Positions 1 to 64,000 of a stretch of DNA of 64,000 nt are shown here, piece by piece. The notes beneath the pieces are model-generated. The model did no database searches. It was not told the origin of the DNA and saw nothing but the letters and a program-made list of their open reading frames with translations. This DNA comes from Ulota crispa (lineage: Eukaryota > Streptophyta > Bryopsida > Orthotrichales > Orthotrichaceae), in the NCBI GenBank assembly GCA_963920765.1, contig OY987246.1, forward strand, positions 6,016,501-6,080,500, in the 5' to 3' direction. Position 1 is the stretch's first letter; each line of letters starts with the position of its first letter. The position numbers were made by a program, and so were the translations under genes.

Positions 1-1860
1 GTATTGTATATTGCTCAGAAATAAGTTTTGTTGCTACTAGTCGTGTCGCGGCATTAGATCTTGACACACGCCACGGCTTGTTTACAATCGTTAGAAGCCG
101 AAGTTCGAAGTTCAGAACGATCATGGAGATCTCGATGTTCGTCACCTCAGAGCCAAATACGGACCAACAACCGACTCAGGACGGTGAAGATGATCATCCT
201 TGCGGAGCACGTTATGGTGCCGCCGTTCAGAATCGTCGCGGTTTTGCCAGAATGCGAGGTAAGATCGATGGCTATGTTAAGTTACTTGAATACGTTGTTA
301 ACTTGTATGTTCGTCCTAATCTTGACCTCTCTCTATGAGTTTATTCTCTGGCTTTGCAAACTTATTAGTGCTCAGCTTCGTGTTGAATGGATAAATTATT
401 GGCTGTTTCTGGTGATATCTGGTGATAATAGGTGATATGTGTTAATAAGGTAGGAGGCTCATAAATGGAGCATCTAAGAGCTGAAACTAAATTTGGGTAG
501 GAGTAATTTGAAATGTTTTTCAGTAAACTTTCCTTGAAAGACAAGAAGAATTGGGTTCTAACCCAAGATGTTTCATATTTTTTGAAATTTTGTGAAATTA
601 GTTATGAAATTTTAAAGTGGAAAGACTATAAGGCTCTAAAATGGAGCACCTCCTCAATGTACATGATTTGTACATTATTGAAGGGTTATGAAAAGTAACA
701 TGTATAAACATTGTATATTTTAGGAGGTGCTCCATTTTAGAGCCTGCTCTGAATTAGCTCCTACCTTACGACATGTTACCAGAGTTGTAGTATTCAGGAG
801 CACAGGTAGAGCTCTTAAAGTAGAACTGTTATTGATCTCTCAAGTTCTTGAAACAATCTCGCCATTTTCACGAGTATGACTCGTGATCTCTTGTTGCATA
901 CCTGTCATTGTTTACCGAATGTTAGCCGAATGATTTATTTTTTACTTGAGCGACAGAACAAGACCGAGATAGTTTGCCCGGGGGAGGTTGTGGTGTTCCT
1001 CGTACTTGGAAGTCGTCACTTCTCGGACAAGGTGAGTGCAAAGCTTCTTCAAGCGAGCGTTGCTGAGGGATTTTCTGTTTAATGCAGCATCTTACTCGCG
1101 GTAAGTCACTTCAATCTGGTGCCCGAAGATCGACCCACAAACCTCTTCGTCCCTTGAGTCCTGTAATTTTAGTTACCTTTTCTTCTAAGAATTAGAATTT
1201 ACTCAATATTCCCTCTCTTTTTATAAATATTGAAACTGGCTGTCACAATCAGTATGACGAAAACCGCTGCGAGATGATGTGTCGAATCATCGCCATTGCC
1301 ATACGAATTTGAACTTTTCGTGATCTTGATTTAATTAAGAACTGCTGTCACAATCAGTCCTGGCGCGCCATTAATTGTTGACTCTGTCTGTAATCTGTTT
1401 GAGGTTGCCTAAGTTTGAAATTTCATCAAGAGTGTGCTTCAAATATCGAGTTTCTGTGTACAGGAGGTTTGGAGGTGAGTCGAGCTAGGCCATATCGTGA
1501 GGAGATAGGCTCACACAGGCATGAGTGTTGTTTGGCACGGGAAGAAGACATCAGAGCCAATGGAGAAGTAGTACTGCCGCCACAAAATTATGCCAAATCC
1601 AAAAGTTACATAACTCTGTGTCCGGCCATAGGGAGCTTGAGAAAGCAATGCATGGCTTGGCACCCGTCTGTAGGCAGCTTCAAGAGGCATGGAGTGATGT
1701 AAGCTTAGTTCGACACTAAAAGCGCTGCTGTCTGGCGCCGTGAGGTTCGAAAGATGCGAAAACGAGATTGCAAGCCTGACGCCTGGCAAACAAAACAATG
1801 CAGTGGCGGTGCTTGACACCAAGGCTCTTAGTAAATACTAGTATAAGCACTGACGCCGAC
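1..1860 (+). other. Unassigned region with exon-like pieces, interrupted by a MITE at 448-766
   Basis: Base composition is less AT-rich than the following DNA. There are good donor-like sites at 262 (GAG|gtaaga), 1031 (AAG|gtgagt) and 1699 (gtaagc), each after a short open stretch. The stretch ending near 1699 could encode RELEKAMHGLAPVCRQLQEA. I recognise no family, and the pieces do not join into one convincing frame. It could be the end of a gene outside the window, a decayed gene, or a retroelement remnant (ATCAGAGCC at 1549 resembles part of an initiator-tRNA primer site). Confidence 0.25.
448..766. mobile_element. AGGTAG/TA MITE with inner hairpin
   Basis: Starts AGGTAGGAGGCTC after TA (446-447) and ends GAGC..CTACCT before TA (767-768). 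An inner palindrome, 631-745, opens AGGCTCTAAAATGGAGCACC and closes with its complement. The open frame at 513-698 lies inside and is not a gene. Confidence 0.8.
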
Positions 1861-2569
1861 GGGACCCAAAATAATTTCAGGCCCAGTCATGCAAAATCTT
1901 TCTATCGCAAGAAAATAATTCTTACTTATTATCTGTGCACTTCAATATTAAACTTTACTCAAAACATTTGTTTTTGTTTACAAAATATTTCCTTACAATA
2001 AAATATTTTTTGTTCTATACCCATAGAGTTTTTTACCCAAACTATAAAAGGAAAATCACTATTTTCTCAAGTAAAGAAATATTTCTTATTTTTTACCTTT
2101 GCAATTTTTTTACCCAAGTAGTAATTATTCAAGCAATTATTTTAGTTTTTTACCCATGCAATTTTGTTACATTATTTACTCACGCATTTTTTAACCAATA
2201 ATTTTTTTTCTCATGCAAGATTTCACTTCCGCAAGTTTTTAACCCAACATTTTTTTTACCCATGGTGGTTTATTTATACGTGCGGTAAGAATACCGTGGT
2301 AAAAGCATCGCCAAAAGGGAAAACTGAATTCTGTTATATATATAGATTAGTGTAACTTTGTAGATGTAACGTTATTTTACTGAGCAATTTTTCATACACA
2401 GGCAAAGTACAGCGGCAAAGTTAGTTGAATTAATAGAGGTCTTAATTTCAATGATCTAGTGATGAAGGTTTTGGAGTAAATATGAAGTTATTCTCTACAC
2501 CAAATAAGGTGGAAGCACCCATACCCGATACCTTAATAGATTTTGCATCAACCTACAAAGAGTTTGAGG
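1861..2569. other. AT/pyrimidine-rich DNA with irregular TTTTTACCCA repeats
   Basis: From about 2020 to 2270 the phrase TTTTTACCCA or a variant (TTTTTAACCCA, TTTTTTACCCAAG) recurs at irregular spacing, often followed by GCAAT or GCAAG. A lone AGGTGGAAGCACCCA near 2506 resembles an AGGTAG-element end without a partner. No gene seen. Confidence 0.4.

Positions 2570-2599
<30 letters not shown>
2570..2599 (+). repeat. Poly(A) tract of 30 bases
   Basis: Uninterrupted run of A. It could be a retroposed 3' tail, but no source gene is recognisable upstream and no target duplication was found. Confidence 0.9.
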
Positions 2600-2601
<2 letters not shown>

Positions 2602-2934
2602 CCCATGTAGTAAGATAAGAAATATTGAGATTGCAAAATTTTCATAATTTTATATGTGATATTAGAATTATTGTGAATTTTGGGAGCCAAAAACTGCTCT
2701 GGGCCCATGGCCAATGTTTAGATGTATGCAATTCCACCAATAGTCAAACAAATTTCAGCTCATTACTTCCTACTTCACTTTGAGACATGTGGCATGATTT
2801 AAGTGGCCCCAACCTTAAAAAGGATAGAAAAATGCATTCCAAAGTATCTATCTTTGTTCCTCTTTTGTTCATGGTGGAAATAACACACCCTACTGGTTGG
2901 GTATGGAGCGTTGGTGAAAGTGGGAGCTTCCACT

Positions 2935-3241
2935 TTAATGCATTTAAATTGCCTTAACAATTAGGTTGCCTTACCTTGGCAAAGTTACCTCATGACTCAC
3001 CATTGACCACTTGGAGGGGCATGAAACTCTATTACAATAATTCTTAATTTGGTGTAAAGTTCCAACTTCCTTGCTCCTTGACTTTGGCACTTGTTACTAC
3101 AACGAGCCTTGGCTTGTTTCCTCTATTGTTTATTGTAATAATTGTTGACAAAAGTTACTATAATCTTAATAATAAATATTTAAATAGTGTAGAATGTCAA
3201 GAAATTAGTGTGGAGCAACCTAAATGCACAATTTGGTGTAG
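2935..3241. mobile_element. Divergent MITE related to the one at 7261-7968
   Basis: Left end ATGCATTTAAATTGCC, then CTTAACAATTAGGTTGCC. Right end GCAACCTAAATGCAC, then AATTTGGTGTA. Both ends match the element at 7261 and its complement. The left TIR is eroded and no clean TSD is visible. Confidence 0.6.
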
Positions 3242-3259
3242 GTTTGGCAAGGGACACTT

Positions 3260-4865
3260 TTAGATACAAGCTCAAAAAGAGCTGAAACTTTAGCCTTCAT
3301 CCTTTTTCTTGACCCGTTGCTGCCTGATTATGAACTTCCAACAACACTAGAATACTTACTATGTTGTTGAAATTGTGTATCCGCTTGTATATACAAAATA
3401 ACATTATTCACTGTATTATGTATATTGCAATTATACTCATGTATAGACGTAGAAATTATTGCAATAGCTTAATTAGTCCTCTACTTATACTGTTTAAGGT
3501 TTCTTTATACAAATCAAAACTTTTTAAACACAATTCACATAAAAAGGAATTGTCTTGGGCTATAGAATTTGTTTGACCTATAGAACTTAATGGAAGACTT
3601 CAATTCAATTTTCATATAAATTGACTTATGCTTAAACATTAATTTTGCTAATTTTGTGTCTTGTAAAGTGTTTACAAGCCAAAAATGGTCCAAGCAAATC
3701 AAAGTGTATATTGTTTCATTCTAAACAAACACATTAAAAAAGCTGAAATAAAAAAATTACGAGCAAATCAAGTATAACAGAAAGTTATCAACAAAATTCA
3801 AGATAACAATTGTTTGTCTTAAAATTCATAAACTTATAAGGGATTGTATTTTTACATGATTTACAGAAAGTTCATTATTACTTGTATAATTTTATTCAAT
3901 ACTACATAGATCCAAATAGTGCACTTTCCTTCTTTAAATTTGAGTGAAAGCTATGGCAATACAACACAAGTAAAACAATTGAATATCATTGAAAATAATA
4001 AAACCAAAGTTTCAAAAATATAATACAGTATATGTAAATTAGATTTTATGTTATTATTGACCTAAATAGATTAGGCCTTATAAAGTGGCAAATAATTGAT
4101 TCAAAGGAAAAACTAATTAAATGAAGCTTAAAGGTTCATTTTGAATTCAAAAGGCTGCAAATATATTTCATGCCAACATGTTTGCTTCGGGATAGGACTA
4201 ACACTTTGCATATTAAAAAATGTGTTCAAACAATATTAAAAGGACATGCAATATGTGTACAAAGAATTAAGTATTTTAGCTTTTGTTGAATGCAAGTTAA
4301 AACAAATAATTTCATACGATTTTAATTTAATATAAAAATTTAAATAATTACAATACAAAAAGTCTAACAACTAGTTTTATCACAAAATATTTTTTGGTAA
4401 ATGATTTTTAAGAGAAAAAATCTAGTAACATTCTTTGTACCATTGTTGAGCTCGTAGTCGTAGATTGTATTGGAAAATAATTAAAATTGTAGATCATATT
4501 CTCTAGTTATAAAATGTTGAATTAGCTTGTAGAGCAATACATTCAAAATAAGTGTCAATGTGAAAATTCTTAAGAGATTGGAACTTTTTGCAACTAATTG
4601 ATGAAATGTTTCTTAAAAATGTTAGCATGGAGGTCAATGTTCAATATTATATAAGCTCAATGAACAAATGAAATGTATCTTGCAATCAATTTCAAATATA
4701 GCATATGTTGTGGTTAATACTTGTGTATTTCAAAAATTGGTTATTTCCATTATTTAATGTCAAGAAATTTCTCAAATCTGCAGGTGCTACATCATCACCA
4801 TTGCGTGCAATGTAGACCTGCGACGTTAAAATAGTTATATATATTCCAATATTAAATAGAAATTT
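3260..4865. other. AT-rich intergenic DNA, nothing recognised
   Basis: Very AT-rich, with no open frame of note, no clear inverted or tandem repeat and no RNA gene visible by eye. Confidence 0.4.
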
Positions 4866-5110
4866 ACAAATGGAATATCAATTACTGTACACGAGTACTC
4901 TATGCAACAAAACTTTGAAGAATTTTTCTTTTCTTTTCAAAAGTAGAAATTATGCACTGTGCAATGCGACTTTATAAGATAATAATATCTTCTTTTGTAA
5001 AATAGAAATTCAAGTATGCAAATACTAATTACCATACACGTGTACTCCATGCAATCAAACATTAGTTATTGTACACACGTGTACACATGTGTGCTCCATG
5101 CAATGGAAAA
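4866..5110. repeat. Dispersed direct repeats around TACACGTGTACTCCATGCAA
   Basis: Three variants (near 4885, 5033 and 5073) of a phrase like TACACGTGTACTCCATGCAA, each flanked by AT-rich sequence. The core TACACGTGTA is palindromic. Confidence 0.55.
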
Positions 5111-5366
5111 AATAAAAAATAAACTGTAAAAATTTAACTCAACATATCTGCCAAAATCCCTATAAATAAAAAATTCAAACAATTCCCTTACACTTGTCAC
5201 TATCTTAAATCTTCAAAGTAGCTAGTTAAACAAAACAAAATTGTTTATAGAAAATGCTTGACCAAAATTTTGACTGTATTGAAAACGATAATGAGCTAAC
5301 TTCCAATTCAATATTGGTTGTAATTAAGTCCGCAATTTGAAACTCCAATCCTATGCTGAAAGTTAG

Positions 5367-5475
5367 CATGCAATACATGTGTCAATTATGCAACACATGC
5401 GTCCGCATGCAATGCGTCAACATGCAACACATGCGTCAACAAGCAACATGTACGCCGACATGCAACACAAGCGTC
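5367..5475. repeat. Short tandem array of CATGCAACACATGCGTC units
   Basis: About six degenerate units of 16-21 bp built on CATGCAACACATGCGTCAA. GCATGC-type palindromes recur in it. Non-coding. Confidence 0.75.
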
Positions 5476-5847
5476 CTTTTCTGGTTGAAAAGGTTGTAGA
5501 GTGCATTATGACATGTGGCAAGCTCTTGTGAACTCCCTGCTACACCAAGAAATAAGGCCTTCCCTGATATTTTTTTTGAAGAGTAACCCAGTCGTGGTCC
5601 ACGTTTCAGCAGGTAATATTTGGAGAAGCGCTGTTCACATTACGCTCCAAATCTCACTGAAAATCTCATTGGAGAGATGAAATTTGGCCATAGTCTCTGA
5701 AATCTTGGCAACACTTTCTGAAAGTTTTGGCATAAACAACTGAAATTCTCCTCAAAAAGGGTACAATAAATACAATATTCCAGTTTAGGTACCAAGTCTT
5801 ACTAATTTTTCCTTTAACTCTTCAACGTCCCATGGGCATAATAGGTA

Positions 5848-6429
5848 CTCCCTCTATCCCAATATAAAGCTCCAAATTAGGCATAGTTCTTGTCCCACTA
5901 AAAAGCTCCCGTTTACTAATTTCAATTACTAAGAAAGCATTTGTCATGTCCAATGATCTCATGGGGGCAAGTTAAGCAATTAAAGAGCATTCCTCTCTTA
6001 ACAAGCTTGGCCTTGCCCATATGAGGTACCATTGTTGCTACTAATCTTTAAATCATCAATAATGAGGTGCTAGCAACATGTACAAATATGGTACTTTTTG
6101 CATGGAATTTGGGTGCCCAAACTTCAACATCAAAGCTAGAGATTTTGCACACATTTGGTAGATGGTATATTGATTCTAGAATGCATGTGTCATTAGTACA
6201 AAGACTAAAATAATGAGGAGGCGGCAGCCTTCACAAACTATGCACAAATATGTTACTTTTTGCATGGAATTTGGGTGTCTAAACATCAACATCAAAACTT
6301 GAGATTTTGTAGATGTTTGGTAGGTGGTATATTGATTCTAGAATGCATTTGTCTCTAGCATAATAACTAAAAATATAATTAACTCCTCATGGAGAAGTTT
6401 TTTGGAGATTTATAATGGGATAGAGAGAG
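5848..6429. mobile_element. Stowaway-like MITE (copy 1)
   Basis: TIR CTCCCTCTATCCCA at the left and TGGGATAGAGAGAG at the right, both beside TA. This matches the plant Stowaway (Tc1/mariner) pattern of CTCCCTCY ends at TA. Inside, the phrase from GCATGGAATTTGGGTG to TATTGATTCTAGAATGCAT occurs twice in direct orientation. A reversed relative lies at 50840-51416. Confidence 0.85.
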
Positions 6430-6890
6430 TATGTTGTTGGGAGTCTCAAGTAGCTCACTAGAACCACACTGATCTATATTTCAACTTCTTTGGTAATGTC
6501 AAATATAGTAAAGTTGTGGATCCATTCTAAATACAAAAAAAGCACCTTGTATTATAATGATAACAAAGGATTTTCAAGATGGTTAAGGGTTAAAGTGTTC
6601 ATTACATTTGGTGGTATTTTTTTTGCTCTTTAATTTGGGCTTGAGTTGGGACTTGAAGGTTGGGACCAACGTTCTTTTTTCTGGCAAATTTTTACCCAAA
6701 TCTTACTTGGAAATGACACTGGCGACCATAACTTTTAAAAAATTGGGTGAAAATTTGGATGAAATTGCCACCTCCCTCCTTATGTAAACACATGATTTGT
6801 CATATTTTGAATAAATGTAGCTTATATTAGTAAACATGTTGGATGATCATGCATATATTGTTCATTTCTTCCAATTTTAGCCAAATTTTC
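6430..6890. other. Intergenic DNA, nothing recognised
   Basis: Moderately AT-rich single-copy-looking sequence between the Stowaway-like element and the candidate exons at 6.9 kb. Confidence 0.35.
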
Positions 6891-6907
6891 CTTACCTCCG
6901 TGCATTC

Positions 6908-7165
6908 GTGCAAGTCGCTCTGCCTTGACAAAAACAAAGACAAAATGCTAGTTAGGACTTGGGATACAGTGTCAAGTTGTCAACCGCCTCTTCTTGTTGT
7001 ACAATAGGCTGTCTATGCGAAAATCTGAGAGCGCAGTGGGAATAGGGAAACTGGAAAATGCACTTACCGCAAGGCATGTTGGCAGACTTCAAAGGCAGTT
7101 GCTTGCTCAAATAAAGCCCACCTCCACACTCTTGTTGCAAAACATCACACACAAACTGCTTGTGC
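6908..7165 (-). other. Two candidate minus-strand exons, product unknown
   Basis: On the minus strand, an acceptor-like aagcag precedes a stretch (about 7165-7076) that reads FVCDVLQQECGGGLYLSKQL, then PLKSANMPCG, ending at a consensus donor G|gtaagtgc. A second acceptor (caaggcag, near 6932) opens a 24-nt stretch ending GAG|gtaagg, which would continue in frame as ERLARMHG. I recognise no family. It could be part of a gene starting near 8.5 kb or a stranded gene fragment. Confidence 0.35.
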
Positions 7166-7260
7166 AACAAAACACATCAGTCACCAACAAAACCCTAAAT
7201 ACTGAACTTGCACGCACAAACACTATCAAATAGTGGAAAAGACTCCCACAAATCATCTAC

Positions 7261-7968
7261 TACATCAAATAGTGCATTTAGGTTGCCTTAACAATTAGAT
7301 TGCCTTACTATGGAAAGTTACCTCATGACTCATGACTTAGTCATTTGGAGGCGCATGTAAATTTTTGGATGTTAAGATTTCACATGGTTTCCAACATAGA
7401 CATTGCTAAGGTATGTGCTCATAAACTGTCCATCTAAGGGCTCATTCACCTTTTTCATGGTTTTTTTGTGGATGGAAGGGTTTTCAGTTCATTTTTCAAA
7501 CAAAGAGAAATAGATGCAAAATGTAACACAAGTCATTCCATATTTTTGAAGCATTTTTGAATTACTTATGAATTTTCAAAGTGCATGTGTCATAGGTCCC
7601 TATTTATGACCCTAAACCTTCCAAGAACAATTCACTTGCAAGTTGTGAAGATATTTGAAAGAACAAGAAGAATGATTGGCTCTTGCAATTACAAACATCT
7701 TTTCTTCCATGCATTCAATGATTGTAAGAGGCCAATTTAAGAACCACCCAATGCACCATTTCACTACAGACTACCTGGACTGTTCAAAATGCGACAGCAG
7801 TTTATGAGCAAACTACCTTAATTTGTCTTTCAGCAGCGGGTGTTATTATTGCCAAGGCCTTACAAAGTTGCTTACTGCAATAATTATTGCTTAAAATTAC
7901 TGTAGCAGCACTAAGTATTTAGATAGTGTAAAATGTCGATGGGCAACCTAAATGCACTATTTGGTGTA
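7261..7968. mobile_element. MITE with CAAATAGTGCATTTAGG ends, carrying a nested AGGTAG element
   Basis: Left TACATCAAATAGTGCATTTA followed by GGTTGCC; right end is the close complement, finishing ATTTGGTGTA. Removing the AGGTAG insert at 7409-7818 leaves about 300 bp, similar in size to the relative at 2935-3241. Confidence 0.75.
7409..7818. mobile_element. AGGTAG/TA element nested in the MITE at 7261
   Basis: Begins AGGTATGTGCTCATAAACTG after TA and ends TTTATGAGCAAACTACCT before TA. The GCTCATAAAC inner end links it to the subfamily at 8596-9164. Confidence 0.8.
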
Positions 7969-8029
7969 ACTTACATAAAAATGCTTAAAAAACGCCCCAG
8001 TTTCACGTTTTTAAAACCACAAACTCTGG

Positions 8030-8590
8030 AATATCGAAACATTCATGTGCATGAAGCGAGACTCTCTTCCCCGCCGAGCAAGGGCATTGGCACCTGCTAA
8101 GCAGGGTTTAGGGTTTAAGGTTCTAACGACTGCTCATATGGCCGAATCTTGGCGAGTGCAGTGAACAAAGCCAGAAGCTCAGCTAACATCAGCACAGATC
8201 TAAATTGACAAAAATTAGCAATTTCAACAGAAAAAGAAGAAGAAGGAGAGAACAGCCAACATGCGTCAAGAACATACCTTATCTAGAGTCTTCCTGCTAC
8301 AAGAGCAACGTTTTGATTGACCATAGCCTAAACCCGAAGCTGAAACGCATTCGAAAGATTTGAAGCCCAAACTACGCTACTGCTTGCACAAACTTCTGGA
8401 TTAGGGTTAGATGCAGCGGAGTCGTGAAGGTCAGCCCAAATTAAAGCCCGCTCCTCCTTTGAATCACAAACGGAAAAACCTTGAAAAATTTGTTAGAAGG
8501 TTTTGGCAAAATCGACCGTAGTTGCTAGAAACAGAGGCATGAAAATGGCGCCTAGAAGACGATTGAGCTGCGTCGAGACAATTGATGTGG
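8030..8590 (-). other. Possible 5' leader of a minus-strand gene
   Basis: Less AT-rich block with telomere-like AAACCCTAAACCCTG (minus strand, near 8103-8120), an AACCCTAATCC near 8400 and a consensus donor AAG|gtatgt near 8276 on the minus strand. No coding frame crosses it, so a non-coding first exon is the most that can be said. It could serve the candidate exons at 6.9-7.2 kb. Confidence 0.3.
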
Positions 8591-8595
8591 CCATA

Positions 8596-9164
8596 AGGTA
8601 GTTTGCTCATATTCCGCTCAGGCTCTAAAACAGCTCACCTTATCAAATGTACTTTGTTGGTACATGTTGTTTATCATAGCCTTTCATTAATGTACAGGTG
8701 ATGTACCTTTAACCCTTGAGCGCTCAGCCCAAATTTGTGCTAGGTTGGACTTCATTGCAAACAATCTGACGTTATAAGTTCAAAAATAACATCTAGAAGA
8801 GTTAGCCTTTGATCTTGCACAATGCTTAGGGTTTGCATATGTATGAAAAATTTGGTAAACATTCATTGCATGGATTGAAAATTTATAATGGTCAAAGTCA
8901 GCATATTGCTGAAAATGGAGAGGTTAGATTTGGGGCGTTGGGGCGCTCAGGGGTTAAGGAGGTGGGCAATTTTAGAGACCTATGGCCTTTCCACTTCAAA
9001 TTTTCATAACTAATTACACAAAGCCCCAAAAAATATGAAACAACTTGGGTTTGACGGCAATTCTTGTTTTTCAAGGAAAATTTATTGAAATGTAGTGCAA
9101 AAAATTTTACCTCCCCAAAATTCAATTTCAACCCTTAGATGGACGGTTTATGAGCACACTACCT
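8596..9164. mobile_element. AGGTAG/TA element carrying a nested TTAA element
   Basis: AGGTAGTTTGCTCAT after TA; right end ATGAGCACACTACCT before TA. Removing the TTAA element at 8713-8953 with one TTAA rejoins sequence resembling the relative at 39081. Confidence 0.8.
8713..8953. mobile_element. CCC/TTAA (piggyBac-like) MITE nested in an AGGTAG element
   Basis: TTAA then CCCTTGAGCGCTCAGCCC at the left; GGGCGCTCAGGGG then TTAA at the right. No coding potential. Confidence 0.85.
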
Positions 9165-9292
9165 TAGCCGAGGTTCTTGAGATTAGGTCAAGAGGCTCAA
9201 GATGATCACTTCCTCCATTGTTCACAACATTTAGATTGATACTAAAAATAGTGTGGATGAGAATATTTTATGGGCCTCATCAACCCAGAGAC

Positions 9293-11323
9293 ATAGGACA
9301 TTAAATGTTGCCCTTGAAAGTTGCCCGAGCCAACGTGGCGCGCGGGGCGGGGCAAGGGCCCAGGTCTGACCCCGTCGCATGGTTGGTCGACCTTGTCCTA
9401 CATTCTGCATCTTGCATCTTGTGTTCTGCATCCCGTGTTCTACGTCCCGTGTCCTACATCTTGCATTCTGCATTTGGTGTCCTACGTCTTGCGTCCTACA
9501 GTTTATACTAAGCCCGTTTTATTCAAAAAACCACTTGTAAGGAAGAGTGGGAGGTTGTCCCATATTGTTTGGAGCTCAAGTTGAGTTACTTTGGGTACAA
9601 GAAGGGCCACTTGAGAGAGAAGAAATACACAACCTCATTTCTTTCTAAATGCAAACCGTAGGGAAAATACCAAAAATGCCCCTCAATTCATCAAAAATAT
9701 CAAATATAACCCCTAGAGATTTGAAATATATAAACACCCTTGAACACAATATTTGTTAATTTGGGATAAATGCTTTCCCAAAACAGATTTCGGGATACTC
9801 AAATTTTTCATTTGTGAGAATATTTTGGAGATCTAATTGAATTTTTCGATGATTCCTTCAAGATGTTTCATCATTGATGTAAGGTCTCGAAGAAATTATA
9901 AAAAAACTCAATCTAAATCACTTCAAAACTCTAAAAAATGAAAATTTCAGAAGTCCCAAAATCAAAGATTTCTTCCAAAACTAATGAATATTGCATTTTG
10001 GCTTTGTGTACAAATATCAAAAATACCCTTAGCTTTTTGTAAGAACATCAATTATATCCATGGTTGTCTTTGAGGATATCATTAACACCCCTTGTTTTTT
10101 TTGGAAGAATATAAAAATGCCCCTCCATTAATTTGAAATATCCAATATGCCCTTGTATTATTTGAAATTTTAAAAGCCACTTTGGTTTATGTAAGAATAT
10201 AAATCTTATAAACTACACTATACTCTTGTTTATCTTTGTAAACATCACAAATACCCCTAATTTCTTTGTGATTTTTTATTGAACTTTTTTTGTAAGTAAT
10301 GAAATGACAACAAAAAATTCCATGTAATGTATGCAATGGCTCTAACTTCAATAATCCTACATGCAAAAATCCTTTATATAGCTCAAAGAGCTTGCATTCA
10401 ACTCTTGTCTAATTTTGTAATTTCCATTTTTGTCCTAGTACTTACTGAATTTGGCAATAAGAGGCACAAGAGAACTAAGGGCATATTTGATATTTCAAAT
10501 TAATGGAGGGGCATTTTTATATTCTTCCAAAAAAAACAAGGGGTGTTAATGATATCCTCAAAGACAACCATGGATATAATTGATGTTCTTACAAAAAGCT
10601 AAGGGTATTTTTGATATTTGTACACAAAGCCAAAATGCAATATTCATTAGTTTTGGAAGAAATCTTTGATTTTGGGACTTCTGAAATTTTCATTTTTTAG
10701 AGTTTTGAAGTGATTTAGATTGAGTTTTTTTATAATTTCTTCGAGACCTTACATCAATGATGAAACATCTTGAAGGAATCATCGAAAAATTCAATTAGAT
10801 CTCCAAAATATTCTCACAAATGAAAAATTTGAGTATCCCAAAATCTGTTTTGGGAAAGCGTTTATTCCAAATTAACAAATATTGTGTTCAAGGGTGTTTA
10901 TATATTTCAAATCTCTAGGGGTTATATTTGATATTTTTGATGAATTGAGGGGCATTTTTGGTATTTTCCCTACGGTTTGCATTTAGAAAGAAATGAGGTT
11001 GTGTATTTCTTCTCTCTCAAGTGGCCCTTCTCGTACCCAAAGTAACTCAACTTGAGCTCCAAACAATATGGGACAACCTCCCACTCTTCCTTACAAGTGG
11101 TTTTTTGAATAAAACGGGCTTAGTATAAACTGTAGGACGCAAGACGTAGGACACCAAACGCAGAATGCGAGATGTAGGACACGGGATGCAGAACACGAGA
11201 TGCAGGATGTAGAATGTAGGACAAGGTCGACCAACCATGTGACGGGGTCAGACTCAGGCCCTTGCCCCACCCCGCGCGCCACGTCGGCTCGGGCAACTTT
11301 CAAGGGCAACATTTAACGTCCTG
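9293..11323. mobile_element. 2-kb foldback element, probably non-autonomous Mutator-like
   Basis: Two near-identical inverted arms, 9293-10154 and 10477-11323, around a 320-bp unique centre. The outer ends are GC-rich (GGACATTAAATGTTGCCC, then a GCGCGCGGGG stretch) and include irregular repeats of CCTACGTCTTGCGT type. Flanks CCCAGAGAC (9284-9292) and CCCTAGAGAC (11324-11333) look like a 9-10 bp TSD. Long TIRs with a 9-10 bp TSD point to Mutator. No transposase frame. Open frames inside the arms are mirror copies of each other. Confidence 0.85.
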
Positions 11324-11388
11324 CCCTAGAGACAGTGTTCCTGAATGGGAACTAGGGACTTCCAAGCCTTTCTTTGTCCAAAAATTTT

Positions 11389-11485
11389 AGGGAAATTTTC
11401 ATGAATACCCCTAAAGTTTGTAATATTTACATAGATATCTCTACGTTTTCAAAAATTACACAAATATCCTTGGATCAAAAAAATT
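11389..11485 (+). mobile_element. Truncated AGGGAAA-type hAT MITE
   Basis: Left-half match to the family at 16949 (AGGGAAATTTTCATGAATAC, then ACACAAATATCCTTGGATCA). The right half is missing. Confidence 0.6.
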
Positions 11486-11605
11486 AGGCATTTAGGTGCA
11501 AGTGTAGGAGTATGTAGAAGTACAAAATCACGTGCTGAAGGATTGCCATGTGCAAGGAGATCAAAATCAGGTGATCACTTTAATCCATATTGTTGACAAT
11601 GCATA

Positions 11606-11913
11606 AGGTAGGAGCACCCATCCTCATGAGGGTCTCCATAAGCATGTCCTCTAAAATCTTGAAAAATCTGTGGAAGTGGATAGATGTAATGACAAAAATG
11701 TACAACATACAAACATGAAATCTTAAAAGTGGTTATGGGTATAATGGCAATTTGCTCTTTAAAAATTTAGAACTTATTCTCACAATATCCATATAATTAA
11801 TTCAAAAGTGCAAACTCATTATTGTTCTATTGCTAATAAGATCCTAGAATTTGCTAAATATTTACTAATAGTCATCAAAACACTTAAACTCATGCTTATG
11901 GGTGCTCCTACCT
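11606..11913. mobile_element. AGGTAG/TA MITE
   Basis: AGGTAGGAGCACCCAT after TA; ATGGGTGCTCCTACCT before TA. Closest relative lies in CAPZB intron 1 (23947-24260). Confidence 0.88.
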
Positions 11914-14801
11914 TATACCATGATGGAAGAGTTTGATTTTTGTTAATCCAAATGCCTAAAAAGGTCGCTATGGACTACATTTATTCACTTTTTACACTCT
12001 TCTTTGTTCCATGATGAGGACAATGATATTGCTCAAATTCACATGTTTTGTTTTTTTTGTTTCTCTATTAGTGTTTGGTTTTATAGTTGAAAATTTATAT
12101 TTTACTGATTTCATTGTTTGGAATACAAGGGATAGATTTGGACATTCATCATTCAACACCTATACCAATAATTGGTTTAAGAACACATCAGATTTCATTT
12201 CATTAATTTTAAAGCATATAGTTCTTCATTTTCAATTTCTACAATCCACTTTAATCCCTTGGAATGCGGTAATGAAGTATGTGGGATCTTTGAGATAAAA
12301 CAAATTGTGGCCTAAGAAAATCCCGAAAACAAGATTTTATTTTCATACTTGGAAGGGCCTCTTTACTTCCATCTTGACACAGAACGATTTAAAAGTGTTG
12401 CACAAGAATCATAAAGCACTGAATGATCAAGCTCATTACAATTGAAAAAAGGAAACAAAAATAGCTTTCAATCGATATACACCTGCACTCGTAGGGAAGT
12501 CCCAAAGACTTGAAAGTTTTATGGAACACCGTCATATAAGACACAAGGGTCATAGGGAACATGGAACCAAGTCATCACCATTTTTGAGACCCAGGTCTTC
12601 CAATTTTGAGCTGGCCAGTGGTCACGAAATGGCTATAAATGTAGAAAAATATACGAGATTGTACACACAGCAGCTAAACAAATGAATAGTAATGTCAATC
12701 TTAATTTGGTTGCTGCAGAATAGAATGGCAATTCACAACTCACCAAGTTCATAGAACCTCACCTCTTGAGAAGCGGCTGTATTTGAAGATGCATGTACAT
12801 ACACGACATGTTTACAAACCGAAAAAGAAACTCTTCATTACAAATATGCAATCATCATTCTTGTTACAAGTAGTTAAAGCTTAGTACTTCGGGTAGCGTA
12901 GCTGCCTGTTAAAGTGGTGTACAATCTTCAGCTCATTTTAAGGATGGAGGCACAAAAAGAGGGTAAGCACTGACCACTCACTAAGCACCATGCATGCTCT
13001 CCAGACTGAATTTGATCCTAACTTACTTGGTGGTTTGGTGGTCATCATCTGCAATGAATAAGGGATTTCTCAAAACTACTAACAAATGTTACAAATTCAA
13101 ATCAATTTGTGAAGCCAACTTGAACCACACGTCTACTTCCATTTCTAAACTTGCTAGCCTTTAAATTGAGAGATTGTTCCATTCAAGCTTGTTCATTAAC
13201 TACTTGACCCATGCCCATCCAACAAATGCAAAAAGAAAGTAACTTGCTAAATGCTAATTAGATTGACATGTTTAGTCTTACGAATTAAAAGAGTTGAAAC
13301 CACGATAATTAGAAACAATTACAGATATACATGAAATAAACATCTCGATTATTAGAAACATCGAAAGTTGCGTAATCTGATAGACAAATTATTAAAAAAA
13401 AAAAAAAAACCCTCACCATACAGGTGCAAGACATGTGAAGCTGCTGATGCAGATTTACAAAAGGAGTCAGGGTCTGGTAAAAAAAGACTCGTACTTGTTA
13501 TAATTCCCTTATAGATCCTGGCTAATCTGCCCAACAATGAAGAAAAGATACACACGTTTTGTTATTGCTGCAGACACACAAGCAAGGGAATTACGACCAA
13601 AATCATTGAACCAGCATCTTCATCATTTGAGCAAAGGCAAATGGACACAAATCAAAAGCACAGCCACAACATCTCAATAGAGCATTCGGTTCTCCAAAAA
13701 CAGTCACATCCGGTACAACGCAGCCACAAAATTAAAACTTGAGAATCTGTTGTTCTCTAGCATTAAATAAGGACAGGCAAATAAGGCCAGCGAAATGCCA
13801 AACAAACACAAGGGCATATAGCAAAAGAGTTCCTTGAGAGATTGATGACAGTCTATGTTACCGTATTTAAGACAGTCCAGTATCACACAACTGATACTCA
13901 TCCAATGTACCGAAGTGCATCATATCACAGTTCAGGTTTAAATGGAATCTCCAGTTGCTCCATGAGAGCCAAACGTCCATGACAAGTTGATACGACCCCT
14001 GGAGGCGTCTCTTCACTGAAGGCATAGTGGAAACTTCAGGGAATTAGTGTCACAAGAACCAGCTACATAGAGTGACACATCTAGATAAATGAAGCCAACA
14101 CTACGTACAACACATGCAAGAAGTCCTGGAAACTACCACTGCGCAACCTCTCATTATAGTACATTTAAGTCATTGGATAAGGTCCTACTTGCCTTCAGTA
14201 GAACCAAGGCTCGATAAATGCATCCAGAGTTTGGTGTGGAATGGACCAAATGAAACAAGAAAACAATGAAACTTGCATTAGTTCCAGTGATAAGCGTGTT
14301 AGCAAGCATCCACTCCTAATTCAACTTCCACCAAAACACAACCGGCCGGTCATGTCAGTCCCCAAGCCTCACAAAATGGACCACTCACAATCACATGGTG
14401 CAAATACAAAGATAAATGTTGCCAAAACGGGAAACACTCACCACACTAAAGAAGCTGGACAGGTGGTACTTGAAACCCAAACACCAATGAAATTCATACT
14501 ATCTGCGGCTACCGACAATCTTGTGCGCAGCAACTGTAAAAGGCGGAAAAGGCCAAGACGGATCTGAAAGGCAGAGCTGTAGGGCGATACAGCATACCCA
14601 CAAGCATTGCATGTCCATTATTCATGAAAAGCCATTGAGAAAATGTAAAATGAGAGAGTCTTAAGTGAGAGAAGACATGAACAAAGGACCACCGGATAAC
14701 TTGCAATCCGTGGAGAGGCTAAGAGCTGCAGAGACCTAGAAAACTCGTCAGCAAGAGTCTTATCCTCGATCAAGGTCCACACTGGGGCATCCTGATCACA
14801 A
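11914..14801. other. Intergenic DNA downstream of the PRP38 gene
   Basis: No coding frame stands out; the longest (14241-14567 plus) has no family signal. The part from about 12300 is less AT-rich than the surroundings and could include the PRP38 3' untranslated region or a non-coding transcript. A 17-base A run lies at 13393-13409. Confidence 0.35.
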
Positions 14802-16061
14802 CTACCTCCATTTTGCGCTACCAAGGTGAATCACATCATCATCAACTGACGCTTTGGAATTGAAACCACTGTTAGTAGCATTCTCACTCTTAGTATGGCT
14901 CGCATCTCCGTAGACATCCAGCAGCTTCTTTAGATTACTTGACGCAGGAGGAGCTCGTGCGGGGCTTCTGGATCTGTCACGATGTGTACTGGGAGGCACA
15001 GGACTGTGACTACGGCGCCGGTCACCGTTATATCTCCGCTCCTTTTCTCGATCAGGAGTCCGGTCTCTCCTCCTGTCCCTGGACCTGTCATCCTCTCGTC
15101 CATATCCTCTATCTCTAGCCCTTGCTCTGTCCCGTTCACTGTCCCTATATCTAGAATAATCCCTGCCATCCTTGTCATCCCGACCCCTTCCACGGCTTCC
15201 TTCACGATCATAATCCCTGCTCCTTTCTCTGTCTCGTTCCCTCGCCCTTTCCTTCTCCTGCTCACGATCCCGTGCTTCGCTTTCACGTCGTTCCCTGTCT
15301 CGAGAGTTTCTACCTTTGTCGCGACCATGGTCCCTGTCACTAGCAACACCTGCAGACTCCCTCACAGGAGCAGTTCGGCGAACTGGAGAGGAATCTCGAG
15401 TGAATGCTCGATGAGGAGCTCTCTGTCCGAACGACACAGACAGAGCGGCTTTTACAGAAGGCGGTCTTCGAGCAGTATCATCTGCACCATGTCGACTACT
15501 GCTCCCAGTAACACCCGAGGGTTGCGTTGGCAGCTTCATGCGTTCCAGACACGCAGTAATCTGTCGCAGAATAGGTACAGGGATGCGAGGAAACAATGTG
15601 TCGAAGTAGTACTGATTCAAAATTATGTCCCGAACGTATACGCCCATGGTTGTCATCTTCCCATTAGATCCTGGGGAAAACTCCTCCGGGTCCTCCACGT
15701 AAGGCTCCAACCACTCCCACAGAGTCTTCGGGTCTCCAACGTATCTTAGGTACAGAAACCCTAGAGCTCGGATGTAGGGCGAATCTGGATGGTCTAGCAA
15801 ATCTTGCATTTGCTTCACTGTGAATTTCATCGTAAAAAGCTTGTATAGCAAACAAAACGCAGTGGATGGACCCCGGCAATTCCCTGTCATCCATGGCTCC
15901 ACATGATCCACGTGATTGTAAATCTCGTCCACCACATCTGTATATGTCTTGAGAGCAAAAAGCTCCTTGAAATAATCCGAGGATAATATGTTCTGGCATA
16001 ACACTCTTTCAATAAGAGTGTCCAGAGGTTTCCCGCACGTCTGAACTTCCTGCGTACTCAT
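14802..16061 (-). CDS. PRP38-domain pre-mRNA splicing factor with RS/RD-rich tail (PRPF38B/SRL1-like)
   Basis: One uninterrupted frame of 419 codons. Residues about 10-177 form a PRP38 domain. Recognisable stretches are NILSSDYFKEL, VEPWMTGNCRGPSTAFCLLY, DSPYIRALGFLYLRY, EEFSPGSNGKMTTMGVYVRD and YYFDTLFPRIPVP. Residues about 240-360 are dense in RD, RE, RS and DR dipeptides, as in SR-related splicing proteins. The C-terminus ends VIHLGSAKWR. The closest family I recognise is plant SRL1 / metazoan PRPF38B, nuclear proteins linked to spliceosome activation; that role is family knowledge. I chose the ATG at 16061 because family members begin a few residues before the (T)xGKPxD motif. An in-frame ATG at 16085 would add eight residues. 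The lack of introns is notable beside two multi-exon neighbours, so lineage intron loss or an intact retrocopy are both possible. Identification is firm; the exact start is less so. Confidence 0.93.
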   Translation of the reverse strand: MSTQEVQTCGKPLDTLIERVLCQNILSSDYFKELFALKTYTDVVDEIYNHVDHVEPWMTGNCRGPSTAFCLLYKLFTMKFTVKQMQDLLDHPDSPYIRALGFLYLRYVGDPKTLWEWLEPYVEDPEEFSPGSNGKMTTMGVYVRDIILNQYYFDTLFPRIPVPILRQITACLERMKLPTQPSGVTGSSSRHGADDTARRPPSVKAALSVSFGQRAPHRAFTRDSSPVRRTAPVRESAGVASDRDHGRDKGRNSRDRERRESEARDREQEKERARERDRERSRDYDREGSRGRGRDDKDGRDYSRYRDSERDRARARDRGYGREDDRSRDRRRDRTPDREKERRYNGDRRRSHSPVPPSTHRDRSRSPARAPPASSNLKKLLDVYGDASHTKSENATNSGFNSKASVDDDVIHLGSAKWR

Positions 16062-16404
16062 TCTATAAAATAATCCTCCAAACAAACGAAACGCTTAAAG
16101 GAGTGATCAGAGCAAGCCTGAGAATACTATTACAACAATCCCGAAATGAGCCCTTCCTAAGCTTTCTGTGAACTCCTCGTACTTGTAAGCTCCCAAACGT
16201 TCTTATTCACGGCGATTATCCAAAACTGTAACCCTAATCTTCCACTAAACGTTTGTCCTGATTAAACTATGTCCTTCACCGCTCGAGGCATCATACTATA
16301 CTCGCAATTGTGCAGAGCAAAGCGCTAAAAAATGACACCACTACAATAATTCGTCAAACCAATGGTAACGAGATCATCAAACCCTAGTTCAGACTCCGCC
16401 CGAG

Positions 16405-16413
16405 AAACCCTAA
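16405..16413 (+). promoter_or_regulatory. Telo-box AAACCCTAA upstream of the PRP38 gene
   Basis: Exact AAACCCTAA about 345 bp before the PRP38 start. A second, partial copy (AAACCCTAG) begins near 16379. Telo-boxes sit near the transcription start of many plant genes of translation and cell growth; that role is family knowledge. Confidence 0.45.
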
Positions 16414-16948
16414 CCACGCAACCATGACAAAGGATGCTCGCCTTAGGACGCCGGCCCCAGAACTTTTGCATCACACCAGTCGCTCCAAAGGAACTCGCGT
16501 GTTCTCATGCCAGTCGCAGCCCGTTGCGCATCCAATTGCCTGTGAAGAGAAATTGGCATGAAGGAGGACCGGAAAGTCGCGAAACATCACGAAATCGAGC
16601 AATTGAAAATCGAGAAAAAAGGTGAGAAAAATTTTGAGGATAGAAAGACGAGGAGAAGGATGTCGGAGGAAGGCGTAAAGAATGGAGTGCGGCAGTCAGG
16701 TGCGGGGAGACACCATCGCCGTGGCGTGGCGCAGAAAAATGACGGAGGTGCGAGACGAGAGGGATGCTGGCGAAGCACAAGCCCTAAGAGCGAAGACTGC
16801 GTGATGTGTAAAAGAAATGCTGGGACAAAGATAAAGAAGCAGAGATAGCGGGAGGGAAATTCACAACTGCCGAAAGATTTCCTTCGGATTACGAAAAGCT
16901 TCTTGGAAGCTTCTACAGTATTATGAATTCTCTTTCAGTTTTTATTTA

Positions 16949-17259
16949 AGGAAACTTTCATGGATACCCCTGAAGATTGCAATAATTTCATAGATACACT
17001 TACTTTTTCAGAAATGTCACAGATACCCTTGGATCAACATTTTCAAGTTTTTTTTAATAGTACATGTTACTTCTTTTCTTCTTTTGTGCACACGTATAAC
17101 AAGAAAGAAGTAGTGTGTTTACAAAGAGAGAAGGGAAGTGATATGCAAACCAAAAAAATGCTTGAAAATTTTGATTCAAGGGTATCTGTAAAATTTCTGA
17201 AAAAGCATGGTATCTATGAAATTATTGCAAACTTCAAGGGTATCTATGAAATTTTCCCT
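16949..17259. mobile_element. hAT-like AGGGAAA MITE with perfect 8-bp TSD
   Basis: AGGAAACTTTCATGGATACC at the left, complement ending GAAATTTTCCCT at the right. Flanks are TTTATTTA at 16941-16948 and 17260-17267. Lies about 900 bp upstream of the PRP38 start. The open frame 16960-17283 is an artefact of the repeat. Confidence 0.88.
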
Positions 17260-17267
17260 TTTATTTA

Positions 17268-18772
17268 TGGGTTGTCTTTTTAACCCCTAAGCACTTAGGC
17301 ATGGTTGGCCACTTGTACTTAGAAATTGAATCCAATACAAATTGTCAACTGTATTTGTTTTTTTGTCACATACTTTTAGCACATTAATATTAGAATTGTC
17401 AAATATACATTGGAGTCAAATAATTGTAGTATTTATAAGAGAAAAAATAAACCAATAAAGCTATCTAATCAGATGTACAATCTTCAAATTCCAATTTTAT
17501 GACCATGTCTCTCAAAAACTAAACAATTTTGAGTATGAAGGAATGTAAGCTTGAACAAATAGTACCAGTTTTCAAAGAATTTAGAGAACTCAATTTAAGA
17601 TTTGTTATCTCCAAAGTAAAAACTTGTTTAGACTGAAGATTTTCAAAAAAAAAGAGTAAGGATTCTGAAGCATTGTAGATTGTGATTCTTCAAGCTTTAT
17701 GTAAAAACTTTGAAATTAATTATATTACACGACAATCTTCAATTGTGTTTCAGACATGTAAAATGATTAATAAAATCTACCTTATTTTTCCTTAGGATTT
17801 TCCCTGAAAATTTGAAATGTCTTATTGAAGCAACTAGGTTCCATCATGATATAGAGACGGTTATGTTCTAAATAAGAATATTCATGGTATTCTCAAAATG
17901 ACTACCTTCTTAATTGTTTTTATTTGGCTAGTATTGTGTGAAAGTAGATATTTTGGTTTGTATAGATATCAATGATTACTAAGAGCATCCGCAATTTTGC
18001 ACCCTTGCATGTAATCTAGAGTTCTCAAAAGCATGTGTTTAGGGTGCATCCACAATCACAAGTTCACTTAAATCTCAGATGTCCCATCCTTGCACTCAAG
18101 CAAGTACAAGCAAGCAGTGAGTGCGTATCACAAAGGACAAGTGTTGAGCTTCAATCATGGGCCTCTTGTGTCAACCAATCAACAAGCTTTGATTGTCCTA
18201 GATTTGGGCACGCTAACAATATGTCAAACATAAGCATTTCAATGTGTGAGCTACAATTGAGCAAGCCTTGTCTCACATACGGCGTTGGAGCGTGTGCAAT
18301 GAGGAACGCCAAGCGAAGCGGCCTCGCAAAGTGCTATTGAGGGCTTGTTTAACATACAAAGGTAATGATAATTGTGAAGATCAAGAATGTTATGATGATA
18401 TTGAAGTTGAGGACATCAATATCAATTCTAGCATTCATTTGGTATCATCTTATTACAAATATGTTCAAATATTTGGATAGGGCTAAAACAATATATCTTA
18501 GTAACTATTACTTCTTCATGAACTTGTCACATTAATGTGATAAATAAGAAATTTAGTTTGTAGTTTTTATGAAAAAGTAATGCATTTTCATTTAAGATAG
18601 TCCAACTTTCTTTTAAAGAGAAGTAGAACCTTAAGAAATATATGGAAGTTTTGTGAATTCTAAACATGCCTAACAAAACTGGCAAATAGCCATGTGAACA
18701 TCATATACAATTCAACATTGAAATGAAAGTTCACAATTTGTCAAATAAGGATAATAAAAGTTGTTATCAATC

Positions 18773-18819
<47 letters not shown>

Positions 18820-19192
18820 ATGGAATCTTTCACATTCTTATGTATCATAATTGTTGAGATCAATCTAAGAAATAAAGAAGTCTACTATTGAAAGGATATA
18901 CACCCTCTTTTTTGTGTTCTAGATTGTTTATAAAAAAACAAAATAATCTTTATTACACATATGATGAACAGTTGAACACTCAAGAAAAAATGTTAAAAAA
19001 GTCGAATGTATTAATGAAGCCCAAGTCATCAAAAGGTTGCTACAAGTAACAAGAAGTTATATTGTAGAGAGGATCATGGATCAGTTTCAACACATTTATA
19101 AATTAAAAATTTACTCAAGATAATGAGGATTCAAAGAAGGGTTGTAATTATGGTGAGCTATTCTTCATATTGCAACATGTTACTAATGCATT
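17268..19192. other. AT-rich intergenic DNA with an (AT)n microsatellite
   Basis: No gene recognised. A single TTAACCCCTAAGCACTTAGG at about 17279 looks like one end of a CCC/TTAA element without a partner. (AT)20 lies at 18777-18816. Confidence 0.4.
18777..18816. repeat. (AT)n microsatellite, 40 bp
   Basis: Uninterrupted AT dinucleotides. Confidence 0.95.
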
Positions 19193-19196
19193 TTAA

Positions 19197-19405
19197 CCCC
19201 TGAACGTCACAAAAGCCCTTTGTGGCCATATGTACAAACGTATTTGAGCTACTTCAAGGGTTTTCAAATTTTTGTGCACCCACCATCATACAAACCTTCA
19301 ATATGTATGGTTGTAACACTTGATTTCTAGCTTATTCAAACTTTTGCATATTGGTTGCAACCATATTTGGTACCATAGCTCTAGAGCCCAAGGGCCCTTT
19401 AGGGG
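19197..19405. mobile_element. CCC/TTAA MITE, ACGTCACAAAAGCCC subfamily, copy 1
   Basis: TTAA CCCCTGAACGTCACAAAAGC at the left, AGGGCCCTTTAGGGG TTAA at the right. About 80-90% similar to 58441-58664 and 62663-62880, with shared GTATGGTTGTAACA and TATTGGTTGC cores. Confidence 0.9.
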
Positions 19406-20324
19406 TTAAGAAGCCAAAGCATCACAAGTGGTTCAATATACTTCTTAGTTCAACCTACAGTAACACATTAGCACATGCATGAAATACAACAAGGTGGTTT
19501 TCCAAGATACTATGGTACAACCATGCAAAGTATAAATCAGGTGCAATGAACATTCTTAATTCACACATTGATCACCAATACTTTAATACATACAAGCATT
19601 CACTAAATGATATAATTTATGAAAGAAAAAAATCAAATTTTGTTTGCTTAGAATCTGTAGTTTGCTAATCCTTCAGAACTTTCTGGCAAACCATATTGTT
19701 AATTGATCTAAAGAGGAATATTTAACATATTGTGAAGTTTTTGGCACAATTTGAAACGATGGACACATCCTTAAGCCAGTGAGCCATTATCTTGACTTTA
19801 GAGAGTATATCAAAATTTTCCTTCTCCTTCGTGCCCTAAAATATGGCAACTGTGCTCAATAATTCAATAGGGATTGTCCTTAAAAGGATGCATTGCCACA
19901 AATACTCTAGAATGATGTTGCACTACGTTTCTTATCAATAACTCATAGTGCTATCAAGCCAAATTTTGCACTTCAAAAGTCATTACACTGACCCTCTCAC
20001 TAGCACCTTTCACTTTCACTTGCACAATGCAACACACTGAAACGACGTCAAAGATATTGGTGCATTCTCATCAAACAATAAGTTAGTGTGTATGAACTAT
20101 TTCCAATGGGAGATAATCCATGAAGTTGTGTTGTCATTGAATTCCTGCAAAAGCCCTCACGGCATTCTGCATTAGAACCCCGTCATCCTGCTGAAGCTCT
20201 TGAATCAAAAACTTTCCCCAATAAGTGAGTTAAGCGTTTTTCCATCAAGGAATCATTTGCAAGAATCCTTGCTAACCGTGAATAGCTGAAGCACTCACTT
20301 ACTGAAACAACAGTTACCAAGGAT

Positions 20325-23300
20325 TTATGTACGGGAGCGTGTAAAATCAGTTGCAATCCTTCGTTGTAAACTTTGTCCAACATGAGAAGTGGAACTCATA
20401 ACTCCCATCGGTTCACGCAATGTAAACACCACTTCCTTCGTCTTACCAAAATAGACCTACACAGCCAAGGATAACAATTAAAATATCAAAAAATGCACGC
20501 CTAATAGTCGCACCAAAGTGTAATCTCTGCAGTTGTAAATGCTTGTGTATGTTTATCAAGGACAACAATAAACGTTCCCAATTTTCCATCGTAAAACGTG
20601 TTAACCCCATATTCGATCAATATGGAGTTGTATGCTATATATGTATGGAGTGTATCTGGACCAATGCAATGTCCAAATACACTCCATATATAACATGCAA
20701 CTCCATATTGATCGAATATAAGGTTTATTACTTGATTAATGCACCTCAGTACCTGATCCAATCCATTACGCAGCTTGCTCTCCATCTCCTCAATCAATCG
20801 ACCCATATTGCAGAGATGTCCAGGCTCCAATGATAGATTAGAGTCCATCTGCCGGAAAAGAAAGAAACTCAATATGCATGTGTACTGGATTGTTAGCATA
20901 AAAATTGCACTACTGCTGCGACGGAGAAACACAAAACGCAAGAACTCTGCACAACAAAACGCATGAACGGAATACACATATATTACCTGCCGAGTAATTG
21001 AGCCTGACAAACTGAATGGACCAGATGCTTGGTCTGCGGTTGTCAAAGCAAGCATCACTGTGCTTGTTAAACAGTAATGACCGTATTGACTGTCTTGGTC
21101 CTCTTTAACCTGAACACAACCAAGTCTTGTGTCATTCAAAATCAAGACAGATGCACCGTTTTAGAGGTGACATGCTTTAACCACTATGGAGCAGCGACCA
21201 AACAAAAAAAATTGTTGTATTAATATTTCCCACTTACTTCAGATCATGCCAGTGAAGATTATTTGATATTGAGAATGACTTCTTCGAGATCAAGGCTTCA
21301 ATGTTAGAGATACGAGCCAGTCTAAAAAAGTGAGCCGGTCTCTCCTACACCACAGATGATAGATCTCCTAGATCATTCAACTGGAGTGCTAAACAGCATA
21401 TACACCAGAAAAAATTTACAGCATGCATATCACAGCCACTATTTGTGCCTGTCTAGAGCAAAAAGTCATGATGAGCAGATAAATGCATTTTTCGTCAAAA
21501 CGTAGCTTAATTTTCAAAACGAAATTGTACTACAATATATAATGTCAAATACCAATTTCATCAAATGGACTAGTGGGCAGCATATACACCAGACAAAATT
21601 TACAGCATGTAAGCTTATATCACAGCTACGATTTGTACTTGTCTAAGGCAAAAAAGTCATGATGAGCAGATAAATGTATTTTTCGTCAAAACGTAGCTTA
21701 ATTTTCAAAACGAAATTGTACTACAATACATAATCTCAAATATAAATTTCATCAAAACTCGTGTCTTGCCTCAATAACGTGAATAGCATCCCAAGATCCC
21801 TCTTGCAAGAGACCACGTCGACCATCGCCAGAATCCGACCCGTCTGCAGCAGCCATCACAACAACAGGTCCATAATTAAAAAGGAGGAATGATGACCCCA
21901 AAAACTTGAACCGCGGCCGCAAAGCTTGAAAAAATGAACAGTGGAAGTGACACTCAATGAATGGGAACAATACCTTTCTTGATGAGAACACAAGCTACAA
22001 AACCTTTTCCATCTTCGGGCTCCCATATATAAACTGAAGAGATACCCCCCTCATAGTACCTATCACATTAACCCCAGCACAAATCAGCAACTGAACTATT
22101 TGACGAAAGGAACTCACCACGGTTTTTGAACCTGGAATAGCCTTGATTAATCCGCTTGTCTTAATCAAGACAGTAGACGAATTGCCAAGCCAAGGATTAT
22201 ACTAAAAAAGAATCTTAAGAATAACGAGAAATGAGAATGTGGAATCTCACTGGTCACGATATATGGAGAAAACCTCGTTAGCCTCTTTCTCTAAAGCTCG
22301 CAACTCAGGAGACGGTTGCACACCATCCTCCAATTCTGGCCTGTATTTGCTCGACCACGGCGATCTGGATGATGATAACCGGAAAAAAAAAACGAGGAAA
22401 CATTATTGGCAGAATCAACAGGAAACAAAGCAAATTCGATAAAGTTCAAAAATGATGACACCGCAATGAATAGGACTACAATCACTAGCAAATAGGAGGT
22501 ATAGAGTCAAGACAACAATGGACCTGTACGAGTCGCCATCACGATTGTAGTCACAAAGCAGATAATGTTTATCATGCTCTTCATCCCAAGCCACCTGCAG
22601 TACAACCTCATCTTTTTAAGTACGACAGTTCCTTTTTCTTTAACAGTCTTTGAATAAACACATCACCAAAGCACTGCACGACTCTAGTCACTCTATTCAG
22701 TAACAGTGAAAATATTTTGGATGAAGCGGCCTTAGCTTTTTTTTGAACCAAAAAATGGTTGAGTAGCAAGGATGGATACATTTTATTTACAGATAAAGAG
22801 TTGGACACTTTCAACCTTTCATCAAAGCTAAATCTCACGATGATTTTGTGAGGCATTAAAATATTGCACTAGTAGGGTGAGGCGCCATCAAGTGGAACCT
22901 TAAAAACCGTGCTCCTACTCCCAAACCCGTGTATAAAAGTTGGCTACATATTTTTCATTTTTTAAAATATACTATAGAATAATTAGCCATTGGTGTAGCA
23001 AAAAAGTGATAATTGGCACGAAATAAATTCACTGCTCAGTAATCAACAGCCGCTAATGAACCACATCAGGAAAGACTAAACCACAGTACGAAGAAAAGTT
23101 TACTGAAACTGCAGATTCGAGTTATTTAAATTTCGTTTATCCCAAACTAGTTTGCATATATTCTTATCCAATATCCTGTGTTCTTGAGCAGTAGCTTCAC
23201 AGACGTAATTGAAAGTTTTGAAAAAAATGCTCAGATTTACGCTGAGCAAGAACGTTATCAAGCGCCGCTCTTCACAACTACGGACTGAGTTTGACAAAAA

Positions 23301-24591
23301 TCAAGATAGAGCTACATTTCAAAACTGTAATGATTTTAAGGTAGCAAAACCCATAACCATCACTGTACCCGTAGCCATCACCTCTAACATCTTGGAAAAT
23401 CTGTGGAAGTGAATAGATGTAATTACAAGGATGTACAACATGTGAGCATGAAACCTTAGTGTTGGTATTAGGTGCAAGTGCAGTTGGCTCTTTACAAATT
23501 CACAACTTATTCTCACAGTATCTAAATAAGGTAGGAGCACCCAATTGCAACACTAGCCATTTTGCAACATCTAAAATTAAACCTAAAGTAGACACTCTTG
23601 CACCCAAACAAGACACAAATGCACCCAAATCAAACACACAAGTTGACATAAGGGAATAGAAATTGTGTAGGTGGCAGTTTTTGATTGGGCGTGACATGCT
23701 CTTTTTGTTGTCATGACATGGTTTTGTTGTTGTCGCTTTTTCAGAGGTCTAGTGTCCACAATAGGTCAATCTAGGGAGTGACCTTCAACAATTCATAATT
23801 TATTCATACAATCTCAGAAACTTCCAAAAACAATTTTGGTTGAATCTGTACCCATTTGCCAACAAGCACATGCCATTCCATTCTCAAAAGACCCTCCAGA
23901 TTACCACATCTAAGGTTAAGTGTCACATTTGGGTGCTTCTACCTTAAGGTAGGAACACCCATAAGCATCAATGTCCCCATAATTGTCACCTCTGAAATCT
24001 TGGAAAATCTGTGGAAGTGAATAGATGTAATGACAAGGATGTACAACATGTGGACATGAATTCTTAAAAGTGGTTATGGGTGCAATGGTAATTTGCTCTT
24101 TAAAAATTCACAACTTATTCTCACAGTATCCAAATAATACATTTGAAAGTGCAAACTTTTCTTTTTTCTGTTCCTAATAGGATCTTATAATTTGCTAGTT
24201 TTTTATTAATAGTCATCATGTTCAAAACCCTTAATTTGTCGTTTATGGGTGCTCCTACCTTAATACATTTGAAAGTGTAAACTCATCATTTTTCTTTTGC
24301 TAATAGCATCCTATAATTTGCTAGATGTTTAATGATAATCATCCTGTTCAAGACCCTTACTTTGACGGTTATGGGTGTTGCTACCTTACTGACTGATTTA
24401 CCTAAAAAATCCTAGAAAGCAAAAAGGTAAATTACAAGAATGCAAGAGTAAAAAGAGAGGACCTGAAGAGGCTGATCAGACTGAGAAAGAAGCTCTGATG
24501 AATGCGCAGGCAGCAGAAGCAACAACGAGTCCAATGCTTGCTGCGACAGAGACGGTGGCATCCGACGCATCAAATCCATTGCTGCCTCCAT
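20325..24591 (-). CDS. F-actin capping protein subunit beta, 8 exons
   Basis: Encodes the beta subunit of the heterodimeric CP complex that caps actin filament barbed ends in the cytoplasm. Exons, 5' to 3' on the minus strand: 24591-24463, 22594-22524, 22364-22251, 22059-21974, 21843-21770, 21109-20987, 20848-20753, 20456-20325 (TAA). They join in frame to 825 nt, 274 residues, close to the usual plant length. Diagnostic stretches: [13 protein letters not shown] at the start, [71 protein letters not shown] and [14 protein letters not shown]. All introns are GT-AG except intron 5 (21110-21769), whose donor reads GAG|gcaag. Intron 1 (1.87 kb) is largely nested AGGTAG elements. Intron 5 has a tandem duplication, and intron 7 a small palindrome. 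The start is chosen by homology; the open frame runs further upstream to 24663. The alpha partner is not in the window. Confidence 0.94.
20605..20723. mobile_element. Small palindromic TTAA-type element in CAPZB intron 7
   Basis: A 119-bp near-palindrome beginning CCCCATATTCGATCAATATG after TTAA and ending in its complement before TTTA. It lies within the 296-bp last intron. The end sequence and TTAA flank suggest the CCC/TTAA group, but one flank is degraded. Confidence 0.5.
21394..21757. repeat. Tandem duplication of about 180 bp in CAPZB intron 5
   Basis: Copies at 21394-21566 and 21578-21757 share CAGCATATACACCAGA, TCATGATGAGCAGATAAATG, TTTTTCGTCAAAACGTAGC and CGAAATTGTACTACAATA. The second copy ends about 13 bp from the GC donor of exon 5. 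Confidence 0.88.
23529..23944. mobile_element. AGGTAG/TA element, nested insert 1
   Basis: Begins AGGTAGGAGCACCCA after TA and ends with the imperfect complement (GGGTGCTTCTACCT) before TA. Internal sequence differs from its neighbour, so it is a different subfamily of the same TIR group. No coding potential. Confidence 0.8.
23947..24260. mobile_element. AGGTAG/TA element, nested insert 2
   Basis: Begins AGGTAGGAACACCCA directly after the TA that follows insert 1 and ends GGGTGCTCCTACCT before TA. Close relative of the copy at 11606-11913 (shared AATCTGTGGAAGTG, AGATGTAATGACA). Confidence 0.85.
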
Positions 24592-24747
24592 ACTTGCCTT
24601 CTTCTTCACGCATTCCAATCCAATAATACTGCACTCGAAATCCAAGTAGTTGTCACATTCCACCTCCCCAATCCCGTCGCCAAAACACCGAAATCAACGA
24701 TCGTGTAACCTGAAAGTTTTTCAAAATCCCGGACTGCGTGGATCGTG

Positions 24748-24756
24748 AAACCCTAA
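24748..24756 (+). promoter_or_regulatory. Telo-box AAACCCTAA upstream of CAPZB
   Basis: Exact match about 160 bp upstream of the CAPZB ATG, probably in the 5' leader or core promoter. A second exact copy lies at 24831-24839. Two copies within 90 bp make a chance match less likely in this AT-rich DNA. Confidence 0.45.
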
Positions 24757-24830
24757 CGACAAGCGCGGTTCATTAGATCGTGGATTCTAGGTACTCTTTC
24801 AGCTCCTCTGCAACACTGACATGAAGGTGG

Positions 24831-24839
24831 AAACCCTAA
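24831..24839 (+). promoter_or_regulatory. Second telo-box upstream of CAPZB
   Basis: Exact AAACCCTAA, 240 bp upstream of the CAPZB ATG and in the same orientation as the copy at 24748. Confidence 0.4.
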
Positions 24840-26499
24840 GTCGGGATTTGAGTACTCTCGGGAATCGGGAGGCGTTTCATGAAAAACGCCAGTGGTGTGA
24901 CCAGGAAGGAAAAATGTGCACAAGTGAGAAAGATAGAGTCGTTTTTGAAAGGAGAGTGAATTCTGTAGATCTGGAGGATGTATTCATCGAATACGAAGAT
25001 TTGAGACGTGGTGATTTTTTGAAATGTACGCAGAGGTGGAATAAGATTCTAGTCTAGGGCAATGCTCTCCAATGAGGGTATTATGTGAAGTACTGTACTG
25101 TACAGTACCTTCCCATAAATTTTCATCACTTTCCTTTATAGTTCAAAGAACTTTGCATTGCACGGAATATTATTAGTATTTTGTTGATTTGAACTTTAGA
25201 TGTTGGATTCTTGTGCAATTCCATATCAAATTTTAATTCTTCAAAACCAAAACTCTATTTTTGGTGGATTATTTTGTATTAGATTCATGGTTTTACAAGA
25301 TAATTCATTGAAAAATATTGGTGATGAATTTTTGAGATGTGATTGCATGAGTATGTAGGAAACACATCCATATGCACATCTTCTATGCTTAAAAGAACCC
25401 CCTTAAGTAACAAAAATTTGATTTACAAAGATTTCAATGAAACCTTTGGTACGCCCAAATTTTGTAAAATAAATATTTATATTTTTTAACTAGATTTTTA
25501 CCAAGGGAAAGTAATATCTTGTTAGAAAGTACAAACTTAGTCACAATGTAGGAATTGAACAGCAAATTTTGATTTTCTCAAAGAAATATCTATTTTTAAC
25601 TATAAAGTGACAAAAAGTTATGGGCGGGTACTATACAAGGGAGCACTGTCAATTTGGTCATTTTTTGTCAATTAGGACATATAAATTAGGACATTTTTTT
25701 TTGTCAATTTGGACACATTTAGGACGTGTTAATTTGGACATCATTTCTAGCCCTTTAAAGAGCTGACTAGGAGGGTGGACTCTTGATAAGGAAGCTTTTT
25801 GTTTCACTATATCAATTTTGTAGTATTGTTGTGTTTGATTCAATTTTCCTTTTTAGGAAGAATTTTAGAGTTTTTTTTAAATGGTCGCAAAAATAATCGT
25901 AACGGATTTGTTTCAAATGATTGTTTCAAGCCAAAATACTAAGACTACTACAAGTGTTACAATTACACAAGCTTTGAAAATTAGAAATTGTGACCATTCA
26001 TACTTGTTATAGTTAATCGTATAGCAACCACGTGTCACCCAATCTTACGTAACCATCAAAAGTACTACTGCCCAAATTTCTTCAAGAAACGGTTAATAAA
26101 AAAAAATAGTTTTAAGAATTTGAAATAAAAAAGAAAAAAGAAAAAGGGCAAATGACCATTTTTGTAATGGAGAGGGGCTTTTATTAAAATTTCATCAATA
26201 CAATATAAAATAAAAATTGTACAAATGCAAATATTGATGCCAATAAACATTGGTGACAATGAAAACATGATGTGTATATCATCTAGATAATTTTTTATTT
26301 TTGAAATATAGTTTTCAGGATGTGTATAGATGCTTATTAAGTATTTTCCAGGTGTATGAGAGATACCTGATGTGTAAATTTTTTAAGTAAATGAAACAAA
26401 CTGTGCACAACACAATGAGCCAATGAAATTTGTTCAACTTATCAGTTGTTTTTTATGAAGACATTCAATTTTTTTGAGCTACCCGCTAATCCTTCACTA

Positions 26500-26870
26500 A
26501 GTTTGGCCAGGCAAACTTTGTACGTACTCATAGTATCCACAATTGAAAACATACTCTTTCTTGGACCTTTCCTCTTGACCCATAGCAAAATAGAAAGTAC
26601 GAATATAGATGGATTTCTCCTCAGCAAAATTCATTGAAAGTTTCGAGAGGACGAGCTGCAAAACTTTCAAATTGCAAAAATCACTCATAGTATACCCAAT
26701 TGAAAACATGCTCCCTATTTTGGACCTTTCCTATTGACCCATAGCAAAGTTGCAAGAGCTATGGACAAATAAGAAAGTACAAACATACAAGAGTTCATCT
26801 CCTCAACGAATTCACTAAAAGTTTCAGGAGGACCAACTGCCAAACTTTCAAATTTCAAAAAGTACTCAGC
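26500..26870. repeat. Direct duplication of about 157 bp
   Basis: CTCATAGTATCCACAATTG (26527) and CTCATAGTATACCCAATTG (26684) start two copies. Each continues with TTGGACCTTTCC, TTGACCCATAGCAAA and AGAAAGTAC, then a CTTTCAAATT stretch. Located downstream of the spermidine synthase stop. Confidence 0.75.
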
Positions 26871-27230
26871 TCAGATAACCAATAATAGACGTGTCATTGA
26901 AGAACGACGATACGCGGATACGTGGTCAAAGAAGTGGTAGTACCAAATACTGACACATCCAAGGCAAAGAAGTCGAGAGAACTTGTGCAAAAGCTTGAAA
27001 TAAAGTTGTTATGTAAAACCAAAGATTCAGAATGGAGAACCACAACTCTTCTCCCATCACAATGCAGATGAAAGATTGAAAAAAAAACTCCAAAAACAAT
27101 ACTTATTCATTTTTAAATAAGCTCGTTACTGGTTCCCAAGGTCTAGACTTTACTCCTACTTCTAAACTTCACTTCTATCCTACCACAAAGCACAAAACCA
27201 GGGGAAGCACAATGCATTATTCTTGCTCAT

Positions 27231-31503
<4,273 letters not shown>

Positions 31504-33611
31504 CGCGACCGCTGCTGCTGCAATACAGAGCTTTCTCCGACGCAGACTGAATGCGTTCACTCGCTCTCCAGACGTCGCCCTCTTTCTCCTGCCGCACCCC
31601 CGACCCGACGAACGGATCCGTCGGACGAACCCCCGGCGAAAAAACTGTGCGAGCCAGCGTAGTCGTGGTCTCGTCGACGCGAAGTTGTTTCCGTCACTAT
31701 ACTTCGACGAGAGCCGTTTTTCGTTCAGTATCCCTCGTGCCCTAACAATACTCGCGCCGATATATAAGCTTACTTTTAACTTTTTGTGCTTAAAAAAGGG
31801 GCTGGAACTCTGCGCTTTTGCGAAGGATGGGACTCTGCTGGCGAATGAATGAACCCCCTGGACTCTGGCAAGACTTTTCACTTTGGTTTCTATTTTTTTA
31901 TGCAGTTGAGATATTTAGTGAAGTGGTAAAAGCTACTTACATCCGTGATTATAGATGAAAAATGTGGGACCAAAAATATGTAAGTTATGTTCATCCACAA
32001 TGTAGCAATGGCTTCTTGTTTGAACTCGATTGGAAATGCAATTCTATTCAAATTATCGTTAAATGATTATTGTATCTTTTGTGGATTCGTCTAACCAGAA
32101 GGTCTCTTTCTCTCTTGTTGATCTCTTATGAAATGTTTACTGACTTCTTTATCATTGTAATGATATCTATATATGAAAGAAGAGATGTGTATTTTATATA
32201 TACGATGTTTGTGTTACTTTTAATTTGTAATTTTTCTTTTTCAACCAATCAGAGGGTTCCATATCTCTCATGTTGTTCCTGAAATTATCTGCTAACTTCC
32301 TTTATTGCAAAAACTTTTAGAATGTTGTAAAAATGGAGGTTTTTTTTGGAAAGTTATTTCTTTATATCACACTAGCGGTTAGCGTTTGTTAAGTTACAAA
32401 TTCACCATTAGAATTTTATTAAGATTTTCATTTTTTTGATTAAAATGTAAAAGTAAATATTGTAGTAAGTTTTTCAATTGTATTTGTGTAATAATATCTA
32501 AAAAGTTAAAAAATATGATATTATAAAGGTTACAATGTGATATTACAGAGGTCATTGTCATTTTAGTAGCTTGATTACAAAGAGTGGAAATGAGATATTA
32601 CAGATGACAAATGTGATATTACAAAGGGCCTTGTAGTTCTAGGAGTATGATATGAAAAAAAAGCTGTGAGAAGGTCTTGATTTCTAATGCTCTTTGGTTT
32701 TAGGGGGCTTTGGTCATGGGCCTAGATTTTGCCATTGTATGTGATTGCCTGGCAGTGTTCCTAGCCTTGGAGATTGGCTGTTATGTTTTCCTTTCCTGGT
32801 AGGGTTCCATGAGTTGACATGACTAGTGTTTTTATGAATGGACAATATATCGCTCAAAAGCAGTACAAAAGAAGTGAGGAAATATTTGACAATGTATTTT
32901 AACTTTTTAGTGGATGAAATTGCAGAAATACTCCAGGGTTGTGACACGGTATTGCTCATTCGGGATGAATGTGGAATATTTTGGACAAATATGTGAGTCT
33001 TGACATAAAACTTTCATGTGCGATCCAGGCCCATGGATGTCAATAGCTTAATCATTCTAGCAAAGATTGCTTTTTTGCACTACATGAATTACATTTTTGT
33101 TCTGTACATGCAACATGGTGATGGTTTTTTGCGTGCAACCCAAGGTTTCAATTTAACTTTGTCCCTTAAAATGTGTTATATGCACTAGTGTTTGTAAAAT
33201 GAATCACTGGACACAAATGTTTGAAAATTTTAAGCTTTAGCCTTATCTATCTCCTCTTTAGTTTGTGCAAGATTTACTTATATGCTTTAGAGCAAAACCC
33301 TTCCCCTTCGTTCTCAGCGTTCCAAGAATTTTTAAGAGAATATGACAATGTTGTCTACAAATCAATTATGTGAAAAGATAAGGTTGGTTGTCCAAATATC
33401 AACCAAAATGAAGAGGCAATGGTCATATTCCTCAAATGTGATTTTCATAAACAGACCAAGTGGCTCGAATCGCTACTATAAGCTCTATAATTTTAAATTT
33501 TTGAATTACAATATTGTGGGTTTTGTTACAGTTTTCAAAAAAAATGAGTAAAATAGTCTTTTTTATTCACCCACATTTACAAGGCTCGGGTGACCTATCC
33601 TTGTTCCCCAC
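31504..33611. other. Spermidine synthase upstream region, then AT-rich DNA
   Basis: 31504-31900 is relatively GC-rich and should hold the promoter and leader. Beyond that no gene is recognised. Near 32515-32630 the phrase GATATTACA recurs four times. Confidence 0.4.
31760..31768 (-). promoter_or_regulatory. Candidate TATA element of the spermidine synthase gene
   Basis: TATATA-type sequence about 260 bp upstream of the chosen ATG, next to a comparatively GC-rich stretch (31420-31700). If used, transcription would start near 31730, and the longer open frame reaching 31881 would not be translated. Position only; no transcript evidence. Confidence 0.3.
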
Positions 33612-33615
33612 CTAG

Positions 33616-34536
33616 ACTCTAAAGGGTGTTTTTTGAGATCAGATCTTAAAAACTGCTAACTTTTAGTGCATTGCCCAAAACTGAAAATGAAGCCTTTTTT
33701 CTCAATTTCAACCTACAGAATTGTGTTAAACAGATAAATTAATACGGGCAGAAGTTTGAGCCCGTTTGATAGCGCGGATTGTAAGATTATAATGTTTAAA
33801 GTGAGAAAACAACTTTTTTCATTTCTGCAAAACAAGGTCAGCAGATTTTGAGCCTATCTAGAGTAGATTTTTTGCTTTACACAAAATGAGCTTTTTGATC
33901 ATTTACAAGTATATGATGTTAGGTTCACTCACAAAAAAAATCAGATGCAAATATAGAATTTAGCTTATTTTAAATCACCTTACAATGCAAGGAGGTTTAG
34001 TGAATTGGCAATACATTAGTCATCATTTCATGATTTCTTGTGCAATGAGGAAGTCTTTTATTTGAAATCTAAAAGGTGAAAATTAGAGACCAACATTTGG
34101 AATATGCAAAAAAAAGTTTCAAGAGCTTTGGGTTTATAGATTTAAAGATAATAGGGCCTATAGTTAGAGGATTTTTTTTGTTTTCTTAAAACTGTGCAAA
34201 CATAGCTAACAAAGTTTGACTGCCTCCAAAATGTGATGTGAGAGCTCAAAATTATTATTTTTTTGACAGTTGTACATGCCACATTTCAAAAGTTGATGAG
34301 AGTTTTAGCATAAGGTTCTCCAAAGATGCCCAAAAAGCCCAAGCTGTCCAATTTCTTTTGGGCAACATGACTTTTGAAACGGGCATTTGATTGTGGAAAA
34401 ATTTACATTTTCAACTTGGGGGATACATATTAGCATCTTGTGTAACAATTTTGAGAACATCCAATAAGAATTGACTCCATATGACCCTACCCAAGTTCTC
34501 AAGTGGATGTTGAACAACCACTTGGTCCTTTAGGGG
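33616..34536 (-). mobile_element. CCC/TTAA-group element of about 920 bp flanked by CTAG
   Basis: Reverse-orientation relative of 59971-61344. Shared blocks include AGTTTTAGCATAAGG, TTCTTGTGCAATGAGG and AACATCATAT (each on one strand). The better end reads GGTCCTTTAGGGG. CTAG occurs exactly at both borders (33612-33615 and 34537-34540) where relatives have TTAA. Confidence 0.75.
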
Positions 34537-34694
34537 CTAGATGAATGGGACCAGGGCCTTGGTCTATTGCTTTACAAGTTTGAGGATCAAGGTGAAAAAT
34601 CTCTATTATTTTGCATACCAAAGAATGTAAGAGTTTGGAAAATTGCCATTGAGAAAGTGAATTTGAGATTTTCAAATTTGAATTTGGATTTTAA

Positions 34695-35414
34695 CCTCTA
34701 AAGGACCACTTGTCCCTACGAGGGACAAATAAGATTTTGGGCATGTACTTATGGCTAAATTACTTTGTGAAATTTTTTGAAACTCTTACAGAAGATGGGG
34801 AATTCAAAGATCTGTGTGGTCATCTAATTTTTTCCTCATTCTGACATTTATTGAAGAAGTTAAAAATGAATTTATGAGAATTTTAGTTTGGTGGGCAACC
34901 CAAAAACTTCTTTAAAAATTGCATATTTTTAAAATAAAATTTTGAGGTTAGTTCTTTAGACTTACATATATGTGGGGAGCTTTGAATCATTCAATTCTAA
35001 TTGATGAGATGAAAGTTATGAGAAGTTTTGGTTTGCGGGTAGGTGTAGAAAACCTCAAAACTATGCCTACCCGCAAACTAAAACTTCTCATAACTTTCAT
35101 CTCATCAATTAGAATTGAATGATTCAAAGCTCCCCACATATATGTAAGTCTAAAGAACTAACCTCAAAATTTTATTTTAAAGATATGCAATTTTTAAAAA
35201 AGTTTTTGGGCTGCCCACCAAACTAAAATTCTCATAAATTCATTTTTAACTTCTTCAATAAATGTCAAAATGAGGAAAAAATTAGATGACCACACAGATC
35301 TTTGAATTCCCCATCTTCTGTAAAAGTTTCAAAAAATTACACAAAGTAGTTTAGCCATAAGTACATGCCCAAAATCCCATTTGTCCCTTATAGGGACAGG
35401 TGGTCCTTTCGGGG
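34695..35414. mobile_element. TTAA-flanked 720-bp near-perfect hairpin element
   Basis: TTAA CCTCTAAAGGACCACTTG at the left, GGTCCTTTCGGGG TTAA at the right. Arms of about 350 bp pair almost completely around a loop near 35045-35065. The arm sequence matches the right halves of the elements at 56939-57877 and 62885-63826. Confidence 0.9.
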
Positions 35415-35418
35415 TTAA

Positions 35419-35939
35419 AGGCCTTGGTTTAGTGCAAACATCCAGCAAGGGATAAATTTGACGAACTCAAAAATAGGGATAGATTCTTACTATCACTCGT
35501 GTTTGTAAAATAGCTGAGCTATTCCACCGTGGCCCTACAAATTTGCAAAGCAACAGACCAGAGACTTCCGGATTGTTTCTGGTGCAGGGTTGGGAGTTTG
35601 GAGTTTGGACCGAGTGACCAACTTTTGCTGGCCCTTCGCCCTACATTTTACTGAAGAAAATTGAGCGTCTATCCCCAAGACTGGGTAAAGCCCAGTGGGA
35701 GCAAAGTGGGTCTCACCAACCAGAGTCCACCACATGACCCACCATCTTTGTAACCAACTGTGGTATCTCCATTTTTCTCAAAGCTTTTGCACCGGAATTT
35801 ATGATGAAAAGGATGGGCCCATGGGGCGTAGGTAAAGTGACTGTCGTCCAGTCAGTGGCTCCACCATACCTTACTGCTCATTTATGTGAATGTCCATGTC
35901 AAACTGGCACTCTGCCTGTTAAGGGAAATTACAGATAGA
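35419..35939. other. Intergenic DNA, nothing recognised
   Basis: Somewhat GC-richer around 35520-35880, with no coherent open frame and no family signal. Confidence 0.35.
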
Positions 35940-36338
35940 GGCATAAAAATGAAAATATTACAAATTGGGGCACAGTTTTGAAACAATATACAGTTTTTTG
36001 TAAATTTTGTTTGTTTGGACAATGGTTGATTTAGATACGTCACATTAAATTTTAGTTGGTTTTCAAAAAACTTAGAGGCCTTTCCAAATCAAGCCTAAAT
36101 AAAGAAATTTCAGTAAGGGGATGGCGAATTTTGGAAATATCTCTAATATATTTGGAGGTTAGCTAACTTTTGATGTGATATTTTTAATCAAGCAATATCA
36201 AAACCAAAAAAATACAAAGGTTTACAAATTATCTTGAAATTGTATCCTTGTTTGTAATTATTTTGAAATTGCGTCCCTATTTGTAATATTTTTTATTTTC
36301 ATGCCCCTATTTGTAATATTCCGTATTTTTATCTTGCC
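35940..36338. mobile_element. Unclassified inverted-repeat element
   Basis: Left GGCATAAAAATGAAAATATT then ACAAATTGGGGCA; right is the imperfect complement ending in TTTTTATCTTGCC. Ends are diverged and no TSD was identified. Confidence 0.55.
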
Positions 36339-36405
36339 ATAAAAGTTCACAATGGATTTGTTCTACAAATTCTTCACCCTTCATAAATATATTATAATTT
36401 GGTTA

Positions 36406-36742
36406 AGGGAAAATTTTATAGATACTTTTGAAGTTTGCCATATTTGTATAGATATCCTTGACTTTTCAGAAATTGCACAAATATTCTTGGATCATCATTT
36501 TCAAGTGTTTGTTCTATTGTGCATGTCACTTTTTTTCCTCAAGAGCATGCAAGCATGCATGCTTGCTTTTTTTTTTTTTTTTTTTTGCACTCCTTGCTAT
36601 AACATTGGTCACAAAGGAAGTAGCATATATAACAAAACAAACGCCTAAAATTTATGATCCAAGGGTATTTGTGCAATTTCCAAAACATTAGGGATGTTTG
36701 TACAAATGTGGCAAAATTCAAGGGTATCCATAAAATTTTCCA
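36406..36742. mobile_element. hAT-like AGGGAAA MITE with perfect 8-bp TSD
   Basis: AGGGAAAATTTTATAGATAC at the left, complement ending AAAATTTTCCA at the right. TSD TTTGGTTA at 36398-36405 and 36743-36750. Contains an inner homopolymer T run near 36570. Confidence 0.9.
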
Positions 36743-36750
36743 TTTGGTTA

Positions 36751-37858
36751 AATCGTTGGAGCATATCCATCCAACCTCAAAAACTTCATCAATAAAAAAA
36801 GCAGTGTTCCTTGTTTCTAGTGTAGATCACTTCTTTCCCCCATTTGTATAATTAGGCGAGTTCATGTTCATTCCATGACAAGTCTCCTTATTTGCAAAAG
36901 TAAATAGACTATTCATCATTGATTATTCATCCTAATTTTGTAGAAGGAATGGTAGTATTTGGAAGAAAATTGTTGTGCACAAGGAAATTGTAATTTTTGT
37001 AGTGCCAAGGAGAATATTTTGGCAAGCCCAGCCATTAATTGTTTCCTTTTCAACCAAAAGTCTCCTTGATTTGTTGTTTTTTTTTGTATGAGTGGAGATG
37101 CTCTTGGAGTGTCCTCAAGGCATATTGTGAAGAGACACCATATCTTTTAGTTATCAAAAGTGGAACAAAAATTGGAAACTATATCATCACTTGAAGTGCA
37201 TTGAGAAAGTCTTAGTAGCTTTGGACAAGTTTGTTTGATTATGGAAGAATGGAGTTAGATAGGGTCTAAAAGATAAGAAGTGCAAACGTGTTTTGCTACC
37301 TAATGCAAGAATGGAATCCTTGTGACATGGTGGATGACAAGCTTATGTAGATTCTCTCTAATTCTATGATTGGTTTTGTGTTCCAAGTTGATTAAGTATT
37401 GATGTGACCACCTAACAATAGGATGTTTGTGTGGGCTCTCCCATGATTAGGCCTCCTTGTGGATGTCTATTTTTGTTTTAGTTATCGTTTTTTCATGTCT
37501 CTTATTTTCTTTTGATTGTGCCCTAGAATTCATTTGTGTTATCCTTATAATCCTATTTTTGCAACGAACATTTTCTTTTTCTAAACAATATTAATGAGAA
37601 CATAGTGAAAGCTCAAGAGATTTTTGAACAAACCCAAGTTGAATTATTTGTTATCTGAACTTCATCTCTCATTACATGTCCTTCATGTATTATGCTTACA
37701 TACTCATCACTTAATATATAGACAAGCCTCTTTGTGGCCGTCACACCATGTCCCACATTCCAACTCTAGAAGTCCTAGTTCAACTCAAAATCTCAAGTTT
37801 GTTGGATTATAAAGGGGAAAGAGAAGAATTACTCGAACATAATGCTCATATAGTATAG
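36751..37858. other. Intergenic DNA, nothing recognised
   Basis: AT-rich, no supported gene or repeat structure. Confidence 0.35.
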
Positions 37859-38240
37859 CTCTTAAAGGACCAATGGGTGGCCGTGGCCTGCCCATACTGT
37901 AGCTTGAACAATATTTATACTGTAGCTTCAATAGTGCTTTGGTTGATGGGCACCAATAGTATTGCTTTTAAAAGTTTCAAAAGTCAATAGTGCACGCCAA
38001 CCTCATGAAATTTGCAATAAGGGCAGTTTGGAACCCAACATAATGATTTTAAGTTTTCTCACATTTTGGGTTACCTAAAAATATAAATATATTTGATAAG
38101 ATTTTTATTTACCTTCTATAATGGACCATGTGTTTACGGTCACTTTGGGAAAAAAATAGATGAAAAACGAATTTTTTCTGTCATATAGACTAAATTTTCA
38201 GGGCCAAAGGACGATAAATGTCCTCATGGACGTTTAGGGG
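37859..38240. mobile_element. CCC/TTAA MITE, AAAGTCAATAGTGCA subfamily, copy 1
   Basis: Right end GGACGTTTAGGGG TTAA is clear; left end CTCTTAAAGGACCAATG is eroded and its TTAA is lost. Related to 48757-49118 and 50094-50450 (shared AAAAGTCAATAGTG and CCATGTGT blocks). Confidence 0.75.
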
Positions 38241-38244
38241 TTAA

Positions 38245-39080
38245 AGAAAAAGACTAGTAGGACTCAATTCTAGAGTTAGTTTTATGCTTTTGCTACATCC
38301 TTTTCTTCGAGTTAAGTTCTACTATCTAAAGCCAAAACTTCCAAAAAGTGCCTTCATACAGACATTTGTGAGTGAGGCTATAATTGGGAATTGAATATAG
38401 TCAAAAAAATTTAAATAGTAAGCATTGGACAATTCAAAGTTACTCATATTTAGCACGAAATTGTGAACATCACCATATCCAGCAAAGAAAGTTTGGAGAG
38501 AATGAAAAACGTCTACAAAAAATTTCCAATGTTTTGCCTTAACAGGAATTGAGCTTTTGTAGTTTCCACAAATATCCAAAAGTTTGATATTTTGTAAATA
38601 TTGGGAGATTGTCAAATGTTTTGTTTATACATCATGCGATCTTGCTATATTATGCTTAAGTCCCAAATTTCATGAACACTCCAATTTCATGACATGTTAA
38701 CATTTGTCCTACGTTCCAACTCCTAGTGAAATCTCTTAACCTAATTGGGAGAGAGCTGAAAATGGAGAATCAACTTCACATTAAGTTCCAAGACCTTGAT
38801 CACATAAAAAAGCGTACATGGTAAGTATTTTTTTTTTTGGAAGTTCTGGCACTTACAAAGTCAGAGTTTTGTTCAAGAATTTTGTAAGACAAAAATAGAA
38901 CCCTAGTTCAACTTTGAAACCAAACCCCAACATTCTTTTGTCCAGGAACAAATATTCAGTTTCCTTAGACGGTATTTATTTTCGTTTATTAACCCCAAAC
39001 GGACCAAACTGTTTTTATTTTGTTTTTTATTTATTTTATTTTATTTTATTTTTTTGGCAACTTAGCAATTTGAGCAAGTA
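38245..39080. other. Intergenic DNA, nothing firm
   Basis: AT-rich. TTAACCCCAAACGGACCAAA near 38990 may be an orphan end of a CCC/TTAA element. Confidence 0.35.
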
Positions 39081-39240
39081 AGGTAGTCTGCTCATATTCG
39101 GCTCATGCTCTAAAACTGCTCACCTCCCAAATGTACCCTACTAAAACATGTCTTATTCATAGCCTTTCAACAATGTACATGGGGCAAACATTTGTGAGGT
39201 GGGCGGTTTTAGAGCACCTACAACTTTTCCAAATCAAAAT
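39081..39240 (+). mobile_element. Truncated AGGTAG/TA element
   Basis: AGGTAGTCTGCTCATATTCG after TA, then an inner palindrome GCTCTAAAACTGCTCACC with its complement, as in 8596-9164. The right end is missing. Confidence 0.6.
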
Positions 39241-39439
39241 TTCATAGAATGTGAGGACAAGGAATATCTTTCACATGCACTAAGTTTAATGACATTTGAA
39301 ATTATGAGTAAAGAGTTCTAACTCAATATGTTTCTTGTTCCTCTAGAAAAGCAATATGGGCATCTTTTAAAAACTATTTTTTTCAAAAGCAAGTACTTGA
39401 AATTGGTTCAAGAGATTTATGTGTATGTAAAAAAAAAAT

Positions 39440-40170
39440 TAAATCATTACATTTTTATCAATGAGATGAAAGTTATGAAGAGTTTCTGTTTGTGGGTAGT
39501 TATGGATTGTGTACTCTAAATTAACTTTGAAGCCCTTTATTTTACTTGATTTAACCCCTAAATCCTTGAATACCTTTTTTTGGCAACATAGCAATTTTGG
39601 GCAGTTCACTACCAATGGAGTTTTTAGTTTTTGTCTTTGTAACTTTCACAAATGATGTGTCCTTGGAATAGCTTTAAGGTCCAACAATTTTCATAACTTT
39701 TGACTTCATGGTTCAAAAGTTATTGCATGATATGTAGTTTTCTTTGCTTGGCGGTCAGCCAAAAACTTCTTTGAAAATTATATTTTTTAAATTTTGTTTT
39801 TTGAAATTGGTTTTATAGATAAATATATAGTTGCGAAGCTTTGAATCATTCCATTTTGGTCAATGAGATGAAATTAATGAAGACATTCTGTTTGCAAGTA
39901 GTTATGGATTCTCTAGTCTAAAATGAACTATGAAGTTCATTAATTTTCTCAATTTTCAATATTTTAGAAGAAAAACAAAACCAAAAGATGTAGATTGTTT
40001 TTTACAACATTACAGCCATTGGGATTGGGGTTTTTCTTTTCAATAATTAAGTTCTTAACAACTTAGTGGTGTGAATCATTTTCTACTTCTTTTTACTTAT
40101 TATCCATTTTCCAAATGATTTGAAAAATTTCAAGTGTGTACCCAACTTGCTTTGAAGAACAAATCCAAAA
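39440..40170. repeat. Decayed repeat DNA related to TTAA elements and to 43125-43330
   Basis: Two internal direct copies of a phrase around CAATGAGATGAAAGTTATGA (near 39460 and 39860) match the arm of the TTAA hairpin family. 39975-40170 (GATGTAGATTGTTTTTTACA onward) recurs at about 43141. Confidence 0.55.
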
Positions 40171-40699
40171 AATCACAACCATTTTGGAATTTTTTCATAC
40201 AAATATGATTTTGGAAAGTGCAGATGCCCGGTGTCCTGATGGAGATGCCTCCATCATGTAGATATACGTTTAGTATCTAGTTTGGTTTGGATTTCAATAG
40301 GTGATATGATTTATCTTTAAAATAAATAAAACTGCTAAAAGAAATGGATTGGATTTGGAAAGCGGGAGAGGATAAGAGGATAAGAATCTTGAATGGAGGT
40401 TAACTACAAGTTAGAGGATGAGCTAACATGTACTACATGCACCTTGCTTTAAAAAGAAATGAAAAGTAAAGGAAAGTTTCTTTTTAGCAAGTGTAAGTTG
40501 AGTGTGAGTGTTAGTTAATTATCAGTGGAGAAAGCCAAACCTTCAAAGAAAGATAGCTCCTAGGTCATGTATCTTTTGTCTATGAAATTTTGAACGCTTG
40601 GGTATCATTGTGTTGTGTTTCCAAAAAATCTATGCTTGCTTGATTTAGAGTGAGCATTTAAAAGTTGTGCTTATTTGAGTGGGGAAAAGTCTACTGCCT
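40171..40699. other. Intergenic DNA, nothing recognised
   Basis: AT-rich, no supported gene. Confidence 0.3.
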
Positions 40700-41400
40700 C
40701 TCATGTGAAGAGGTGGAGATTTTGATCGACCATAGAAACCAGACAGTTTGTTAGTTTGTTATGAAATTTTGAGGAAGTAGAAATCATTATATAAGCTTTC
40801 TAGCAAATTATTGAACTTGAGATTTGGAATTTGGAAAAGAAGATATGGAGGAGCAAAGGCTGAAAGGTTACATGTCTTTGAAAAAAAGGAAGTCGCAATT
40901 TTGAAGAATCATAACTTCTGGTCATATTCATATTTTCTTTTGAAAATTTTGTTAGTGATACCTTGTTAAATTGTCTTTTTAAAATGTTATCAGTCATGTC
41001 ATTTGAATGTTTTCTAGAGATTTGTGTTGATTTGAAGTTGAAAAGTATGCTGTATTTTTATAAAAGAGAGGTTGCAACTTTGATGAGCCATAACTTTTGG
41101 GTTGTTTGGAATTTTTTTTTGAATTTTTTTATGGATGATAGCTCATTAAATTAGTTTTTTAGATTGTTATCACTCAAGTCATTTGGAAGATTTTGAGGGA
41201 GTTATAGTCTGTAGAAGTTGAGAGGTTAGATGTCTTTTTCAGTTTACATATCCAAACTTTGATTGGCTATAACTTTTGAACAAAGTTTTATTTTTTAATG
41301 AATGTTTTACATGTTGTACCTAATAGTGTTAGTTTTCCGAATTGTTATCACACTTTTGTTTTGAAGCCATAACACAAAAATTATAAAGCTTCAAAAGGAG
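40700..41400. repeat. Degenerate tandem array, about 180-bp period, four units
   Basis: Units are marked by variants of GTTGCAACTTTGATGAGCCA then TAACTTTTGG at about 40710, 40892, 41069 and 41249, giving spacings of about 182, 177 and 180. A second shared block, TTGTTATCACTCAAGTCATT, recurs in the later units. Divergence is high. Confidence 0.6.
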
Positions 41401-41548
41401 AGTGGTTGGTTTGCCTAAGAAAGAGAGGAACTCCACTTTTTTTTTTCTTTCAATTTTAGATAGTAGTATAGTTTGAAGTGAGAATTTAGAAATTTGGTAG
41501 ATTTGAGATTTGGTAGATTTGAATGCTTGAGAGACTTAGAAGCAATAG

Positions 41549-41735
41549 ACTGCGCCCATTCTAGAGACAACATTGTCTCTAAAACTTTCATCTAGACTTT
41601 GAAATAGGCAACTGTGTCCATTCTAGAGAGAATTTATTTTCTAGAATTTCCATCTACAGTTTATAAAAGACAAATGTGCTTATTTTAGAGAGAACATTGT
41701 CTCTAGAAATTTCCAACTACACTAAGTCGCAGCCA
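41549..41735. repeat. Three tandem copies of a 62-bp unit
   Basis: ACTGCGCCCATTCTAGAGAC, ACTGTGTCCATTCTAGAGAG and AAATGTGCTTATTTTAGAGA start successive units at 62-bp spacing. Each is followed by a (C)ATTGTCTCTA-type stretch and TTTCCATCTA-type sequence. Confidence 0.75.
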
Positions 41736-42540
41736 AATATCCCGCGTATTCTCAAAGCGCGCTCCTTTCAACCTGATACAAGATTTTTGCAAAGACAAAA
41801 AATGGCTTTTTGTGAATTCAAACTCAAATATCTAATAAACTACATAGTGAAAACTCTTGATTTTTTTTCCACATCTTTTGATACTAGTGTAGTACAAGAT
41901 CTTACGGTTACATTTGTCAAAAAAATAATTCTTCTAAAATTTGGTATTTGTACTAGACATGGCAATTTTGGAACAATTTTTTGGGATGGTCTCTAGCCTA
42001 TGTTTTACAAACCACGTGATTTAAAAGATAGGATCTATTCAATTCAAAGAAAAAAATATATGATATGTAGAGCTGCTATAGGGTTTGTAGAACACTATAT
42101 ATTTTATTATATATAAATTAGGGTATGTAAAAACATTAGGTAGTAGGATTTCTTTTAATAAATTAGCCTTCACAAATAGGTGCTATGAATTTTTTAGTAT
42201 TGTTGTGTTGCTCTTCATGTTAAATTGTTTTAAATACATGCCATAGAATTGAAAAACACTAAAATTTTGTTAACATAAATTTTTACTTGGACAATAGCCC
42301 TCTAATTTGTATGCTTGTTATTGATTTTATGGTGAATACCATGCGTGTACATGTAATAGAAAGAAAGGTTTTTTTTAATGATTAATGGAAATAGGATAAA
42401 ACTGGACAAACAACATTTATACATAAAATAGCCCCATTTAAAAACCAAATGAATGAATTTATAAAAACATATGGAGTAGCAAAAATATAACCCGCGTAGC
42501 TTTTTATATAAGAACTAGTATACTACCCGTCGTACCAACA
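41736..42540. other. AT-rich intergenic DNA, nothing recognised
   Basis: No supported gene or clear repeat. Confidence 0.35.
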
Positions 42541-42544
42541 TGTT

Positions 42545-42718
42545 TATACCCCCCACCCCCTATCCCCATGCTCCTCGATCTTTGTGTACCCATATCCTCG
42601 TGCCCCCTTATCCCTATGCCCCTTTATCCCCATGTCCTCTATCCCCGTGCCCCTTTATCCCCGTGTCCTCTATCCCCGTGCCCCTTTATCCCTGTGTCCT
42701 CCTATCCCCATGCCTTCT
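42545..42718. repeat. CCCC(T)TATCCCCRTG minisatellite
   Basis: Imperfect units such as CCCCTTTATCCCCGTG and CCTCTATCCCCGTG repeat about ten times. The strand is strongly C-rich, and all three forward frames are open because of the repeat, giving spurious proline-rich peptides. Confidence 0.9.
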
Positions 42719-42736
42719 TTTGGCCGAGAGAAAGTT

Positions 42737-42794
42737 GTGGTGCAACTGCTAGTGACGGTGCAACTGCTAGTGACGGTGCAACTGCCAGTGACTT
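42737..42794. repeat. Three tandem copies of an 18-bp unit
   Basis: GTGCAACTGCTAGTGACG repeats three times (last copy one substitution), 20 bp after the C-rich minisatellite. Confidence 0.9.
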
Positions 42795-43124
42795 GTTTTT
42801 AACGTCTAGTGAAGCACATAAAAGAGAGTCATAGGTGATTTTACTTTATCCATTTATACCTTTTCGATCCTAGTCATGCCCAAACCAAACTTAAGCCTAA
42901 CCCTAATTGATTGAACACTATTATATGATAGGTTCTAATTGACTGAACGCTATTCTTTTATTAATATAGATACAATCATATTAAAACCCATATTTTAGAT
43001 AAATAAGCCTACATCAAATACCCACTTAACTTACGTGTATACCATAAAATTACAAAGAGTGATCTCCCCAAGAACGGTTTTGATGAAAATTTGAGCTTAG
43101 TGCTGTAGGGGTTAAGGTATCTTG

Positions 43125-43330
43125 GAAAAAAAATGCCAAAGGATGTAGATTGTTTATTACAACTCTACAATTGTTGGGATTGGCATTTTTCATTTCCATT
43201 ATTAAATTCTCAATAATTTAGTGTTTTAAAAAGTTCTCTATTTCTTTTTACTTACTATTTTTTTCCCATGTGTTGTTCAATTCCAGATGATTTGAAACTT
43301 TTTTGACATGTACCCTACTTAGGTGGATTA
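43125..43330. repeat. Second copy of the repeat at 39960-40170
   Basis: Shares GATGTAGATTGTTT, TACAAC, TTGGGATTGG and CTATTTCTTTTTACTTA blocks with 39975-40170. An orphan GTAGGGGTTAAGG (TTAA at 43112) precedes it, probably a CCC/TTAA element end. Confidence 0.55.
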
Positions 43331-45948
43331 AGGAATCTAGAGAAGCATCACCCACACAACCTTTTTTCCTTAAGAATTTTACCTTCAAAAGGGTAGCTAC
43401 CCAATTTTTTAGAAAAAATGATTTTGTATATTCAAAATGTTCTACCTTCCAATCAATGTTGTACAAATTTATGAAAAAATTTCTACATCTTCCAAAGCTA
43501 GTCTAACATAAGATCCTATGATTACATATGCATAAAAATGGTTTTTGTTTTTAGATTTGATCGATGCTCTTAAAATGACAGTTTTGGAGAGTTGTTGGTG
43601 AAAACCCACAACTCGGTCCTTGAGGGGTTCATACCGAACAAATGAGGGCACTAGCATTGAAGTAAGACTTCTTGATTGGGGACCTTGAACCACCTTCTAA
43701 GTACCTATTTTCAATCATTTTTTTGTTGTAGAATGAGGGGGACTTGGGACGGACTTAGGACATGGTACAAAACGCCCCTTACATTGCTAAACCTCAAATT
43801 AATCGACTGCTATTGCTGTCAGTTTGAAGAAGCTGATACTTGGTACTCCTTCTCGTAAAGTCAATATCCCCATCAATCCCCAAAGCAATGCCCAGTTGCC
43901 CACCAGGGGTCCACCTTGAGAATGACCCCCAAGCCACCCAAGGACGGTCCCATCCCATGATCAATGCTCACATATGGGCCGGCGTGAACTGACCAGTGCA
44001 AATATTTCTGGCTAAATTTAGCAAAAAAATCACCTTAAATTTTATTGTGCTAAAAGTGTATTGTAAAAAAATCAAAAAATAATCAAAAAGATGTAAATCT
44101 ATTTGTGAGATGAGGTGCAATATGAAAAGTGTCCTAGTAGCTAATGAGATCTTAGATCCAAACACCTTAAGTAGTTAGGAATCATCACATTTGATTTCCC
44201 CCCACTTTGCATGCAAGTTAGAAGTTGGGTGCCACTTCGTCCTTGGTAGGATCAAAAGGGTAAAATATGGGTATCCATTTTGGTAACTCTTGATAGCAAT
44301 TGCAATTTTCAACTTCATCAGAATTGTAACTTCATTGGACCTTGTTGCTTGATGAGTTTTTGCCCTATTTGTTTTGCAAAAGTAAGGGAATTGCACATTT
44401 GGCATCATATCATTTGTATACACAAACATTGGGGATGTGAGATGAAATTGACCCTTGGAGAATTACTAATGTTAGAAGATATCATTTGCATGATAAATTT
44501 ACACTTGCTTCCATTTTTGTTGTATTGCCATTGTTGAGCTATGTATCTTTAATTTACATTGTTAGTTTACACTTTGCAAATGTCCAATTTCAACATGATA
44601 ACTAAAAAATAAAACAAATATGGAAAATTGAATTTAGACATCACCAATTCACATAATTGGAGAATATATTAAAAAAAAACTTGATAGTTGCCATTTATAT
44701 CTCAATAAGTTACAAGACATGTAGTTGAAAATTTCTAACCAAGGAAAAAATCTAGCCAAAGTACTAAACAAAAAATCAAACTATTGCAGCTTACCCTTTA
44801 CAAAATACAAGATAGGTAGCAATTTTTTTGACCTACAATCCACAATTTTAACAAGTGGAGCTAAAAATGAAAAATGAATTTAAGAGCCCTGGAACTGACC
44901 TCCACACATGAATGAATGGGGCCGAATGGGTCGGTCTGCTATACTGTACGTTCATTACTGTGGGTCCAGGATGAAAAGGCTCAGCTTTTTTACAAACGAG
45001 GGTGAAAGTAAATAGTTACATGTTACTATTTCAGGGTGGTCAATTTTAGTCCCTTCCGGAATTCCAAATTAAACCAGGATCTCTAAATAATTTTTTTTTT
45101 ATTTTAAGTAAATTGAACTTGCCAAATTTAATCTCCTAGTAAGGTAGACATTACCCATTCCTGAGCGGCATTCGATTTTGCACCCTATTTTTGAGGTGTT
45201 CACAATCCACTCTTGAATTCAAAATGGAGCACTGAACACTACTTGCACAAGCAAATCTTATCACATGTCAGTTGCTAGTTTGGTTTTAGAGGGTTGGGAT
45301 TGGGACCATCAAGTGCCGTTATAGAAACACACCCAAATAATTTCAAAGTTAGTCAAGAGTTGCTTTTAGGGACCCTATGAGCTGCAACTTTGCCCTTTAA
45401 TACAAAATATTCCTGCAATATTTTCTTCCGCAAAAATGACGTTCCATGATAGCTTGTTGAAAGGCTAACACTACAAAAAAGAATCTTGAATTTTTCAAAA
45501 CCTTGAGGTATCCCAAACCCTTAGACGATCAAGTATAGGTCTGTGTACCTTAGTAAGTTTTCAAACTCTTCCATTCCAACATATGAGAGAAGGGAGAGTT
45601 TTCACCATGATCCCACAAACTTACAAAGTAATAGACCAAGCCCTTGGTCCCGTTCATCCATGTGGGTGGCAACGAGAGTCAGGGTGAATTGGCGTCCTCA
45701 TTATCCCTGGCGTAGATGAATGGAGCTAAGAGCTCAATCAAGTACTTTATGAGATTGTGGGGCTAGGGTGAAAAGTTTTACTTTTACACATTTTAAGTTT
45801 TTTGATATTTTGGAAGTTAATCATTAGGAGATTGAATTTTGAAATTTTGAATTCATATTTGGATGCAAAAACCTTGACCAAGTGTAGAACCTTAGAGAAG
45901 GATACATTAAATAATGACAAAATAGAGTACAAATTATTACTTTTGCCC
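43331..45948. other. Intergenic DNA, nothing recognised with confidence
   Basis: A phrase AATAGACCAAGCCCTTGGTC then CCGTTCATCC near 45632 also occurs, reversed and diverged, at about 34545 next to a TTAA-group element. GGTCCTTGAGGGG near 43615 resembles a CCC/TTAA end without a partner. Confidence 0.35.
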
Positions 45949-45952
45949 TTAA

Positions 45953-46178
45953 CCCCTAAAGGACACAGCGTGCCGCTGCGACCAGTAGAATACGAGGTGA
46001 TTTTCTTGTATTTGGAATAGATTCACACCTTTACTGCATTTGAGATCAACAAAGAAGTTGGAGAATAGATCAAAGCGGTTCTAGTGATCTATTTGAGATC
46101 CCAAATTCAAACTTCTTACTGGTAGCAAATACCAATTATATGGCAGCGTATATACTATACCCTATGGTCCTTTAAGTG
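45953..46178. mobile_element. CCC/TTAA MITE
   Basis: TTAA CCCCTAAAGGACACAG at the left, ATGGTCCTTTAAGTG TTAA at the right. Confidence 0.75.
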
Positions 46179-46182
46179 TTAA

Positions 46183-47127
46183 TGAAGTATTACATAGCTT
46201 TTCCACCATAGCCCAAAGACATGAATGTGCAGGATACAAGGCCTAGAGGCCCCATTCATCCAGACAGGGGCAATGAGGGGGTCAGTTCACCCCAGCCCAT
46301 TCCCTAGGGCTGATGTAGTCCAAAATTCAGTGGGCCTTGGAGAGTAATGCTGAGGGCAATACCTATCACATACCAAAAGGGAAATAGAGAATAACATGAT
46401 ACTGTATATCTTCAAGCACTCCTCAAGTGCATTTGGAAAAGATTATCGTACAAAAAGACATATACTCAATGTACGTTAAAGTTAGAGAAAAAAAATGATA
46501 CAACTTGAGAATACCACTTGTGGTAGAGAGAGTTCCCTACAAGACAACAATATCTATAACTTCATTTTAAAGAATGAACCATTCCATTAATTCAAGGTGT
46601 GGTTAGCAACACTTACCATACTAAAAGAAATCATTAAAAAGATCCTAAATGAGCAACATTATTCATCCGCACTGCAAAAAAAAACAAAAAAAACAAAAAG
46701 TCATAATTCATTTGACGGTACGTATCATACAAAAGAGTCGTACCAAAATGAGTTTTTGCTTCAAAGACCAAATGAATCTAAATCCTAAATCTATCACAAG
46801 GATAATTACAAATAACAATAAAAAGAAATCTAAAAAGAAAATTTGGATTCAGCAATGAGTATAGAGTAAAAATAGCATGCCTACACGCCTATTAGAACAT
46901 TTGCAAATAGCAACGCAATAGGTTTTTTTAAATCAGAAAGAAAAAAACAATCCAAAGCACAAAGTCACATTTGAAAAAACATCAAACTGTATGATCAATG
47001 TGGAATTGAACTTGCATTTTCACTTTTTACACAAAATTACAACTCTAGTAAGAAACTGAAAACCTCAAAACATCTCATCTCTCCTCAATCTCATACGTCC
47101 AAATTTCAAACATTGAACTAAAATCTA
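46183..47127. other. AT-rich intergenic DNA, nothing recognised
   Basis: No supported gene. The overlapping short open frames near 46600-46860 are lysine/asparagine-rich AT-composition artefacts. Confidence 0.35.
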
Positions 47128-47135
47128 TTTATAAA

Positions 47136-47537
47136 GGGAATTGATATGTGCACACTGGGGTTGGTATTTGCACACCCCTAGGGTAAGTTTTAGATTTCTA
47201 CCATCATAAAGTTGAATTTGAGAGTTTTGAATTTAGATTTGGACTTAAAGACCATGATTTTATCTAGAATCATTAAAAAAGTTGCAATTCAACAACACCC
47301 AATGAAAAGATTTAATTATGGGAAAAAGTGTTATTTTCACTTTTGCTTGTAAAAGAAGATAAACTTTTTCATTGGGTGTCTTTGAATTGCAGCTTTTTAT
47401 GATTCTAGACTAAAACTTGATCTCTAAATCCAAATTTGAATTCAAGATTCTCAAATTCAGCTTTATGATGGTAGAAATCTAAAATTTCTCTTGGGGGGTG
47501 TGCAAATATCAACCCCGGTGTGCATATATCAATTCCC
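47136..47537. mobile_element. Foldback MITE with GGGAATTGATATGTGCACAC ends
   Basis: Left GGGAATTGATATGTGCACAC and right end its close complement. Arms of about 180 bp include a GATTTCTACCATCATAAAG stretch and its complement. Flanks TTTATAAA (47128-47135) and TTTATAAG (47538-47545) suggest an 8-bp TSD with one change. Confidence 0.85.
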
Positions 47538-47751
47538 TTTATAAGTCCCAAACCCTAAACTGTTAAAAGTTGTGAATTACATCTGAATTTTACTGCAATC
47601 AGAATTGCAGAATTAATAGAAAGAAAGACAAAAGCACAAACTAGCATGTACTTTGTGAAGTGAAAATGCAAATGACATGCAGAAAATGTTAAGTCTAACA
47701 CAGTATTTCTACAACAAATGCACAAATGAAGCAGACATGTACCTTGATGGA

Positions 47752-47835
47752 CCGTGAGCTTCGACTACGGGGAAGGAAAGATGCGCTAAGAAAAAACCGC
47801 GGCGAGCTTTGAAGAATACGGTTCTAAACAGGAGA
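47752..47835 (-). other. Isolated GC-rich exon-like stretch
   Basis: On the minus strand, an open GC-rich stretch ends at a donor-like AAG|gtacat. No start codon, partner exon or family was found. Confidence 0.2.
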
Positions 47836-48752
47836 GTAAGTTAACCCTTTAGAGACCACCGAACCATATTTTGGTTCGGGAGAGTAGTTTTTGGTCTATA
47901 CAGTAAAATCGTCCAATAATTTGGAAATTGTTCTTGAAGAACGCTTGTGGTCATAAGAATTTTGCATCCAACTCAAAAAAACAACAATGGAATCGGATAT
48001 GGGAGTTGATAAATAATAGTGTTTATACATCATGGCCTCAAAATACATATCCAACTTTGGTAAAAAATGGATCAAAGCAACAACACAATATATTGAACAT
48101 CCAAGAAGAATGCCACATTTCAATTGTGCAATCTTAAAAAACTTCAAATTGCTTAAGGAATACGCTTGTATTGTTTCTCTATATGGTAGTAGTATAATTG
48201 TACTATTTGAGAATCCATTGATATGATGCTATCATTTTATTTAAAAAAAAAATCATACTACATTTAAGGCCAATTCTTGATTGCTTTCAACGATCAGATT
48301 TTCCATAACCATTATCAAATTTCTCGTAGAACCATTTTAGGGTAGCAAAGAAAATGGGATTTTTGACCCTTTTTGTCCACTTAGCTACACCTTGTGATTA
48401 CTGTTTTTGTCTATTTTGTGTGAAACTAATCTTGTTGGAAAGGTGGGAAACCCTACTTTCTAGAAATGTAAGGCTCTTCTCAATCAAAGCTTGCATGAAG
48501 TGTTAACATTCAAAACCACACAAGCATGAAAAATTAGAGATTTTCCATATACGGCTCACTCAATCATTATAATGTTTCACCTCCAAGGGTAGATCTAGCT
48601 GAAATTTTGAGACATTACAACAAACAAGGTGTCCTTCACATTTGTATGGTTGGATTATTCAAATTGGATCCATATTTGTTCCAAACGCACATCTAGTTTT
48701 ATTGCCCCTATTTCTAATGGATTTTGGAAAAATGTGTGTGATCTTTAAAGGA
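47836..48752. other. AT-rich intergenic DNA, nothing recognised
   Basis: No supported gene. GGATTAACCCTT at its end begins the next element. Confidence 0.3.
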
Positions 48753-48756
48753 TTAA

Positions 48757-49118
48757 CCCTTGAAACGCCGGGCTGGTCACCGTGACCAGCCTAGCTAGAG
48801 TTCTCTCACTATAGAGAGCAAGTGCCCACCCTATCAAATTGTTTCTTGAAGTTGCAAAAGTCAATAGTGCATGGTGCCTTCATGAAAATTGCAAAAAAAG
48901 TAGCATGGGACCTAACACTGTGTCTTTGAATCTTCTCACAATTTTGATCATATAAAAATACAAGTGTATTTTGTGAGGTTGTTTTTTACCATTCATAGTG
49001 GCCCATGTGTGTATGATCACTTTCAAGAAGAAACTAGACAAAAATAGCTTTTTTAATGTTCTACACGGTGTTTTTTTGAGGCCAGCGGACAAAAAACGTC
49101 CACCTCGGCATTTAAGGG
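48757..49118. mobile_element. CCC/TTAA MITE, AAAGTCAATAGTGCA subfamily, copy 2
   Basis: TTAA CCCTTGAAACGCCGGGCTGG at the left, CTCGGCATTTAAGGG TTAA at the right. The open frames 48880-49236 (minus) and 48998-49324 (plus) overlap it and are not genes. GGTCACCGTGACC forms a short palindrome near the left end. Confidence 0.85.
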
Positions 49119-49650
49119 TTAATGTGAAGATTGTGATGAAAAGTGTTGCAGAGAGTTGCAAGAAAAGACGGGAGGAGATGAGAGTCATAGGAGCAGTTGA
49201 AGGTTGCGCAGGAGTGGGAGTTATAGGAGTACTCACTGTTCAATTTTCACATTCTCAATCTTCACATAAAATTGATGTGCAGTTCTATCCACAACTAGTA
49301 CAAGCGGTTTTCCGTGAAAATTGATAATTTTTTTTTATTGTTGCCTAGGCGTGAAGAAATGGCATAAGGATATTTTTTGCTTGAAAACTATTACCATGGT
49401 CCACATGTTTACCAGCTCGCAAATTGCTTTTCACCCTTGCTGTTTTTGCTCCTCCAATTGAAGACTGTGTTGCCTTCCTCTAAGTAAAACATTCTCCATT
49501 CTTCATTCTTCATTTTCCATCATTCACAAAAGAGGTATCAGACCTCATTCCATGAAGAAGCCGAGGAAGAAGCACTTCCATTGGCTCCTACATTCACTCA
49601 ACCATTTCTCAATCTTCACTAAAATCTCAATCTCAGACCAACCGTGATTA

Positions 49651-50467
49651 AGGTAGGAGCACCTTAAATGGACACATTTGTTAAATCAATTCAAGAAAAA
49701 GGTGCACTAGGATTTTGAATACAAATTTCTGTTAGGAAATGGGCAGAGATGGGTAGAAAATTGTCCTCATATTATTTTGCAGTTTTATGAATAAAATATG
49801 AAAATTTGAAGACGAGCTGTAGATACACCTATTGTGGACACTAGACCTGTTGTAAATCAATCATGAACCTTGGAAAAACAAACACAGAGAAAACCAAATG
49901 AGTGAACATGAGAGTCCAAGAATAGATCACTTTAATGCCTAAAATTGTTGTTGTGACCACTCATACCCATGGTTGGTGTCCCATTTGCCCAATTGCTGGA
50001 TCTCATACCTCTGGTTTGTGTCTCATTTACCCAACTACTGGGTCTTATACAACCTATTTTATAGGTGTCCGTGAACAAATCATGTCCATTTAACCCTTAA
50101 AGGACTGACCCTGAACCCATGGCCACCTGGGTCTGAGAGTGCACTGTTCATGGGCAGTGAACAGCCTGTGGCATGTGTCGAAGAGATATAATATTCTCCT
50201 CAAAAAAAGGAAAAGTCAATAGTGTATCCTGCCCTCTCAAAAAGGGCAGCAGGGACCTTGTACATCTCTTTACAAATTGGTGTTTAAAAAAATATGGAAG
50301 CATGGAAAGTAGCTATTTTTGGCATTCACAGATGTGACACATCTCTGTGACCACTTTCAAGAAAAAAATTGAAAAAAGAAACTTTTTCCATCCTTGCGAT
50401 ATGTTTTCGGCACTGAAAGGACGATTTTTGTCCTCTTGGACGGTTAGGGGTTAAGGTGCTCCTACCT
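49651..50467. mobile_element. AGGTAG/TA element carrying a nested TTAA element
   Basis: AGGTAGGAGCACCTTAA after TA, right end GGTGCTCCTACCT before TA. Without the insert at 50094-50450 it is about 456 bp. The insert lies close to the right end. Confidence 0.85.
50094..50450. mobile_element. CCC/TTAA MITE, AAAGTCAATAGTGCA subfamily, copy 3, nested
   Basis: TTAA CCCTTAAAGGACTGACCC at the left, TTGGACGGTTAGGGG TTAA at the right, wholly inside the AGGTAG element at 49651. Confidence 0.9.
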
Positions 50468-50499
50468 TACCCCTAATGTTATGGAGCAGTCTGGGAATG

Positions 50500-50670
50500 G
50501 CAACGGAGCGGGGTCAAGGAGCGCACGGCTATAGTTCGGAAGGACGACGAGCGAGGAAAGGACGTCGGGCCATGGAGGACGACGACGAACGCAGGGGGAC
50601 GACGGTTGGGTAAGGCTAGCAGGACGATTAGTTGACGGGGGGGAGGACGGGCGGACTTTCGTCGGTACTA
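50500..50670. other. GC-rich GGACGAC-rich island
   Basis: About 170 bp of G-rich sequence with repeated GGACGAC and CGACGACG phrases inside AT-rich DNA, directly next to the right end of the AGGTAG element. No convincing open frame. Confidence 0.5.
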
Positions 50671-50839
50671 AGCCTTAGGTAGCCGATTTTGGCAAATCAA
50701 ATCAAAAGAAATTCGAAATTTGGAAAGTCAACAAACAAAAAAGAAGACAAAAAATAAAACAAAGATAACATTTTGGTAAAGCACAAAAAATTCTGTCGTG
50801 AAAGACATAACATTTTTTTGGTCAAAAAAAAGTCATATA

Positions 50840-51416
50840 CTCTCTCTGTTCCTCTAAAAACGTCTAAAAAGTTTCCTTGTGAAGGATTAACTGTCTTTTT
50901 AGTCTTTGTTTTAGTGACACGTGCATTCTAGAATCAATATATCATCTACCTAATGTAAGCAAAATCCCCAATTTTATGTAGTTGTTTAGGCACCCAAATT
51001 TCATGCATAAATTACCATATTTATGCATAGTTCGTGAATGCTACTAGTTCCTCATTATATTAGTCTTTGTGCTAGTGACACATGCATTTTAGAAACAATA
51101 TACCGTCTACCAAATGTATGCAAAATCTTTAGCTTTGATGTTGTCATTTGGGCACATTCAATGCAAAGAGATACCATATTTGTGCATGATACCAACTCCT
51201 CATTATTGATGATTTAAAGATTAGTAGCAACAATGGTACCTCATATGGACAAGGCCAAGCTTGCTAAGAGAGGAATGCCCTCTAATAGCTTAACTTGTCC
51301 CCATGAGATCATTGAACATGACAAACGCTTTCTCAGCGTTTGAAATCAGCAAAAGGGAGCTTTTTAGTGATATAAGAAATTTGTCTAATTTGGACTTTTT
51401 AAAGGGACAAGGGGAG
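50840..51416. mobile_element. Stowaway-like MITE (copy 2, reversed)
   Basis: CTCTCTCTGTTCC after TA and GGGACAAGGGGAG before TA. Its complement aligns with 5848-6429, including the internal duplicated phrase around TAGAATCAATATA. Confidence 0.8.
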
Positions 51417-51965
51417 TAGTTATCAACTTTGAATGTCAACAAATAAAAAATTGGCATATGGTAACTCCAATTTACTTTTGTAACTATTTATCCCAAGACC
51501 TTTATGCTTAAAGTTACAAAGGGTTTTTACTTATTGAAGGGAGTTATGAAAATCTCATATGATTGTTAGGCCTTTGTTGCTTTATGTTATTTTGCATTCT
51601 GCGTTTGGCAAAGCACAAACAACATGCACATAATGATGACATTCAAAAAATCACAAAAAAAAATCAAGCGTTGACTTTTGGCAAATCATAGAAACTAATT
51701 AAACATTGACATAATAAATAGTATGAAGAGTGTTGTATTCTATATGACTTAACTCTAAGGGTGATCTGCTACTCTTTTCTTCATATAAGCTTATGCTTTG
51801 AAGAACTAAGAAGCTGAAACATACAAATTAATGTTGACGTGGATTGGATCATGAAAACGTATAATGTTTTAGAAATGAGGTGGTAAATCTTGTTTGCAAG
51901 ATTTGTAAGTAGAAAATGGATTGAGCATATTTTGGTAATTGATTGGCTTCTAGAATATTGTTTAA

Positions 51966-53043
51966 CCTCTAAAGGACTAAGCACATTTTTTCTCAAAAAA
52001 CACTCAAAATCGTCATTTCTAGCGATTTGATCCAAAAATAATTTTCTTCAAAAAAGTTCAAATCTAATCATAGGATCTAGTAGGGGGAATGCTATTTCAT
52101 GAATGGGGATTTGTGAGCAGTGACTACTGAGCCAAGATTCTTTTTCAAAATACTCAGTTTTGCTTATAATTGTGTACATAGGGCCCCATACTTGCTCATT
52201 TTCAACTTTAATCTTTTGAAAAACTTGTCTTTTTGTAATTTTTTCATTCATTTTGAGATCAAAACTAATTCCTACTCACGAAATATTGGCTCACCACTCA
52301 CATGCTCACCATTCTACGCTCACAAAATAGTGTTGTCCATCTAAAGGTAGTACTTAAAGTTTTTTTACCCCTGCCCAAAATTTTTAGGTGCCGTTGACCA
52401 CACGTGAAGAACAATTTTTGCACTATAGGTGTTGAAGAGATTTTTCCAACATACCCTAAATCATATAAGGCATATCTCTACAAGTTTTTGTGACCAACCA
52501 AGACATGAAACACACCCTCTTTGGCCTTGCATTGCAAACATGTGCATGAGATTTGCACTACACTCAGTATTTTTGCCAACCAAGTTTTCTAAAGATATAT
52601 TAAAGAATACAAATATCCAAGTTGTGAATTGGAAGAGTTTGGCTTTATTGACAATCACAAAATAGAAAATTGGAAAAAAAACCAAATCTCTAGTAGCCAT
52701 TGCAATTCAAAGGTTAATGTATTTATCAAATACCATAATATATTTATTTAGTACACTATTGCTTTGCATAGATTCAAATGAAGGGTCACCCCCTTCATTG
52801 GTTCCCCTTGGGAGAAGTCAACAAAAAATGGTTGCCCAAGTTGCACCTCCAACTAAAATTCACATGTTTACCCTTACAACTTTTGAATCATAAATTGAAA
52901 TCCAATAAAAATTATTCTCTCACTTAACTCTTGCAAAACTCTACTTCTAGAGAAAATATATAGAAGTTGATTGTAAATTGTAGTAGCATGATCCTGCACA
53001 AAATCCCATTTGTCCCCCAAAGAAACAAATGGTCCTTTGGGAG
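51966..53043. mobile_element. CCC/TTAA element, about 1-kb subfamily, copy 1
   Basis: TTAA CCTCTAAAGGACTAAGCAC at the left, AATGGTCCTTTGGGAG TTAA at the right. Left-end and right-end phrases (AAAACACTCAAAATCG; CCCATTTGTCCCCCAAAG) match 56939-57877. The middle is diverged, so the pairing of ends is probable rather than certain. Confidence 0.65.
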
Positions 53044-53047
53044 TTAA

Positions 53048-54910
53048 GGTTGCTAACAATAAGTGACCCCCACCTTGGAACTTGCGAGAAACTTTCTACA
53101 TGTTTTTGCCCATGGTTATTTAGAAGTGTTTAGCAATTGATTTAATTGTCAATGTTAGTAACGCATTATCAACCATGGTATTTGTGTTGGACTTGGTCAG
53201 CACGTGAATGGAAATCCATTCTAATTAAAGAAATGAATCGTTTGGGAAACATGAGAAAGGAAACATGGAAAAAAGAACATGGTCGAATGTGACAAAGACG
53301 ACTCTATTCATTTAGAGGCAAGCAAATAAAGGGTTTGGTTTTGTTTGGCAAAATAGAATTAGAAGTTCTATCCTTTTAAAGAAATGTTTATTTGTTAGGT
53401 ATGAATAAAGAAAATTTTGACAAACCTCGTAATACCGTAGTGTGATATGGGTTTCGTTTTTGCAAAGACAAAATAACTATTATTTTTACATGAAGAGGTT
53501 TGTTTTTGTTTAAATGGAATAGTGATGATTTTGTTTTTGTAAGTACATAATTATTAGACTTTTTGTCATACATTCAATTTGAATGAAATATTGCGTCCTT
53601 TCAAATTTAAAGGGACAATCAAAAGATGGTTAATCTCTTATAATGTTTACAATGAATGAAAGTGGAGTTGGTTTGACTTGGTTTTAATAAAATTGATAAC
53701 AGCTGCAAGTAATGTTTCATTTATTTACTTTTAACGCCCAACCAAACTTATTTGAATATATATACTGGTATGCAATGTACTACAATGGATTTATTAAAAA
53801 TATTTTATGTTGCCACTGAACTTTTAGTTATATCTCTTACAAATTTTTTACAAATTTCGTTATTTGTACCCTAACATTTTCTGGAAATTCGTGTTTTACA
53901 TTTTTGAAATAATAAAAAACGAACCCCATGTCACACTACTGTATATCGAAATGAAGGAAACCAGTGTTCAATGTGCAATTTGTAATCCATCTCAATTGGC
54001 TCTTTTATAATTCAAGTTTACGTACCTTCTCTTTGTTGATATAGTTTTTCTTTTCATTACATAATTTGTCTTTCTTTAAATTAGCTTTGTAACATAGTGA
54101 TAAGTTATTGTAGAAAACAAATGTTCACATTGTATCTTTTTTCATAGTTGACAATATTGATAGACATAGGTACAAAGGTAGAAAAGTTTTGATATACAAG
54201 GAATGGTTTTGTTTAACAGAACGTAAGAGTCATCTTTTTTTTTATAGTTTAGGCATTTGATAATTGTAAATTTGGAAGGCTTAAGAAAAGGAAAAACTTC
54301 GATTTACTGTAAATTACCAAAAAGATAGTAGAAAATGAAATAAGCAAATTGGTGTCTGAATTTTGATTCCTGATTCAATACTTGCTTTAACAAATATAAG
54401 GTCAATTGTTTGCAATCAACAGCTTTTCAACGTAGTTATGCTTTAGTTATCTTTATACAAATAAGCATGGGATCCTCTCAACAAATTTTTCATTAAGGTA
54501 GTTGTGATTATTTGTACTCATTCAAATTATCCGTTGTTATTGCCATGTTCAAAAGTTGCTTCACATTGTAAATTTAAAAAAATGTAAAATTGGATTTGAA
54601 GTGGAGTACAAGGCAATTGTGTGTTTTTGAAAGATACAATTCTATGTATTATTGTCTTTAGTTTTTTAGCAACAAATCAATTAAGTTAATATTTCTAGTT
54701 TGATAAGTATGTATATTTGTTGTGCAACTTTGTATTTTGCTTATACTATAAATAAATAAAATCCAAATTAATTCATCACTTCAGATAATTTTAGCAATTT
54801 CACTTTCACTATCTTTATAAACATCCATATTTGGACAACAAATGAATTCAAACATCTTCTTTCATATATAATGTCATCTAAAAACTCTTGTTTTAAAATC
54901 CATTTTGAGT
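53048..54910. other. AT-rich intergenic DNA, nothing recognised
   Basis: No supported gene, RNA or repeat. Confidence 0.35.
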
Positions 54911-54914
54911 TTAA

Positions 54915-55156
54915 CCCCTGAGCGCCCACGCCATATGCACTCAAATCCATACCCTTGTGTACTTAGTCCTATAAAAGTATTACCTAAGTAGAGTCAAATA
55001 GCTCAAATTTTTTTTGAGTGGTAGTAGACACATGCCTGGAGAAGTACATGAAAAAGTGTAAGTTCTTTGACTTTACCATTAAAAAGAGGATGATAGTCAA
55101 ACATGGATATTTTTCAAAACTAAGTGACCATTATTGGTTGGTGGGACGCTCAGGGG
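54915..55156. mobile_element. CCC/TTAA MITE, GAGCGCCC subfamily
   Basis: TTAA CCCCTGAGCGCCCACGCC at the left, GTGGGACGCTCAGGGG TTAA at the right. Confidence 0.88.
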
Positions 55157-55498
55157 TTAATATCTAACAAATTGCAAACTTCTAATAGCGTTCTTTGCAA
55201 AAAAAAACCCTAATCTTTTATAAGAACATAATTTTGTGAAAAACTCATAAAACTTCAATTCTTGATACTTAATTTTCCAAGATGTAATCATGAATACATG
55301 TAAGAATGTCAACTAGTTGGTTTATGGACATCATTCAGTTTTATATTAAAAGTAGCGATTGAGCTTCATTAGATTGTTATGTAACTTGATCAAATTTGCA
55401 AGAAGAAAGAATAATCTATTAAACAGTATGATTTGGTAAAAAGCAAATTTTCAAAATCAAAATATAATTAACAAATTATATTTGAAAATTTTATTTAA

Positions 55499-55569
55499 CC
55501 CCTCAACGTCCGAGAGGTGATAACATCGCTCCATTTCATAGTATTCTAAGATACCCAGGCCTTGAGGGG
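55499..55569. mobile_element. 71-bp CCC/TTAA mini-element
   Basis: TTAA CCCCTCAACGTCC at the left, AGGCCTTGAGGGG TTAA at the right. The shortest candidate of the group in the window. Confidence 0.65.
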
Positions 55570-56007
55570 TTAACAATATACACAAATTGTTGACATTGAA
55601 ACGAGAATAGTTCAAGTTAGTGATTCTTTTGTAGTGTGGTTGGATTTAGATTACATGTGAAGGAGATACTTGCTTACAAAGGAAACCCTGACAAAGTTTT
55701 AACTTAATATGATTATGCTGATTCTAGTATATGCAAATATTTTTTTGTAAATCAACAAACAAAGTGTTATTGCTTTGTGTTCAAAGTTATAACATAAAAA
55801 ACAATGTAACTTTCCAAGCAACATAAAAAACAAACATATACATGAATATCATATTTCAAACACAATTAGCACCCATGTGCCAAAACTTGCTTTAAAAATA
55901 ATATAAAGGTGTAATAAGAGGTTTTGTTGTATAAGTGATGGACTATAACAAAGTTATTAATGGATGTGTTTTCTTGATTTATACTAGATTGAACTCTTAC
56001 TTTACCA

Positions 56008-56220
56008 AGGTAGAGGGCTCTAAAATGGTGCACTTTTAGGAATGGTTGACATATTCCTCTCAAATACCTATTACTATCATTGATGAGTTAGGTGAGCATA
56101 CATATAAAGCTATGCCCACCTAACTCATCAATGATAGTAATAGGTATTTGAGGGGAATATGTCAACCATTCCTAAAGGTGCACTATTTTAGAACAAGTTC
56201 CATTTCAGAGCCCTCTACCT
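56008..56220. mobile_element. AGGTAG hairpin MITE
   Basis: AGGTAGAGGGCTCTAAAATG at the left and its complement ending CTACCT at the right; the two arms pair almost completely. The right flank is TA, the left flank CA. A hAT-like MITE starts 4 bp beyond the right end. Confidence 0.85.
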
Positions 56221-56223
56221 TAT

Positions 56224-56520
56224 AGGGAAAATTTCATGGGTATCCTTGAAGTTTGCATAATTTCATAGATAGCTTTGTTTTTGCAGAAATTTCGCAAATA
56301 CCTTTGGACCAAAAATTTTACATGCCACTTCCCTTCTTCCTTTGTACATACACTACTTCTCTCTTGTTATGTGTGGGCACAAAGGAAGAAGGAAAGTGAC
56401 ATGCACAACAAAAAAAGAGCACTTTAAAACTTTAGTCCAAGGATATCTGTGAAATTCTTGAAAAAGCAAGGGTATTGATGAAATTATTGCAAACTTCAAG
56501 GGTATCTATGAAATTTTCCC
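56224..56520. mobile_element. hAT-like AGGGAAA MITE
   Basis: AGGGAAAATTTCATGGGTAT at the left, complement ending GAAATTTTCCC at the right. It abuts the AGGTAG hairpin, and no clear TSD is left. Confidence 0.8.
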
Positions 56521-56938
56521 TTTACTATATTGTTGTGTATTAATATTGCAAGGATTATAATACATTTTATAAAATAACTTGCTTTATGTTAGTTTTTTAC
56601 AAAAAATCAAAACTTATAGTATGATATTGAAATCAAAAAATAGTTTAGATGAAATCTATTACTCCATAATGAACTACATATATACTAGAAATGGTTGACG
56701 GGAAATGAGTTATGATGCTAATTTCTTACATTGCATGTTTGTGTTGTTGTCGTACGAATTCAATTATTTTGTGCATTAACCTATTTTATAAGGATTCCTC
56801 CATTTGAATTATAATATATCACCAATTTTGTTCCACACATGTTAGATTTTGGTTGACATTCAAACATCACTCAAACCTTATAACAAAATAACAAGTTTGA
56901 TTGGTATATCTCATGGAATTATAATTAGCCCCTAAAGG

Positions 56939-57877
56939 CCCAAGCCCTTTTTTCTTAAAAAATCACTCAAAACTGCCACTTTTGGGGGAGTGAGGAGAAA
57001 TGTTATTATTATTATTTTTGGAAATTCAACCATAAGATCTTGCCTTAGACTATGGGAGGTACTTACGGAAAAAATTTAGCTCATTCTAGAAGGTGAGGAG
57101 TGAGACATTCACACAAGAAGTGAAAAAAAAAAATTTGTTTCATTGTTGCCCAAAAATTTCAGAAGCCTCTGACAGCTTCTATATCAAAAAAATTGCTATA
57201 CGCAAAGTTGAGGCTTATTTTTCCCATGTAGAAGACCAAGTTAGGTAAATGTGGGAGAATTTTCAAATGAAACGGAGGTGTGGATCATACTTTGTAAAAT
57301 CCTGCAATGCCTTAAGGTCATGAAATTTGCATATACACTACGCAAAATTGGAGGATTTATGTAAAATTCAAAAACCCAAATTACTTTGATCCAAATGGTA
57401 AAAACCAAGGAATTTTAGTCTACTACAACTTGCAAAAATAAAAAGTCAAAAAACAAATACATAGAGAGCTAAAAAAAGTAAAGCAACAAGTTTTACAAGG
57501 GGAAAAAGGAATGGAGGTTTGGGAGTCCCATACCTACCCGCAAACTAAAACTTCTCATAACATTCATCTCATTTATCAAAATTGAATGATTCAAAGATGT
57601 CCATGTATATAAAAATCTAAAGAACCAATTTCAGATTTTTATTTTTAAAAAATTCAATTTTAAATTTATTTTTGGGCTGCTCGCCCTTGCCCTTATTCAA
57701 AAATTCATGCATAACTTCTTCAATAAATGTCAAAATGAAGAAAAAATTAAATACCCACGTAGATCTTTGAATTGCACACCTTCAATAAAAGTTTCAAAAA
57801 ATCACAAAAAATAAATTAGCCATAGATACCTTCCCAAGATCCCATTTGTCCCCCAAAGGGACAATGAGCCTTTAGGG
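56939..57877. mobile_element. CCC/TTAA element, about 1-kb subfamily, copy 2
   Basis: CCCCTAAAGGCCCAAGCCC after TTAG (eroded TTAA) and GAGCCTTTAGGG before TTAA. It aligns along its length with 62885-63826. The right half contains the arm of the hairpin at 34695-35414 (CCTACCCGCAAACTAAAAC). Confidence 0.85.
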
Positions 57878-57881
57878 TTAA

Positions 57882-58436
57882 GACAATTATATGCAAAATT
57901 CCTTAAATCGGTTTGAGATATTAATAAGAAATTCCTTTACTCAACCTCCTAAATCCTTAAATTTTTGGTGTAAAGGTAAACAATTAAGCGTTCTAAAATG
58001 CATTTGTTTAAATGACTATTTTGGTGTTTGTATTTGAATAAATGTTTTATAACTTAGTATAGGTTTAAATTAAATCCGTGATAGATATAAAACTGAGATT
58101 TCAAGTATCATTCAATTTATAGTATTACTGTGAATGTTGATTGTATTTTAATGGGTTCTTTTTGTAACGAACTAAAAAGGGATGTCAAATTAAATGCAAT
58201 AATTTTTTAAATGCTTATATTTTATTGTTATACAAGGATCATTGGAGTGGTTACGTTTCAAATCTAAGTGATGCTCATGTTATTGCTTAGATCATGGTAA
58301 ATTAGTATTTTCTATAACAAAGTGGCTTTAAAATACATACTATCACATAAATTAGAATTAATGGAATTTGGATTGAGGAGTAAGATACTGTTTGACAGAA
58401 ATACTCTTGAATTTTTTCAAACTTCTCAAGCTGAAC
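57882..58436. other. AT-rich intergenic DNA, nothing recognised
   Basis: No supported gene. Confidence 0.35.
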
Positions 58437-58440
58437 TTAA

Positions 58441-58664
58441 CCCCTTATTGTCACAAAAGCCCTTTGCGGTCATATGTATGGCTGTATGTATAGACATATT
58501 TGAGATGCTCTGAGGGCTTTTCAATTTTTTTTATGCACCCACCATCATACAACCCTCCAATATGTATGGTTGTAACACTTAATTTCCAATTGATTCAAAC
58601 TTCTGAATATTGGTTGCGACCGTATTTGGTACCGTAGCTCTAGAGCCCAAGGGCCCTTCATGGG
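58441..58664. mobile_element. CCC/TTAA MITE, TCACAAAAGCCC subfamily, copy 2
   Basis: TTAA CCCCTTATTGTCACAAAAGC at the left, AGGGCCCTTCATGGG TTAA at the right. Confidence 0.88.
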
Positions 58665-58674
58665 TTAAACTTAA

Positions 58675-58911
58675 CCCTTGCAAGATATTGCCGTATTGCA
58701 TACGCTCTCCTATGTTGTATTTGGATGGGATATTTGGGTAGCACACAAATTTCATTGGACCTCTAAATTTTAAGCCAAGTCATAGACATATTACAAGTTA
58801 ACTAGGATTTTTTGGAGAATTTTTGGCATTTTTCATAAAATCATTTCTTCAAGTACTAAATAGCCCTTGTATGAATACATCCAACACTTTTGGTACAACA
58901 TCCTTTAGGGA
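58675..58911. mobile_element. CCC/TTAA MITE next to copy 2
   Basis: TTAA CCCTTGCAAGATATTG at the left, ACATCCTTTAGGGA TTAA at the right. Only a few bases separate its left TTAA from the previous element. Confidence 0.7.
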
Positions 58912-58915
58912 TTAA

Positions 58916-59072
58916 GGGCCCAAACACATTAACAAAGATTGGTTTTGAGAGATTTCTATTTTATTGCAATATTGGATATCCATCATCACTAGAAAAAACA
59001 GGTTTTTCTAATTGACATGGTCAAATTTTCTATCAAGTAAATATTGCAAAAACACACCTCTACGTAACAAAG

Positions 59073-59146
<74 letters not shown>

Positions 59147-59966
59147 TAATATTCATAATAAAAGACATAAAACAAAGGTGACCAATGGTCAAAGCGCTGA
59201 CTTTTGAATATATGATTCTCTAGAATGACATGACTAATAGGTTTCACTTTACACTAGATTTTCTAACATGATGGTGAGAATATAATCCTATTACAAAATA
59301 ACACAAAATCCTTTGCTTCTAAATAATTTGAGTGAAATCTCTTGTTTAAGTTTTAGAGCGATAGTAAAAATTAAAAACAAATGACTGGCCCTTTTACTCA
59401 TTATTTGACTTGACAACTTGTTTTGTGAACTTTGTCATTATAGCACACTTGAAATCTTAACACCAATGGTACAACTTCATTTCATTAATGCTTCATATAT
59501 AGTGATAATAGCTTTAGAAGAGTAATTTAAAAACCTCATTGTGTATGATTGATGATCAAGAATCAAGAATCATGATAATAGAAATGGTTGTCTTTGTTTG
59601 TGTTATAAATGTAAAGGTCACATAATATTGTTTAAGTTGTTTTAGCTACTCACCCACACAAATAATGCTAACTAATATCAATCCAAGAGATGAGTGCTTT
59701 TATGAAGGGCACTTACATAGTAGTTTATAGTAGTTTAAGTTAATGAAATTGTGTGCATCATAATATGTATTAACTATTTCAAACAATGTGATTCAAAAAT
59801 TTCACTAAATTGGAGAGATTTTGCAAGCACATATCTCAACTATCAAGTGTATGTAGAATGCCACATTATGAAGGTGGAGGCTCCAAGCTGCTTCATGGGG
59901 ATTGTTATAGGTTGTGACAATAATCCTACTTGGAAACATGCGTGGAAGGCATGCCACATCCTCACA
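58916..59966. other. AT-rich intergenic DNA with a long (AT)n tract
   Basis: No gene recognised. It includes the microsatellite at 59074-59144. Confidence 0.4.
59074..59144. repeat. (AT)n microsatellite, about 70 bp
   Basis: Uninterrupted AT dinucleotides, which create a spurious Ile-Tyr repeat frame on the minus strand. Confidence 0.95.
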
Positions 59967-59970
59967 TTAA

Positions 59971-61344
59971 ACCTTAAAGGACCAAGTGTTTATTCAACGG
60001 ACTCTTGAGAACTTAGGTAGGGTCATACAAAGTTAATTTTATTGGATGTTCTCAAAATTGTTACACAAGGTGTAAATATGTATCCCCCAAGTGGAATTTA
60101 TTTTTTCCCCAATCAGATGCTCAATTCAAAAGTTATGCTATCCAAAAGAATTTGGGTAGCTTGGGTAATTTGGGCATCTTTGGAGAGTCTTATGCTAAAA
60201 CTCTCATCAAACTTTTGAAATTTGGCATGTATGTAACTAATAAAATATGGTATACAATTGTCAAAAAGAATGAAAAAATTGAGCTCTCAAATTATATTCT
60301 AAGAGAAATCAAACTTTGTTAATTGTGACTTGGCAGTTTTAAGAAAAAATATTTTCTTCTAACTTTAGGCCATATTATCTTCCAATCTATAAATATAAAG
60401 CTCTTGAATTTATTTTCAAATATTTTGTATTTTTGTCTCCAACTTTTCACCATTTAGATTTCAAATAAAAAACTTCCTTGTTGCACAAGAAATCATGAAA
60501 AATGACTAGTGTATTGCCAATTCTTTTAACCTCCTTGCATTGCAAGATGATTTAGAATAAGCTAGATTCTCTATTTGCTTTTGAAAGTTTTCATGAGTGA
60601 ACCTAACATCATATAAGGTAGGCGCACCCATAAGTGTGGAAATAAGGGTTTTGGAGTAGGTAAAACAATTGACTAACTTTGAAAAAAATATTGTAAGTTA
60701 GGAAATGGAAACCAAAAATATTGGCATCAATTTCAAGGTTCCAACTACAAGCATTTGTTCACAAAGATTTTTCAAAGTCCAAAATCACTGAAATTGTAAG
60801 AACCATGTGTAAGAGATGCTAATCACAAGGCTTCTTGGTTCTTAAATAGTGAGATGGGTACTCAAAACCTCATGCTAATCACCCACAACCATCACTTCAT
60901 CACCCATAACCATCACTCAATTACCCACAACCATTTGTTTTTATTAATTAGCCATGCCACTGTTAGGTGATGGGCATGGGGATGCAACGCTTATGGATGC
61001 TGCTACCTTACTTATGAATGGTCAAAAACCTTGTTTTTATGTAGAGCAAAACTTCTACTCCGATAGGGCTTGAAACTTATTGATCTTATTTTGCAAGAAA
61101 GAAAATTAGTTGTTTTTTACACTTCAATTATTAAAACCTTACAAGTTACAACCTACGCAGTTGAATGGGCTGAATTTTTTTGAATGGGCTGAATTTTTTT
61201 TGCTTACATTGGTTCATCTGATTAACACACTTTTGTACGGTTGAAATTCAGAAGAAAAGTTTTTGGTTTCAATTTTGGGCAACGCACTCTAAGTTGGCAG
61301 TTTCTGAGATCTTATCTTAAAAATCACCGTCAGTCCTTTAGGGG
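59971..61344 (+). mobile_element. CCC/TTAA-group element of about 980 bp carrying a nested AGGTAG element
   Basis: TTAA ACCTTAAAGGACCAAGTG at the left, GTCAGTCCTTTAGGGG then TTAG at the right. Aligns in reverse with 33616-34536 along most of its length, interrupted at 60616-61008. No transposase frame. Confidence 0.8.
60616..61008. mobile_element. AGGTAG/TA element nested in the TTAA-group element
   Basis: AGGTAGGCGCACCCATAAG after TA, right end GATGCTGCTACCT before TA. The uninterrupted relative at about 33905 (reverse) shows a single TA at this place. Confidence 0.85.
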
Positions 61345-61666
61345 TTAGCTGAACAAAACTCATCTTAATTAATTATGCAGTGTGCAATGTCTGGCACTAA
61401 TTGAAACAACCCGAGTAGTACATTTTTATGACACACAACGAATATACAAATTACTAGTTTGTGCCAAAATGGTACTTAAGTTGGAATTCATAATACAAGT
61501 CTCACTTATGTGTTTTTATTTTTATTTTCAGAATGTGACACTAAACTGATTAATCGTTTTATGGGGGCAACAAAAATATCGTTGTGGCAAAATGAATGAC
61601 ATTATAAATGATTATATTTCTGATGATTTAATAAAAAATAGAAACATTTTATCCTACATTGATTCA

Positions 61667-61986
61667 TGGGAAAGTTTTATGGATATCCCTGAAGTTTGCC
61701 ATACGTGTATAGATATCCTTGGTTTTCCAGAAATTGCACAAATATCTTTGGACCATAATTTTCAGGCGTTTGTTCTATTGTGCGTGCCACTTCTTTCTCC
61801 CTTCTGCTCAAACTACTTCTTTTCCATTCTATTGCACTCCTTGCTTTAACATTGATCATGAAAGAAGTAACTCACATAACAAACAAATGCCTAAAAAATA
61901 TGGTCCAAGGGTTTGTGCAATTTCTAAAAAATCAGAGGTATCTATGCAAATATGACATACTTCAGGGGTACCTATAAAATTTTCCC
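61667..61986. mobile_element. hAT-like AGGGAAA MITE with perfect 8-bp TSD
   Basis: TGGGAAAGTTTTATGGATAT at the left, complement ending AAAATTTTCCC at the right. TSD TTGATTCA at 61659-61666 and 61987-61994. Close to the copy at 36406-36742. Confidence 0.9.
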
Positions 61987-62196
61987 TTGATTCAAATGTA
62001 TTACAAATGAATTACCTTCTGTAAATTAATGGTACACATTAATGCAGCTGATGAGTGCAATGAGATGTTGGTGACGTTGGTCTTAGACAAAGTTTGAAAC
62101 TTCCTAAGGGTCACTTTGACCCATAACTGCGGGGCCTTTTGGCCACTTACTGGAGGTAGTTTCAAAAAGAAGGGCCCTATGGGTGGAAGGAATTAA

Positions 62197-62436
62197 CCCT
62201 TGAGCGCCCAAGGGGCCAAAATATGGTTTCTCTATTTTGAAAAATTTCTTTGTTTGATCATTATAATCTTTTCAATGATACGGTGAAAGGATATGTCCTT
62301 TTTCTTCGAGCTATGGGCCTATGTTCACTACCAATCAATACGGCCAGTTTTTGCGAATTTCTTTTAGGTGATAGTTTGATTGGAATGAGTTCCAAAGAGT
62401 TTGAATTTGAGTGAACTTGTGTTGGGCGCTCAAGGA
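62197..62436. mobile_element. CCC/TTAA MITE, GAGCGCCC subfamily
   Basis: TTAA CCCTTGAGCGCCCAAGGG at the left, GTTGGGCGCTCAAGGA TTAA at the right. Confidence 0.88.
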
Positions 62437-62662
62437 TTAAGGGATTTATGACCTTTGTTGATTGGTCAAGGCTCAAGGGAGCATAAGAATACAAAATGTG
62501 AACACCGGAACAGCTGTATTCAATGTGAGAACATGCGTTAGCTAATATGAGAACAGAATCAACAGGTTGAACTTCATGTGAGAACATACTCAAACACAAT
62601 AGTGCCAGTGGGAGGGAGCATGTAGCTTTGGAGCTTTTGAAGCAAAATAAAATATGGTTTAA

Positions 62663-62880
62663 CCCCTAAACATCACAAAAGCCCTTTGCAGTCGTATGTA
62701 AGGCCGTATGTACATACGTATTTGAGGTGCTATGAGGGCTTTCCAAATTTTTTTATGCACTCACCATCATATAACCCTATAATATGTATGGTTGTAACAG
62801 TATTCAATATTCAAAATTTTGAATATTGGTTGCAACTGTATTTGGTACCGTAGCTCCAAAGTCCAAGAGCCCTTCAGGGG
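62663..62880. mobile_element. CCC/TTAA MITE, TCACAAAAGCCC subfamily, copy 3
   Basis: TTAA CCCCTAAACATCACAAAAGC at the left, GAGCCCTTCAGGGG TTAA at the right. The right TTAA (62881-62884) is shared with the next element. Confidence 0.9.
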
Positions 62881-62884
62881 TTAA

Positions 62885-63826
62885 CCCTTGAAGGGATATG
62901 CCCTTTTTTTTGTGAAAGTTACTGACTACCACTTTTGGGAGAATGAGTAAAATGCTAGGAAAAAAAGTTTTTTTGGAGATCCAACACTAAGATCTTGCCT
63001 TGGACTTGAGAGGTACTTGCGGGAAAAAATCAGCTCAATCTAAATGTAGAGTGAGATATTGACATCTAAACTAAAAAGAAAAGTTTTTTCCCTGCTGCCC
63101 AAAAACTTCAAAAACCTTTGACCACTCTTGTATCAAAAAAATTGCTCTACTCAAAACTGAGGTTTATTTTTCCTATGTAGAAGACCAAGTTAGGTATGTA
63201 TGGGAGAATTTTCAAATGAACTGGAGGTGTCAATCATACTTTGTAAAATCTTGCAATGCCGTAAGGTCATGAAATTTGCATATACACTAGGCAAAATTGG
63301 AGGATTTATGTGAAATTCAAAAATTTAAATTACTTTGATCCAAATGATGAAAACCAAGGAATCTTAGTCTACTACAACTTGGAAAAAAAAGAAGTGAAAA
63401 AACAAATTCACAAAGAGCTCAACAAAGTAAAGCACCAAATTTTACAAGGGGGAAAAGAAAAGGAGGTTTGGGAGTCCCATACCTACTTGCAAATAAAACT
63501 CCTCATAACTTTCATCTCATCAATTGGAATTGAATGATTCAAAGCTTCCCACATATACAAAAATCTAAACAACCAATTTCATGTTTTTATTTTAAAAAAT
63601 TGCAAACTTTTTTTTGTTGGGCTGCCTGGTTCTCCCCTATTTTTTAGTATTTCATGCATAACTTCTTCAATAAATGTTGGAATGAAGAAAAAATTAAATA
63701 CCCACATAGATCTTTGAACTCCCCACCTTTAACAAAAAATTCAGAAAATCCAATAAAGTAATTTAGCTGTAGGTACATGCTCGAAACCCCACTTGGCCCC
63801 CAAGGGACCACTTCAGCCTTTAGGGG
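62885..63826. mobile_element. CCC/TTAA element, about 1-kb subfamily, copy 3
   Basis: CCCTTGAAGGGATATGCCC after TTAA, right end TTCAGCCTTTAGGGG then CTAA (eroded TTAA). Aligns along its length with 56939-57877, including the GAAATTTGCATATACACTA and CTACTACAACTTG blocks. The small frame 63310-63537 is conserved in position only because the DNA is. Confidence 0.85.
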
Positions 63827-64000
63827 CTAAAGAAGATTTCAGATTAAAAATCTTTACTTCTGCCAGGTTTAAAAAAAAAAAATACTTCTACCTCTGTATG
63901 AATCGATTTAGAGCCTTATTTGAAAATTATGAAAAAATCAATTGTCAGATTAGTCACATGTAATATTGTTTTTGAACGAACAATATGGCCTTTGCTGTCT

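Follow-up and report, generated by a model that had tools for sequence, protein, structure and literature searches.

The window, by which we mean the whole stretch of 64,000 nucleotides that was analysed, carries the following TTAA-associated short repeats.

8713..8953: piggyBac-type MITE, 241 bp, with TTAA flanking both ends; the host site is another high-copy repeat
19197..19405: TCACAAAAGCCC-family MITE, 209 bp, TTAA on both sides; 80% to 58441-58664 and 77% to 62663-62880
34695..35414: hairpin MITE, 720 bp, arms of ~350 bp (334/350 paired), TTAA on both sides
37861..38240: decayed MITE, kin of 48757-49118, TTAA after the right end
45953..46178: AAAGGACC-family MITE, 226 bp, TTAA on both sides; 81% to 8209-8432 of transposase locus L028
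48757..49118: MITE, 362 bp, TTAA on both sides
50094..50450: MITE, 357 bp, TTAA on both sides; full-length 83% match to L026:2605-2234
54915..55156: GAGCGCCC-family MITE, 242 bp, TTAA on both sides; a 21-copy alignment was built from it
57530..57877: single-arm kin of the hairpin family, terminal GGGTTAA
58441..58664: TCACAAAAGCCC-family MITE, 224 bp, TTAA on both sides
62197..62436: GAGCGCCC-family MITE, 240 bp, TTAA on both sides
62663..62880: TCACAAAAGCCC-family MITE, 218 bp, TTAA on both sides
63479..63808: decayed single-arm kin of the hairpin family

A first-pass annotation had listed ten of these as TTAA-flanked elements with CCC termini, and in 10 of 10 an exact TTAA lies directly outside both of the CCC-type inverted ends; 17 of the 20 ends start with CCC, the exceptions being CCT, CAC and TCC. 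Its estimate of 15 or more elements is reasonable once decayed copies such as those at 57530-57877, 63479-63808 and 37861-38240 are included, and its claim of subfamilies, made from the TIRs, agrees with the sequence comparison, which separates at least five families. Window stretches similar to the TTAA pairs of a loose scan number 19 and total 8.2 kb of the 64 kb; with the chance-like pairs left out, we estimate the share of the elements at about 5 kb.

Across the genome, the end TTAACCCCTGAGCGCC occurs exactly 1,568 times and the end TTAACCCYTAAAGGACC 9,236 times, with no occurrence of either reversed control. For two of the listed elements, multi-copy families with ends precisely at the TTAAs were obtained. 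In the GAGCGCCC-family alignment of 21 copies, the element columns are 95% conserved and the flanks 41%, the borders of conservation coincide exactly with the flanking TTAAs, and each of the four TTAA letters is found in 19–21 of the 21 copies. The near-perfect 720-bp hairpin is also a multi-copy family, for which 40 candidates were scored out of 7,382 from a loose first look. Strong CHG-type cytosine decay marks one MITE family.

The first-pass annotation had proposed that empty sites should carry a single TTAA. We ran this check with paralogous sites in repeats of the same genome standing in for orthologous ones. In the sites recovered for one MITE and for three elements that encode a transposase, a single 4-mer was present (TTAA, TTGA or CTAA); the yield was 1 of 15 MITE sites and 3 of 10 full-length sites within the sequence retrieved. 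The unoccupied copies include the following.

564..746, minus strand: unoccupied copy of the repeat hosting the 8713 element, single TTGA at the insertion point
25307..25492, minus strand: empty paralogue of the site where the full-length piggyBac element of L027 inserted, one TTAA
9732..9835, plus strand: empty paralogue of the site where the full-length piggyBac element of L014 inserted, one TTAA
10796-10899, minus strand: second unoccupied paralogue of the L014 site

Joining the flanks of the 8713 element with a single TTAA gives a sequence whose junction is spanned by matches in 41 genomic rows. The 20 empty copies fetched for this site each hold one copy of the 4-mer, TTGA in 18 and TTAA in 2, and from these two the site was presumably TTAA before insertion. 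An empty site was also found for the L021 element, and the single TTAA is exact for L027 and L014. At the 50094 site there is a 35-bp junction match. Because the paralogous empty sites carry one 4-mer, TTAA is the duplicated target and lies outside the TIR; the 4-bp TTAA target duplication typical of piggyBac is present.

A search of the same genome for PF13843 (DDE_Tnp_1_7) returned 120 transposase rows, against none in any of 14 control genomes. The first-pass annotation had also proposed a genome-wide search for TTAA-CCC ends enclosing such a transposase. Approached from the transposases, this was borne out in part: paired ends 5.0–6.0 kb apart were found at 10 of the 20 best loci, the pairs being chosen by eye from a scoring that gave a bonus for CC (the pair at L028 was ranked second). 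Under strict end criteria, 8 of the 20 best transposase loci had ends and each of 15 control palindromes had them at 0–1 of 20. At the other 10 of the 20 best loci no convincing end pair was seen, perhaps because of decay or nesting. The full-length ends, selected with the CC bonus, have CCC in 17 of 20 and CC in 18 of 20, with one end each of L010 and L021 lacking CC. When 1,467 sites next to a TTAA were scored with the MITE ends, all 20 of these full-length ends ranked 72nd or better, a test made partly circular by the same bonus.

The transposase shows recognisable sequence similarity to the solved structures piggyBat (9c0f, E 1.7e-16) and a chain named Transposase (6x67, E 3e-13). The catalytic aspartates lie in the motifs DE, DN and VDxxDQ; the first two align with piggyBat, and the third we take to be the piggyBac motif that it resembles. 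By eye, all three motifs are present in the L011, L014 and L073 frames, and in L069 the third aspartate is replaced by N. A Cys-rich tail that may represent the C-terminal zinc domain of piggyBac transposases is visible in the L011 frame, which has no second Pfam match. Most transposase copies are decayed, which implies that the main wave is old, and the coexistence of several diverged lineages makes the superfamily look long resident rather than one recent arrival.

Membership of piggyBac, a superfamily best known from animals, is secure. The TTAA on both sides, the empty sites and the DDE_Tnp_1_7 transposases inside elements with such ends all support it, and the repeats are short and multi-copy and have the same kind of ends as a resident autonomous family, as MITEs do. 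We are therefore nearly certain that the window repeats are non-autonomous piggyBac-superfamily MITEs in a plant genome, most likely that of a moss, presumably moved in trans by resident 5.0–6.0 kb piggyBac elements that share CCCYTNANNGNCC-type ends. By analogy with piggyBac biology, the transposase would bind the inverted ends, the element would leave its site seamlessly by way of hairpin ends carrying a TTAA overhang, restoring a single TTAA, and its insertion at another TTAA would duplicate that tetranucleotide. The assignment of MITE families to full-length driver lineages is likewise putative.

The MITEs could instead belong to another superfamily that duplicates TTAA, as Kolobok and Sola do, the resident piggyBac elements being coincidental. 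The sequence comparison found no interior sequence common to any MITE and a full-length element, which would fit such a separate origin. However, the resident elements that combine TTAA with such ends encode DDE_Tnp_1_7, and CCC-type ends are a piggyBac signature; we regard this explanation as very unlikely.

Still less probable is a TA-target family (Tc1/mariner or Stowaway-like) with repeats starting ACCC and a mere preference for TTAA. The string TTAACCC...GGGTTAA also parses as TA followed by ACCC...GGGT, in which case an identical empty site would result. Yet beside 1,568 intact ends there are only 43 with an altered outermost T and 35 with an altered innermost A; since the outer letter varies about as rarely as the inner one, a TA target with a mere bias towards TTAA does not account for the ends, and the transposases found within such ends are piggyBac. 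A Stowaway (Tc1/mariner) MITE with duplication of TA only was considered as a candidate and rejected on the 21-copy alignment, where all four TTAA columns stand at 19–21 of 21.

The pairing of TTAA with CC ends was compared with chance in 262 kb, comprising the window and 20 loci around transposases and hence not a neutral sample. TTAA pairs spaced by 100–900 bp and starting with CC at each end were inverted repeats (at least 8/14) in 17 of 20 cases, and 15 other 4-base palindromes pooled under the same CC criteria gave 10 of 131. With the CC requirement dropped, inverted pairs at 10/14 numbered 32 for TTAA, 87 for AATT and 44 for ATAT, the last two words having more sites. A more permissive scan, limited to the window, gave 14 TTAA pairs, some of them chance-like, and picked up 8 of the 10 listed elements; five control words gave 1–8. 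That chance TTAA-CCC pairs were mistaken for elements is a negligible prospect: the loose-scan pairs at 5818-6589, 25600-26012 and 31780-32505 are chance-like and TTAA pairs without CC ends are no commoner than AATT pairs, but the exact ends number 1,568 and 9,236 where the reversed patterns give 0, and scored copies of two families are spread over all ten contigs (C1–C10).

Upstream of 36 transposase places, at a distance of 1.4–4.5 kb, we found a conserved domain of ~110 residues, for which no known family was recognised and which was not seen among the solved animal piggyBac chains. We give about even credence to the broader proposal that mosses, or this moss lineage, host a long-resident, diversified piggyBac branch whose transposase has an extra N-terminal helical domain of ~110 residues under purifying selection, and which gave rise to tens of thousands of MITEs, the giant hairpin family among them.

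The first-pass annotation's assignment to a plant genome is supported by the plastid gene order, the LEAFY type and the cytosine decay, which point to a moss. The order rbcL-trnR(CCG)-accD is present, an arrangement of seed-free plants that is not specific to mosses. The LEAFY DNA-binding domain has D, C and H at 312, 345 and 387 (hand-counted on the Arabidopsis sequence), letters that we take to define type II. A passage of PMC8742948 assigns type II to mosses and also to a few liverwort genes. The host is most likely a moss.

The elements share with insect piggyBac and bat piggyBat the DDE_Tnp_1_7 domain, the TTAA target duplication, the CCC ends and the inverted repeats. They differ in size (5.0–6.0 kb, against the 2,472 bp given for insect piggyBac in a passage of PMC10803768), in the conserved extra coding domain that part of them carry upstream of the catalytic domain, and in their moss-like plant host. 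The mPok elements of Daphnia and the coral MITEs are likewise short copies akin to piggyBac-type elements. Here, two end types alone account for >10,000 exact ends, and a near-perfect hairpin of 720 bp makes up one of the families. For a seed-free land plant, the fern Ceratopteris (C-fern), a repeat table also annotates PiggyBac, with 1,230 entries and 0.12 Mb listed as 0.00%, in a passage without ends, target sites or transposases (PMC6890710). PiggyBac is named among angiosperm MITE superfamilies (PMC10004981) and listed for plants generally (PMC10794571, PMC10813416), in passages that give no moss, target-site test or copy numbers. The Tourist and Stowaway MITEs of plants, as a passage of PMC10004981 describes them, resemble the present elements in high copy number and plant MITE biology but belong to different superfamilies, with TTA/TAA or TA as target rather than TTAA. 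Our literature search, in one open library, found no paper on a bryophyte piggyBac radiation. With piggyBac already recorded for a fern and for plants generally, what appears to be new is the upstream domain together with the scale reached in a moss-like plant.

PiggyBac serves in plants as a foreign tool; in this moss-like genome it seems to act as an abundant force that is native. The genome offers native plant piggyBac ends and transposases for study, empty sites for dating and, in the MITE family with CHG-type cytosine decay, a test of plant silencing of piggyBac. From the upstream domain it seems that this branch has rebuilt either the way transposon ends are recognised or the interaction with the host. 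Small RNAs may derive from the 720-bp hairpin family, which, if the proposal of a moss piggyBac branch is true, would also yield double-stranded RNA in abundance.

The first-pass annotation had described ten window elements as bordered by TTAA on both sides, and the motif proved exact at both outer ends in all ten, with CCC starting 17 of their 20 ends. In a 262-kb sample made up of the window and of 20 loci fetched for their transposases, inverted repeats (at least 8/14) accounted for 17 of the 20 TTAA pairs that had CC at both ends, and for 10 of 131 such pairs of the other 15 four-base palindromes. When the CC criterion was dropped, the 32 inverted pairs of TTAA did not stand out against those of AATT (87) or ATAT (44). 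A flank-agnostic search for inverted CCYYT pairs yielded 118, among which TTAA/TTAA was the commonest flank (8), followed by ACAC/GTGT (6) and CACA/TGTG (5), both perhaps simple repeats. By sequence similarity the window elements form at least five families, in keeping with the terminal-repeat subfamilies claimed earlier.

Candidate sources were found with the piggyBac transposase domain DDE_Tnp_1_7 (PF13843), which gave 120 genomic match rows (best E 1.3e-73; best 116 of 528 candidates scored) and no match in 14 control genomes. The rows outnumber the copies, some being two pieces of one copy; ten are stop-free, and all others have internal stops. The expectation that TTAA-bordered ends enclose such a transposase was borne out in 9.9-kb stretches fetched around the 20 best loci, where ends could be paired at ten, delimiting elements of 5,017-6,013 bp with accepted ends 2.1-3.3 kb upstream and 1.4-2.5 kb downstream of the transposase. 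These pairs were chosen by eye from ranked pairs (the second-ranked at locus L028), and the elements at L010 and L021 each have one end without CC; no end pair was found at the other ten loci. A strict test (CC at both ends, at least 8/14), covering 12 TTAA pairs and 129 control pairs, was passed by 8 of the 20 loci with TTAA and by at most one of the 20 with any given control palindrome. Scored with an end profile from the short non-autonomous elements (MITEs), the 20 full-length ends all ranked 72nd or higher among 1,467 TTAA-adjacent sites, a result that is partly circular through the choice of ends. The L012 transposase matched just two PDB sequences at E <= 0.01, piggyBat 9c0f (E 1.7e-16) and 6x67 (E 3e-13), and by eye all three acidic motifs are present in the L011, L014 and L073 frames. 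Two stop-free matches, L070 (G000:C1:1179900-1182500) and L069 (G000:C4:3591300-3593700), are possibly young copies or domesticated genes; in L069, by eye, N replaces D in the third motif.

Empty sites were sought by joining the flanks of 15 MITE sites and 10 full-length elements and matching across the junction; all those compared are paralogous, not orthologous. Among the MITE sites, within the window and the fetched loci, the element at 8713-8953 alone gave long junction-spanning matches, the 50094-50450 site giving 35 bp. In the same sequence, junction-spanning empty sites were found for three of the ten full-length elements (L027, L014 and L021).

Empty copies and paralogues of insertion sites (positions, where given, are those of the window)
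564-746: empty copy of the repeat hosting the 8713 element, TTGA at the junction
25307-25492: empty paralogue of the L027 site, one TTAA
9732-9835: empty paralogue of the L014 site, one TTAA
10796-10899: empty paralogue of the L014 site, one TTAA
Adjoining tandem units: empty paralogues of the L021 site, one with CTAA, one with TTAA and two extra bases

The 8713 junction matched 41 genomic rows at 78-90% identity (best 40 of 2,664 candidates scored), each row reaching at least from query position 15 to 178, across the junction at 91-94. Each of 20 fetched empty copies holds a single 4-mer, TTGA in 18 and TTAA in two (L062 and L067), so a G-to-A change probably gave the target copy its TTAA before insertion. 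The host repeat is dispersed and lies at 564-746, 8619-9047 and 39104-39246 in the window. The string TTAACCCCTGAGCGCC occurs 1,568 times in the genome (reversed control 0); in counts covering the outermost T and innermost A of its TTAA, replacement by any other base occurs 43 and 35 times, respectively. These two letters are changed about equally rarely, which is evidence against a TA target that loosely prefers TTAA.

The element at 54915-55156, taken with its TTAAs, has 40 genomic places including itself (88-100% identity; best 40 of 591 candidates), 35 of which span the full 250 bases. In an alignment of the seed and 20 fetched copies, agreement averages 95% in element columns and 41% in the flanks, the eight TTAA letters agree in 19-21 of 21 rows, and pairwise divergence averages 14%. 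Another TTAA-CCC element adjoins at 4 of the 42 ends of these copies (counted by eye), as in L029, L031 and L045, with one TTAA in common, as expected if a border TTAA is reused as a target. A further family of ~930 bp is suggested by TTAACCCYTAAAGGACC, which occurs 9,236 times (reversed control 0); among 100 listed places inspected by eye, 12 plus/minus pairs lie <1 kb apart, 10 of them spanning 0.90-0.96 kb. The element at 34695-35414 is a hairpin with 334 of 350 arm bases paired and a predicted RNA energy of -566.7 kcal/mol, where 20 shuffles average -147.6. It gave 87 genomic match rows in both orientations (best 40 of 7,382 loose first-look candidates scored), and those candidates may include single-arm relatives. 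A second, much larger inverted repeat at 9295-11322 has 729-bp arms (9426-10154 and 10477-11205) of 99% identity around a 322 bp spacer, extends outward at 85% and ends near GGACATTAAATGTTGCCC, with no obvious piggyBac likeness.

Diverged full-length elements have in common a coding stretch located ~0.6-1.1 kb inside the left end. With 125 residues of the L014 copy as query, this upstream domain was located at 91 genomic places. At 38 of these, among them 31 of the best 50, PF13843 follows downstream on the same strand, at 1.4-4.5 kb in 36 and at 8.3 and 10.0 kb in two. At one place the domain lies downstream of PF13843, and at none of the 91 does PF13843 lie within 12 kb on the other strand. 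The 53 places with no scored PF13843 downstream within 12 kb may reflect the limited number of candidates scored, or decay, and some may be solitary genes. Across 21 pairwise comparisons of seven stop-free copies, synonymous differences are 0.62-0.84 per site (near saturation) and replacement differences lower (0.25-0.52), and the domain was therefore under purifying selection. The conserved stretch starts with Met in several copies. Searches recognised neither a family nor a solved structure for the domain, and its predicted five-helix model has no clear structural neighbour. It is probably either a module at the N terminus of the transposase or the first gene of the element.

Several host features bear on the origin of the DNA; the host is very probably a land plant and probably a moss. 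A 112.5-kb contig has the gene order atpB, rbcL, trnR(CCG), accD (atpB and accD named from their translations); some rbcL residues may be algal-like, which would count against a moss or land-plant reading. C-to-T decay in the MITE alignment is 19% at CHG, 12% at CG and 3% at CHH, and CHG decay is expected from plant methylation; the repeat hosting the 8713 element shows a weaker contrast (13%, 22% and 8%). Apart from this, the window carries two host genes on its minus strand, one of the PRP38 family (14805-16094, E 2.5e-51) and one for F-actin capping protein beta (20504-21160, E 1.3e-15). A single LEAFY gene was found; its residues 312, 345 and 387 (numbered by hand on the Arabidopsis sequence) are D, C and H, the type II set. 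Type II LEAFY is stated for mosses and a few liverwort genes (PMC8742948).

That plants contain piggyBac was already known, since a C-fern repeat table has 1,230 PiggyBac entries (0.12 Mb; PMC6890710), reviews name PiggyBac as one of seven angiosperm MITE superfamilies (PMC10004981) and count it among plant DNA transposons (PMC10794571), and isolation from insects, fungi and plants is stated elsewhere (PMC10813416). Among the matches listed from one open literature library, none described a radiation of piggyBac in mosses or other bryophytes. What U. crispa adds lies in the scale, in the empty sites and in the upstream domain.
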